Positions 1 through 64,000 of a stretch of 64,000 nt of DNA are shown here, piece by piece. Origin of the DNA: Prosopocoilus inquinatus. Taxonomy: Eukaryota; Arthropoda; Insecta; Coleoptera; Lucanidae. The notes beneath the pieces were generated by a model. It had not been told where the DNA came from. It did no database searches and worked only from the letters and a program-made list of their open reading frames with translations. The position numbers and the translations under genes were made by a program. The DNA is taken from the NCBI GenBank assembly GCA_036172665.1, contig JAYKNF010000013.1:1736001-1800000 (forward strand), read 5' to 3'. Each line of letters begins with the position of its first letter. The first letter of the stretch is position 1.

Positions 1-342
1 CGACAGAGATACATATTTTGGTTAAAGAAAAGTTGCACAAATCAATGCCTAATTCGTATTCATTAACAGAATGATTCTTTTTGGAGATATTAATGAAAAT
101 GTAAAATTTCTTTTTTTCTGTATTTCTTTGATTATAATTTTAAACTTCTGATTTAATTTTATACAGACATTTTTTGATTTTGCTTCGAATAAGGGTGACT
201 GAATTGAAGTCTGAAGTTTCATCATTGTCTATCACAACGTGTATCTTTTTCTTTTTCTATTCGATAGCATTTTTTCTTCTGTTTGTAATGCTATAGCATA
301 CTTAATAGTTGATGTTATATTGGAAACTTATATAATTCAGAT

Positions 343-454
343 ATACAGGGTGTCCCAGAGCTCCGTAAAAGTTCCATAACTTTCTTGCTATTCCATATAC
401 CTGGAATAGCAAGAAAGTTATGGAACTTTTACGGAGCTCTGGGTCAGCCTGTAT
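343..454. repeat. Hairpin element (MITE-like), near-perfect inverted repeat
   Basis: Positions 354-395 and 402-443 are exact reverse complements (42-bp arms) around a 6-nt loop, tatacc. The outer edges read atacagg (343-349) and cctgtat (448-454), so the terminal inverted repeat resumes after a 4-nt mismatch. Ends of the type acagggtgtcc are common on short non-autonomous insect elements. No coding sequence is present. The arms are identical, so this is young or recently folded-back DNA. Confidence 0.8.
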
Positions 455-664
455 GTTTGAAAATGTTATTTAACACCTAATTTCAAATTTCTAATTCATT
501 TTCATATTTTTTTGTTATTCTATTCGATAGAATTGTTTCTGGTGATTTTAATGACGTATAATACTTTTTTTCAAGTAAAGTTAAAATATGATAAAAAAAT
601 ACTGATACCGTTTCATCAAATGTTGAGAGCCGCTGAGTGCTAAAGAAATTAAAAAAATACATTG

Positions 665-900
665 TTACACATATGTGAAAAAAAATAAGTCTATTTACTT
701 TTTTTCACTCCTGACTAAAAAAGGAAATAAGTTTATTTACTTTTTTTTACTCCTGACAAAGCTATAAATCGAGAGAAACTGATATACAGGTCAGTTTCTT
801 TTGAGATTTCCCGAGTACTCAAGTTAAAATTTGAAAGTGACATACAAATCAGTTTCTCTTGAGATTTCCTGAGTACTCTAATTTGAATTTTCATGAATCA
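665..900. repeat. Two short local duplications
   Basis: A segment reading about tatttactttttttcactcctgac occurs twice between 690 and 760. A second unit, cagtttcttttgagatttcc followed by cgagtactc, occurs near 793 and again near 850, about 62 bp apart. The ctcctgacaaagctataaat stretch at 750-770 is a decayed relative of the hammerhead-like motif at 1679-1720. No gene is seen from 455 to 1240. Confidence 0.5.
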
Positions 901-1244
901 TAAAGAGAACTTCTAATTCACGCGAACTGGGAAGATACATTTGAAATTAAAGCCGCAGTCCTACTGAATGATCGCGGATAATCATGCACAGCGAATAAAA
1001 TATTAAACCAATGAAATTCGCACTTTTTGACACAGTATATCCGTAACTGGCGCGACGTTGGTTGAAAATTTTAATCGCTTTTCATTTTGGTACCAAACTA
1101 CTAGAAACTTTCAGTTGTTTATTAAATATTTACATCTAAAAATTACTATTTTCTCAATAACTCGTCGAATATCAGAATTGGACCCTACAAACTGTATATC
1201 ATTGAAAAGCGTATCAAAAATGCTATGGAATGGTGTGAAAATAT

Positions 1245-1630
1245 ATAGGGTGTTCTATTTGAAAAAATGGAGTTTTTGTTATTTATAATTATTCATTTTC
1301 AAAAAATCGTAGTAAGCCTTGGAACATCCCTACACGACTTGGCTTGATCTCGAATGATTGACCACAGCCTTGGCATTGACTGAAAAAAAAATCGGTTGCG
1401 TTATCTTTAGTGGTTTAGAAGTTACGAATTTTTGAATGGAACCTTGCATCCGGGAATTTTCAAGAAAAAATTGACTCACATCAAAAAGTATGATTGATAC
1501 GTGAAAATGATTCAAATAAATTTAACGCAAAATTTATTATAGAACCCAGAAATGAAGTCAAAATGGGGTATTTCAATTAAAAAAAACGTAACTTTAATAT
1601 TTTTATAATACTTGGACAGCCTGTATATAA
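1245..1630. repeat. Possible short non-autonomous element
   Basis: The segment begins tatagggtgttc and ends acagcctgtata, matching the end type of the hairpin element at 343-454. It holds no convincing open frame. Boundaries come only from these end motifs, and no clear target duplication was seen. Confidence 0.3.
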
Positions 1631-1678
1631 ACGAATTCACTCCAGACGAAAAAAGTAAATAGGTTTATTTACTTCTTT

Positions 1679-1720
1679 TACTCCTGACGAAGCTATAATT
1701 TTATACCGAAACGTTGAGTG
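1679..1720 (+). ncRNA. Hammerhead-like motif, dispersed family, copy 1
   Basis: CTGACGA (1684-1690) is followed by a short hairpin, then GAAACGTT, then GAGTG. ACTC before the core pairs with GAGT at 1716-1719, giving a stem I. ACGT followed by T fits a minimal stem III and cleavage position. This order is that of a type I hammerhead. Caveats: one unpaired A lies between CTGACGA and stem II, and this copy has a C-C mismatch in stem II. A ctgtccggtt box follows, as in the other family members. From 1721 to 3270 I see only AT-rich sequence with no supportable gene. Confidence 0.45.
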
Positions 1721-3271
1721 TGTTCTCATCATATTTCTGTCCGGTTCAAGATTAAAATTAATAAAAATTTGTATTATTATTAGAAACATTTGAATTTTGT
1801 TAGTATTTTATACGATTTTTAATTACTGGTTCAATAAGATTTATTGGATAAGAATTTTGAATATACAGTTTTCTTTTAATTTGACTAGATAAGCATATTC
1901 GAATATCTTAGAAAAGACTGAGGACAAAGATATTGGCATGTAATTTTATAATCGTTGTAGATTATTCGTTTTGATAATAGGTATTATTTTACTCGTTTTT
2001 AATTTACAAATAAACGATAAATTGATTAAATTGAGCAAAGGTGCACATAATGTTTCGCCGGATTTCTTTACAAAATACACCAACATACACGTCTTCGCAA
2101 CCAGATTTCCAAGAATTTTCAAATTTATTTTTCAATATATCGAGGTCATATTTCATCAGCGAGCTTAGGAACGTAGAGTTCTTATTCTGAGGTAATTGTG
2201 GTAGTACCCCGGTCAATAAATTATTACATACATGATTCTTGCGAATGTTGGAAAGTATTTACATTGGTGCATTTTTAAAGAAAGCAATAAAACTGTGGCT
2301 ATTTCTAAAGGATTAGTGATTGCAACATTACTATCAATTATCGTTATATTTTGGTTTTTTTGGTTTTGTATATGACAGATGGAAGATTACCTTCTAAGCC
2401 ATTTTGGTAGAATTATCAGCACTAAAAATTTTGTTTTGTATGAACAATTTCTTTTCGTTTAGTACTCCCATTAAGTTATTGTGTTCTCGTTTGGCTGTTT
2501 TATATATTTCATTTAATTCAGGGTATTTACTACGAAGTAAAAACAAATTTCTAAGTTTGAGATATATCACTTTGACTCTGTTATTTATCCAAGGCTTATT
2601 GTGTGATTTATTATAGACATGTTTTTCTTAGAGGAAAATTTCAAAATTCCAAAGTGATGACCAATTAAAATTTGTAATCTGTATTATTTAAGCTTCAAAT
2701 TAATATCAACTATTAAGTGTGATATACCATTACAATCAGAAGAAAAAATGCTGTCGAATAGAAAGATAAAAAGATACAAGTACACAAGAAATTCAGAGAA
2801 AAAAAGAAAATCGAAAATACGAATAAGGCACTCAATCACGCAACTTTTCTTCCATTTAACCAAATTTGTATCTCTTACGGTTTAGATCCCGTCAGTGCAC
2901 ACCCAATTTGAAACAGCTGGTATAAATTATAATAGCTACGTATTATACAAGTATCTTATAAGACAAATATATCACGAAATGTATGTTTAGCCACGATAGC
3001 TTGCTCAAGTGGGCTAATTTTTCTTGAGTGACTTATTTGCTGTTAGGCACGGGTGTAATACATAGTTTTATCCGATTCATTTATCATGTAGTTATATTAA
3101 TGCCGATTTTGAATAACAGTCTAATTATGTTTCTTTTTGACGCTTTTTTGCAAAATCCTGAAACAGGTAAATTTTTTATTTTAAAAAGGCACATGTTAGC
3201 GTAAAATTTTCTTCTTATTCGTCATTTGTCTTTCGACTCTGACGTCATCATGAACTTCTAAAATGAGAACC

Positions 3272-3348
3272 CTAACTTTTTAATTGAAGTTTGTTCTTGT
3301 CCGATGAAAATAGTAAGTAGAAGGTTTTTTTAATCTCAAACCGGACAG

Positions 3349-3383
<35 letters not shown>

Positions 3384-3486
3384 AAGGGAAACACACTCAA
3401 CGTTTCGCTATAGATTTATAGCTTCGTCAGGAGTGAAAAAAAAGTAAATAAACAAGTTGTCAAGAGAAACAAGTCGTCAAGAGAAA
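3272..3486 (-). repeat. Dispersed repeat carrying a hammerhead-like motif, copy 2
   Basis: On the minus strand, 3394-3435 reads CACTC, CTGACGA, a perfect 6-bp hairpin with loop AATC, GAAACGTT and GAGTG. The flanking CACTC and GAGTG pair perfectly. The same ~180-bp sequence recurs at 38076-38250 in the same orientation, including the cttgtccgatgaaaat and aaaccggacag boxes. A run of about 35 A residues interrupts this copy near 3347-3381, and a T run lies at 3563-3590. The tail repeats the unit agttgtcaagagaaac. Confidence 0.55.
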
Positions 3487-3558
3487 CGAAAAGGTAACAT
3501 GATTTTTAAACTAAACTACGAGTTGTTCGGAATAAAAGTAACGAGAACTAATTAAAAC

Positions 3559-3599
<41 letters not shown>

Positions 3600-3767
3600 T
3601 ATATAATTAATTAATTGACAGATCTATATCTTGTTTAAAGAGTCCAGAAAACTACAAAATATGTAACTTTTTAATCGAAATTTGGATGATACTTCATGAT
3701 ACTTAAATGCTGATGTAAAAAAAATCATACATTACATAACATTTTGTTCTAAAAAATAAATATTTTA

Positions 3768-4636
3768 TTAAAACAAAATATTTTTTTTGATGAACCAATG
3801 GCATTGACGTACACGAGTGTAAACACTTTGTACAGCACGTTGAACAATTTCTGGATTGATGTTTTGCATTTCTGCACGAATTCAATGTTTTAAATCCTCT
3901 AAATTGTCTGGTCTGATAACATACACAAGCGATTTTAGACGACTCCAAAGGAAAAAATCCAGCGGCGTTAAATTCGGCGATCATGGTGGCCGTTCAATCG
4001 TTCCCGTCGCCCTATCCGTCTACTAGGGAACGTTTTATCGAGAAATTGTCGAACTTGTACGCCAAAAGGGGGAAGAGCTCCATTTTGTCGATACCAAATG
4101 GATTGATGAGACACACCAGGATCTTCGTCATTTCCATTTAATTCCAAACGCAAAAAATTTAAGTATCGTTCTTCAAATTATTTTGTAAGAAGATAGGATC
4201 TAAAATACGACGCCCTACCATTCCCGCCCATACATTGACGTTTCCTTTTCTTTGACTGTGGACTCTTTAGACCAATGAGGATTTTCTTCTGCCCAATACC
4301 TGCTATTATGCCGATTTACTGAACCATTTAGGCAAGATTCCAGACGATGATCTGGATCATCTTCATTCAATTCATGAATTAAATGCACCTTGTATGGGTG
4401 GTACTTTTCCTTTTTATAATATTTTTGTAACCAGTGAAGGATCAATGTCAATATTTGCAGCAATTTGCCTTGTCGACTTATGAGGAGTTTCTTGTACTTC
4501 AAGTAATATATTTAAGTTGCTTTTTTTACTTACTCGTGGACGGCCTTGTCGAGATAAATCTTTTACGCTCTCTTCTATCACCATAACCGACCATCATTAA
4601 AATTTCTATTCTTTCTCGTTCAGTTAAATAAACCAT
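3768..4636 (-). pseudogene. Decayed mariner/Tc1-superfamily transposase
   Basis: Reading the minus strand from an ATG at 4634-4636, the sequence begins MVYLTERERIEILMMVGYGD, an N-terminal helix-turn-helix type typical of a widespread insect DDE transposase family. It continues with KKEKYHPYKVHLIHELNEDD and NGSVNRHNSRYW, and ends near 3768 with a PDNLEDLKH segment and a stop. The block that should carry the first catalytic Asp is deleted between LESC and LNGSV. The second Asp region reads RQNGALPPF, so Asp has become Asn. Several frameshifts split the frame, near 3970, 4150 and 4500. It cannot encode an active enzyme. No terminal inverted repeats were identified. From 4640 to 5267 I see nothing codable. 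Confidence 0.75.
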
Positions 4637-5264
4637 TTTATGTGGATTGGTGAAAAAAATTACATTATCGCTGTAATTTTTTAATTTATCAGCTCCGCCA
4701 TAGCCACCACGAATACAGCCGAATAGATTTTCTAACGGATTTTGAGTCAGAGATCTTGGTCTTCAAGATTCAAAACCTTTATTCCGAAGGACTCCCAAAT
4801 TGCTCCCAAGGCTAGTGTACAATGGCTTTGAAAAGTATCCGTTCCCACAACAGAGCGGTGGTCTTAAAATAATCGGAAACCTAGCGAAAATGACCCTTAT
4901 GGTAATCTTATGATGCTAAATAAACAATTAGTTTCGCTAGGGCCGGGTTAATTATAAAAATTGTGCAGACTAAGGGTCCTGGTCGCCGCAGCCTTAACAG
5001 TCCATTTCTTCCCAATACAAAATTTGAATTAATTTTTACATTATAGGGATATCTATTGTAATTAGAAAGACGTCTAATTCCTTTTTAAATACTGAATGGA
5101 AATTTCTTGTGCTCTGAACAAAACTTAATATTGCAGAGAAAAGCAACGAAAAGTAAACATTTATTTATTTCTTTATAATCTATTTCTTTCAGTATTCAGA
5201 CTCTTATTAAGTATGTAGTAGGTATTATTTAATTGAAGTCATATTATAAGATTTTCATAAGCAT

Positions 5265-5267
<3 letters not shown>

Positions 5268-5298
<31 letters not shown>

Positions 5299-5314
5299 TA
5301 ATAATAATAATAAT
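5268..5314. repeat. (AAT)n microsatellite
   Basis: About 15 AAT/ATA units with one interruption (gataat). It lies just outside a satellite fragment, and AAT units resume at 5370. It is probably the microsatellite 3' tail of the minus-strand non-LTR retrotransposon at 5390-9424. Confidence 0.8.
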
Positions 5315-5369
5315 CCTACTGCAATGTTAGGTCAAAAAGCGATAGTAAGATGTCGCTATTTTATATGTT
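5315..5369 (+). repeat. 55-bp fragment of the hammerhead satellite inside an AAT tail
   Basis: The fragment runs from cctactgcaatg through gcgatagtaagatgtcgc to atatgtt. It matches only the last ~55 bp of the satellite unit, in ribozyme-sense orientation. It stops at the same point (ctgtt in the arrays) where the array at 12141-14540 and the insertion at 42159-52711 stop. AAT repeats flank it on both sides, as if it had inserted into the microsatellite. It resembles a strongly 5'-truncated copy with a fixed 3' end. Confidence 0.75.
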
Positions 5370-5379
5370 AATAATAATA

Positions 5380-8160
5380 ATATTTATTTTCAATAAAAAA
5401 AACAAAGAAGATACATCATTGTTAGAAATTGAAAATGTCAAATGTAACAATACTTTGACGAAAAGAAAAAAAAAAACAATAGAAAATTTATATCTGTTGT
5501 AGGGTGAATGAAAAGTAGGTATTATTAAATGTGATTCATAAACTCCGCTACAGAGTAAGATTCCATTGCTAATAGAAAGTTGAACACTTCTCTTCGAAAG
5601 CTCCTGGAACAGATTGTAGACTTAATCCTTGAAGGTAGTTTGTTGAAGAATAACATGGCACTGTAAAGTGGCGTTTTTTCGGTGACTGATAGCCGATGTA
5701 TTGGTAGGCTGTAAATGTTGTGTCTGGTTGCATAGCAGGAAACGTCAAAGTAATTTTCGAATTTCTCTCTGTGTTTTTGAAGAAAAAGCAAACAGGACTT
5801 TATATATAAGGCTGGCACTGTGAGTAACTTCTTTGAGCGATGAAAATTTTATTGGCATGAGTGCTACCTCCCCAAAATATAATACCATATGATATTATAG
5901 AGTTAACATAAGCAAAATAAATCATTCTTAACGTTCCAGCATGCGAAACAGGTTTCAAGATTCGAAGCATGAAGCAAGCTTTATTCAGTTTCTTTACCAA
6001 TTCAGATATGTGTTCTAGATAATTTAGCTCTGCATCGAGAATTAATCCTAAGACTTTTGCAGATTTACTTACGGTCACTCTCTCATGACCAAAATGCACT
6101 TGCTCAGGAGGTGTATAGCCGGGATGATTAGTTCTAAAGAGAACGCACGCAGTCTTCGTTTGGTTTAAGACAAGACTGTTATTCTTGAACCATTCCTGGA
6201 TCCTTGGAATTAGTTGCCGTAGAAGTTCATTTAGGTCTCTGAAATCATGTGCCCACACTAGAAGATTTGTGTCATCAGCATAGTTTACTATTTTTAAATT
6301 TTCGTTAGATATTGAAGTGAATAAGTCATTTATAAATATAACGAAGACGATTGGCCCGAGTATGCTGCCTTGAGGTACTCCCCTGACTATACTCGCTTCC
6401 TCGGAATAATATTTTCTACCTTCTACTGATACGTAGGTTCCTTGACGCCGGTTTGCCAAATAAGTCTGGAACCATTCCAAAGCTTTTCCTCTAAAGCCGT
6501 AACGTTCCAATTTATCCAGAAGTAGAGAATGTAGTACGCAGTCGAACGCTTTAGACAGATCCAAGAACAGTCCGCATGGTACACTTCCCTTTTCTAAAGC
6601 CAGTACTATTGTCTTCACCAAGTCAAAAATTGCGGTATTGGTCGATCGTCAACTGATGAACCCGTGCTGAGAAGGATCCATGGCATTACAAGATTGAAGA
6701 AATTCTTTTATTCTCTTACACATTAATGACTCAATAATTTTGGCGAACGTGCTAAGTAAGCTGATGGGAGTGTAATTTTCAACATTACAACTATCGCCTT
6801 TTTTGTATATAGGTACCACATCCGCAAGTTTGAGTGGGTCAGGAAAAATACCATTTGAAAACGATGAGTTTATTAAGTAAGTTATCGGTTTTATGATATT
6901 AAATAACGTGCTCTTGACAAGTTTAACTGGTACTTCATCATATCCGGGAGAACTACTATTATTTAATGTATTGACAGTGTTTATTATATCCTGCTCAGTT
7001 ACAGGGTATAGGTAAATACTTCGATTTATCTTCGGAAAATTAAGATTATTATAAGAAGTTGAAGAACTGTTTCTTAATATTTGTCCGACATTTACAAAAA
7101 AAAGTATTTAGCTCATTCACAGTGTTGACCGGGTTAATTTTCAAAAAGTCTTCTACTTCATTAAGGCATAAGTTAGCGTTAGTTACCTCTTTGACAATGT
7201 TCCAAGTGGTTTTAATTTTGTTGTTAGAATTGGTAATTCGGGAACTAATTGCATTCTTCTTACACTCATTTATAAGGTGTGTGTATTCCCTTTTAGCTGC
7301 AAGATAATTCGGTATTAATTCATTGTGATATCTGGATAGTGTTAATAAGATGTCCATTCTGTTTTTGGCATTTATGACATCAGGAGAATTATACATTTTT
7401 CGCAGTTCAGACATTTTGTGTATTTTTTTGATACGGAACACTGAATTGAAAAGTTGAGAATATGTTGCAAGAAAGATGTTCCATTGTGAATTTACGTCAG
7501 CTTTATTAGTGTCGTATATGATCTGCCAGGATTCGTTCGCTAACATGTCATTCATGCGTTTCATATTAGAAGCACTGAATATGCGCCTAGAGACTAATGC
7601 TTCATTTTTATGAATTGATTCTTCAAAGGTTATTTTCTGCGCAGTATGATCCGATATGTGTGTCAATATGACGCTTGTTGTAAAGCGTTCCATATTTGTG
7701 ATTATGTTGTCCATACATGAGTTATTTCTGGAAGTTATTCTTGTGTATTCCTTAATGGTTAAGTTCAGATTAAATGACTGCAATAACGATAGAAATTCTT
7801 CTTTATCTTTATTGTCAGTTAAAAAATTTATATTAAAATCGCCAGTGATGATGACCTTACATTTATTGTGGATAAGATTTTCTAAGATTGCATTCAATTT
7901 TGAGAAAAAAATTTCAGTACAACTAGTAGGAGGTCTATAAATTCCAATTATAGTAATCTTCTCACTTGAAATTTTAACTTCCACCGCCCCACATTCGAAT
8001 TCATTGCTGACTGCCAAATTGTTAATCCACTTTATCTGCATACACTTTGTAGATTGTTTGGTGAATATACATACTCCACCATATCCGTTAGTTCTACAAA
8101 AAGCGGAAACCACTTTGAAATTTTGGAATCTAACCAAATTGAGAGTAGTTTAAGTTAGCC
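5380..8160 (-). pseudogene. Non-LTR retrotransposon ORF2: endonuclease and reverse transcriptase
   Basis: The N-terminal part (about 8137-7049) is an apurinic-type endonuclease, with GGVCIFTK, IIGIYRPPTS, TGDFNINF and ISDHTA motifs in order. After a frameshift near 7050 the reverse transcriptase follows. The track SSPGYDEVPVKL, ADVVPIYKKGD, LFLDLSKAFD, GVPQGSILGP and YADDT (near 6271-6285) shows domains 1-5. A C-terminal tail ends at 5525. A stop near 6650 (HGFIS then stop) and a frameshift near 5810 break the frame. The layout fits the CR1/jockey group. The 3' end appears to be an AATAAATATTATTATT tail near 5370-5395 on the minus strand. The element is inactive. Confidence 0.88.
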
Positions 8161-8293
8161 AGTGTTCCGATAAGCATAAAAAATTACAATCCTTATGTTC
8201 CTCTAACAATGCATTTAATAAGTTAATACAATTCGCCAGCGAGCGTACATTTTGATGAATTAGGCTTATTTGTGGTTTTTTATTCAGTAATTG

Positions 8294-9424
8294 CTATGTA
8301 CTGTAGTCTGTTTTACTACGTTGAAGACTTTCTAACCGTTTTCGACACTGACAAACTTTATCCCAAACTGGGTGTTCGGTATTCACGTTTATATTAAACT
8401 TTAATTTAGCTTCCACACAGTTGATACAGTTGAAAGTGTCAGCAGTGCATCTTGTCTTCGCATGCTCGCCTGAACAAATTGGACATACTTCTTTATTTTT
8501 ACAATCTTTAGCCTGATGACCATATCTGTTACATTTAAAACATCGAATAATACCAAGCTCTTCAGTTACTGGACAACTTCTCCAACCAATGAAAACGCGT
8601 TCACGGTTAACCAGATCCTTTAAAGCAGTGGTATCAACTTCTAGAAATACATTGAATTTCTTATGCTGTATTTTACTTTTATGTACTATTTTCAATTATA
8701 TAGATTCATCAAGTTTATTTTGGGCAATTATTTTTTGAATTAAATTGTCATCATTATCTGTTTCACAAATGCCATTTATTTTCACGCAAGGGCGTCTCAA
8801 TTTTCCTTCTTGTAGCTTTTATCGATCACTTAGTTTACTTGCAATATTTTCTTTTATGGTGGCAGCAGTTTTATTATTGTCACACTCTAATATCACTCCT
8901 CCAGTTTTCGTAGTTTTCCCAATCTTAACCCCAATTTTTAATTCACATGGATTGATCGATTTTTTAATATCATCTTTAATAACCTTACTCTCCACATCTT
9001 TTTGTTTAGGATGCACAATAATAACTTCAGTGTCGAGATTTTTCTTCAATACATCTTTGTATAGTTCCGTTTTTGGTTCCGAGTTAGACCCGCCGTTGTT
9101 TATATTTTGCTGTATCAATTTAATTTCATTGTTCTGATTTCTAATTAAGTTTAAACATTCGTGTATCGCTAATTTTAAGGAATTAATTTCTTCTTTAAGA
9201 GAAGATATTTCCTTATTCTTACTGCAGCAATTTACTTTTCCGTTGTTAGGATATGCCGTTGCTATTATCAGTAAATTTTCAATTTTTGTGCAGCAACTAG
9301 GATGATACTTTTTCCCACAGATAACACATTGCAGATATTTTTTTAACTCCGAATTATAAATTGAACACGTATTAATGTCTTTGCCAGTTGTATCTTCTGA
9401 CATTATATTAATATTATTAAGCAA
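8294..9424 (-). pseudogene. Non-LTR retrotransposon ORF1: zinc-finger RNA-binding protein
   Basis: This lies just upstream of ORF2 on the same strand. From an ATG at 9424 (MLNNINIMSEDTTGKD) the protein has a cysteine/histidine cluster, CVICGKKYHPSCC, resembling a PHD-like finger. A predicted coiled coil follows, with EISSLKEEINSLKLA at about residues 70-85. The second half, after a stop near 8819, carries retroviral-type knuckles: CFKCNRYGHQAKDC, CPICSGEHAKTRC and a degenerate third. Such ORF1 proteins bind element RNA in CR1/jockey-type elements. The 5' end of the element was not found. The 600 bp between 9430 and 10080 hold an AT-rich open frame that I do not consider a gene. Confidence 0.8.
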
Positions 9425-10082
9425 AGTCCAGCAAATATTCCTTATACGACAGAATCATCGTAAATTTAAATTAAAAGTCTTTTTGCAGTCCAAGTTGTTT
9501 ACGAGCGGCTGAATGATTTGCGCGACCGTCTTGCACTCCTTCTTTAATATTTTCGGTACTTACCGCTAAAAACTGTCAATGTTTATCATTAATTTGAATT
9601 CCCTGTTCACTCTACCTCACTTCAATAAGAAATTGTTAATCAAATCACTATTTTCCACTGTGCAAAACTGGAAATTATCAGACACATACGCACATGTGTA
9701 TACTCCACTTCACGGTTACTCACAATGTTTCTACGATATTTATACAAAGCTTTTACCTAAGAATAAATTAAAAAATGAAACTTACTGGGCCAACGAGATG
9801 AGCATTTATTGTTTGTTTATTTGCAGGTTTTTAAAATTCAGGTTCTTTATTTTATTTTTGTTTTACATACTGGCAAAAACTGGCCTGTTTTATTTGGTAA
9901 TAGTTATGATAATAAAAAAGTATTTTATATTTCAACATACAGTATACAAGTTTACCGTTCTGAAATTTAATTTTTGTAATCGATTTACGTGAAATTTGAA
10001 ATAAAACACTTTAAGAACGTAAAGTAATGAATTTATTCTGTATACATAAAATTAAAGAACTTAAAATAAAATAAAAGTTAAA

Positions 10083-10985
10083 CTAATAATACGTGTGATG
10101 ACCCCCTCTCATTATAACTTCTTCCAGGCGCGATGACATGGAATTTACTAAATTTTCACATATATTGGTATTTTCGAAATTTCTCCATGTATCATTAACT
10201 TGCTAACGAAGTAAATTTCGGTTTCTTATTTCCCTATTGTCAGTCCAGTTTCTTATTACAGCAGCCCACAAATTTTCAATAGGGTTTAAATCAGGTGATT
10301 TCGAGGGCCACGGCAAGACTTCAATTTCAGGGTGTTCACTAAACCAGTTGTTGACTATTCGTGCAGTATGGACTGCACTATTGTCCTGCACGAAAGTAAT
10401 CCTGTCGTCATTTGCGTATACCAAAGGTAATAAATATTGCTTCAAAATTTGAATATACGAAGCAGCATTCAGTTTGTTGAGAATTTCAACCAAATCACCA
10501 ACGCCATGGGATGACACCCATCCCCAATACGCGAGTAAAATTCTGCCACTGGATGTGTTCTTCACGACGAAATTTTCCTCGTATCGCATGTTTCGTGGTC
10601 GATACACAAACGGCCTCCATTTTTGGTTGGAACGAAACACCTTTTCATCCGAAAAGACGACATTTGTCCAATCCTTATTTAAATGTTGCACAGCAAATGT
10701 CATGCGGGCTTCGACGGGGATTGCTTGAAAATCCAACATATGGGCAGGTCTTCTACATTCTAGTCCTGCAGCTTTAAGTCTCGAAAGTATCGTCTGGCTC
10801 GAACAATTGACATTACTATTTTCGGATATTTTTCTGGTCGAAAAGAACGGATTCTGCCTTGAAATTTCTACATTTCCTTGATCTTCCTCTGGTGTTGTTC
10901 CTCTTGGGCGACCTGATCTTTGCTTTACATGTACATTTCCTTCTCGTCTGAATCTTTTAATCCAATACAGGACAATTTATTGCTA
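10083..10985 (-). pseudogene. Tc1-like transposase, 5'-truncated
   Basis: The reading starts inside the helix-turn-helix region (WIKRFRREGNVHVKQRSGRP). It continues through VVFSDEKVF (first Asp), FVQDNSAVHTARI (second Asp) and WPSKSPDLNPIENLW (third acid, D34E-type spacing). The main open frame is 10203-10739, and a frameshift near 10200 is needed to reach the tail CENLVNSMSSRLEEV and the stop at 10083-10085. The same tail type (CEKLIDSMRSRLQD) is found at 20465-20605, so two related copies are present. The N-terminus is missing or too decayed to see. Confidence 0.8.
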
Positions 10986-11099
10986 AAGACACATTAATGG
11001 AATGAAAATTTATCTAATTCACAAATCTTACATTTGTACTTCTATAAAATATATGGATAATTGTATTGTTACGGACACTTGGAAAAATTGAGACTTATG

Positions 11100-11515
11100 T
11101 TAACGTTTCGTTGTGTGTGACAGTTTCTTTAGGAAAATTTATTAATAAACAAGTTTTAAGGGAAACTAAAAAAAAGGGTATTCGACGAATAAGTTATCAA
11201 GAGTAACTAAACAATCATCGAGGGAAACTAAAGAAGAAAATGGTTTTTTAGAATAATTGTTATTTTTTTTATTTTATTTTTTGATAGAAAAAATTATATT
11301 ATTATAGAAAATTATAAGAATAAGAATAAGTAAATAAATAATTAAAAAAAAAAACATTTTCTTGTTTAGTTTCCTTTGGTGACTTGCTTAATTACTCTTG
11401 CGAACTTATTTAGTTTCCGTTGACAAGGCGTTTCTTTTTTCTGATTTCCCTTATTTTTATTTATAAATTTTCTTGAAGAAACTGTTAAATACGAAACGAA
11501 ATGTCGACAAAAATC
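11100..11515. repeat. Imperfect inverted repeat rich in 'aagagaaac'-type units
   Basis: The left arm (11103-11240) reads acgtttcg, then gacagtttctttaggaaaat, then repeated gggaaacta and aagagtaac units. The right arm (11360-11515) carries the same units reversed and ends acgaaacgaaatgt. The repeated units resemble the tail agttgtcaagagaaac of the dispersed family at 3272-3486. It is probably a fold-back derivative of that family. No coding sequence. Confidence 0.45.
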
Positions 11516-12140
11516 TTAATTTCTATAAGTGTATGCAACAAAATAATCATATATTTTATAATAATTTTCATCAGACAAAATACCCAAGCAGCAAGGTGTC
11601 GTCTTTTTCACGTCAAAAATTGGTCATCGTTTACGTCGAATGACCAATGTCAATGACGTATTAAAGACGTAAAAATGACGGGCAAATGTCATAGCCCGGT
11701 GATGTCGTTTTTGTACGTCAAAGAGTCGTGTATTTGTGACGTAATTTTTAATTGTATTACCTATGACGCATAAGTAACCAAAAAACTAAATCATATTTTA
11801 ATTTTTTATTCAAATATCTGTACATATGTATACATATACCTACGAACAATAAATAAATAATATTTTAACTAAATTCATATATATTTTGTAAAATTCCAAA
11901 TAAAAATAAAATAAAAAGCTATTACTAAACAGTCAGATTCTACTCTTTAGTGAAATAAAAGAATTGAATTAAGAAAACGAAAAAGAAAAATGCCCAAGTC
12001 CTATCTCAAGTACCGTTAAAATATTAATATAACAGGTTATGATATACGAGTTAACAATACCCACCTTCTTTACACAGTTACAATACCTAAAGCAAGTACA
12101 CGTACAAGTAGATTAGTTAGTTAATACATAATAAATTAAC

Positions 12141-14540
12141 TTTTTAGAAAAATTTTGTGCAAATCGTTTTTGATTGCAGCGAGAACCTCGAGCAGCCTCT
12201 GGACAGCTGTTTCAGCCCTGCTTGGGGCTTCTTCAGCAGAAACGTAGCTCGACATTCCCGCTGCAAACAAAAACGACTTGCCCAATTTATTCGCATTTGC
12301 GATGTAAGAGTGATGAACAGATAAAATAGCGACATCTTACTATCGCTTTTTGACCTAACATTGCAGTAGGGTAGACAAATTGAAGCGGGATTTGCTCCTA
12401 ATAAGTTCCCCATGCAAGGCGGCCATGCTTGCTGTCAAGGATAATGAAAATTTTAGAAAAATTTTGTGCAAATCGTTTTTGATTGCAGCGAGAACCTCGA
12501 GCAGCCTCTGGACAGCTGTTTCAGCCCTGCTTGGGGCTTCTTCAGCAGAAACGTAGCTCGACATTCCCGCTGCAAACAAAAACGACTTGCCCAATTTATT
12601 CGCATTTGCGATGTAAGAGTGATGAACAGATAAAATAGCGACATCTTACTATCGCTTTTTGACCTAACATTGCAGTAGGGTAGACAAATTGAAGCGGGAT
12701 TTGCTCCTAATAAGTTCCCCATGCAAGGCGGCCATGCTTGCTGTCAAGGATAATGAAAATTTTAGAAAAATTTTGTGCAAATCGTTTTTGATTGCAGCGA
12801 GAACCTCGAGCAGCCTCTGGACAGCTGTTTCAGCCCTGCTTGGGGCTTCTTCAGCAGAAACGTAGCTCGACATTCCCGCTGCAAACAAAAACGACTTGCC
12901 CAATTTATTCGCATTTGCGATGTAAGAGTGATGAACAGATAAAATAGCGACATCTTACTATCGCTTTTTGACCTAACATTGCAGTAGGGTAGACAAATTG
13001 AAGCGGGATTTGCTCCTAATAAGTTCCCCATGCAAGGCGGCCATGCTTGCTGTCAAGGATAATGAAAATTTTAGAAAAATTTTGTGCAAATCGTTTTTGA
13101 TTGCAGCGAGAAACTCGAGCAGCCTCTGGACAGCTGTTTCAGCCCTGCTTGGGGCTTCTTCAGCAGAAACGTAGCTCGACATTCCCGCTGCAAACAAAAA
13201 CGACTTGCCCAATTTATTCGCATTTGCGATGTAAGAGTGATGAACAGATAAAATAGCGACATCTTACTATCGCTTTTTGACCTAACATTGCAGTAGGGTA
13301 GACAAATTGAAGCGGGATTTGCTCCTAATAAGTTCCCCATGCAAGGCGGCCATGCTTGCTGTCAAGGATAATGAAAATTTTAGAAAAATTTTGTGCAAAT
13401 CGTTTTTGATTGCAGCGAGAACCTCGAGCAGCCTCTGGACAGCTGTTTCAGCCCTGCTTGGGGCTTCTTCAGCAGAAACGTAGCTCGACATTCCCGCTGC
13501 AAACAAAAACGACTTGCCCAATTTATTCGCATTTGCGATGTAAGAGTGATGAACAGATAAAATAGCGACATCTTACTATCGCTTTTTGACCTAACATTGC
13601 TATTTTATCTGTTCATCACTCTTACATCGCAAATGCGAATAAATTGGGCAAGTCGTTTTTGTTTGCAGCGGGAATGTCGAGCTACGTTTCTGCTGAAGAA
13701 GCCCCAAGCAGGGCTGAAACAGCTGTCCAGAGGCTGCTCGAGGTTCTCGCTGCAATCAAAAACGATTTGCACAAAATTTTTCTAAAATTTTCATTATCCT
13801 TGACAGCAAGCATGGCCGCCTTGCATGGGGAACTTATTAGGAGCAAATCCCGCTTCAATTTGTCTACCCTACTGCAATGTTAGGTCAAAAAGCGATAGTA
13901 AGATGTCGCTATTTTATCTGTTCATCACTCTTACATCGCAAATGCGAATAAATTGGGCAAGTCGTTTTTGTTTGCAGCGGGAATGTCGAGCTACGTTTCT
14001 GCTGAAGAAGCCCCAAGCAGGGCTGAAACAGCTGTCCAGAGGCTGCTCGAGGTTCTCGCTGCAATCAAAAACGATTTGCACAAAATTTTTCTAAAATTTT
14101 CATTATCCTTGACAGCAAGCATGACCGCCTTGCATGGGGAACTTATTAGGAGCAAATCCCGCTTCAATTTGTCTACCCTACTGCAATGTTAGGTCAAAAA
14201 GCGATAGTAAGATGTCGCTATTTTATCTGTTCATCACTCTTACATCGCAAATGCGAATAAATTGGGCAAGTCGTTTTTGTTTGCAGCGGGAATGTCGAGC
14301 TACGTTTCTGCTGAAGAAGCCCCAAGCAGGGCTGAAACAGCTGTCCAGAGGCTGCTCGAGGTTCTCGCTGCAATCAAAAACGATTTGCACAAAATTTTTC
14401 TAAAATTTTCATTATCCTTGACAGCAAGCATGGCCGCCTTGCATGGGGAACTTATTAGGAGCAAATCCCGCTTCAATTTGTCTACCCTACTGCAATGTTA
14501 GGTCAAAAAGCGATAGTAAGATGTCGCTATTTTATCTGTT
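12141..14540. repeat. Hammerhead-ribozyme satellite array A (5 minus + 3 plus units)
   Basis: Tandem 309-bp units, nearly identical to each other. Five ribozyme cores lie on the minus strand at 12188-12252, 12497-12561, 12806-12870, 13115-13179 and 13424-13488. Three lie on the plus strand at 13677-13741, 13986-14050 and 14295-14359. Orientation flips at 13592-13600 with a 2-bp microhomology (gc). The whole array is bounded by the exact 11-bp direct repeat aataaattaac at 12130-12140 and 14541-14551, inside the TIR element. The array therefore arrived in one insertion event, after the TIR element. Open frames of 60-90 codons across the units are by-products of the repeat. Confidence 0.93.
13677..13741 (+). 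ncRNA. Type I hammerhead self-cleaving ribozyme (representative satellite copy)
   Basis: Conserved core CTGAAGA is at 13693-13699. Stem II AGCCC (13700-13704) pairs with GGGCT (13711-13715) around loop CAAGCA. GAA is at 13716-13718. Stem III is the palindrome ACAG/CTGT (13719-13726), followed by C17 at 13727, giving a GTC cleavage triplet. Stem I pairs 13686-13692 with 13728-13734 and, beyond a small internal loop, TCGAGC (13677-13682) with GCTCGA (13736-13741). Pairing continues outward to about 13649 and 13770. The loopless palindromic stem III resembles that of other animal satellite hammerheads, which are thought to act as dimers. Predicted product: self-cleaved, probably circularised RNA of about 309 nt. 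Cleavage is not shown. Confidence 0.88.
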
Positions 14541-14973
14541 AATAAATTAACGATTAAAAATGAATTGCACTAAACTTAAGCACCACGGGCACTACGATTA
14601 CGATATGTAACAACAATGTACCAATGTCGAGTGTCGGCGTATGCGTCGCATATCACGTAACAGAAGTCTAGTAAATTTCTTATGTATTAAAATAGTATTA
14701 ATTAATAAATTCAATCATGTTTATAACTTATATTTTCCTACAAAATCTAATATCTTGTCAAATCTATAACTAAATTTATTATCCAAACGAACCTTTTTTA
14801 AAATGTGTCAAATTTATGTCATTAAACTGACATTCTATTCACGTGATTTATAAACGTCAAATTTTAAACAAAATATTTACGAAAAAATGACGTTTAAAAC
14901 TGGTCATTCGATGTCCTTGACCAATTTTGACCAAATAATGACGTGATAAAAACGACTGGTTGCTGCTTGGGTA

Positions 14974-15252
14974 GTGCTTTACTTAAATTTTTATTTAGAA
15001 GTTTGTATGAAACATTTAACCCCTTTTCACATTTCACTTTGATTTTTCATTTAAAATAATAAAAATTAGGTAAAACATACTTTGTTGAAAACTAAAGTAT
15101 TTGTTATTAATTCCATGTGTTAAACATACTTTAAGCAAATTATTTTAAATATCTTAATGTTTCTTAATCAAAAAGGAATATGAAAAGGGATTAAATGTTT
15201 CATACTAACTTTTCTAATTTACATTTCTAATTAAAAATTTAAGTAATGCCCT
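14974..15252. repeat. MITE with ~60-bp terminal inverted repeats
   Basis: The left arm (14974-15035) reads gtgctttacttaaattttta and continues to gaaacatttaacccctttt. The right arm (about 15172-15252) is its diverged reverse complement, ending taagtaatgccc. It lies directly next to the TIR element ending at 14971. Non-coding. From 15253 to 16477 I see no supportable gene; a short minus-strand reading at 15293-15360 starting MNRGRGHYTAEIQ might be a remnant of a transposase start. Confidence 0.6.
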
Positions 15253-16477
15253 ATCTTGTCCCATGAAAATTATAAAGATAAATTAATACTTACACTTTTT
15301 TGTATATTTTTGGCAATTCGCTGAATTTCTGCTGTATAGTGTCCACGTCCGCGATTCATTTTCAAAGAATATTTCTGTTAACATTAATGCGCACTCCAAA
15401 GGCTCACTCACTAATAAACGAATATAAACCAACAAGGCCTAAAATGTAATATAGTCCAATTCATTTTAAATTTCTTGTTAATACTTTGGGGAATTCTTCA
15501 ATATTTCTCAGGTGTGAAATGATTTTCCTAGAACATTTTGTTGTAGGATTTATGGAAAAGAAATTAAGAAAATTTAATACTTCACATCGAAACACCTCAA
15601 AGATTAAATATTCTTAGAAAGAGGAGTTTTCATTTATTTACTATTGGTTCATATTTATTTGTTTTTTAATGTTGCAATATGCATGTTTAAACGATCAAAC
15701 GTAAATCATTATTATTACATAAATTTTTTGTAACGAAAATATACTACCCCAAGTAAATATACCGTCATTGACCGTACTTTGTTGCAGGAAGAAAATAAAT
15801 AATCTCACACAGATGAGCAGCAATTACGAGCTTTAAATTCGCATTTGCTGTAAGGTCGAAAATATTTTAAGGGTATTTCAATAAGGTTCATTTTTGGTGA
15901 GGTTTATTGCGATCTGAAAGGATACTTTTCGCAGGCATTGTGCAGTCATGGACTTTAAAGAACTTTAAAGACGCTCAGGTCTTTACAACCCCTGTCCACT
16001 ACTTTACCGCTCCACTATATTAATCCGACCGACCTAAAATTATTTACGACGGGTACTCTTGCAGCCTTTCCAACAATTATCTACACGTGTTTATATGTAT
16101 TCATGCTTCAATATAATACTGCTTTACACGCCGTGTCCGCAGATCTGGTTTACCTTAGGAAAAACGTTTTATTTTTCATTTTTCTGCTTGTCCTAAAACG
16201 TAATAAATATTACGAAAATAATAAATTCCCATTAATAACTGAAAAAGTTAGGATATTTATCTTTTTACTTTAATAAAATGTCAACCATGTCAGCTAGGAA
16301 TTGGCGGTATTATGAATTTGATACCTTACCACGTTTTCATTCACAATATTTTTGTTTTATGAAAATGTTTGCAGGTTCTTAAAATTTTAAAATTGAAGTT
16401 AAAAAATGAAAACCTGTTTTTAAGAAAGTTTATTTTAAATTATTTTATTCTACGTAACTATTACCCCTTTTACATTT

Positions 16478-16730
16478 ACAGTAATTGAAGAGTAACTTCT
16501 AACTGGTCTAAGTGCCAATTTTGTGTTAAATTGCTTTTTTTTTGTTAAAACTGTTCCAAATTTTGTTTTTAGTTTTTGGAACTGAAATATTAAGGTGTAA
16601 TTTGCTTGTGCCTTTATATATGATTTGATTTCGTTACTATTGCTATTAAACAGGTTTCAGACTCTATTTCGCTTAAATCAAATTAGCACTTAGACCATTT
16701 GGAAGTTACATTCTTCGACTGATATTACTT
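16478..16730. repeat. Short inverted-repeat element
   Basis: The left arm (about 16478-16530) contains agtaacttctaactggtcta followed by agtgccaatttt. The right arm (about 16670-16730) is a diverged reverse complement containing aattagcacttagaccattt. Non-coding and MITE-like. The target duplication is unclear. Confidence 0.55.
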
Positions 16731-16782
16731 GACTTAAACAGTTTACGTGAATTTACGCAATTTTTGAACATTGTTATAAGTG

Positions 16783-19565
16783 ATGAACAGATAAAATAGC
16801 GACATCTTACTATCGCTTTTTGACCTGACATTGCAGTAGGGTAGACAAATTGAAGCGGGATTTGCTCCTAATAAGTTCCCCATGCAAGGCGGCCATGCTT
16901 GCTGTCAAGGATAATGAAAATTTTAGAAAAATTTTGTGCAAATCGTTTTTGATTGCAGCGAGAACCTCGAGCAGCCTCTGGACAGCTGTTTCAGCCCTGC
17001 TTGGGGCTTCTTCAGCAGAGACGTAGCTCGACATTCCCGCTGCAAACAAAAACGACTTGCCCAATTTATTCGCATTTGCGATGTAAGAGTGATGAACAGA
17101 TAAAATAGCGACATCTTACTATCGCTTTTTGACCTGACATTGCAGTAGGGTAGACAAATTGAAGCGGGATTTGCTCCTAATAAGTTCCCCATGCAAGGCG
17201 GCCATGCTTGCTGTCAAGGATAATGAAAATTTTAGAAAAATTTTGTGCAAATCGTTTTTGATTGCAGCGAGAACCTCGAGCAGCCTCTGGACAGCTGTTT
17301 CAGCCCTGCTTGGGGCTTCTTCAGCAGAGACGTAGCTCGACATTCCCGCTGCAAACAAAAACGACTTGCCCAATTTATTCGCATTTGCGATGTAAGAGTG
17401 ATGAACAGATAAAATAGCGACATCTTACTATCGCTTTTTGACCTGACATTGCAGTAGAGTAGACAAATTGAAGCGGAATTTGCTCCTAATAAGTTCCCCA
17501 TGCAAGGCGGCCATGCTCGCTGCAATCAAAAACGATTTGCACAAAATTTTTCTAAAATTTTCATTATCCTTGACAGCAAGCATGGCCGCCTTGCATGGGG
17601 AACTTATTAGGAGCAAATCCCGCTTCAATTTGTCTACCCTACTGCAATGTCAGGTCAAAAAGCGATAGTAAGATGTCGCTATTTTATCTGTTCATCACTC
17701 TTACATCGCAAATGCGAATAAATTGGGCAAGTCGTTTTTGTTTGCAGCGGGAATGTCGAGCTACGTCTCTGCTGAAGAAGCCCCAAGCAGGGCTGAAACA
17801 GCTGTCCAGAGGCTGCTCGAGGTTCTCGCTGCAATCAAAAACGATTTGCACAAAATTTTTCTAAAATTTTCATTATCCTTGACAGCAAGCATGGCCGCCT
17901 TGCATGGGGAACTTATTAGGAGCAAATCCCGCTTCAATTTGTCTACCCTACTGCAATGTCAGGTCAAAAAGCGATAGTAAGATGTCGCTATTTTATCTGT
18001 TCATCACTCTTATCGTGATCGTAATCGTTTTTGATTGCAGCGAGAACCTCGAGCAGCCTCTGGACAGCTGTTTCAGCCCTGCTTGGGGCTTCTTCAGCAG
18101 AGACGTAGCTCGACATTCCCGCTGCAAACAAAAACGACTTGCCCAATTTATTCGCATTTGCGATGTAAGAGTGATGAACAGATAAAATAGCGACATCTTA
18201 CTATCGCTTTTTGACCTGACATTGCAGTAGGGTAGACAAATTGAAGCGGGATTTGCTCCTAATAAGTTCCCCATGCAAGGCGGCCATGCTCGCTGCAATC
18301 AAAAACGATTTGCACAAAATTTTTCTAAAATTTTCATTATCCTTGACAGCAAGCATGGCCGCCTTGCATGGGGAACTTATTAGGAGCAAATCCCGCTTCA
18401 ATTTGTCTACCCTACTGCAATGTCAGGTCAAAAAGCGATAGTAAGATGTCGCTATTTTATCTGTTCATCACTCTTACATCGCAAATGCGAATAAATTGGG
18501 CAAGTCGTTTTTGTTTGCAGCGGGAATGTCGAGCTACGTCTCTGCTGAAGAAGCCCCAAGCAGTGCTGAAACAGCTGTCCAGAGGCTGCTCGAGGTTCTC
18601 GCTGCAATCAAAAACGATTTGCACAAAATTTTTCTAAAATTTTCATTATCCTTGACAGCAAGCATGACCGCCTTGCATGGGGAACTTATTAGGAGCAAAT
18701 CCCGCTTCAATTTGTCTACCCTACTGCAATGTCAGGTCAAAAAGCGATAGTAAGATGTCGCTATTTTATCTGTTCATCACTCTTACATCGCAAATGCGAA
18801 TAAATTGGGCAAGTCGTTTTTGTTTGCAGCGGGAATGTCGAGCTACGTCTCTGCTGAAGAAGCCCCAAGCAGGGCTGAAACAGCTGTCCAGAGGCTGCTC
18901 GAGGTTCTCGCTGCAATCAAAAACGATTTGCACAAAATTTTTCTAAAATTTTCATTATCCTTGACAGCAAGCATGGCCGCCTTGCATGGGGAACTTATTA
19001 GGAGCAAATCCCGCTTCAATTTGTCTACCCTACTGCAATGTCAGGTGAAAAAGCGATAGTAAGATGTCGCTATTTTATCTGTTCATCACTCTTACATCGC
19101 AAATGCGAATAAATTGGGCAAGTCGTTTTTGTTTGCAGCGGGAATGTCGAGCTACGTCTCTGCTGAAGAAGCCCCAAGCAGGGCTGAAACAGCTGTCCAG
19201 AGGCTGCTCGAGGTTCTCGCTGCAATCAAAAACGATTTGCACAAAATTTTTCTAAAATTTTCATTATCCTTGACAGCAAGCATGGCCGCCTTGCATGGGG
19301 AACTTATTAGGAGCAAATCCCGCTTCAATTTGTCTACCCTACTGCAATGTCAGGTCAAAAAGCGATAGTAAGATGTCGCTATTTTATCTGTTCATCACTC
19401 TTACATCGCAAATGCGAATAAATTGGGCAAGTCGTTTTTGTTTGCAGCGGGAATGTCGAGCTACGTCTCTGCTGAAGAAGCCCCAAGCAGGGCTGAAACA
19501 GCTGTCCAGAGGCTGCTCGAGGTTCTCGCTGCAATCAAAAACGATTTGCACAAAATTTTTCTAAA
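16783..19565. repeat. Hammerhead-ribozyme satellite array C (8 cores, three orientation switches)
   Basis: Units of 309 bp, with stem I CTCTG instead of TTCTG; both pair with CAGAG. Cores on the minus strand: 16967-17031, 17276-17340 and 18049-18113. On the plus strand: 17756-17820, 18529-18593 (stem II mismatch GTGCT), 18838-18902, 19147-19211 and 19456-19520. Orientation switches lie near 17518, 18010 and 18293. The array is flanked by the 13-bp repeat attgttataagtg at 16770-16782 and 19566-19578; a few bases of this may belong to the satellite itself. Relative to array A the whole insertion is reversed, and its ends fall within a few bases of the same unit positions. Confidence 0.9.
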
Positions 19566-19839
19566 ATTGTTATAAGTGTAAATATGATTTTATTTCATTG
19601 TTATTAATGGAAATTTAATATTTTCTATAGCGGTTTTGGAATTTTTTAGACTTTTTATAAAGAATGATTTTTTTTCGAAAAATGAAAAATTAGAGGGTCT
19701 TCCTATAGTGAACTATATCCGTGGACACATTGTATATTGGACTCTATATTATACAAATTTCGCAAAAGTGTAGTAATTTTTTAAGTTTTCTGATTAGATA
19801 TAACAACCTTTAGAATCTTAATTTTACTATAATTTTATA

Positions 19840-19889
19840 AACAGATAAAATAGCGACATCTTACTATCGCTTTTTGACCTGACATTGCA
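19840..19889 (-). repeat. 50-bp satellite fragment
   Basis: The fragment starts aacagataaaatagcgacat and ends gacctgacattgca, the reverse complement of the last 50 bp of the satellite unit. Its ribozyme-sense 3' end is exactly the ctgtt terminus used by array A and the 42159-52711 insertion. The 5-bp repeat ttata flanks it (19835-19839 and 19890-19894). It is best read as a short, 5'-truncated copy. From 19890 to 20464 there is nothing else. Confidence 0.75.
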
Positions 19890-20464
19890 TTATACAACTA
19901 TAAAATTGTGAATAGCTTAAACATTGAGAAAAATGTACGAACGCTTTACTCGGATTCGTGTTAAAAAACGACTCAGTGTACTGACCTGCAAAATTTACAG
20001 TACGAGAATGCTTTTTTTTCAGCGATACACATAAGAAAAATTATTCTAAACGGTTATTTTCGCAGTAGTACGCTGTGTCGGTTTTTAAACGAAAGTGTCC
20101 CTTAATATTTTTCTCAGTGTATTAATTTTATAAATTACCTGAAAGTGTAAAGAATGATATCTCGAAACAACTTATATTTTTTTTAAGTACGACAAACTTT
20201 CATACGCTTTTTAAGGAAAATTGTGTATTAATATGCGATACAAAATATATAGGTATTTTTTTATTTACAAAAAAAAAAACATTTTCCGAGAAAAAAATTA
20301 TTTTTCTACTGGAAACCGATTTACAATTTTAAACTGAAATTGGGGACTAGTTAAATAAACAATAAACATTTTCTATGTACTATACAAATATATATTATAT
20401 AGACTACATACATTAAAAGTTATTCAAATTATATACATAACTTTAACAACTAAACTAAATGTGT

Positions 20465-20605
20465 TTAAAATCGTGTGTAATAACCATTTGCCTCTATGCA
20501 GTCCTGCAAACGACTACGCATACTGTCAATTAATTTTTCACATAGATTCACATTTTGTAAAAATTTGTAAATTTGTAAATTGTTCCATACTCTATGTGTA
20601 TGGCG
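20465..20605 (-). pseudogene. C-terminal remnant of a Tc1-like transposase
   Basis: The minus strand reads NLCEKLIDSMRSRLQDCIEA, then NGYYTRF and a stop at 20465-20467. It is homologous to the tail of the Tc1-like copy at 10083-10985. The rest of the gene is absent; a fold-back element begins 8 bp upstream of the visible part. Confidence 0.6.
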
Positions 20606-20612
20606 TTGAAGT

Positions 20613-23287
20613 AGTGATGCGACGAATCGCTGTTTTTAAGAATCGAGTCGACTCGAATACTTTTATAAAAGAATCGAGTCTTGATTCGAGTCAAGAGAGT
20701 CGAGTCCAGATCAAAAGACTCGAGTACTTGACTGAAAATTGCCGTTTGAAAGAATCGAGTAGACTCGAGTCAATTGACTCGAGTTCAGATAAAAGTACTC
20801 GAGTACTCGAATTGAACTCGGGACTCGCCGTTTTAAAGAATGTAATAAACTTGACCGATGAGAAGTTAGCAATAAAATTCCAGCAATAAAATTATGAAAT
20901 TTCAAAACGCTGCCACCGCTAAAATAACGATGGCAGATCAATAATATTTAATCTATTACAAAGAGTATAATGTGTAGATTCCCTTCATATGGAGAAACTG
21001 AAAAAATATTTGATATTAAGTTAACTATGACTATTTAAACCAGCATAAGTCATTATTCATATATCGCACCAAAACAATTGCTTTCACTGAAAATTTTCAC
21101 GTAGTCATAAAGTAAACATACACATCTATTTAATAATGCCTTCAGAAAGTTTTAGCCGGTTGGCTAGAAGTAATTAGAAATTAATTAAAAGTGGCGCTCG
21201 GACCAATGAAACAGTACCAATTTTAAATGTTCATAACTTTTCTCAGAGAACTTGCATAAAAATTCTGTTTGCAGAATGTTAAAGCACGGATCGAAATCTA
21301 TCGTTTAAACTACCCTCTTTTTTGTTCTAGCTGTTAACGTTTTGTCTGTTAATTACAATTAGCTCCTGTTACGTATTAAAAACTCTTGTTAATGCAAAGG
21401 TCTACTAAAATAAATACACATTTTTTTAAACTTAAATATCGTAAAAAAATGAAAATGCAAATAAACAAAACAACATAAACATGTACCTATATTTTGAATT
21501 AGGAATTAAGTATTTTTTTAATCCAAGAAAACATGTGGAGTAAAGTTAGCATACATATATGGAATAGACCGGGCTAATATGAAATTTATGTTTAGTATTT
21601 TTGAAATAAGAAGCGCCATCTGTTCAACGACTCTGGCATTAACATGAGTTTCGGTGTTATAGGTCATTACTACAGAGGTTCTTAGCTGGTAAGACTGCAT
21701 AACTTTACAGTACATGATTTTGTTAATTTATCGTTTTGGAAGTTTTCGCGCGGTACGAGAAAAATGTATTTTGGCGTATTTTTTAAAATTACACCAAAGT
21801 TAGTTTGTTATAGTGTAGATTAGTACAACAGTTGATATTTTACTTTATTAACTTAAAGTATTGCACATTTTCTCTTATTTCATGTCACCCCAACTGATTA
21901 TTCCATATTATCCGCCATTTTAAATAATATCATGAAAATGCAGTTTTTTTAATTTGTTTCAGAATTTTCCCCAAAAATATGTATTTCTTAAATTTATTAT
22001 ATACAACCGCTGGAAAACAACATAAAGTATTTTTAATTAAAATATCTGAGTATTTAGTATCTTAGTTCAGAATTTATGACGGCCCAAAGAATGGGTATTC
22101 CATATATGCCGACTTTACAGTTCAAAGCAAAAGAAGTAGACAAATTACAGTTTCCTATAATTATTCTTTCTGAAAATGGTAGTGATTAAAGACGACTTCA
22201 TAAATAACTTGAAACAAATTTAAAATCTTTCAAAATTAACAAGTTTAAAACTGTGGTAAAATCTGTGAATTCGGCTTTACTCTATAGCATTTTGAGGAAG
22301 AATAATTACAGGAAACAGTAATTTGTCTACTTTTTTGTTTTCAAGTGTATATTGAACGTTCCGTTTAAAATAACAAAGTTCATTCTATATTTTACTTGAT
22401 TTCCGATCGTCACGTGTTTTCTTTATTAATGTATTCTGGCGGTTCAGATAAATTTAAATTTTTGTAACTATGTAATATTATTTGATATGTCTCATAATTA
22501 AGTGTGCAGGCTCTGTGTAAAATGAAAAGAAAAACTTGTTTATTATATAATTGCATGTTTAGTTGAATTAAAATTATTTTCTTTAAAAGAAAACAAATAT
22601 AGAATATAGAGCCACAAATTATTCATTAAATGAGTATGAGTCTTCAGTTTTTATTTAACAATATTTAACAGCCTTTTCAGTTACAAAAAACTGTACTCCC
22701 TTTGAAATTTTAGAACTTATTCATTTTTTATGTAATCTTTTTCATAAAATATAAAAAAAAACAATGACCGCCGCCCAGCCGCCCCGATATCAAGCGTCTG
22801 ACTGTCACAGTAAGTTATTGCGGCAGTCGACTGTTTTAGCAAAACCATAGTATTTTTAAAACGAATGAAACTTGTCAAACGTTAACGCTTATTGCCTACA
22901 CGCATAATCTCAATTCTAAACTCGGTACTCATTCACTCGTTACCAACTGACGAGGAGGGTCTATAAAGAGAATCCAATAAAATCCAGTCTGACATCGAGT
23001 CTACTCGACTCGTTATTTAGTTCTAAAGCCGGTACTCGAATTACTTGAATCGAACTCGAGTTGACTCGAGTTTCGCTGACTCGGTGTCTCTGCAATAGTT
23101 ACTCGAGTAGGATGAATACCTTTGGGACTCGAGTTTACAAATTCTATAGTCGATACTCGAGTACTTGTATCGTACTCGAGTCGACTCAGTACCGCTGACT
23201 CGGGTTCACAGATTAGTTATTCGAGTACAATGAGTACCTTTGAGAATCGAGTCTGATAGCGAGTCTACTCGACTTGTCGCATCACTA
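20613..23287. mobile_element. hAT-like non-autonomous element with ACTCGAGT-rich terminal repeats
   Basis: The ends read TAGTGATGCGACGAATCG at the left and CGACTTGTCGCATCACTA at the right. About 210 bp inside the left end and 300 bp inside the right end are packed with degenerate ACTCGAGT, GACTCGAG and gagtcgactcga units in opposite orientation. The ~2-kb interior is AT-rich and has no convincing gene. The TAGTG termini suggest the hAT superfamily, but I could not find a clean 8-bp target duplication. The element lies beside the Tc1-like tail at 20465-20605. Confidence 0.6.
22126..22336. repeat. Small MITE nested in the hAT-like element
   Basis: agtagacaaattacagtttc at the left is mirrored by a reverse complement ending acagtaatttgtctactttt at the right. 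Arms of about 60 bp flank an AT-rich centre. Imperfect similarity extends a further ~15 bp on each side. Confidence 0.6.
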
Positions 23288-23579
23288 GAGTTCGGAGTAC
23301 AAGAGCGCGGCATAGGCAGTGACAGTTGTTACCCCCCAGTTTTAGCATTAGTAGCAGGTTAGAAGTTAGGTTTCTTACACATTTGTTGAATATCCTTTGC
23401 TGTGGTTTTAATTGTTTTGTTTTCGAATTAGTGTTCTCCTCACAGTAAATTGTTTATTCCTACTTGTCAAAGGTGAGAAATTATTTTCAATTATTTCCTC
23501 ACGATTCTAAAAATATTGCTTTCTGAAATTTACAGTTGTGAGTCTCGCACTGTTTATTTAATGGCAACAATATATTATC

Positions 23580-23705
23580 ATGGACAAAAAGAAAACGATC
23601 GGCAAACAGGGAAAAATAATTCACAGCCAGGCACGTGAAAACACAGCTAATGTGCTGGAATTCATGAAAGACGAAGCAGAATATTGTATAACAATTGAAT
23701 TCCAA
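23580..23705 (+). pseudogene. N-terminal fragment of an insect DDE transposase (tentative)
   Basis: From an ATG at 23580 the reading is MDKKKTIGKQGKIIHSQARE followed by NTANVLEFMKDEAEY. This resembles the N-terminus of insect transposase-like proteins of the type K-QG-I--V--F---EAE. It stops where the gypsy fragment begins. About 290 bp upstream (23288-23579) could be its leader, but no TIR was identified. Confidence 0.35.
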
Positions 23706-24318
23706 ATCGTTCCAAAATCGTACTCCTGAAGTCGTTCGATCCATCGTGCAACTTGCCCTTCTGGGTTCTTGAAACGGAGAAGCCATTTTAGAGCGGCGTG
23801 GTCGGTCCTCAGCAGGAAGCGTCTACCATACAAGTACTTGTAGAAGTGTTCTATCGTTTTTACGACGGCTAGCAATTCCCTTCTTGTGACGCAATAGTTT
23901 CGTTCCGGCTTTGATAGGACTTTACTGAAGTAGCCGATCACCTTCTCTTGCCCCTCTTGTATCTGGGAGAGTACGCCACCAATCCCAACGTTGCTAGCAT
24001 CTGTGTCCACGACGAACTTGCCTTCCGGGAGAGGATAACTCAGAATAGGAGCACTAATCAAATACTGCTTTAGTTGTTCAAAGCCAATTTGACACTGTTG
24101 GTCCCATTCAAATGGACGACCTTCTTCAGTGAGTTTTGTCAACGGCTTAGCAATGTCTGCAAATCCAGGAACGTAGCGCCGATAGTAAGTGCACAGGCCA
24201 AGGAAACTCCTTATTTGGTGTTTATTTCTGGGAGTTGGCCAGTCTTTCACCACCTGAATCTTCACAGGGTCCACGGCGATTCAATTTCCATTAACAATGT
24301 GCCCCAGGTAATTCACTT
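23690..24318 (-). pseudogene. Ty3/gypsy pol fragment: RT end and RNase H
   Basis: The minus strand reads YLGHIV then DPVKIQVVKDWPTPRN (RT thumb), FLGLCTYYRRYVPGFADIAK, then RNase H with FVVDTDASNVGIGGVLSQ and RRELLAVVKTIEHFYKYLYG up to RTDHAALKWLL. A stop lies just before DPVKI near 24280. The fragment is truncated at both ends. It adjoins the old satellite pair at 24345 and the transposase fragment at 23580-23705. No LTR, gag or integrase accompanies it. Confidence 0.85.
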
Positions 24319-24344
24319 CAATTAAAAATAACTTGGTAGATACT

Positions 24345-24905
24345 AAAAATATATAAAAAAAATTGTTGCAAATCGTTTTTGATTGCAGTGAAAACCTCGA
24401 GCTGCCTCTGTACAGCTGTTTCAGCCCTGTTTGGGGCTTCATCAACAGAGACGTAGCTCGACAATCTCACTGCAAACCAAAAACAACTTGTACAATTTAT
24501 TCGCATTTGCGATGTAATAGTGATGAACAGATAAAACAGCGACATCCTACGATCGCTTTTTGACCTGACATTGCAATAGGATAGACAAACTGAAGCCGGA
24601 TTTGCTACTAATAAGTCCCCCATGCAAGGCGGCCTTGCTTGCTGTAAAAGCATAATGAAAGTTTAAAAAGAAAATTGTTGCAAATCGTTTTTGTCAGGTC
24701 AAAAAGCGATCGTAAGATGTCGCTGTTTTATCTGTTCATCACTCTTACATTGCAATTGGGAATAAATTGGACAAGTCGTTTTTGTTTGCAGTGAGAATGT
24801 CGAGCTACGTCTCTGCTGACGAAGCCCCAAGCAGGGCTGAAACAGCTGTACAGAGGCTGCTCGAGGTTTTCACTGTAATCAAAAACGATTTGCAACAATT
24901 TTTTT
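24345..24905. repeat. Old hammerhead satellite pair (one minus, one plus)
   Basis: A diverged minus unit (core 24397-24461) meets a plus unit (core 24800-24864) head to head near 24687. The plus core has CTGACGA and cleavage residue A (GTA). Both changes fall at positions where hammerheads tolerate variation (N7 and H17). The minus core has C3 changed to T, which should abolish cleavage. These copies differ from all the arrays and are probably older. They mark the outer end of the left inverted-repeat arm. Confidence 0.8.
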
Positions 24906-25959
24906 TTAACTAAAAATATAGTAAATATAATGTTATATCATTTTTATCGTCTCTTCAAGGGCTAACCAAAACTATAATAAAATATATGGTGTTCCATTTA
25001 AAAAATAAAATAATAAGTTAGGTTTGTAACTTATTAAATGAACAGCCTGAAATGAATGAATACCTACACAACTTTTGTTAAGACCTTTGCTTGATAAAAT
25101 GAATTTAAAGGGCCATTATTGGACTTTTTCAAAGGTTTGGGACACCCTGTACACCAAAGTTAGTAGTATATGAGACTGCCTCATGCAATATCGGACGGAT
25201 TCGACATTTTTCGTATGAGTCTCAGAACTACGTCACTCGTCCAAGCTGAAGCTCCATTAAAAATCATCCGAATAGTTGCGTTGTTATGGCAACGGCACCG
25301 ACTATACGTGCACCGTGGATCGCGACCAACCGAAATCGAAACAGTCTAGTCTGACGTCACGAGAGACCTCACGGACACCCCCACCAGCGCGACCCCGCAT
25401 TCGGCTTTATGCATGTAAATCCAAGCTTATAAGATAACTTCTCATATATAAACTTTGACTGTACACAACTTCTTAAGCTTAAGGCGCGCCGACTTTAAAC
25501 TGTGCGAAATTGTAGCGAGAACGGTTGTGCTGCTGTCCTAGACGACTTGCTACAGCGAACTTTATATGACTAATATAAATTTTCATCGGAACAGATAGAT
25601 ATAAGTACATTAAACTGACAACGTGAAGGATAACTGATTATTGTACGAATTAATTTTATAGTAGGTGATCGACAGATAGGCCTGAGCGGCCTGCGTTGAA
25701 ACTCCATTACGCGATTAGACTTTTTCGTAAACGATCTTGTGTGACTATTTGCGGTGACACACCGAGAAATCAAAAATTAAAGCCAACTAAACTACATGCT
25801 TGTAATTTCAAAATTATTGTTGGTTATTGGGGGTGTTCGACAAAAGACACCTCGAGTTAGCCTTGAAAAACGAATCGTATGTAGCAGCTCGCACAATCAA
25901 TTTCTTATATGTCAGCAATTGATCATCCTAAATGACAACTGAATTAAAAATAATTCCAA

Positions 25960-26995
25960 CCCATCTCAGGGTAAATTCAATCAACTAGACTCAATGTAAT
26001 GTAAACTAACTGACACAAGAAAGAAATAGAAATTAAAAAAATGTGAAAAAAATGAAAATTAGAACTGAATTACATCAAGATCAACGTCACTAAAGACAAC
26101 CTAACTCTTTCCAACTAAAACAGATAAAAAGATGAGATAAAATTAAGTTTTGCCATCTAAAGGTCAACTCAACACAACGTAGCTCAGCTCCACCCAAGAA
26201 AAAAAAATGAACAATTGAAACAAGAATTAAAATTCAAATTAATTTAAGTAATTTAACTCGGGAAAAAATTTAAAACTCAGTTGGAAATAAATGTAATTAT
26301 ACTCAGCTCAACTCGACTTGACTCAAGCCAAACAAAAAGTAGAACTAAAAAAATAAACGAATTCTTTAAAAATTAACGCTGATCAAGTCCAACCCGTTCG
26401 AAGGTCAACCTAATCCAACTCACCTTAACATAAGTCTATTGAACCCAAGATAAAAAAAAACTATCAAAAGTTAAAAAAAATGAAAAGTGATTAAAATTAT
26501 GTCCATCCCAATCCAAAGTCGACTCAAGCAAAAAATTTAACGTAATTCTGTTTAATCAAAACAAAAAATTAGAAAAATAAAAACTGAACTAAAGTCTAAC
26601 CCAACCCAATTATTATAAAATAACTTACCAACTGTTTCCAAACGAAACACCAATTTATAAATTAAGAAAAATAACAAATTATTTAAACTAAACTATTAAA
26701 ATTGCGATAAAATGAAGTTTGGCCATCTCAAGCTCAATTCAACAGAACCTAGCTCTGCCCCACCCAAGCAAAAAAATTTAAAGAAATAAACCAAAAATTA
26801 AATCTAAAATTTAATCAAATCAACTCGAGGAAAAAAATAAAATTTAATTGGAAATAAATCCAACATTACTCAACTCGACTCGACTCAACCCAAGCAAAAG
26901 AAGAAATAAAAAAATGAAAACTAAATTAAAAAAAATTAAATTTGATTAGCTCCACCCTAACTGAAAGTCAATACAGTTCAACACCACTCCACATA
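25960..26995. repeat. Degenerate minisatellite of actcaactcgact/aaaaa units
   Basis: About 1 kb of loosely repeated units. Each has a ctcaactcgactcaa-like block, then caagcaaaaaa, then an A-rich spacer with aaactgaattaaa. Unit spacing varies around 100 bp. The same block is present reversed at 61070-62110. No coding potential. Confidence 0.6.
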
Positions 26996-27022
26996 ATTCT
27001 TCAAGAGGTGTATTTGTTTTTT

Positions 27023-27064
27023 CACTTCTAACGAAGCTATCAATCGATAGTGAAACGTTGAGCA
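27023..27064 (+). ncRNA. Hammerhead-like motif, dispersed family, diverged copy
   Basis: The order is CACTT, CTAACGA, a hairpin GCTATC-AATC-GATAGT, GAAACGTT, GAGCA. Compared with the copy at 3394-3435, the stem base pairs A-T and G-C have changed to C-G and G-T with pairing kept, so the stem appears conserved. The core G5 is A here, which should inactivate cleavage, and stem I is weakened. The reversed twin is at 60998-61039. Confidence 0.4.
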
Positions 27065-27542
27065 TTCTTTGATATTTTCAGTGTCTGGCTAAAAATTAAG
27101 AACCATTTTCTTACAGTTTTCATCGAACAAGGGTAGAATTCGATTTTGAAAACGTTGAACGTGAAACGAATCTTGTTTCCACAAGCAAAATTGGTGGGTT
27201 TTGGCAAACTCTATACCGAAAAAAGGACCTTGAAAAATGTGGCGGAAATAGAATTTAAAGTTAGAGCGCCGTCTCCAAGCTAATAACAGAACTGTCCCTT
27301 TATTTTCCACAGCCATCCAGTTGACCTTCCTGACGAGTCATTTTCAATTTAAGCCATCAATAGTATCACGGGCATTTTGAATTATTTAAACCATTTAAAC
27401 GAGATGATGCCAAGTGGAGGAGCTAATTAAAACGACTTTCACATTTTAAAAACGTCGCATCGCCGCAAGCAAGAGAAAATAGAAAATATATCTAAATGGA
27501 AAGATTGAAGAAGAAAAGGGAATTTGGGGTTCGATGTAGAGC

Positions 27543-28884
27543 CTACTTGTTGAATTGTATGAGCACAATCAGATAAGAAGTGACGCAACCGATGAGCGTG
27601 AAGAGCATCGTGTAGTCGACGGGAAAAAATCCAGCCGCCGAAACGTGCGGTGAGCTGACTGAGATCTTTTGCGCCAAAAGAAACAGCTCTTGGTGCACCC
27701 TCTTGGACTGAGGGCTGAGTTTAATCGAGCGCAGATTGTGCATCAGTTTGTAACTGATTTCGATCGTCTTTCTCACCTCCTTCGTGGCCCTGTTGCAAGA
27801 TGTCGCCAGAAGAATCACCAGAATCTGCAAAAAAAATTCAATTAAATTTAGCTGCACTTTCTTCTCTCCCCACCCCTCCCCACCCCCTTCCCATTCGCCG
27901 CAGAGCTAAATCTGAACGTACCCAGCTTAAAGCTACCTTCGAAGTAAATACCACAAATGTCGCGGCGGTCTTCCACAAGGTTGGAGCGGAAAGGGGAAAG
28001 ACGGCGGTGCTTATCAAATACAGGTGTCCGCCACCAGTCTCACGGCTAAAAGCAGGATTTGCCAACCGAAAATCGCGTTGAACAAATTAAGCGTTTCGAG
28101 CAAGACTAAAAAAAAAATTGAGTAAGTCCGCTGATTTTCGGGAAGACTTCATTAAATGCGGAGTTGACCTTCCTGAGGCGAAGCCCCATGCACTGAGTGT
28201 AATTATACGCTAGTAGCGTTAGTAAACAAGTGAAATATGACTGTACCTCCCTGCAGGCGTAAGCGCAGCTTACGTGTTTGCTGTACTTTCCGGTTAATTG
28301 CACGAAAGTCAACGCCGAAGAGACCACCACGAATACGTGCAAGTATTCGTGGTGGTCTCTTCGGCGTTGACTTTCGTGCAATTAACCGGAAAGTACAGCA
28401 AACACGTAAGCTGCGCTTACGCCTGCAGGGAGGTACAGTCATATTTCACTTGTTTACTAACGCTACTAGCGTATAATTACACTCAGTGCATGGGGCTTCG
28501 CCTCAGGAAGGTCAACTGCAAGAAGATCAACTTGGTGTAGAACTTAAATGTCGGTTGCTTTGTCTTCAGCCTCGCGTCGATGAAATCCAGCGTTGCCAAA
28601 AATGTTTTCAATAGTTTCGTTTTGGTTACCCCGAAGTCGACGAAAGCCAAAACGTAGCAGGCCATCATGCAAACGTTCGAGGCCACCTCGATGAGGACCA
28701 CGCCGGGTTTCTTATCATCGTAGAAACCATACGCTTTACGACCATAAACCGACCAACAGTGGGCGATGATCATGTCCAAGAAAATGAGGTAGGATCTAGT
28801 TCTTGCTGCTGGATTTGATTCCTCGTGCCTCCAGTTGCGAAATGGAAGTAGTCCAAAAAAATGGGCGATACTAAGTAGGGGCAT
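27543..28884 (-). pseudogene. Gustatory receptor (7tm_7), rearranged left copy
   Basis: Inverted copy of the gene at 59358-60519. Exon 1 starts at 28884 (MPLLSIAHFFGLLP) and runs 122 codons to KLIFLQ. It is then broken by a 175-bp-arm palindrome (28162-28517). Original sequence continues below it to the splice donor at 27922. A 97-bp intron (27825-27921) and exon 2 (27824-27543) follow, ending with the GFF and TSYLIVLIQF receptor signature. A frameshift near 28015 is shared with the right copy. The palindrome inserts reversed exon sequence and destroys the frame, so this copy is a pseudogene. Confidence 0.85.
28162..28517. repeat. 355-bp palindrome inside the receptor exon
   Basis: Arms 28162-28336 and 28343-28517 are reverse complements over 175 bp with a 6-nt spacer, gtgcaa. 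The uninterrupted twin (59730-59905) has the sequence once. The left copy has therefore gained an inverted duplicate of 175 bp of coding sequence, joined at cttcttgca. This is the signature of fold-back template switching or hairpin repair. Confidence 0.9.
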
Positions 28885-29235
28885 GTTGTATTTCGCTGTC
28901 CCTCAACCTTCCATCAGTTTGCATGAGTTTAAAGCTCGATAGAAAACTCATTATCTAGGAGAGTTTCCAATCAATGTAAAAGTGCTTGAATCAATTACGT
29001 ATAAGCCACTTTCGAAATTAAAAGCACCTCCACACCTTCTATTCTGTAGTGATGTATCGTGGCGAGGCGTAATAGCGTACGTAACAAATCCAGTGAGGTG
29101 CCGTCTTGTGATTCATTAAAATTATGCCATTTCTTGTTCAGATATAATTTAAGCAATTAAAATCCCTTTTATAAAATACTTTAGGATTGCCGATTTTTTT
29201 CTAGTCAATGTATTTTACTTCATCGGGGGTGTTTT

Positions 29236-29645
29236 CAATGTTGAGTTGAGTTCAAGAGTGGAAAAGAATTCAGGTCACTTAGTGTCGGACCTTATTTACG
29301 GCGAATGTACTCTTTACTCCTCACCTTTACGCGATTTAAATTACGCATTCGCGTAAAACGATTTTAAAAAAATCGAAAATTTATTGGAAGAAATACAAAA
29401 ATTGAGATTAATCGAATAAGGCAATGTTAAAGCCACGACATTCAGACTAATACTACTGTTACAATGAAATGCACTAATCTACTAAAAACAAAGCGTCAGC
29501 ACGATGCAATACACCGTGTTGAGATAAGCGATGCAGCGGCGACCGTACTCGGAACGTAACACGCGGCTTCCACGCATCGAATTGTTTTTGAGTGTAAGGA
29601 GGAAGAGTGCAATAAGAACATTCGCATTTCGGAGAAATTATTGTG
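29236..29645. repeat. 410-bp segment D, first of three copies
   Basis: The segment from ttttcaatgttgagttgag to gaaattattgtg recurs directly at 43857-44278 and inverted at 58626-59005. In the right arm it joins the receptor flank on one side and the BEL-flanking region on the other. In the left arm these two junctions are split between two copies of D, 14 kb apart. Confidence 0.85.
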
Positions 29646-30732
29646 TTAACTTAAAGGTGTTCGTTCGTTGGCTTCCCTAATTATTTTATAGAAAAATTCC
29701 ATATAGGTTTTTTAAAGTGCTCTTCAAGGTGAATCTGTTTGCGAAGTTTGAAAAGTTTTCATTCGCTCAGTTTCAAGATATTTAAAAAAGATCAGTAACG
29801 AAATTCAATTTATATCAAACTATCAGTTGTAAGCTGTTCACGTCTATTTGTCGATGGTACCCACTCGGTTATCCGGTCTCGGGCGCCTCAAGGATCTAAT
29901 CTCCTCCATATTTCTTTATCTTACCTACCATCGTCCTTTGAGCGGAGCTTATATTTGGTCGGGTAGTTCGTCGTCACGTCAGGGTTCGATGTTGCAATTC
30001 AAAGAGAGACATTTCTTAGGAAATAGAAAATTCAATTATTATCCCAAAATTATTTAACATTCTGCAATACAAAATTTAACAACAAACCTTTGATAAACGA
30101 AATATAACAATAATAACAATTCAAACCCCTGAGGAAAACTATATCTCGCACAACGGACGCGATTCGAAATTCTCCCTCACTTACTAATCTACCCTGTCCA
30201 CCGGAGGATTTGCTTGTCCAACGTCCAAGCAGGATGAATTCGCATCGGCAACTCATGTCATCTCGTGCTTTTACCTCGATTTATACGGCAAAGTTTAAAT
30301 AGTTTTTGTTTCCAAAATTTGCGAATTTCGCCTATAACGGTGGTAAACAACCTGTCGTCCGTGCTCCGCATGGAATTTTCCGTGCGTTTTACATTTATAT
30401 TCGCCCATGTACAATTATTATGCCTAATTGAGATTTCCCGAAATTAATTTTTTTCTGAAAACTAAAATAAAGTCACCTATTCTTTACACAGTACAGCCTT
30501 GATGGGTAAATGTTAAAATAAATTACTGGAACAGCTTTTTAGTTTAGGATAGATAGTTTGGTACAAATGGAATTTAATTACATAATCTTTTTTAAATATC
30601 TTAAAATTCAGCGTATGAAAAATTCTCAAACTTCACAGACAGATTTATCTTGAAGAGTCCTTTAAAAAACCTAAATGGAATATTGCTGTAAAATATTTAG
30701 GGAAGTCAATGTTCGAGTATATTAATTAACAT
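29646..30732. mobile_element. TIR element, ~150-bp inverted ends, no coding capacity seen
   Basis: The left end (29646-29800) starts gttaacttaaaggtgttcg and contains ccatataggttttttaaagt. The right end (30575-30732) is its diverged reverse complement, ending attaattaac. The ~775-bp interior is GC-richer in places (29850-30260) but holds no recognisable domain. The left end abuts segment D exactly. From 30733 to 31385 there is no gene; a ~45-bp unit with ccaaaac and ctacta/gaaatc is repeated near 31051 and 31170. Confidence 0.6.
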
Positions 30733-31389
30733 GGGGTTTTCTATGTTGCGTTTCAAAATGCAGCACCCTGTATACCTTTTTCACATGACTTGATTGTGCG
30801 GTAAATAGTTGTCGGTTGATTTCTAAAAACTCCAACAATTTCTCGTTTCATCACCCATTCAAATAAATTATAGACTTGCGAATGTGAAGTCTGTATGTTG
30901 CAAAAGTTTTTCTAATAACTTTAATAAGTTGCCAAATGAATAAGCAATTATCCTCCGTCTCCTGTAGTCAATAACAACACGATTTGATTATATTTGATAG
31001 CAAAAATTTGCGTTTAAAATTTATGTTACGCGTGTTAACATAGGCTATCCAAAACATCTACTAAATCTAGTAGACCTAAGTAAGTCTTATCCAAGGGCAC
31101 GATTCTTTGGGGTGAAAACACTTTCCCAGATAGATTTTGGCGAACTCTTTTAACTCCCAATGCAGGCCATCCAAAACCTCTACGAAATCCTGTACACCTG
31201 ACTAATTCTTATCCGACCTGGTTATGGGAAGAATCAAACATTAACTGCCCTCATGATGTTTGGCTTATGCGTTGTGTCGTGCATTTATCTTACTTAGGTT
31301 CTTTTCACCCCTTGGCTATCTCTCCCTCTGAACACCGAATCAACGACATCGCGGTGGTTACAATAGATACAGGATAGGACAGACATGAC

Positions 31390-33250
31390 GTAACGGAACG
31401 TTCAGCTTCACCGTACGGGGTAGGAGCAGTACTAGCACACATCATTGATGGAGAAGAAAGACCAATTAGTTTTTCTAGTAAAACCTTATCGCAAGCTGAG
31501 AAAAATTATAGTCAAATAGAAAGAGAGACTTTGGCTATTGTTTTTGGACTAAAAAAATTTCATACTTACCCATATGCAAGACATTTTGAGCTTGTTACTG
31601 ATCATGCACCACTGATGACGATTTTTGGAGAAAACAAAGGAGTCCTAGCTATGGCAGCTGCAAGACTTCAAAGATGGGCTATTTTATTATCAGCTTATGA
31701 TTATAAAATAAAATACCGAAAAGGTTCAGAGATTGCCTATGCGGATGCATTATCAAGACTTCCATTACCACAACAAGAAGATAAACGTAATAATTTTTTA
31801 CCAAGTACCTATTTTTGCAATTTTATAGATAAATGTGAACCTATTTTAACTGCTATGGACATATCTGACGCAACTAAAAGGGATCCCGTGTTAAAAGAAG
31901 TTTTTGAATGTGAACAAAATGGATGGCCAAGAGAAGTATTAAATCCGGATGTTAAAAAATTCTTTTTAGAACGTGAAGAAATTACTACAGATGGAAATTG
32001 CTTATGTTTAGGTAACAAAGTTATTATTCCTAAAATTTATGAAGAAGATGTTTTAGAATTACTACATGCCAGTCACCAAGCCAGTCAAAATGAAGGAATT
32101 AGCGAGATCGTTTGTATGGTGGCCAGGAATCAACGAAATGATAGAAAATCGATTTAAATTTTGTAATAACTGCCAAATGAATGCTCGTGAGTCACATAAA
32201 GGACCAGTAACACATTGCCCAATAAGTAACAGAAAATGGTAACGTATACATATTGATTTTGCTCAAATCAAACATAATGGTATGTCTTATAACTTATTAA
32301 TACTGATTGACTCGTAGAGTAAATGGATAGAAGTAGTAATCATGCATTCAACAACTGCTTTGAAAACTATTGCGAAACTTAGGACCATTTTTGCAGCCTA
32401 CGGACTTCCTGAAATTATTGTCTCTGACAATGGAGTTCAATTCACTGCGCAAGAATTTAAGGATTTTATGATGCGAAATGGCATAAAGCACATTTTGACA
32501 CCACCATATCATCCTTCAAGTAATGGTGCTGCAGAAAGGGCAGTACAAAATGTAAAAACAGCTTTAAAGAAAATGTCAATGACTCAAGGAACTTCAAATT
32601 TGTAATATTTAATTGACTGCTATTTGTTTTCATACAGAAATACACCTCATGAAACAACAGGTCGCAGTCCTGCAGAAATCTTCTTAGGAAAGAAACCAAG
32701 AACTTTATTAAGCATTCTTAAACCGAATTTAGCAGAAATCGTCTACAGGAAAAAGCACTACCAAGAAGACAAAAGAAATATTTCAAGAAAACCGGCATTA
32801 AGATTCAGACACGGAGACAGAGTTTGGGTAAAAAGTTTAAGAGGGGAATTTGAAAAGTGGCTTCCGGGAAAAATTATGCGACGAAAGGGTAAATTAACGT
32901 ACATTGTAGAAGTGGAAGGTCAAAGAAGATATGTACATTTGAATCATTTAGGTACTAGATTTGAGATGCATATTCCAGATTTGCCACATTTCAAGAACGA
33001 AATTCCTGCGAGTAATAAAAAAGATTTCCAGAAAGAAACAATTGAATCAAGACAAGAAAAGAACCAAGATGAAGTAAGAAAAGAACGTGCACCTAAAATA
33101 GTGACCGAGAGTTCTCATTTGGATACAACATACAACTGTACAAACAAGTTGAGTGCAGACACGACTTCGCCACCAGTGAGAACTGCAGTTACAGTAGGGT
33201 TACGTAGATCAACAAGGACCAGAAAATCAGTGGATAGACTGATTCTTTAA
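31390..33250 (+). pseudogene. Ty3/gypsy pol remnant: RNase H, integrase and C-terminus
   Basis: Coding similarity begins near 31400 within RNase H (ASPYGVGAVLAH). It continues through NYSQIERETLAIVFGLKKFH and DHAPL to 32090, where a frameshift enters the integrase zinc-binding region. The integrase core follows, with VSDNGVQFTAQEF and PPYHPSSNGAAERAVQ. It is broken by stops near 32240, 32317 and 32604. The C-terminal part (32624-33250) is open and basic, with GDRVWVKSL. RT, protease and gag are missing, so it is 5'-truncated and inactive. A polypurine tract and LTR follow directly. Confidence 0.88.
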
Positions 33251-33290
33251 TGTTTTTATAAATCCAAATTGTGGTTTTGATTTTTATAAT

Positions 33291-33911
33291 AAGTTGGAGG
33301 GAATGTTATGTATGTAACTTATTATATGATTAAGTAAGCTTTGAGATAAATTCGCGTTGCTATGTAGCCGCAACTAAATAAAAAAACCATTATGAAAAGG
33401 CAGTTAAATAAACGTCATTGAATTTAATTTGCTTATCATTTGCCCACGTAAGAAATATAAAAAATATAATTTTCACTTCCACAAAACCTATAAAACAGTG
33501 ACCGTGGAAATATCTGACGGAGCGAGTGTATCCGCACAACACGGTACGGTAACCAAATCCAACGAAACCTTCGTTTCATACACCAACTTGCTTGGTTAAC
33601 AATGTGAAAAAGCATACCTATCTCGTTTAAAATTATCTTTAAGTAAACTTTTAGAGTACAAATTACAAAACTTTTACTTTTGTCACCTTACGTGGACTCT
33701 AATTGTTTTTTTTTTCGGTGGAAATCCCTCTTATGACCCACCTCTGGCCTTACCTTTTTATCTGAGCTTACCATAGGTATTACGTCGTGTTCGTTGGTCA
33801 TGAAAAGAGTCCTCCGCGGAGAATTTGGTGTATATAAGTAGGCTTTGCTTTTCATATGTACATGCCTCACTACGTCAAGCGGTTAACCTTTAACCTTGGC
33901 ACCCCGTAACA
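33291..33911 (+). mobile_element. Polypurine tract and 3' LTR of the gypsy remnant
   Basis: The tract aagttggagggaa (33291-33303) precedes tgttatg at 33304, the expected LTR start. A TATA-like cctataaaac lies at 33488-33497. A probable end is cgtaaca at 33905-33911, mirroring the TGTTATG start. The end is inferred only from this symmetry; the matching 5' LTR is absent. The LTR lies in the predicted intron or 3' part of the receptor gene next door. Confidence 0.6.
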
Positions 33912-34005
33912 TCACGTTCACTTACATCAGAATTCCACCGGGGGTACCCCATACTTACGCAATTCTTGTTTAAAACACCAACTACCCCGACTTACGTATA
34001 CTTAC

Positions 34006-34900
34006 CCAACTTAAGGATGCCTTCAAGGAAAATAGCGCGATTGGTATGGACGCTTTCTGCAAGCTGCCAATCCTCACCAGGAATACCGCCGTTGCAATTA
34101 GGTGCAGAGTATCCGTGGCCATCTTCAGAGCAAGCGCCAGCATCTGCCACCCAAAAATCACATTGAAGAGTTCCACGATGTCTAAAAGCTCCGAGAAAAT
34201 CTTGGCCAACTTCCGAGTGTGAAACTGGAACCAGTGATCATCCATGAGGGCGCGCACGTAGTTCCCAACGACGTCCGTCAATTCCGCGTTCGTTGCACTG
34301 AATCGCATCCTCATTGCACGTGCAATAATTATAGATGAGCACCGTTGTGACGACGTTGTAATAAATTTGGATTTCCCTATAGAAGAAAGTTTTGCTTACG
34401 CAGAACCCGAAGTCCTTAGTGATGTTTCCCAGGGCCACCACCCCGCAGACCATCAAGTACACGTGCAAGAAAACCACTTTGCATAAGAAATTCTCCTCCC
34501 GTCCTTCCACCCTCTTCAACTGTCTCCCGAGCAACTCTAGCTTCGCCAAGAAAACTTTTAGCTTCTGCGATTTGCGCGCCCCCAATTCAATGAAGGTCAT
34601 CACAAAGGAGAACGCCAGGCTTTCGGCAGCGATCGCATCTATGGTAATACCTGCCGGCTTTTTTATGCGGTAGAAGCCACAGCGCCACTTTTCATAGAAG
34701 GACCAGACGCATGCTATGGTCACCACGATCAAAACAAAAACAGCCCTGAGCTTGGCAATGGCAAGAAAGCGACCGCGCTCCAGCCAATCGCAAAAGGGGA
34801 GGATGCCGATTAAGAACGCCAGTTTTTGCCAGTGCATGATGTGTTTCATGTCATAGTATGTGCGACGGATGAAGGCCATTTTTGATGTGCGCCCATTCAT
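34006..34900 (-). pseudogene. Gustatory receptor (7tm_7), second gene, exon 1 only
   Basis: From ATG at 34900 the protein has several hydrophobic segments (LAFLIGILPF, VFVLIVVTIACVWSFYEKW, VYLMVCGVVALG). It aligns in layout with the receptor at 59358: GFYRIKKPAGITID here corresponds to GFYDDKKPGVVLIE there, and LFNVIFGWQMLALA corresponds to LFNAIFGWQILLLA. A frameshift near 34300-34325 separates the two halves. Exon 1 ends at 34006 with donor GTAAGTAT, the same position as in the other gene. The last exon with the TYxxxxxQF signature is not found downstream, where gypsy sequence lies. It is probably a pseudogene. The 34920-35780 stretch shows nothing else. Confidence 0.75.
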
Positions 34901-35780
34901 TTAGAAAGTAAGTGTTTTGAGTTGAGGGAAGGATCGCACCAATGAAATGGTCATTAGCAAGGGCCATTAGTTAATGAATGAAAGGAGTTAATTAGCTCAA
35001 ATGATGATACTCCTTAAGAGTACCATCCCCAACAAAAACACTTGCCTTCGCATGCAGAAGTTCAACGGAATCAAAACTTAACTTTCACTTCTTGCGCTGA
35101 AAAGACACATCTGACAGCCGAAACCGGCATTAAAGTTATTTATTCAGAAGCTCCAAGAGGGCGCAATAGATTTCCACAATACACAGCCTCGTCACGGAAG
35201 TTTTTAATTCTCGATTGACTGTTCTCAAACGTGGTTTGATGCACAACAAATAACAATAAGGAATGGATGGTCCTGTGTTCTGTGCTAGGGAATACTATTC
35301 CTTGAAGCGCTATGCGCGGAATAAAAAATAGTTACATTCCTCATTTTCCTCTCGTAGCTTCACTGAATATATCTAAATACAGTGATTTAATCCATTAAAA
35401 AAAAAAAAACGAGAGAGCTTGTTTAATTATCGACGCTATTTTTCTGCAGCTTGGATTTTGCAAAACATGTTGATTAATTTTCTTACCGGCAGGAAAGGAA
35501 GTTCCTTTTTTAATTTATTTTCAGTAGGTCATAAGCGTCTTCAAAATGAAACTGAAAAACTTTTATGTTTACTTTTGAATGTTTATTATTAATTATTTTT
35601 GTAAGAAATTTTAAATCTGCGAATCGCTTTTAGTTGTTATTTTTTATATTCCTTTCTTCATTTCGATTGGATTTCTCGACTGTCAAAACCTTCATCTTTA
35701 TTTTTCTTTTGTATTAAATTGTTTATCATTCTTAGACCCGATCTTTTCATTTCTGAGTAACTTTAATCGTTAATTATTTC

Positions 35781-37606
35781 AGAAAAATTTTGTGCAAATC
35801 GTTTTTGATTGCAGTGAGAACCTCGAGCAGCGTCTGGACAGCTGTTTCAGCCCTGCTTGGGGCTTCTTCAGCAGAAACGTAGCTCGACATTCCCACTGCA
35901 GACCAAAAACGACTTGCCCAATTTATTCGCAAATGCGATGTAAGAATGATGAACATATAAAATAGCGACATCTTACTATCGCTTTTTGACCTAACATTGC
36001 AGTAGGATAGACAAATTGAAGCGGGATTTGCTCCTAATGAGTCCCCCATGCAAGGCGGCCATGCTTGCTGTCAAAGCATAATGAAAGATTTTAGAAAAAT
36101 TTTGTGCAAATCGTTTTTGATTGCAGTGAGAACCTCGAGCAGCCTCTGGACAGCTGTTTCAGCCCTGCTTGGGGCTTCTTCAGCAGAAACGTAGCTCGAC
36201 ATTCCCACTGCAGACCAAAAACGACTTGCCCAATTTATTCGCAAATGCGATGTAAGAATGATGAACCTATAAAATAGCGACATCTTACTATCGCTTTTTG
36301 ACCTAACATTGCAGTAGGATAGACAAATTGAAGCGGGATTTGCTCCTAATGAGTCCCCCATGCAAGGCGGCGATGCTTGCTGTCAAAGCATAATGAAAGA
36401 TTTTAGAAAAATTTTGTGCAAATCGTTTTTGATTGCAGTGAGAACCTCGAGCAGCCTCTGGACAGCTGTTTCAGCCCTGCTTGGGGCTTCTTCAGCAGAA
36501 ACGTAGCTCGACATTCCCACTGCAGACCAAAAACGACTTGCCCAATTTATTCGCAAATGCGATGTAAGAATGATGAACATATAAAATAGCGACATATTAC
36601 TATCGCTTTTTGACCTAACATTGCAGTAGGATAGACAAATTGAAGCGGGATTTGCTCCTAATGAGTCCCCCATGCAAGGCGGCCATGCTTGCTGTCAAAG
36701 CATAATGAAAGATTTTAGAAAAATTTTGTGCAAATCGTTTTTGATTGCAGTGAGAACCTCGAGCAGCCTCTGGACAGCTGTTTCAGCCCTGCTTGGGGCT
36801 TCTTCAGCAGAAACGTAGCTCGACATTCCCACTGCAGACCAAAAACGACTTGCCCGATTTATTCGCAAATGCGATGTAAGAATGATGAACATATAAAATA
36901 GCGACATCTTACTATCGCTTTTTGACCTAACATTGCAGTAGGATAGACAAATTGAAGCGGGATTTGCTCCTAATGAGTCCCCCATGCAAGGCGGCGATGC
37001 TTGCTGTCAAAGCATAATGAAAGATTTTAGAAAAATTTTGTGCAAATCGTTTTTGATTGCAGTGAGAACCTCGAGCAGCCTCTGGACAGCTGTTTCAGCC
37101 CTGCTTGGGGCTTCTTCAGCAGAAACGTAGCTCGACATTCCCACTGCAGACCAAAAACGACTTGCCCAATTTATTCGCAAATGCGATGTAAGAATGATGA
37201 ACATATAAAATAGCGACATATTACTATCGCTTTTTGACCTAACATTGCAGTAGGATAGACAAATTGAAGCGGGATTTGCTCCTAATGAGTCCCCCATGCA
37301 AGGCGGCCATGCTTGCTGTCAAAGCATAATGAAAGATTTTAGAAAAATTTTGTGCAAATCGTTTTTGATTGCAGTGAGAACCTCGAGCAGCCTCTGGACA
37401 GCTGTTTCAGCCCTGCTTGGGGCTTCTTCAGCAGAAACGTAGCTCGACATTCCCACTGCAGACCAAAAACGACTTGCCCAATTTATTCGCAAATGCGATG
37501 TAAGAATGATGAACATATAAAATAGCGACATCTTACTATCGCTTTTTGACCTAACATTGCAGTAGGATAGACAAATTGAAGCGGGATATTGCAGTGGAAA
37601 CCTCGA
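35781..37606 (-). repeat. Hammerhead-ribozyme satellite array D (six units, one orientation)
   Basis: Units of 312 bp with all ribozymes on the minus strand: 35823-35887, 36135-36199, 36447-36511, 36759-36823, 37071-37135 and 37383-37447. The left end begins agaaaaattttgtgc, the same unit position as in arrays A and E. The right end is broken: the unit stops at gcgggat, followed by a stray attgcagtggaaacctcgag fragment. No convincing target duplication was found. The extended stem carries a T-A pair where arrays A and C have C-G. Confidence 0.9.
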
Positions 37607-38075
37607 GCAGGTTTTTGAGCTATTTATTTCCGATTTCCGTTGTTGTGGGACCAGAGACTTTTGTCAGGCACCACGGGTTATCCGCCGTTAAACACTTGAT
37701 GTGTAACAAAAACCACTATTTGGGTTTTAGGATTTTATTGAAGCACTATTTTATTTAGCATTTAAAGTATAAAAGCTTTTCTTATCGCCTAACGTAACAC
37801 TAATTTAAAGAGATTGATAAAAAATGGTAATTTCTGCAGTAATGATCTGTTTGTACTGTAATGTAATGTCCGTAAGAGTTTTCTTATTAACACGGGGAAA
37901 GCAGGATGTGAGCGTACTTAGAATTAGAATTTGATCATAGCTTTATAAGCATATAATGAAAGATGGAAAAAAACTTCTAAGGGATTGTAACACCGTGTTG
38001 CTTGGTTAGGTCTTATTTGTAAGGTTTTTCTAACGGTTAATTTTAGGTGTTTACATAATTATTTTTTTTTCATAA

Positions 38076-38250
38076 TTGAAGTTTGTTCTTGTCCGATGAA
38101 AATTGTAAGTACAAAGTTTTTTTAATCTCAAACCGGACAGAAAAATGAAGGGAACACACTCAACGTTTCGCTATAGATTTATAGCTTCGTTAGGAGTGAA
38201 AAAAATAAATGAACAAGTTGTCAAGAGAAACAAGTCGTCAAGAGAAAGGT
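38076..38250 (-). repeat. Dispersed repeat with hammerhead-like motif, copy 3
   Basis: Nearly identical to 3272-3486 but without the long A run. The motif is at 38157-38198 on the minus strand. It has perfect CACTC/GAGTG stem I and the intact AATC hairpin, but CTAACGA replaces CTGACGA (G5 changed), so it should not cleave. The region 38251-40125 contains no gene I can support. Confidence 0.5.
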
Positions 38251-40355
38251 ATATTCGTATATGTGTGATAAGATGTATTATGTAAATTGAAATTGTTTAA
38301 AGTATGAAGAATTTCTTTTTTTTAATAAATAGAACTTACTTAAATTTTATAATCTCTTCCATATTCTATGGTTATGATGATGAGTTACGAATTGATTTTA
38401 CAATTAAAGAAGATTAAGTTTTTAAGAAATTTAATTGAAGGTTGTATTGACAACAGCGTTTTTAGTGTTGCTAGTATGGTTGAAAAGTAGTTCTATGTTT
38501 CGTTATAATTTCAGTATTGTTACAGTAGTGACGCGCAAATAGGTCTATTTCTAGTACGAGTCACCTTATCTTGCGTCATAGAATGTTATCGCAATTTTTC
38601 TTTAGTTCAAGATGACTCTACTAACTTCCAGAATACAGGAATCTACTGTAAAAGTCTAACTGGTCCGCCAGTGGAGTAGTTAGAAGTTAGCAAGCGAAGG
38701 GTTCATACCTCGAAGAGTAGAAAGTACATTCTGTAGAAATGTTATTTGATAGACAAGTGCTGCAGCTCATTACTATTGTGTTTTTAATTATGCAAAGCGA
38801 CAGTTTCTAATTAAAGTGTTCTGAAATTCACGACTATAATTTGTGAACCCCCAAAATTCGTAACACTATTCTGTAGGTGAGAATTTAGTATTTCCTAAAC
38901 CAGTACCTGGCCAGCAATATTATGCTGATTGACGGCGTCACGTACATAGCTGATTTGCCAGACACATTTGTTACGACCTTTTCGTCTGATTCCCACAACT
39001 CTTACCACAAGCGCCCTGACGGGGCACAGACGTCTAAACATTGTCAAAGCCGCCTGATGATTGGCCTCCATTTCCCCAATACTGCCATTGTTGTTAGGAC
39101 AAATAACGCGTTGCAATTCCAGGTGGCAATATCGAATTTTCCTCCTCGGTAACTTCTTTAACTTGGAAAACCACACAAAACTGAAAGCAATTACAATTGC
39201 AATCTGCGACCTGTGTTATGTCATTTAAAAATTTCTTATCTTTTCCTTTTATTTTCCAATAATTTTTAAATTTTCAAACTCTTTGTGGGTTACAATTGGT
39301 ATTATATTTGTTTTACAATGAGGCAAGTATTATTTATTTCTAATTAAATACGACTCCGCTTCTGTTCTAATATCACGCGTTAATTTTGCTCTTTGAGTTT
39401 TGTAAACTGAGTTATGTGTAGATCTTTCTTCGTTATTTAATCTTTGTCGCTTTATCTGAACTTGTTAATTATGAGCCCCACGTAGGGCGCCTTAATCGTT
39501 TAACATATTTTATAATTTTATTTCACATTTCATCTGCTTTTCTTCACTGTTGATTACAATTGGTTTTCCATCAAGAAAAAAATCTTTCGTTTCATTTGAC
39601 AGTCGGAACTTTTCGAGTCAGTTTCTTAATCGAAATAAAGGCTTTAAAGTTAAAGTCTAGTTTCAACTTATAAATAAATGTTTTAAAATTTGTTTAAATA
39701 TCTGACAGCGACTTTAAATTTAAAGTGTTTCTGTATGAAATATTCGGGAAAATTTAATGATGAAATAAATTTTGAATTTTTAAGACACATGTTACATAGG
39801 TTAACTCGTACTTGGAACTCTCGGAACTCTGCCGCGAACTTTCTTCTCTTGTCCTATTTTTTATGAGTTCTAGGATGTCATAGGAGTCCTTGCATTTTCG
39901 AAGAATTGACTTGCATCGGCAGCTGCATTCATGCAACGCACGGATCTTCACAATTAATCAACGTTGATTCGCGTCAATTGAATGCCCAACTTAATAAACA
40001 ATTATACAAACCTGGTAATATGTAATCATCCTCTTTAAAGTCCAATGAGCATACACGCATGAAAGTTTGCCCATTAAAAGATTTATTTCCCAAACCTTCC
40101 TTTTGTCTATTTTTTGTGCGCCAAATACACTGCTCCAAGAAAAGCACCACTCAGTAAAACAAGATTTTTCGTTTTCTTTATTTAAAATTTGAAAGGGTTG
40201 ACGTTGATTTAAAACAATTTAATAACAACTGTTTAATGTGTTATAAAATCATTATTTATAAGTAAAAAATAAACAATAAAAACCAATAATGAATAATGAA
40301 TGAATAAATGACACCAATGTCGGGTATTTTCACCTCTATTTGGAATAACAGATTT

Positions 40356-41205
40356 TTATCGACGATCTACATATAAAATAAGCGAAGTTATGTCATTTTG
40401 TTCCAATTTGTTCCATATTTCCAAAAGCCAACGGCCAACCTCTTCCAAGTTATTAACTTGGTTCGGATAATCTCTGAGTGCTTTCAGACGCCTACCAAGT
40501 GTGTCCCAAATATGTTCAATGGGACTGAGGTCTTAACTTCTTCCTGGATAAACCATGGCATCGATTTCAATCTCCCCTAAGCAATTTTGAACTTTCCGAA
40601 CACGTTGGCGTTGAACATTATCTTGCTTTAATAAAAAAATACGTCCGACGTAGGGCACAAATGGGACGGCATGATCTTGTAGGATGTCCGTTGTGTACCG
40701 AAAGGCATTAAGATTCCCATTATTTAACACCAATAAGTTCGTGCGCGCTGTCAAGGAAATTCCTACTCACGCCATAAAAAAGCTTCCGCCAAATAATGTG
40801 GTTTTAAATTTTGCAGTGAGTATATCGCTCATTTGGTCGTTCATATACACGAATACGTCTGCCACACTTGTAAAAACAAAATCTAGATTCATCTCTAAAG
40901 AGAACTCGAATCCAATCGCCCTGTAACAAATTCCAAGTGATCTGTGCGATATTCTGTAGATAAAGCTGGCTCTTGGACAGACATATGACTTGTTAAATTA
41001 GCTTCCCCAAGACTTTAAAAAACAGTTTCGATGCTAATTGGAACTCCATGCAGTTCCCTTAATTCAAATTGGAAATTTTTGCTTGTAACGAACCTCTATT
41101 CTAAAGAAAATTATGTCTAAAAATGGTCTGAACAGGGGTTGTTGCACTTTGTCTGCCTTTCCTAGGCATTCGAGAATAATTACCAATCTCTCTAGACCTT
41201 CACAC
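40356..41205 (-). pseudogene. Tc1-like transposase, C-terminal part
   Basis: The minus strand reads RMPRKGRQSATTP near 41160, GDWIRVLFRDESRF (first Asp), RIRVYERPNERY, LNAFRYTTDILQDHAVPF, LLKQDN (second Asp) and DLSPIEHIWDTLGRRLKALR (third catalytic position). It ends at a stop at 40356-40358. In-frame stops interrupt it near 40535 and 40785. The N-terminal part lies beyond the Transib insertion at 54614-54722. Inactive. Confidence 0.8.
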
Positions 41206-41506
41206 CATTCCACAGTGGGCGGAATCGGCAATCTAGCCGGCCAACATTATTTTTTATTTACATAACTTATTTTATTCAGGTTATATTGCTTGATGTGAAC
41301 TAAAATATCAACATTTTTACTTTTGAACATTTCGTTATCAAATATTCCTTATTCACTATCCATGAAGAATCTAAAAACCGTACAATTTTTAGGTAAAAAT
41401 TATTTTTGCATAAAATATACCAAATTTTGTGTAAAAAAACTTACTTAAATCGTTTGGAAATGTTTCACATGTACTGCAAACCACAGTCTCCATGCATTTC
41501 AATATT

Positions 41507-42158
41507 TTACAAAGTGCTAAATTCGTCATCTTCAGAACTGTCGTTGTTTTCACTACTGTCACTATCAGAATGCACTGTACTTTCTATAAGTAAATTTCGA
41601 ACTTCAACGCGAAGCGTATTTTTTTGTTTCCGTAATTTTAGACTGATGGTAGATAGAACTGGATCAGATGTTACCAACAGTCTACGAAGCACATCTTCCA
41701 TATTAGCCAGTCGAGATATTTTTCTGCTATGTTCTCTTCTATATTTTCTTAGATCTTTATGCCGTGCCTCTTGGGCTTCCTCAGATAATTGACCAGTAGG
41801 AAGAACAGCAGCTTCAATAACTTTTGCCCCATGAATCAAAATTTTATGGACACTGGAAGGCATGTAGTACCACGAATAGAGATCAACATACAGTCTGGCT
41901 GATGTCATCGCGTACTGATTAAATGCATTGACATTTATAGAAAGCCCAGTTGAAATGGTAGGATAACTCTAAAACATCTAATTAAATCAATATTGATGCC
42001 AGTGATGTCAGAGGCCTTTTCCGGATTTTGGAAAAACTGTCTAGCAGTGTTGCCGTCATCGGACGTGCCGCTTCCTCCGGGTCTAGGTTTGTCCACTTGT
42101 AACCCCATCTCCTTGCGGAATCGTTCTTGAATTTGTTTTTTCTTTGCTTCATATTTAC
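41507..42158 (-). pseudogene. Transib transposase, C-terminal part
   Basis: From the insertion breakpoint the reading is KKKQIQERFRKEMGLQVDKP, GTSDDGNTARQFFQNPEKAS, then a frameshift near 41940. It continues YVDLYSWYYMPSSVHKILIH and QLSEEAQEARHKD to a stop at 41507. The Glu encoded at 41768-41770 (QEARHK) lies where RAG1 has its third catalytic acid. In RAG1-family proteins this region completes the RNase H-like active site together with two Asp residues encoded in the N-terminal part. The acidic tail (DSDSSENNDSSEDDE) is close to the C-terminus. Confidence 0.88.
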
Positions 42159-43040
42159 GAAAAATTTTGTCCAAATCGTTTTTGATTGCAGTGGAAACCT
42201 CGAGCAGCCTCTGGACAGCTGTTTCAGCCCTGCTTGGAGCTTCTTCAGCAGAAACGTAGCTCGACATTCCCACTGCAGACCAAAAACGACTTGCCCAATT
42301 TATTCGCAAATGCGATGTAAGAATGATGAACATATAAAATAGCGACATCTTACTATCGCTTTTTGACCTAACATTGCAGTAGGATAGACAAATTGAAGCG
42401 GGATTTGCTCCTAATGAGTCCCCCATGCAAGGCGGCCATGCTTGCTGTCAAAGCATAATGAAAGATTTTAGAAAAATTTTGTGCAAATCGTTTTTGATTG
42501 CAGTGGAAACCTCGAGCAGCCTCTGGACAGCTGTTTCAGCCCTGCTTGGGGCTTCTTCAGCAGAGACGTAGCTCGACATTTCCACTGCAAACAAAAACGA
42601 CTTGTCCAATTTATTCGCAATTGCGATGTAAGAGTGATGAAGAGATAAAATAGCGACATCTTACTATCGCTTTTTGACCTGACATTGCAGTAGGATAGAC
42701 AAATTGAAGCGGGATTTGCTCCTAATAAATCCCCCATGCAAGGCGGCCATGCTTGCTGTCAAAGCATAATGAAAATTTTTTTAGAAAAATTTTGTGCAAA
42801 TCGTTTTTGATTGCAGTGAAAACCTCGAGCAGCCTCTGGACAGCTGTTTCAGCCCTGCTTGGGGCTTCTTCAGCAGAGACGTAGCTCGACATTTCCACTG
42901 CAAACAAAAACGACTTGTCCGATAGTAAGATGTCGCTATTTTATCTCTTCATCAGTGGAAACTTCGAGCAGCCTCTGGACAGCTGTTTCAGCCCTGCTTG
43001 GGGCTTCTTCTTCTCTGCTGAAGAAGCCCCAAGCAGGGGC
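42159..43040 (-). repeat. Hammerhead-ribozyme satellite array E
   Basis: Minus-strand cores at 42200-42264 (stem II changed to AGCTC, so one mismatch), 42512-42576 and 42825-42889. After 42910 the unit breaks up: a head-to-head join at 42920-42955 is followed by a partial core, and ttcttcttctctgctgaaga at 43006-43025 forms a fold-back of the ribozyme region. This scrambled junction leads into the inverted-arm sequence at 43050. Confidence 0.88.
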
Positions 43041-44454
43041 AAGCTGAAACAGAAATTTTTAAATTTCAATTGAAAAATGTAGTCGCCTTGGTATGTGAGA
43101 TTTGAAGTTTGCAATTCAATAACCAGAATTTTGTACAATATGCTTCTTGATTGGGGTTTAATTGCTCGCGGCAAAGCGGAACAATTCTTCTCTTGTTGAT
43201 ATAATTTAGAAGTGAAACACTGAATAGATTTCGTACTTTAATATACTAAAATCTACATACTACATAACATTACAAGTTTAAAACAAGTACACGTAAGTAA
43301 ATTAGACCGAACATGTCGAGGATGTTGTAGTAATGTCTTCTCTTGGCGTTAAAGAATTTATATATATTCTCAAACAGAGACGCGAATAGAAAAATACATA
43401 AGTGATTCACGGAATTAATAAAATAAGAACAGGGGAGGTTTTGGTTGTGATAAAATTCAAAGAAGTTCTCAGCGTTATCGTTGCATTAATAGAGTGGACA
43501 AATGCTCTTAATGCTTGTTCCGTGAATAGGTAAAAAAAGGTGGTCCTCGATATCTTCGAGCGTCTAAGGAACAGGTGCAGTCCCTTGTTTATCGCACGCG
43601 TATATTTAATATGAAGAAAATATGACGCTTAAGTTGTAGGTTTCAAGTGATTTTTAGAATTAGATCATTCAAAGTGTTCGGATTAAAAAGAATAGATTTT
43701 ACGTAGAACCTTAACATTAATGCATACGCGGAAAGGTAAAGTCACAATTTCAATTAAGACTTTACTCGGAAGGACTGGCGATAGAAAGAATGCGTAACAT
43801 GTCTAAGGAGATTAAACTAAATAAGTATAAAGGTATTATCCTAACAAAATACAGTTTTCAATGTTGAGTTGAGTTCAAGAGTGGAAAAGAATTCAGGTCA
43901 CTTAGTGTCGGACCTTATTTACGGCGAATGTACTATTTACTCCTCACCTTTCCGCGATTTAAATTACGCGTTCGCGTAAAACGATTTTTAAAAAATCGAA
44001 AATTTATTGGAAGAAATACAAAAATTGAGATTAATCGAATAAGGCAATGTTAAAGCCACGACATTCAGACTAATACTACTGTTACAATGCAATGCACTAA
44101 TCTACTAAAAACAAAGCGTCAGCACGATGCAATACACCGTGTTGAGATAAGCGATGCTGCGGCGGCCGTACTCGGAACGTAACACGCGGCTTCGACGGTT
44201 CCACGCATCGAATTGTTTTTGAGTGTAAGGAGAAAGAGTGCAATAAGAACATTCGCATTTCGGTGAAATTATTGTGGGTGAGGCTGATATAGTCCGAGTA
44301 CTAAATTTTCGTACCATTCGCGGAACAAGTGGCCCGAAATCTTTTCACTGGTCATTAACTTTCATTTTTTCACAAAATTATTTACTCAAAAAAGCCTGAT
44401 TACCTGTACAGCAGACTATCTTACAGAACAGATATCTACAATATCAATGTTAGA

Positions 44455-44577
44455 AGGAAGGGTCAATATCGTTCAATATCATAACAACATACCAGAAACA
44501 CTAAAATCTTTAACGATTATCTCATTTAAACGACATATGAAAGCATTTTTGCTACGTAATCAGCGTAATCATGATTA
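44455..44577 (+). pseudogene. Possible non-LTR ORF2 C-terminal tail
   Basis: The reading NNIPETLKSLTIISFKRHMK then AFLLRNQ and a stop resembles the tail after the RT of many insect non-LTR elements (LP--IK----F-R-LK-FLL). The upstream frame is short and diverged. The twin lies reversed near 58310-58430. The rest of 44278-45010 is unassigned. Confidence 0.4.
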
Positions 44578-45988
44578 GAGAATATTGAATTACCGTAATT
44601 CAACATTCACTAATCATTTGCTAAATTATCATCACACTATCTCTTTAGATAATCTAGAAATTTTATTTGTTGAGATGAAGTGGTGAAGGTGTTAGAAGCG
44701 CATTTGCACTGGATATTTCATAAGGAGAGGATTCTCCGAGATAAAATTTTCCTAGTGTTCTTAACTTGCGGTGTGTGGGTGTGACTTGCTCTCATCTGTA
44801 GGTTGTTTTTTTTTTGACGATTTATACCTAATATATACCGGGTGGAAAGTTTCAAACCCGAACATAGCAAAGTTCCTCTGAGAACTACGTTTCTGTAGAT
44901 TACTGCTCACCATTTAAAGATACAAAAATGGTAATGGTATTAAATAAGAGATAAAATTAAGGCCAATGTTATCGTGTTAAAATTATTCCTATTCTGTTAA
45001 TATTTTTGAAATAGAAATTAAATTTTTAAATTTCAATTGAAAATGTAGTCGCCTTGGTATGTCAGATTTGAAATTTGCAATTCAATAACCAGAATTTTGT
45101 ACAATATGCTTCTTGATTGGGGTTTAATTTCTCGCGGCAAAGCGGAACAATTCTTCTCTTGTTGATATAATTTAGAAGTGAAACACTGAATAGATTTCGT
45201 ACTTTAATATACTAAAATCTACATACTACATAACATTACAAGTTTAAAACAAGTACACGTAAGTAAATTAGACCGAACAGTGTCGAGGATGTTGTAGTAA
45301 TGTCTTCTCTTGGCGTTAAAGAATTTATATATATTCTCAAACAGAGACGCGAATAGAAAAATACATAAGTGATTCACGGAATTAATAAAATAAGAACAGG
45401 GGAGGTTTTGGTTGTGATAAAATTCAAAGAAGTTCTCAGCGTTATCGTTGCATTAATAGAGTGGACAAATGCTCTTAATGCTTGTTCCGTGAATAGGTAA
45501 AAAAGGTGGTCCTCGATATCTTCGAGCGTCTAAGGAACAGGTGCAGTCCCTTGTTTATCGCACGTGTATATTTAATATGAAGAAAATATGACGCTTAAGT
45601 TGTAGGTTTCAAGTGATTTTTAGAATTAGATCATTCAAAGTGTTCGGATTAAAAAGAATAGATTTTACGTAGAACCTTAACATTAATGTATACGCGGAAA
45701 GGTAAAGTCACAATTTCAATTAAGACTTTACTCGGAAGAACTGGCGATAGAAAGAATGCGTAACATGTCTAAGGAGATTAAACTAAATGAGTATAAAGGT
45801 ATTATCCTAACAAAATACCTAAGAAAATTTACATGAAATAATGTGCATTCTTAAATATAATTGATACATAGAAGTATTTGAATAAAATAATGATACACAT
45901 TCGTCATTTTCTGAACACTTCTAACTTAGAACAAATGTAAAATCTAAAATGTTAAAAAGGTCCCAACATGCCGCCCACCTTGAAAGGC

Positions 45989-46450
45989 TTAACTTTCAAT
46001 AGGAAGCACACGTATCTTAGCTACAGAACGTTTGTAAACGCCACTCGCGGTCATGATTGTCACCACTCTCACCAAATTTCGTTTCCGGGATGCACGTGCG
46101 TTATATGACCCAATTTCCAGTAAAGTGGAGGCAAGTTGTCTTCCTTCACAAGAACCATCGTTCCGGGTTTGAGGCTTTGTTGGCAAGTTGTCTTCCACCG
46201 AACGCGTTGTTGCAGTTCGGAGATGTACTCTTTAGACCAGCGTCTCCAAAAATGTTGCTGGAGTTGTTGGAGCTTCTGATAAAGGTCTAGCCAAGATTCT
46301 GGGATGTGAAGCACGCTTGGATTCGGAATTGTTGTTAGATTTTCTCCAATTAGAAAGTGTGCGGGTGTAAGGGAATTTAAATCATTTGGATCGGAAGACA
46401 GTGGTGATAAAGGTCGGGAGTTGAGGCAAGCTTCGATCTGCACTAAAACA
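45989..46450 (-). pseudogene. BEL/Pao pol C-terminus (integrase tail), left copy
   Basis: The minus strand reads CLNSRPLSPLSSDPNDLNSL, TPAHFLIGENLTT, then QHFWRRWSKEYISELQQRVR, VLVKEDNLPPLYWKLGHI and, after a frameshift at 46070, RVVTIMTASGVYKRSV ending LPIES. This is the conserved integrase C-terminal region of BEL/Pao elements. Upstream pol is missing. A purine-rich stretch (aaggtgggcggca on the minus strand) precedes tgttgggacc at 45968, the probable start of the 3' LTR, which runs to lower coordinates. A TATA-like atatatataaatt lies near 45330. The LTR's far end is not resolved. Confidence 0.85.
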
Positions 46451-46963
46451 CTTAACTTAAATTAACTTAACTTAAATTAGCATTTTTCATAATTCGTTTT
46501 AAATGAAATTTTTGCAACCATTATTCAACGAGGCACGAGGGTGACACGGTAATATCTCTTGTACAAATTTGCGAAAAACTAACAGAGAAGTGTCAAATTA
46601 ACCAATAATCATTATGGTAACTTGTCTGTCATTTTATAACAAATTTTTGCATTCTTTTTACAAAAACTATCATCGTATCATATGGCTCTTAATTAAAAAT
46701 AAATAAAATAAGAATAATGTCTGCAAACGGCAAAATATTAAACATCCTCAGACTAGTTAGATTTGGACATATGTTAGGGTATACAAAGATATGGAGAATT
46801 TTATGGAAGGTCCAAATTTGACATGACATATGGGTGTCTCATTTGAAATTAAAAAAAAAAATTATTCAACTCCAGTGTTTTGATTTATCCTGTACAGATG
46901 ATGTTGCAGACTTCTAAAATTTAGAGTAAAAATAACTTGAAACTTTTATTGGATCTTCAATAG

Positions 46964-47299
46964 TGTTACGTTTCTATGGGTTTTAATTTATTTATTTAAA
47001 CGAATAAAACACTGGGTAAAAACTTAATCGTAATTTAATAACGCTTACAAACTAATTTATTTGTAACAATTTATTTACACACTAAAAATCTAACTTCGAC
47101 GATCGCTGTTAGAATTCGACTGACTGCTGAGTCAACTTCGGCCGATTTTATATCATTTGCTGCCGTCTGGAATTCTCTAACGCTGGAAAAGTCTAGTCTG
47201 TTCGATGTAGGCCCCGGTGGCGTGATGGCCGATGACGCATAACAGCGAACCGACTTCTTGACGCCTTCAGCGTGACGTAGTACTGAGCGGCTCGCCACA
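46964..47299 (-). mobile_element. Solo LTR (336 bp) present only in the left arm
   Basis: The minus strand starts TGTGGCGAGC and ends CGTAACA. It is flanked by the 4-bp repeat atag (46960-46963 and 47300-47303). The right arm at 55945 has the empty site (…caatagtaatcg). It contains a TATA-like gatataaaatcg and polyadenylation-like gtaaataaa. Size, ends and 4-bp duplication fit a Ty3/gypsy solo LTR. It inserted after the arms were duplicated. Confidence 0.88.
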
Positions 47300-48853
47300 A
47301 TAGTAATCGACACGTTGTTCGAGAACACACTTGCAGAATAAAAAATTATTCTTCGTGCTTTTCTCGTCTTACGTAAGAGTGTAAAAAGCTTTGCCATTCT
47401 CGCCCTCTCTTTCTTTTCTTAATTATTTATTGTGATTTTTTCTTGTTTTATGATTGATTGTTTTATAATTCCCGTCACCTTATCAGTCCTAAAAATCGCC
47501 CGTCTAAAACGAAATCCCCTTATCTATCAACATTGTTACTTATTGATTCACAAGCGTTTCTAATTATTTTTTTTCCGCTTCATTAACATAATAAATTCCT
47601 ATCGATTTTCCAAGGGCGCTTCCTCTAATAAATTCAAACGAGTACTCTAGCTTGAGCCATACTTCTCTTCAGACCTGAAATAAATTGTTACAAGAGCATC
47701 AAGTATGTAAGAATCCAGATTATTATCATTATTTCTTTTTTGTGCAATTCAGTACATTTTATTTTTTTTCATGTCAAAGTATGATTCATTGGAAAATACA
47801 AAATTAAACATAGACATAAACAGCTTGTATAACGAGAGCATTAGTCAGCCTGCAATATTAAGAATTTACATTACCGATGAGGGCGCCACCGCCGTTACCA
47901 ATATGGTGGTTGTGTGCGGTATAGTTGGTAATTGTCAATTGACAAGTGTAAAATGTCATATAGTCTCTGGTTATCATTAAATCTGAATGCATGTTTAAAG
48001 ATGTTTTTGCTATAATTCTTGATTAGTATACATATCTGTAAGAGATAAGAGCTCATTTGACGACGCAACGTCGTACCGATTACCGAAATCCCGATGAATA
48101 AGAAACGCATTTGCAATAACATTGTTGTGTATATAGCTGTCATTCCAAGGAAGGACGGGAACGGCATATAAGCTTTCACCAATTCCCCAAACCGAATAGT
48201 AGTTATGTTTTTACGACGATATACACTGCTCCAATAAATTAACGCACCACGCTATTAAATAAGAAATTTTCAATTTTTTATCCAAAATTTATAGAAACTG
48301 GCATTTCTATGAAATAGCTAAGCATATTAGGTTCGTTTCCCAACATTTATTTATATTCGACTATCACTTAAGGGCGATTCCATAGAATTAAATCACATTA
48401 AATTTTATTAACCATAAAATCAATTTCAGTTTTACTGTTTAAATTTAGGTTTTATTCTTTAAGTGACTTTATTGTTTTTTGTTTTTATATTTCATCGTCA
48501 TTATACCACATGAATTTCGAAATTTGACCAAAGAAAAATGCACTCAAGCAGTGGTATTGTTAGAATAAGACGAAAGCTATTGTCGAGTAGGAGGAAGATT
48601 CAGTGTGTCCCAAAACTCGGTGTGCCGAATGCACAGTGGGCGAAATCGGAAATCTAGCCGGCCAAAATTCGAAAAATGAAGTAATAAATATTTTAAATTT
48701 ATTGCTGTACTATTGTTACCAGATGTCGAAGGGTACCTACAGTATCCCTTCTCCACTCGCTAAGTATTTGAAAACCCCTCTTAAGTCCGAACTTTTAAAA
48801 ACAGTTAAATTGCGCTCCGTAATATGTAGTTTTCGAGTGTAAATAAAATTGCT

Positions 48854-50617
48854 ATTTTATCTGTTCATCATTCTTACATCGCAATTGCGAATAAATTGGG
48901 CAAGTCGTTTTTGGTCTGCGGTGGGAATGTCGAGCTACGTCTCTGCTGAAGAAGCCCCAAGCAGGGCTGAAACAGCTGTCCAGAGGCTGCTCGAGGTTTC
49001 CACTGCAATCAAAAACGATTTGCACAAAATTTTTCAAAAATTTTCATTATGCTTTGACAGCAAGCATGGCCGCCTTGCATAGGGGACTTATTAGGAGCAA
49101 ATCCCGCTTCAATTTGTCTATCCTACTGCAATGTCAGGTCAAAAAGCGATAGTAAGATGTCGCTATTTTATCTGTTCATCATTCTTACATCGCAATTGCG
49201 AATAAATTGGGCAAGTCGTTTTTGGTCTGCGGTGGGAATGTCGAGCTACGTCTCTGCTGAAGAAGCCCCAAGCAGGGCTGAAACAGCTGTCCAGAGGCTG
49301 CTCGAGGTTTCCACTGCAATCAAAAACGATTTGCACAAAATTTTTCAAAAATTTTCTTTATGCTTTGACAGCAAGCATGGCCGCCTTGCATAGGGGACTT
49401 ATTAGGAGCAAATCCCGCTTCAATTTGTCTATCCTACTGCAATGTCAGGTCAAAAAGCGATAGTAAGATGTCGCTATTTTATCTGTTCATCATTCTTACA
49501 TCGCAATTGCGAATAAATTGGGCAAGTCGTTTTTGGTCTGCGGTGGGAATGTCGAGCTACGTCTCTGCTGAAGAAGCCCCAAGCAGGGCTGAAACAGCTG
49601 TCCAGAGGCTGCTCGTGGTTTTCACTGCAATCAAAAACGATTTGCACAAAATTTTTCAAAAATTTTCATTATGCTTTGACAGCAAGCATGGCCGCCTTGC
49701 ATAGGGGACTTATTAGGAGCAAATCCCGCTTCAATTTGTCTATCCTACTGCAATGTCAGGTCAAAAAGCGATAGTAAGATGTCGCTATTTTATCTGTTCA
49801 TCATTCTTACATCGCAATTGCGAATAAATTGGGCAAGTCGTTATTGGTCTGCGGTGGGAATGTCGAGCTACGTCTCTGCTAAAGAAGCCCCAAGCAGGGC
49901 TGAAACAGCTGTCCAGAGGCTGCTCGAGGTTTCCACTACAATCAAAAACGATTTGCACAAAATTTTTCAAAAATTTTCCTTATGCTTTGACAGCAAGCAT
50001 GGCCGCCTTGCATAGGGGACTTATTAGGAGCAAATCCCGCTTCAATTTGTCTATCCTACTGCAATGTCAGGTCAAAAAGCGATAGTAAGATGTCGCTATT
50101 TTATCTGTTCATCATTCTTACATCGCAATTGCGAATAAATTGGGCAAGTCGTTTTTGGTCTGCGGTGGGAATGTCGAGCTACGTCTCTGCTGAAGAAGCC
50201 CCAAGCAGGGCTGAAACAGCTGTCCAGAGGCTGCTCGAGGTTTCCACTGCAATCAAAAACGATTTGCACAAAAAATTTTTCAAAAATTTTCATTATGCTT
50301 TGACAGCAATCATGGCCGCCTTGCATAGGGGACTTATTAGGAGCAAATCCCGCTTCAATTTGTCTATCCTACTGCAATATCAGGTCAAAAGCGATAGTAA
50401 GATGTCGCTATTTTATCTGTTCATCATTCTTACATCGCAATTGCGAATAAATTGGGCAAGTCGTTTTTGGTCTGCGGTGGGAATGTCGAGCTACGTCTCT
50501 GCTGAAGAAGCCCCAAGCAGGGCTGAAACAGCTGTCCAGAGGCTGCTCGAGGTTTCCACTGCAATCAAAGACGATTTGCACAAAATTTTTCAAAAATTTT
50601 CATTATGCTTTGACAGC
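48854..50617 (+). repeat. Hammerhead-ribozyme satellite array F (six units)
   Basis: Units of 311-312 bp, all plus. Cores are at 48930-48994, 49241-49305, 49552-49616, 49863-49927 (core CTAAAGA, G5 changed), 50174-50238 and 50486-50550. Stem I is CTCTG/CAGAG. The outer stem has GCGGTGGGAA opposite TTTCCACTGC, a compensated variant of array A. The last unit is interrupted by a solo LTR at 50618; the same array continues at 51975. Confidence 0.9.
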
Positions 50618-51970
50618 TGTTACAGTCGATTTTGTTATTACGCATTTATTTCCGATTCGGCTAAGAACTGGCAACGTTGCTACTGGACGCCTACCGGCAA
50701 CGCTCGGCGTTGTGTCATCTGGCAACGCTGTAACATTCGCGGCAGGAAGCGATTCTTTCAAATTAATAATTTCTTATTGGTGTTTAATCTCCGTCTTCTG
50801 ACGTCATAATTTTCCCATTGGTTTGGCCATTTTGTGTAGTCTATAAAACGGAAATCATCTTCTTCAGCGGCCATTGTGTATTACGGGCATTCCTTCTTCT
50901 GACTCGGGCGAGGGCAGACGCATATTCAGTGCTATCGACGGTTTGTGTTTGTTTAAACAAAACCACTTTTCTACGGATTTTCCGGAAGCAAATATCTCTC
51001 CCGAGTCTTGTGGAACGTTTATACGTTCACGTCCAACGAGTTTGCTAAGTAGCAGGTATGTTTAATTAATTCGTTCGTTACACGTGGTTAATGGTTGTTT
51101 TTTTCGCCCCCTTTCAGAGTCGTTTGTTTGTTGTTGGTTATTGTTACTGATTGCATTAGTATTAGTACTGAGCGTTGGTATCAGTTCCCGAATGGGTATG
51201 TGAACATTTCGAATACGAAACGCACCTGTGTTTGAATCGCTGGACTCCGTTGCGACATTAGAGCGAGACAGACATCTGGAGTTGGACCGCCGTTGGCAGC
51301 ATTGCTGATTGAAAATCGTCTTGGAACGAAGCGGCGCCTACCAACTAGTGACATCTTACGCTTCTCGCAGGAACTGGAGCTCAGCTGAGCGACAAAGAGT
51401 GACGTATACCATTATTATTTTGATTCGAATTGCATGCCGACTATTTTACCGAACACGAAAGCAACTTACGTATTTAATAGTTCGTAACTTAGTTTAATAT
51501 TTAAGTAACGTCTACGTAAATTTCGTGGTGTCTTTGGAGCACCGATTGTGAGGTCAGATCTGTCCATCCCGCGTATTATGGTTATCATTTAAAGTTTTGA
51601 TAGGTTACAATTTAAACATTGTTAAATTTTGTTCAACTAGTGTATGTGTGTGTTAATAAACACCGTATCACCGAACGTGTTTTGCTTATGTTAATCTCCT
51701 ACTTTGAACGCATCAAGAGAGGAAAAATCTCCTGGAGAAAATTGAGAATACTTCAAGCGCGCACATTGAGGCCTTGGGAAAGCATCAAAGTGTGTTTGAC
51801 AATTGGGAAGGTAATTCCCTGGCGCCCTATTTGTTTATATTTAGTTACCCCGCCCATTCTCCACCAAGTTCAGCCGTGGCAACCAGTTGTCCAAAGACAA
51901 CGCTATCTGTTACCAGTATTACGATGTTGGAATCCAGGAGTATTAGCTTTTAAATCTTTTGGTGGTAACA
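50618..51970 (+). mobile_element. Solo LTR (1353 bp) inside the satellite array
   Basis: It starts TGTTACAG and ends GGTAACA, and is flanked by the 4-bp repeat cagc (50614-50617 and 51971-51974). Joining the flanks restores the satellite unit exactly. A TATA-like ctataaaacgg lies near 50840 and an aataaa signal at about 51656. No gag or pol is present. It is younger than the array it interrupts. Confidence 0.85.
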
Positions 51971-52711
51971 CAGCAAGCATGGCCGCCTTGCATAGGGGAC
52001 TTATTAGGAGCAAATCCCGCTTCAATTTGTCTATCCTACTGCAATGTCAGGTCAAAAAGCGATAGTAAGATGTCGCTATTTTATCTGTTCATCATTCTTA
52101 CATCGCAATTGCGAATAAATTGGGCAAGTCGTTTTTGGTCTGCGGTGGGAATGTCGAGCTACGTCTCTGCTGAAGAAGCCCCAAGCAGGGCTGAAACAGC
52201 TGTCCAGAGGCTGCTCGAGGTTTCCACTGCAATCAAAAACGATTTGCACAAAATTTTTCAAAAATTTTCATTATGCTTTGACAGCAAGCATGGCCGCCTT
52301 GCATAGGGGACTTATTAGGAGCAAATCCCGCTTCAATTTGTCTATCCTACTGCAATGTCAGGTCAAAAAGCGATAGTAAGATGTCGCTATTTTATCTGTT
52401 CATCATTCTTACATCGCAATTGCGAATAAATTGAGCAAGTCGTTTTTGGTCTGCGGTGGGAATGTCGAGCTACGTCTCTGCTGAAGAAGCCCCAAGCAGG
52501 GCTGAAACAGCTGTCCAGAGGCTGCTCGAGGTTTCCACTGCAATCAAAAACGATTTGCACAAAATTTTTCAAAAATTTTCATTATGCTTTGACAGCAAGC
52601 ATGGCCGCCTTGCATAGGGGACTTATTAGGAGCAAATCCCGCTTCAATTTGTCTATCCTACTGCAATGTCAGGTCAAAAAGCGATAGTAAGATGTCGCTA
52701 TTTTATCTGTT
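51971..52711 (+). repeat. Hammerhead-ribozyme satellite array G (continuation of F)
   Basis: Cores at 52154-52218 and 52465-52529, both with intact CTGAAGA, stem II, GAAAC and GTC. The array ends at 52711 with gctattttatctgtt, next to the 12-bp duplication and the Transib transposase. Confidence 0.9.
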
Positions 52712-54350
52712 CTTCATATTTACATTTATCATCGTCATTTCTCACTTGCCATTTTTTCACGTCCAGTCTATACGCAATATGAAGTAGACATTCGAGAAAG
52801 CGAATCCATGCATGTAGTACTGACAATCCGAAACTATACGTTGCGGGGTCATCCTTTGGAGATAATAATGAATCAAGTCGGTTCATTTCTGTAGGCTTGG
52901 CTCCGCAAACATAACACTTTTGAGATGAACTGCCAGTAATGGCGTTGCAGATTTTGCCATCCACCATTGTTAACAGAAAATGCGAATAAACTTAGTTCAA
53001 AGTTCAAAGGTTTCCTTTTCATATATTAATTTGATTGGACGACAAAATTTTGTAGATGTGCGAGGATTCTGCCACAGAATTATTTTAGTATTCTCTTGCG
53101 TAGATTGTATATAATACAATTGCAAGGGTACCAAAGAAATTAGAAAAATGTCCGAATCAGTTAGGCTTTTTTCCGAATGTTCCTGCAAGAATCTTTGCTT
53201 ATATTCGCTGTGGCCGCTACTGCCATCGCAGCCCCATTTAAATATTACCTGTAATACTTCGGCATTATCCACCGCTGTGCAGACCTCGGTCGATTGCAAC
53301 ATAGTGATCCGTTTTACTGTATGGTTCACTAGTGCCTGAAGTGTCACTTCGGCATATGTTTCTATGTTTTATATGGCTATACTTTCTTCTGGTGGGAAAC
53401 AGTCTTTTTTTTCTCTTTGATTATATCATAGGAAGGATAGATGTTACTACGCCTTTCCTTGGCTCCTTTTCTGATATTAATATATTGTTGTTTTGATAGG
53501 TCATTATCTACTAAAAATGCTAGCGCTTCTTCTCCGGTATATGGCTTAGGAGGCAACATTGGTGATTCATATGCTTTTTTGACTTTAGTGGCCCTGTGAG
53601 GGGATGTCTGCGTTATTTGTTTCATTAATGCCGCTGCGTCTCTTTTTCCACCAGCATGAAGGGAGTGTTGTGCGGCATATATAATTTCTGATTCTGAATG
53701 CTCCTTCACTAATTGCTGAACTTTTCGTCTTTTGCTTCTTTCAGCAGATTCACTGAATGATTTTCTCGGTCTTCCAGCACCTGAAGTGGATGGTTGTGGC
53801 TCATTGGTGTCAGTAACATTTATGAATCTATCCCTGGAGGGAAAATTAAGTTCTTTGTCTAACCATATGTTATACTTTTTTTCAAAATAATCTTTTCGTC
53901 TGCCACATTGCCTCCAACGTTATTAAAATCATTTAAAAAAGTCTTAACTATTGACTTCACTTGTGAAACTTCACTTGCATATTCCTCTAGACATAGTTTA
54001 TGTACAACGAAGTCTGAAAGCGGCATTTCCTTCATCGAATCTCCTCTCAATAATTCATATAATTCCCGACGCGTAACCGTCGTAGTCCGTATACCTTAGG
54101 AATAAAAAATCATAATTTTTTTTCCGCAAATTTCCGCACTTAGAGATAAGAATAAATTTGAACATTATAAGTTTCTACATGACACTGTACAAAACAGAAA
54201 GTGCCACTTTGTGCCACTCCTACTATAGAGCTGCTGAAACATGAATTTAAGTTTTAAAATTCTTACAACTGACAAAATTAAATTTTTAAATCAAAATTAC
54301 GATTTTCCAACTTTTAGGCGTCGATACTCACCTCTAGAATCATCACTCAT
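52712..54350 (-). pseudogene. Transib transposase, N-terminal and central part
   Basis: Predicted start ATG at 54348-54350 (MSDDSR). A likely intron spans 54095-54331 (donor GTGAGTATC, acceptor CTAAG) and keeps frame into RTTTVTRRELYELLRGDSMK. Then come a basic linker, LQALVNHTVKRI, KWGCDGSSGHSEYKQRF with the first catalytic Asp (53225-53227), TKFCRPIKLIYEKET, and MVDGK with the second Asp (52959-52961), followed by the zinc motif CYVC and LHAWIRFLECLLHIAYRLDV. Frameshifts lie near 53875, 53375 and 52990. The gene is cut at 52712 by the satellite-ended insertion. All three catalytic acids survive, so decay is recent, but this copy cannot make protein. Confidence 0.9.
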
Positions 54351-54613
54351 TCTAAAAAAAATTAATATCACAATGTAAATCAAAAGAGCAATTTTATTTA
54401 CACTCGAAAACTGCATATTACGGAGCGCAATTTAACTGTTTTTAAAAGTCCGGACTTAAGAGGGGTTTTCAAATACTTTGCGAGTGGAGAAGGGATACTG
54501 TAGGTACCCTTCGACATCTGGTAACAATAGTACAGCAATAAATTTAAAATATTTATTACTTCATTTTTCGAATTTTGGCCGGCTAGATTTCCGATTTCGC
54601 CCACTGTGCATTC

Positions 54614-54722
54614 GGCACACCGAGTTTTGGGACACACTGAATCTTCCTCCTACTCGACAATAGCTTTCGTCTTATTCTAACAATACCACTGCTTGAGTGC
54701 ATTTTTCTTTGGTCAAATTTCG
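54614..54722 (-). pseudogene. Tc1-like transposase, N-terminal part
   Basis: The minus strand reads LTKEKCTQAVVLLE, a stop, then YCRVGGRFSVSQNSVCRM, the first helix-turn-helix of a Tc1-type DNA-binding domain. It ends at the Transib target site. The reading resumes in frame at 41205 after the Transib and one CATTC copy are removed. The twin lies at 48517-48626 in the left arm. Confidence 0.75.
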
Positions 54723-55057
54723 AAATTCATGTGGTATAATGACGATGAAACATAAAAACAAAAAACAATAAAGTCACTTAAAGAATAAAACCTAAATTTA
54801 AACAGTAAAACTGAAATTGATTTTATGGTTAATAAAATTTAATGTGATTTAATTCTATGGAATCGCCCTTAAGTGATAGTCGAATGTAAATAAATATTGG
54901 GAAACGAACCTAATATGCTTAGCTATTTCATAGAAATGCCAGTTTCTATAAATTTTGGATAAAAAATTGAAAATTTCTTATTTAATAGCGTGGTGCGTTA
55001 ATTTATTGGAGCAGTGTATATCGTCGTAAAAACATAACTACTATTCGGTTTGGGGAA

Positions 55058-55342
55058 TTGGTGAAAGCTTATATGCCGTTCCCGTCCTTCCTTGGAATGA
55101 CAGCTATATACACAACAATGTTATTGCAAATGCGTTTCTTATTCATCGGGATTTCGGTAATCGGTACGACGTTGCGTCGTCAAATGAGCTCTTATCTCTT
55201 ACAGATATGTATACTAATCAAGAATTATAGCAAAAACATCTTTAAACATGCATTCAGATTCAATGGTAACCGGAGACTATATGACATTTTACACTTGTCA
55301 ATTGACAATTACCAACTATACCGCACACAACCACCATATTGA
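55058..55342 (+). CDS. Unrecognised hydrophobic open frame, kept in both arms
   Basis: A 94-codon frame starts MVKAYMPFPSFLGMTAIYTT and has two hydrophobic stretches before a charged end. The twin (47895-48182, minus strand in the left arm) is open too, with D/G and Q/R replacements and one extra residue before its stop. The LRFLF-like hydrophobic part is faintly reminiscent of a chemoreceptor segment, but I cannot assign it. It may be non-coding. The frame lies outside the Tc1-like element. The 55343-56450 stretch has no other gene. Confidence 0.25.
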   Translation: MVKAYMPFPSFLGMTAIYTTMLLQMRFLFIGISVIGTTLRRQMSSYLLQICILIKNYSKNIFKHAFRFNGNRRLYDILHLSIDNYQLYRTQPPY

Positions 55343-56454
55343 TAACGGCGGTGGCGCCCTCATCGGTAATGTAAATTCTTAATATTGCAGGCTGACTAAT
55401 GCTCTTGTTATACAAGCTGTTTATGTCTATGTTTAATTTTGTATTTTCCAATGAATCATACTTTGACATGAAAAAAATAAATAAAATGTACTGAATTGCA
55501 CAAAAAAGAAATAATGATAATAATCTGGATTCTTACATACTTGATGCTCTTGTAACAATTTATTTCAGGTCTGAAGAGAAGTATGGCTCAAGCTAGAGTA
55601 CTCGTTTGAATTTATTAGAGGAAGCGCCCTTGGAAAATCGATAGGAATTTATTATGTTAATGAAGCGGAAAAAAAATAATTAGAAACGCTTGTGAATCAA
55701 TAAGTAACAATGTTGATAGATAAGGGGATTTCGTTTTAGACGGGCGATTTTTAGGACTGATAAGGTGACGGGAATTATAAAACAATCAATCATAAAACAA
55801 GAAAAAATCATAATAAATAATTAAGAAAAGAAAGAGAGGGCGAGAATGGCAAAGCTTTTTACACTCTTACGTAAGACGAGAAAAGCACGAAGAATAATTT
55901 TTTAGTCTGCAAGTGTGTTCTCGAACAACGTGTCGATTACTATTGAAGATCCAATAAAAGTTTCAAGTTATTTTTACTCTAAATTTTAGAAGTCTGCAAC
56001 ATCATCTGTACAGGATAAATCAAAACACTGGAGTTGAATAATTTTTTTTTTAAATTTCAAATGAGACACCCATATGTCATGTCAAATTTGGACCTTCCAT
56101 AAAATTCTCCATATCTTTGTATACCCTAACATATGTCCAAATCTAACTAGTCTGAAGATGTTTAATATTTTGCCGTTTGCAGACATTATTCTTATTTTAT
56201 TTATTTTTAATTAAGAGCCATATGATACGATGATAGTTTTTGTAAAAAAAATGCAAAAATTTGTTATAAAATGACAGACAAGTTACCATAATGATTATTG
56301 GTTAATTTGACACTTCTCTGTTAGTTTTTCGCAAATTTGTACAAGAGATATTACCGTGTCACCCTCGTGCCTCGTTGAATAATGGTTGCAAAAATTTCAT
56401 TTAAAACGAATTATGAAAAATGCTAATTTAAGTTAAGTTAATTTAAGTTAAGTG

Positions 56455-56914
56455 TTTTAGTGCAGATCGAAGCTTGCCTCAACTCCCGACCTTTATCACC
56501 ACTGTCTTCCGATCCAAATGATTTAAATTCCCTTACACCCGCACACTTTCTAATTGGAGAAAATCTAACAACAATTCCGAATCCAAGCGTGCTTCACATC
56601 CCAGAATCTTGGCTAGACCTTTATCAGAAGCTCCAACAACTCCAGCAACATTTTTGGAGACGCTGGTCTAAAGAGTACATCTCCGAACTGCAACAACGCG
56701 TTCGGTGGAAGACAACTTGCCAACAAAGCCTCAAACCCGGAACGATGGTTCTTGTGAAGGAAGACAACTTGCCTCTACTTTACTGGAAATTGGGTCATAT
56801 AACGCACGTGCATCCCGGAAACGAAATTTGGTGAGAGTGGTGACAATCATGACCGCGAGTGGCGTTTACAAACGTTCTGTAGCTAAGATACGTGTGCTTC
56901 CTATTGAAAGTTAA
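56455..56914 (+). pseudogene. BEL/Pao pol C-terminus, right copy
   Basis: Twin of 45989-46450. The same integrase C-terminal motifs (AHFLIGENLTT, HFWRRWSKEY, VLVKEDNLP) and the same frameshift before RVVTIMTASGVYKRSV are present, so the damage predates the duplication. A purine-rich gtgggcggca and tgttgggacc at 56935 mark the LTR start. The LTR continues past a TATA-like atatatataaattc near 57575. Its end is unresolved. Confidence 0.85.
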
Positions 56915-59357
56915 GCCTTTCAAGGTGGGCGGCATGTTGGGACCTTTTTAACATTTTAGATTTTACATTTGTTCTAAGTTAGAAGTGTTCAGAAAATGAC
57001 GAATGTGTATCATTATTTTATTCAAATACTTCTATGTATCAATTATATTTAAGAATGCACATTATTTCATGTAAATTTTCTTAGGTATTTTGTTAGGATA
57101 ATACCTTTATACTCATTTAGTTTAATCTCCTTAGACATGTTACGCATTCTTTCTATCGCCAGTTCTTCCGAGTAAAGTCTTAATTGAAATTGTGACTTTA
57201 CCTTTCCGCGTATGCATTAATGTTAAGGTTCTACGTAAAATCTATTCTTTTTTAATCCGAACACTTTGAATGATCTAATTCTAAAAATCACTTGAAACCT
57301 ACAACTTAAGCGTCATATTTTCTTCATATTAAATATACACGTGCGATAAACAAGGGACTGCACCTGTTCCTTAGACGCTCGAAGATATCGAGGACCACCT
57401 TTTTTTACCTATTCACGGAACAAGCATTAAGAGCATTTGTCCACTCTATTAATGCAACGATAACGCTGAGAACTTCTTTGAATTTTATCACAACCAAAAC
57501 CTCCCCTGTTCTTATTTTATTAATTCCGTGAATCACTTATGTATTTCTCTATTCGCGTCTCTGTTTGAGAATATATATAAATTCTTTAACGCCAAGAGAA
57601 GACATTACTACAACATCCTCGACACTGTTCGGTCTAATTTACTTACGTGTACTTGTTTTAAACTTGTAATGTTATGTAGTATGTAGATTTTAGTATATTA
57701 AAGTACGAAATCTATTCAGTGTTTCACTTCTAAATTATATCAACAAGAGAAGAATTGTTCCGCTTTGCCGCGAGAAATTAAACCCCAATCAAGAAGCATA
57801 TTGTACAAAATTCTGGTTATTGAATTGCAAATTTCAAATCTGACATACCAAGGCGACTACATTTTCAATTGAAATTTAAAAATTTAATTTCTATTTCAAA
57901 AATATTAACAGAATAGGAATAATTTTAACACGATAACATTGGCCTTAATTTTATCTCTTATTTAATACCATTACCATTTTTGTATCTTTAAATGGTGAGC
58001 AGTAATCTACAGAAACGTAGTTCTCAGAGGAACTTTGCTATGTTCGGGTTTGAAACTTTCCACCCGGTATATATTAGGTATAAATCGTCAAAAAAAAAAC
58101 AACCTACAGATGAGAGCAAGTCACACCCACACACCGCAAGTTAAGAACACTAGGAAAATTTTATCTCGGAAAATCCTCTCCTTATGAAATATCCAATGCA
58201 AATGCGCTTCTAACACCTTCACCACTTCATCTCAACAAATAAAATTTCTAGATTATCTAAAGAGATAGTGTGATGATAATTTAGCAAATGATTAGTGAAT
58301 GTTGAATTACGGTAATTCAATATTCTCTAATCATGATTACGCTGATTACGTAGCAAAAATGCTTTCATATGTCGTTTAAATGAGATAATCGTTAAAGATT
58401 TTAGTGTTTCTGGTATGTTGTTATGATATTGAACGATATTGACCCTTCCTTCTAACATTGATATTGTAGATATCTGTTCTGTAAGATAGTCTGCTGTACA
58501 GGTAATCAGGCTTTTTTGAGTAAATAATTTTGTGAAAAAATGAAAGTTAATGACCAGTGAAAAGATTTCGGGCCACTTGTTCCGCGAATGGTACGAAAAT
58601 TTAGTACTCGGACTATATCAGCCTCACCCACAATAATTTCTGCGAAATGCGAATGTTCTTATTGCACTCTTTCTCCTTACACTCAAAAACAATTCGATGC
58701 GTGGAACCGTCGAAGCCGCGTGTTACGTTCCGAGTACGGCCGCCGCAGCATCGCTTATCTCAACACGGTGTATTGCATCGTGCTGACGCTTTGTTTTTAG
58801 TAGATTAGTGCATTGCATTGTAACAGTAGTATTAGTCTGAATGTCGTGGCTTTAACATTGCCTTATTCGATTAATCTCAATTTTTGTATTTCTTCCAATA
58901 AATTTTCGACTTTTTAAAAATCGTAAATAGTACATTCGCCGTAAATAAGGTCCGACACTAAGTGACCTGAATTCTTTTCCACTCTTGAACTCAACTCAAC
59001 ATTGAAAACTGCCCCGATGAAGTAAAATACATTGACTAGAAAAAAAAATTGGCCATCCTAAAGTATTTTATAAAAGGGATTTTAATTGCTTAAATTATAT
59101 CTGAACAAGAAATGGCATAATTTTAATGAATCACAAGACGGCACCTCACTGGATTTGTTACGTACGCTATTACGCCTCGCCACGATACATCACTACAGAA
59201 TAGAAGGTGTGGAGGTGCTTTTAATTTCGAAAGTGTCTTATACGTAATTGATTCAAGCACTTTTACATTGATTAGATACTCTCCTAGATAATGAGTTTTC
59301 TATCGAGCTTTAAACTCATGCAAACTGATGGAAGGTTGAGGGACAGCGAAATACAAC

Positions 59358-60519
59358 ATGCCCCTACTTAGTATCGCCCATTTTTTTGGGCTACTTCCAT
59401 TTCGGAACTGGAGGCACGAGGAATCAAATCCAGCAGCAAGAACTAGATCCTACCTCATTTTCTTGGGCATGATCATCGCCCACTGTTGGTCGGTTTATGG
59501 TCGTAAAGCGTATGGTTTCTACGATGATAAGAAACCCGGCGTGGTCCTCATCGAGGTGGCCTCGAACGTTTGCATGATGGCCTGCTACGTTTTGGCTTTC
59601 GTCGACTTGGGGGTAACCAAAACGAAACTATTGAAAACATTTTTGGCAACGCTGGATTTCATCGACGCGAGGCTGAAGACAAAGCAACCGACATTTAAGT
59701 TCTACACCAAGTTGATCTTCTTGCACGTATTCGTGGTGGTCTCTTCGGCGTTGACTTTCGTGCAATTAACCGGAAAGTACAGCAAACACGTAAGCTGCGC
59801 TTACGCCTGCAGGGAGGTACAGTCATGTTTCACTTGTTTACTAACGCTACTAGCGTATAATTACACTGAGTGCATGGGGCTTCGCCTCAGGAAGGTCAAC
59901 TCCGCATTTAGTGAAGCCTTCCCGAAAATCAGCGGACTTACCCAATTTTTTTTAGTCTTGCTCGAAACGCTTGATTTGTTCAACGCGATTTTCGGTTGGC
60001 AAATCCTGCTTTTAGCCGTGAGACTGGTGGCGGACACCTGTATTTGATAAGCATCGCCGTCTTTCCCCTTTCCGCTCAAACCTTGTGGAAGACCACCGCG
60101 ACATTTGTGGTATTTACTTCGAAGGTAGCTTTAAGCTGGGTACGTTCAGATTTAGCTCTGCGGCGATGGGGAAGGGGGCGGGGGGTGGGGGGAGAGAGAA
60201 GAAAGTGCAGCTAAATTTAATTGAATTTCTTTTGCAGATTCTGGTGATTCTTCTGGCGACATCCTGCAACAGGGCCACGAAGGAGGTGAGAAAGACGATC
60301 GAAATCAGTTACAAACTGATGCACAATCTGCGCTCGATCAAACTCAGCCCTCAGTCCAAGAGGGTGCACCAAGAGCTGTTTCTTTTGGCGCAAAAGATCT
60401 CAGTCAGCTCACCGCACGTTTCGGCGGCTGGATTTTTTCCCGTCGACTACACGATGCTCTTCACGCTCATCGGTTGCTTCACTTCTTATCTGATTGTGCT
60501 CATACAATTCAACAAGTAG
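59358..60519 (+). pseudogene. Gustatory receptor (7tm_7), best copy, two exons with one frameshift
   Basis: Exon 1 (59358-60139) starts MPLLSIAHFFGLLPFRNWRH. It carries hydrophobic segments at about residues 30-48, 75-95, 125-145, 160-180 and 205-228. Exon 2 (60238-60519) begins ILVILLATSCNRATKEVRKT and ends with GFFPVDYTMLFTLIGC and TSYLIVLIQFNK, a variant of the TYxxxxxQF signature of insect gustatory receptors. The intron (60140-60237) is 98 bp, GT-AG, and very G-rich. A one-base frameshift near 60035-60050 (ADTCI then stop) must be skipped to read LISIAVFPLSAQTLWKTT. It occurs in both copies. About 354 residues if repaired, slightly short for the family. Such proteins are membrane ligand-gated channels of taste neurons. 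Probable pseudogene, or a gene with a very small unrecognised intron. Confidence 0.8.
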
Positions 60520-60997
60520 GCTCTACATCGAACCCCAAATTCCCTTTTCTTCTTCAGTCTTTCCATTTAGATATATTTTCTATTTTCTCTTGCTTGCGGC
60601 GATGCGACGTTTTTAAAATGTGAAAGTCGTTTTAATTAGCTCCTCCACTTGGCATCATCTCGTTTAAATGGTTTAAATAATTCAAAATGCCCGTGATACT
60701 ATTGATGGCTTAAATTGAAAATGACTCGTCAGGAAGGTCAACTGGATGGCTGTGGAAAATAAAGGGACAGTTCTGTTATTAGCTTGGAGACGGCGCTCTA
60801 ACTTTAAATTCTATTTCCGCCACATTTTTCAAGGTCCTTTTTTCGGTATAGAGTTTGCCAAAACCCACCAATTTTGCTTGTGGAAACAAGATTCGTTTCA
60901 CGTTCAACGTTTTCAAAATCGAATTCTACCCTTGTTCGATGAAAACTGTAAGAAAATGGTTCTTAATTTTTAGCCAGACACTGAAAATATCAAAGAA

Positions 60998-61039
60998 TGC
61001 TCAACGTTTCACTATCGATTGATAGCTTCGTTAGAAGTG
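60998..61039 (-). ncRNA. Hammerhead-like motif, dispersed family, right-arm copy
   Basis: Reverse twin of 27023-27064 with the same CTAACGA core and compensated hairpin. The flank (ttagccagacactgaaaat) corresponds to the aaaccggacag box of the other family members. Confidence 0.4.
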
Positions 61040-61069
61040 AAAAAAGAAATACACCTCTTGAAGAATTAT

Positions 61070-62110
61070 GTGGAGTGGTGTTGAACTGTATTGACTTTCA
61101 GTTAGGGTGGAGCTAATCAAATTTAATTTTTTTTAATTTAGTTTTCATTTTTTTATTTCTTCTTTTGCTTGGGTTGAGTCGAGTCGAGTTGAGTAATGTT
61201 GGATTTATTTCCAATTAAATTTTATTTTTTTCCTCGAGTTGATTTGATTAAATTTTAGATTTAATTTTTGGTTTATTTCTTTAAATTTTTTTGCTTGGGT
61301 GGGGCAGAGCTAGGTTCTGTTGAATTGAGCTTGAGATGGCCAAACTTCATTTTATCGCAATTTTAATAGTTTAGTTTAAATAATTTGTTATTTTTCTTAA
61401 TTTATAAATTGGTGTTTCGTTTGGAAACAGTTGGTAAGTTGTTTTATAATAATTGGGTTGGGTTAGACTTTAGTTCAGTTTTTATTTTTCTAATTTTTTG
61501 TTTTGATTAAACAGAATTACGTTAAATTTTTTGCTTGAGTCGACTTTGGATTGGGATGGACATAATTTTAATCACTTTTCATTTTTTTTAACTTTTGATA
61601 GTTTTTTTTATCTTGGGTTCAATAGACTTATGTTAAGGTGAGTTGGATTAGGTTGACCTTCGAACGGGTTGGACTTGATCAGCGTTAATTTTTAAAGAAT
61701 TCGTTTATTTTTTTAGTTCTACTTTTTGTTTGGCTTGAGTCAAGTCGAGTTGAGCTGAGTATAATTACATTTATTTCCAACTGAGTTTTAAATTTTTTCC
61801 CGAGTTAAATTACTTAAATTAATTTGAATTTTAATTCTTGTTTCAATTGTTCATTTTTTTTTCTTGGGTGGAGCTGAGCTACGTTGTGTTGAGTTGACCT
61901 TTAGATGGCAAAACTTAATTTTATCTCATCTTTTTATCTGTTTTAGTTGGAAAGAGTTAGGTTGTCTTTAGTGACGTTGATCTTGATGTAATTCAGTTCT
62001 AATTTTCATTTTTTTCACATTTTTTTAATTTCTATTTCTTTCTTGTGTCAGTTAGTTTACATTACATTGAGTCTAGTTGATTGAATTTACCCTGAGATGG
62101 GTTGGAATTA
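61070..62110. repeat. Degenerate minisatellite, right copy
   Basis: Reversed copy of 25960-26995, with units around ttgggttgagtcgagtcgag and T-rich spacers. The remaining 62111-62760 stretch is AT-rich without a gene, apart from a short tatg microsatellite near 62455. Confidence 0.6.
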
Positions 62111-62774
62111 TTTTTAATTCAGTTGTCATTTAGGATGATCAATTGCTGACATATAAGAAATTGATTGTGCGAGCTGCTACATACGATTCGTTTTTCAAGG
62201 CTAACTCGAGGTGTCTTTTGTCGAACACCCCCAATAACCAACAATAATTTTGAAATTACAAGCATGTAGTTTAGTTGGCTTTAATTTTTGATTTCTCGGT
62301 GTGTCACCGCAAATAGTCACACAAGATCGTTTACGAAAAAGTCTAATCGCGTAATGGAGTTTCAACGCAGGCCGCTCAGGCCTATCTGTCGATCACCTAC
62401 TATAAAATTAATTCGTACAATAATGAGTTATCCTTCACGTTGTCAGTTTAATGTATGTATGTATGTATCTATCTGTTCCGATGAAAATTTATATTAGTCA
62501 TGTAAAGTTCGTTGTAGCAAGTCGTCTAGGACAGCAGCACAACTGTTCTAGCTATAATTTCGCACAGTTTAAAGTCAAACCCCTGCCCGCTTGATGGCGC
62601 GCCTTAAACTTACGTTAAGTTGTGTACAATCAAAGTTAATATATGAGAAGTTACAAACCTAACTTATTATTTTATTTTTTAAATGGAACACCATATATTT
62701 TATTATAGTTTTGATTAGCCCTTGAAGAGACGATAAAAATGATATAACATTATACTTACTTATATTTTTAGTTT

Positions 62775-63080
62775 TAAAAAAATTTTGTTGCAAATCGTTT
62801 TGGACTGCAGTGAAAACCATGAGCAGCCTCAGTAAAGCTGTTTCAGCCCTGCTTGGGGCTTCATCAGCAGAGACGTATCAATTTTTTTTTTAAACTTTCA
62901 TTATGCTTTGACAGCAAACATGGTCGCCTCGTATGGGGGACTTATTAGGAGCAAATCCGCTTCAGTTTGTCTATCCTACTGCAATGTCAGGTCAGAAAGC
63001 GATCGTAGGATGTCGCTGTTTTATCTGTTCATCACTATTACATCGCAAATGCGAATAAATTGTACAAGTCGTTTTTGAAC
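62775..63080. repeat. Old hammerhead satellite pieces (one minus, one plus)
   Basis: The minus piece (62775-62877) has core CTGATGA, stem II AGCCC/GGGCT and GAAACAG, but stem III is mutated (CTTTA). The plus piece (62885-63077) covers the non-ribozyme part and the unit start, from tttcattatgctttgacagc to caagtcgtttttg. Sequence is diverged, as at 24345-24905, with which it is paired across the inverted duplication. From 63081 to 63424 nothing is recognised. Confidence 0.75.
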
Positions 63081-63424
63081 TAAAATAGTAAAGGAGATAG
63101 TGGTTTAAGAGATAATTGAAATTAACCTCCGCCCACAATAATTTTTATAGCTAAGCTGCTATCTTCAGCATGCTACCAAGTTAAAAGCACTAAAAATGTC
63201 TAAAAACAAACTAATCACATTGACAAAATCATAAAAATGTTAAACCTAACAACAATCTAATCATCCTAAAAGATATATATGTGTATAAGTAAATATAAAT
63301 TAATATGTGAAAATCTAAAATAAACTATATATGTTATGTATAAATCGAAAAAAAAATTAACTGTCAGAAAACCTTACAAATAAGAGCTAATCGAACAACA
63401 CGGAAATGCGAAAATAATAGTCCA

Positions 63425-64000
63425 ATGACCCCGAAAAAACTTCTTATTCTAACGAATACTTCTGATAGGCGCGATACTTTCAGCAAATTACCTGGTAACT
63501 ATAAAGATTTATTTACTCCAGGTCTAGGAAAATTTAATAAGGGACCGGTATCCTTAAAATTAAAAATTGATTCGGTCTCACCAAAATTTCTTAGAGCTAG
63601 ACCGTTACCTTATGGTATCAGAGTTAAGGTAGAAACAAAATTAAAGGAATACGAAATTAAACTCACTACTGATGCTTGTCCTTACGGGGTAGGCGCAGTT
63701 TTGACCTGTGTTATGCCCGATAAGCAAGAAAAACCCATTGCTTATGCCTCCCGAACCCTATCTCCCGCTGAAAAAAATTACAGCCAGATAAAAAAAGAGG
63801 GATTAGCGATAACTTTTGGGTTATGTAAATTTAATCAATATTTATTTGGAAGGCAATTTACTCTGGTTACTGATAACAAACCACTTTCATCAATTTTTAA
63901 TCTTAAATAACGAATCCCTCAATTCTCTGCAAACAGGTTAAAACGTTGGGCAATCATACTTTCAAATTATCAGTACAAGATAGAATGCATTAGGTCTCAA
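63425..64000 (+). pseudogene. Ty3/gypsy pol with RT core deleted, cut by the window end
   Basis: From 63425 the frame reads the pre-RT region (NYKDLFTPGLGKFNKGPVSL, RPLPYGIRVKVETKLKE). It then jumps directly to RNase H (TTDACPYGVGAVLTC, YASRTLSPAEKNYSQIKKEG, VTDNKPLSSIF). The catalytic RT with its YXDD motif, about 250 residues, is missing at about 63655. A stop at 63908-63910 is followed by more homologous sequence (QFSANRLKRWAIILSNYQY). The closest relative in the window is the remnant at 31390-33250. Confidence 0.85.

Follow-up and report, generated by a model that had tools for sequence, protein, structure and literature searches.

The window, the 64-kb stretch of the Prosopocoilus inquinatus genome analyzed here, carries insertions built from a repeat unit of 309 to 313 bp (GC content, 41 to 44%), with up to about eight direct tandem units in an array. 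Outer ends are described below by two unit positions at which the repeat starts: alpha (unit ~17; 16 to 17) and beta (unit ~189; 189 to 190).

The A1 insertion consists of a left arm in minus orientation (12141 to 13600; 4.7 units; outer end beta, unit 190) and a right arm in plus orientation (13599 to 14539; 3 units; outer end alpha, unit 16). The arms meet head to head at 13599-13600 with a 2-bp microhomology, GC, and a duplication search placed the two copies of the target duplication, TAATAAATTAAC, at 12129 to 12140 and 14540 to 14551. A2 (16783 to 19565; outer ends alpha on the left and beta on the right) is flanked by a 12- to 13-bp duplication, ATTGTTATAAGTG, at 16770 to 16782 and 19566 to 19578. 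Its arms run minus (16783 to 17515), plus (17516 to ~18013), minus (~18023 to 18288), and plus (18289 to 19565), and the minus/plus junction is present twice, at 17516 and 18289, with identical sequence. Both junctions that could be resolved exactly in the window have a 2-bp microhomology.

A4 and A5 are the two arms of one insertion into a transposon reading frame, with duplication copies, CTTCATATTTAC, at 42147 to 42158 and 52712 to 52723. The left arm, A4 (42159 to 43052, minus; about 2.5 units; outer end beta), ends in short alternating fold-back pieces (42920 to 43052). The right arm, A5, is split by a solo LTR-like insertion into a first part (48851 to 50617, plus; 5.7 units of 311 bp) and a second part (51970 to 52711, plus; outer end alpha, unit 17). 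When 42147 to 52711 (A4-A5 and one duplication copy) is omitted, an open transposon frame that aligns to relatives is restored. The outer coordinates that the initial annotation gave for the family, 12141 and 52711, proved to be the exact ends of two insertions.

A6 (24354 to 24908) is an older two-arm insertion, minus then plus, whose arms meet near 24692; both outer ends are beta, and the duplication, ACTAAAAATATA, lies at 24342 to 24353 and 24909 to 24920. A3 (35776 to 37592) has 5.8 units of 312 bp in minus orientation only, arranged as alternating dimer variants, with its left end at beta; a target duplication was looked for at A3 and not found. A7 (62772 to 63077) is another older two-arm copy (minus, 62772 to 62877; plus, 62884 to 63077), whose right end is neither alpha nor beta and which has one flank in common with A6. 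It is directly adjoined by an arm of a Penelope-like element (63079 to 63458, minus) that starts at the element's tailed end. Two fragments of ~55 bp end at alpha (unit 16): one at 5315 to 5369 (plus), within a TAA microsatellite, and one at 19838 to 19892 (minus), whose ends share no more than a 7-bp repeat.

Overall, four of the six window arrays (A1, A2, A4-A5, and A6) have exact 12- to 13-bp duplications, and all four run minus on the left and plus on the right. In a random-pair control, 28 of 3,000 pairs reached 12 bp, mostly by far longer matches. Outer ends lie at alpha or beta in 12 of 13 cases and at the ribozyme cleavage site in none; none of 20,000 random draws was as clustered, also when A7 was left out. 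Divergence between tandem units within an array is low.

A predicted type I hammerhead in the units

The pattern CTGANGA..GAAAC occurs 37 times in the window (0.61 expected). Three of these matches are not full family hammerheads: those at 1684 and 3402 are part of another repeat, and the one at 43018 is a fold-back piece. A fuzzy anchor also found 37 family copies, and CTGANGA, GAAAC, and the GTC or GTA triplet are all intact in 33 of them; the broken copies are at 24440 (C3 changed), 49884 (G5 changed), 43007 (fold-back piece), and 62862 (stem III and triplet changed). A hammerhead descriptor (CTGANGA, GAAA, stems I and II of at least 3 bp, stem III of at least 2 bp, and UH) matched exactly 33 times in the window and nowhere on either strand of the reversed window sequence. 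The same descriptor, run over both strands, had no antisense match in the units.

A representative copy lies at 13677 to 13741 (plus), with CTGAAGA at 13693 and predicted cleavage between 13727 and 13728. Stem II is AGCCC/GGGCT with loop CAAGCA, stem III is the palindrome ACAGCTGT, and stem I is open-ended, GTYTCTG/CAGAGGC with a UAC/U internal loop. The two loops that would take part in a loop I–loop II tertiary contact are present. These stems and loops agree with the initial annotation, whose statement that variation falls at permitted positions also holds: N7 is A and H17 is C, with exceptions (C or T at N7, A at H17) confined to the older copies A6 and A7.

Standard pairs fill 98.1% of 644 pair cells in 14 copies, compared to 35 to 44% in slid controls. 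Two pairs are changed on both sides, a count also reached by 122 of 500 shuffles; counted by cells, six are changed on both sides (versus 1.7), which 1 of 500 shuffles reached. Against the ribozyme, stem II closes with an A-U pair, and by nearest-neighbor energies the cleavage-competent fold lies 6.0 kcal/mol above the minimum free energy (MFE) fold, in which stem III is replaced.

The initial annotation had named the lack of a covariance-model hit as grounds for giving up the ribozyme, and, taken literally, this is what was found: Rfam 15 gave no match for the units at gathering cut-offs. At E values up to 10, only Hammerhead_HH9 appeared (14.5 to 18.4 bits; cut-off, 52) and Hammerhead_1 never did. 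This is a failed computational criterion and no proof against ribozyme activity. Since Rfam gives no call, the assignment is based on descriptor matches, core conservation, and comparison with published retrozymes. By the core and descriptor counts (33 of 37 copies intact; 33 matches versus 0 in the reversed sequence), the presence of a predicted type I hammerhead in the family units is confirmed.

The unit RNA, folded as a circle, has a predicted MFE of −112 to −117 kcal/mol against averages of −73 to −76 for shuffled sequences (z, about −7.5), in agreement with the strongly self-paired, rod-like RNA proposed from the first inspection. Alpha and beta both lie immediately beyond the predicted rod's base and are about 140 to 170 nt apart on the predicted circle. 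The longest reading frames in A1 and A2 units are about 100 amino acids, and no frame with reverse transcriptase (RT) and GIY-YIG domains was found in them. With a type I hammerhead, a GC content below 50%, and a unit within 170 to 400 bp, the family agrees in these respects with metazoan non-LTR retrozymes.

Two-arm copies in a genome sample

At least 12,243 exact core copies of the ~310-base repeat are present in the 650-Mb genome (reversed control, 0). We analyzed 60 fetched loci containing 72 blocks of at least 60 bp. The sample was picked by the exact core, which biases it toward ribozyme-carrying copies, and it consists of 68 of 77 clusters from 7 Mb of a single contig, together with the window. 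Two arms arranged head to head (minus/plus) make up 55 of the 72 blocks, 14 are single-armed, three are complex, and none in this sample is tail to tail (plus/minus). The two-arm blocks are 87 to 925 bp long (mean, 427), and each of the multi-kilobase window arrays A1, A2, and A4-A5 exceeds all 55 in length. Arm lengths vary widely and inner ends are scattered; 21 of 110 arms are longer than 309 nt, i.e., over one unit. Among 100 places listed, neighbors less than 1 kb apart were minus/plus in 18 cases, plus/minus in none, minus/minus in 3, and plus/plus in 1.

Outer 3′ ends lie at alpha or beta in 111 of 128 cases in the genome sample, and none of the 128 is within 5 nt of the cleavage site. 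In the two-arm blocks, alpha is paired with beta in 43 of 55, another end is involved in 12, and alpha + alpha or beta + beta pairs are absent. Outside this strict count, A6 is beta + beta, a complex block in locus L015 has beta at both ends, and a retrozyme copy in locus L033, classed as other + alpha, looks like alpha + alpha by eye. Eight further hold-out loci were all minus/plus, six of them alpha + beta. Arms of the same insertion differ by 2.0% and arms of different insertions by 3.8%. Because an arm's own partner is its closest relative, or tied for it, in only 14 of 41 cases, a single template per insertion is unproven.

Target duplications of at least 9 bp flank 44 of the 72 blocks (null, 4 of 300) and were not found at the other 28. 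Their lengths range from 9 to 14 bp with a mode of 12 bp (23 of 44). GTT occurs on 20 of 58 flank sides (29 insertions), compared to 1.9%.

The initial annotation had described a satellite family. The sampled copies are instead dispersed insertions, 55 of 72 two-armed and 44 of 72 with a duplication of at least 9 bp, and do not form the large local head-to-tail arrays by which satellite DNA is defined. The hammerhead, the self-pairing, and the kinship with retrozymes withstood the analysis; the duplications, arm polarity, start sites, and link to Penelope had been missed.

Penelope-like elements of the same genome

The genome contains Penelope-like elements with RVT_1 and GIY-YIG in one frame (83 protein matches; 1,170 exact arm motifs). 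Among 100 places listed, opposite-strand neighbors within 5 kb were minus/plus in 11 cases and plus/minus in none. Two of four two-arm loci examined combine a 12- to 13-bp duplication with two-end pairing: L082 (12 bp) and L033/L077 (13 bp) each have one tailed and one untailed arm. No duplication was found at L081, and neither ends nor a short duplication were resolved at C8 within the pieces fetched. The distance between the two Penelope ends is about 34 nt here, versus about 140 to 170 nt for alpha and beta. No significant similarity was found between the unit and the Penelope arm (best E, 0.076), and the retrozyme copy within the L033 Penelope arm had no detected duplication.

The retrozyme insertions carry the Penelope-type footprint of head-to-head arms, a short duplication, and two internal RT starts. 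The likely meaning is that Penelope-like retrotransposons of this genome copy small RNA circles into DNA.

Discussion

Metazoan non-LTR retrozymes have units of ~170 to 400 nt, a GC content below 50%, and no LTRs; where target duplications occur, they exceed 4 bp, and in invertebrates stem III is described as two base pairs under a tetraloop (Cervera and de la Peña 2020, PMC7229834). The present family resembles them in its type I hammerhead, unit size, GC content, self-paired RNA, tandem units, duplications (44 of 72 blocks; 9 to 14 bp), and absence of LTRs, its arms being inverted and not direct. In contrast to that account, in whose main text the words "inverted" and "orientation" do not occur, most copies sampled here are short insertions of two head-to-head arms, with two fixed starts, a 12-bp duplication peak, and a preference for GTT flanks; the circle here is only predicted. 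Plant LTR retrozymes, whose hammerhead-processed circular RNAs have been proposed as retrotransposition templates, differ in having LTRs, 4-bp duplications, a Gypsy-type helper, and type III hammerheads, according to the available part of PMC4918200.

Purified Anolis Penelope protein, a predicted dimer, acts on an AT-rich target that has a motif on each strand; it cleaves and extends both of these strands and starts reverse transcription at two internal sites that are not homologous to the target; the element also has a hammerhead (Frangieh et al. 2024, PMC11167929). The AT-rich target, motif on each strand, two internal starts, and hammerhead are all shared with the retrozyme. The Anolis element, however, codes for its own protein, prefers ATT instead of GTT, and has adjacent start sites, whereas those of the retrozyme are separated by ~140 to 170 nt on a small, predicted circle. 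In Adineta vaga, as far as the available part of PMC3846280 describes, head-to-head inverted terminal repeats are the most frequent inverted arrangement of Penelope, with 8- to 10-bp duplications in the examples, none at some copies, and an optional tail on one arm. Head-to-head arms and short duplications are common to both, while the Adineta elements are protein-coding and their duplications are shorter.

We consider it probable that the family is a metazoan retrozyme, found mostly as head-to-head two-arm insertions and copied by Penelope from a predicted ribozyme-made circle. Multimeric RNA would be transcribed and would cleave itself after GUC into 309-nt monomers, which, by analogy with published retrozymes, a host ligase such as RtcB may close into rod-like circles. 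An AT-rich target would then be cut on each strand, with a 12-bp stagger and preferably before GTT, as the observed duplications and flank preference suggest; the cutting enzyme would be Penelope-like, with RT and GIY-YIG domains, and probably dimeric. Synthesis on the RNA would be primed from the two target 3′ ends, from one of them at alpha (unit ~17) and from its counterpart at beta (~189), which are the ends observed at the insertions. The two cDNAs would run over part of the circle or several rounds and then join head to head at scattered positions, giving the architecture seen in the sample. On balance, we lean toward the more specific model in which retrozymes parasitize Penelope, a dimeric enzyme that cuts the strands 12 bp apart, primes both on a single circle at alpha and beta, and is the helper of animal retrozymes. 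If both strands are primed at once on one circle, a head-to-head two-arm insertion is the normal product.

The insertion enzyme of animal retrozymes and the use of circular RNA as template have been left open so far, with Penelope named only as a strong candidate helper (PMC7229834). In the sampled loci, a readable footprint points to priming on both strands at two fixed internal starts, with no start at the ends of the ribozyme itself, and Penelope elements in this genome have a similar one. The helper question thereby becomes directly testable with a single protein and a single RNA. The footprint also suggests a dual-strand form of target-primed reverse transcription, which might be useful as a natural model for the insertion of small circular RNAs.

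The same retrozyme might be mobilized by a LINE, such as the endonuclease-RT element at 5800 to 9454, through twin priming at A-T-rich sites; we regard this as unlikely. LINEs produce target duplications in this length range, and twin priming yields inverted 5′ ends. Twin priming is, however, a minority outcome of L1, whereas 55 of 72 blocks here are two-armed and 43 of 55 are alpha + beta. RT and endonuclease domains of a LINE do lie within the window, and, in the available parts of the sources, Nematostella hammerhead repeats with 15-bp duplications are likened to LINEs (PMC4918200) and an avian R2 protein cleaves both target strands (PMC12222951). Against a LINE, the Penelope arms of this genome share the polarity of the retrozyme, and two of four loci share its duplication length and two-end pairing, Penelope being the sole element compared. 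A non-autonomous DNA transposon, fold-back or MITE-like, would explain why the arms are inverted and why duplication lengths vary so little. In 43 of the 55 two-arm blocks, though, the two termini differ in sequence (alpha versus beta) and so lack a common terminal inverted repeat; with scattered inner ends and widely variable arm lengths, this makes such a transposon highly improbable. Viroid-like RNA-to-RNA replication of the circle, with DNA copies as by-products, would suit the predicted rod-like, strongly self-paired fold; we give it an equally small chance, as the antisense strand has no hammerhead by the descriptor and thousands of genomic copies could account for expression without RNA replication.

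Hammerhead-bearing satellites or satellite-like repeats are known from Schistosoma W-elements (PMC8490949), Dolichopoda cave crickets (pDo500, PMC2808323), and newts. Like the present family, they have repeats of a few hundred bases and a type I hammerhead, but head-to-head two-arm insertions such as those found here are not described in the available parts of these sources. An ordinary tandem satellite that was amplified through unequal crossing-over and whose hammerhead is decayed or inactive would fit the tandem units, the low within-array divergence, and the missing Rfam call. Copies that are dispersed, often duplication-flanked, and mostly two-armed, with fixed ends and cores intact in 33 of 37, make this very unlikely, and we retain the retrozyme reading. 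The dimer alternation in A3 could nevertheless arise by crossing-over, and A3 and A5 may have expanded locally after insertion.

Most retrozyme arrays are insertions with two inverted arms

Most arrays of the retrozyme, a 309- to 313-bp repeat unit with a predicted type I hammerhead, are insertions in the window. Exact direct repeats of 12 to 13 bp bound A1, A2, A6, and A4-A5 (A1 to A7 denote its arrays or insertions) right at the edges of unit sequence. In all four of these duplication-flanked insertions, the minus-strand arm lies on the left and the plus-strand arm on the right, so that the 5′ sides meet. No target duplication is recognizable in the one-orientation array A3 or in the older copy A7; one of two small fragments lies within a microsatellite, and the other has a 7-bp repeat. 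The arms diverge by 0.24% in A1 and 0.32% in A2, and diagnostic variants are common to both arms of each. The exactly resolved junctions between arms, those of A1 and A2 (the latter present twice), have 2-bp microhomology; the A6 junction is not resolvable.

A4 and A5 are two arms of one insertion. They are separated by 5.8 kb and break a transposon reading frame; when their flanks are joined so that the 12-bp repeat is kept once, the frame is open and yields a gapless 133-residue alignment to a relative. The 5.8-kb interval is mostly a copy of neighboring sequence, so the locus was rearranged later. The interrupted transposon protein family, with the motif GNTARRFF, is present as minus-strand fragments at 41507 to 42146 and 52724 to 53919; it has 324 relatives, and among the best 120 of them, the named ones are mostly from insects. 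Pfam returned no family above the cut-off for the pieces of these fragments that were scanned. In A4, an open reading frame (41935 to 42447), the query that gave these 324 relatives, extends from unit sequence into the transposon protein. A ribozyme within a coding exon was considered here and rejected: the empty-site join places the in-frame junction at the target duplication's edge, and it is thus a coincidence. A5 is split by a solo LTR-like insertion (50618 to 51969; TGTTAC...GTAACA) with a duplication, ACAGC, identified by eye and a TATA-like stretch inside. In A3 (35776 to 37592), two unit variants alternate, the pattern repeating every two units, much like what copying of a dimeric template or expansion by unequal crossing-over would give.

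Arms end at two recurrent unit positions

In the window, 12 of 13 outer ends of arms fall at unit positions 16 to 20 (alpha) or 184 to 191 (beta), the thirteenth, the right end of A7, being at position 64. Such clustering was unmatched in 20,000 random draws, also when A7, which has a flank in common with A6, was left out. None of the 13 ends lies at position 130, the cleavage site, where ribozyme-cut monomers would terminate. The absence of insertion starts at this site speaks for priming at internal positions of a longer or circular RNA; arms several units long fit a circular template.

The 34-nt ribozyme core has 12,243 exact copies in the 649.6-Mb assembly, and its reversed pattern has none. 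In the first 100 listed places, the order minus-plus occurs 18 times among neighbors less than 1 kb apart, plus-minus 0 times, minus-minus 3 times, and plus-plus once; at distances of at least 3 kb, every order occurs. We fetched 60 of 77 clusters, which held 82 blocks, 80 of them off locus ends and 72 at least 60 bp long. The exact ribozyme core was the criterion by which the whole sample, 68 of the 77 clusters, was selected, and all of it lies within the first 7 Mb of a single contig. The 72 blocks comprise 55 two-arm minus-plus blocks, no two-arm plus-minus block, 14 single-armed blocks, and 3 complex ones. A duplication of at least 9 bp flanks 44 of the 72, compared to 4 of 300 mismatched flanks; 42 of these 44 blocks are two-armed, and in 23 the length is 12 bp.

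Alpha is paired with beta in 43 of the 55 two-arm blocks; none was classed as having the same end twice, and 12 have another end. Beyond this count, beta is found at both ends in A6 and in a complex block (locus L015), and a copy at locus L033 classed as other plus alpha appears, by eye, to be alpha plus alpha. The alpha and beta windows were fixed after early loci had been viewed and were therefore applied to a hold-out of 8 additional clusters: the order was minus-plus in 8 of 8, the ends were alpha plus beta in 6 of 8, and a duplication of at least 9 bp was present in 6 of 8. Inner ends of arms are at scattered positions. Mean arm divergence is 2.0% within an insertion (41 pairs) versus 3.8% between insertions, but the partner arm ranks first, ties included, in only 14 of the 41 pairs. 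In 29 two-arm insertions with 11- to 13-bp duplications, GTT forms the three outside bases, reading outward from the duplication, on 20 of 58 flank sides versus 1.9%. This excess suggests that the target is cut symmetrically, before GTT on both strands.

The unit retains a hammerhead core

The initial annotation had claimed that tandem 309-bp units contain ~36 hammerhead cores, and this was upheld: the window contains 37 occurrences of CTGANGA..GAAAC, versus 0.61 expected. A fuzzy-anchor search found the whole core with a GTC or GTA triplet in 33 of 37 family copies in the window, a structural descriptor gave 33 matches there and 0 in the reversed sequence, and Tandem Repeats Finder returned unit lengths of 309, 311, and 312 bp. 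The proposed check against Rfam did not bear the hammerhead out: no match passed the gathering thresholds, and a search allowing E values as high as 10 returned Hammerhead_HH9 alone (14.5 to 18.4 bits); as a decisive test Rfam made no call and is therefore not counted as support. Pattern searches of viral and prokaryotic collections gave, as expected, 0 matches. Hammerhead-core look-alikes at 1684, 3402, and near 38193 were rejected since the descriptor fails them. They lie in another repeat (1663 to 1757, 3390 to 3453, and 38120 to 38214), which has a CTGACGAAGCTATA..GAAAC-like stretch, with CTAACGA in the third copy.

In an alignment of 14 copies, standard pairs make up 98.1% of 644 pair cells; slid controls gave 35 to 44%. 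The covariation signal in the stems is small: both-side changes occur in two pairs, which was equalled by 122 of 500 shuffles, and 6 cells are changed on both sides, a count that 1 of 500 shuffles attained. The circle is predicted to fold into a rod whose stem I has ~40 base pairs, with a minimum free energy ~7.5 standard deviations below shuffles; the cleavage-competent fold lies 6.0 kcal/mol over that minimum, tertiary contacts left out. Among five younger units, 1 of 61 ribozyme columns is variable versus 27 of 248 outside (p = 0.023). With the old A6 unit added, the counts are 6 of 61 and 47 of 248 (p = 0.13), and for this reason the signal of possible selection on the ribozyme is graded as weak. 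A frame of ~96 to 101 codons is open across the ribozyme in units, e.g., 13902 to 14192 (+), MSSYVSAEEAPSRAETAVQRLLEV...; a relatives search with the unit-only frame gave 9 candidates, none at E 0.01.

Penelope elements of the same genome have a similar footprint

At L033, a frame of ~558 amino acids has RVT_1 (8.1e-9) and GIY-YIG (1.8e-6) domains, as in Penelope-like retrotransposons (Penelope). On either side of it lie inverted arms, with identities of 94% and 82%, and a 13-bp duplication; a tail of ~34 nt on one arm is absent from the other. One of these arms contains a retrozyme copy with no duplication, and the other has the empty site. In 351,440 bases, a regular expression for GIY-YIG and RT motifs matched twice, in one Penelope frame and, apparently by chance, at one other place. 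A Penelope protein search gave 83 matches, and all three opposite-strand neighbors within 5 kb are minus-plus (by eye, in the 83-match list). The genome contains 1,170 occurrences of CTGAAGATGGCAGCTTAGCTGCCGAAATACGTA, a Penelope arm motif similar by eye to a minimal hammerhead core; among 100 listed places, 11 pairs of opposite-strand neighbors no more than 5 kb apart are minus-plus and none is plus-minus.

A footprint like that of the retrozyme was seen in two of four Penelope loci examined, L033/L077 and L082, the latter a small pair with a 12-bp duplication, an AAC flank, and one tailed and one untailed arm. The small pair at L081 has no duplication and one shortened end; at C8, covering L079 and L080, the flanks are long repeats of each other, and neither ends nor a short duplication are resolvable. 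No significant similarity was found between the unit and the Penelope arm. A retrozyme lies in or beside a Penelope element at L033/L077, A7, and C8. We claim no preference for such neighborhoods because two of the three cases were reached through a retrozyme. In the third, a retrozyme copy (L079 622 to 1005; C8:8969121 to 8969504) lies ~50 bp from a Penelope arm at a locus picked by the Penelope search alone.

A candidate insertion mechanism

According to PMC11167929, the purified Anolis Penelope protein, predicted to dimerize, cleaves and extends both strands, with ATT as the favored AT-rich motif on each, and begins reverse transcription at two internal sites. In Adineta, PMC3846280 describes inverted Penelope arrangements that are mostly head to head, with duplications of 8 to 10 bp in examples. 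The retrozyme footprint (paired arms, duplications, fixed ends, and a flank preference), similar to that of Penelope elements in the same genome, resembles both this biochemistry and these copies. Because of that resemblance, we infer that a Penelope enzyme probably inserts the retrozyme, with priming at alpha on one target strand and at beta on the opposite one. Self-cleavage and RNA circles would be part of this process, and one RNA molecule may serve both strands.

Sequence features tested for metazoan retrozymes, as described in PMC7229834, were found here in genomic DNA. The open-access literature searched contained no report of inverted two-arm retrozymes with alpha-beta pairing.

Other features of the window

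A large inverted duplication pairs 25435 to 29645 with 58629 to 62653 and 43854 to 48858 with 54382 to 59011, in pieces 94 to 99% identical. It carries chemoreceptor-like frames, and its left copy is split, part lying between arms A4 and A5. A relatives search with a chemoreceptor-like protein gave 961 candidates, none at E 0.001; Pfam 7tm_7 matched another frame weakly (3.7e-4, below cut-off). Other transposon frames lie at 5800 to 9454, 10203 to 10976, 23621 to 24280, 31378 to 33250, 46069 to 46461, 56442 to 56834, and 63344 to 63907, and their kinds include an endonuclease-RT LINE, a Tc1/mariner-type transposase, an LTR-element RNase H, and DUF5641. A nearly perfect hairpin at 359 to 439 weakly matches an unrelated microRNA model.
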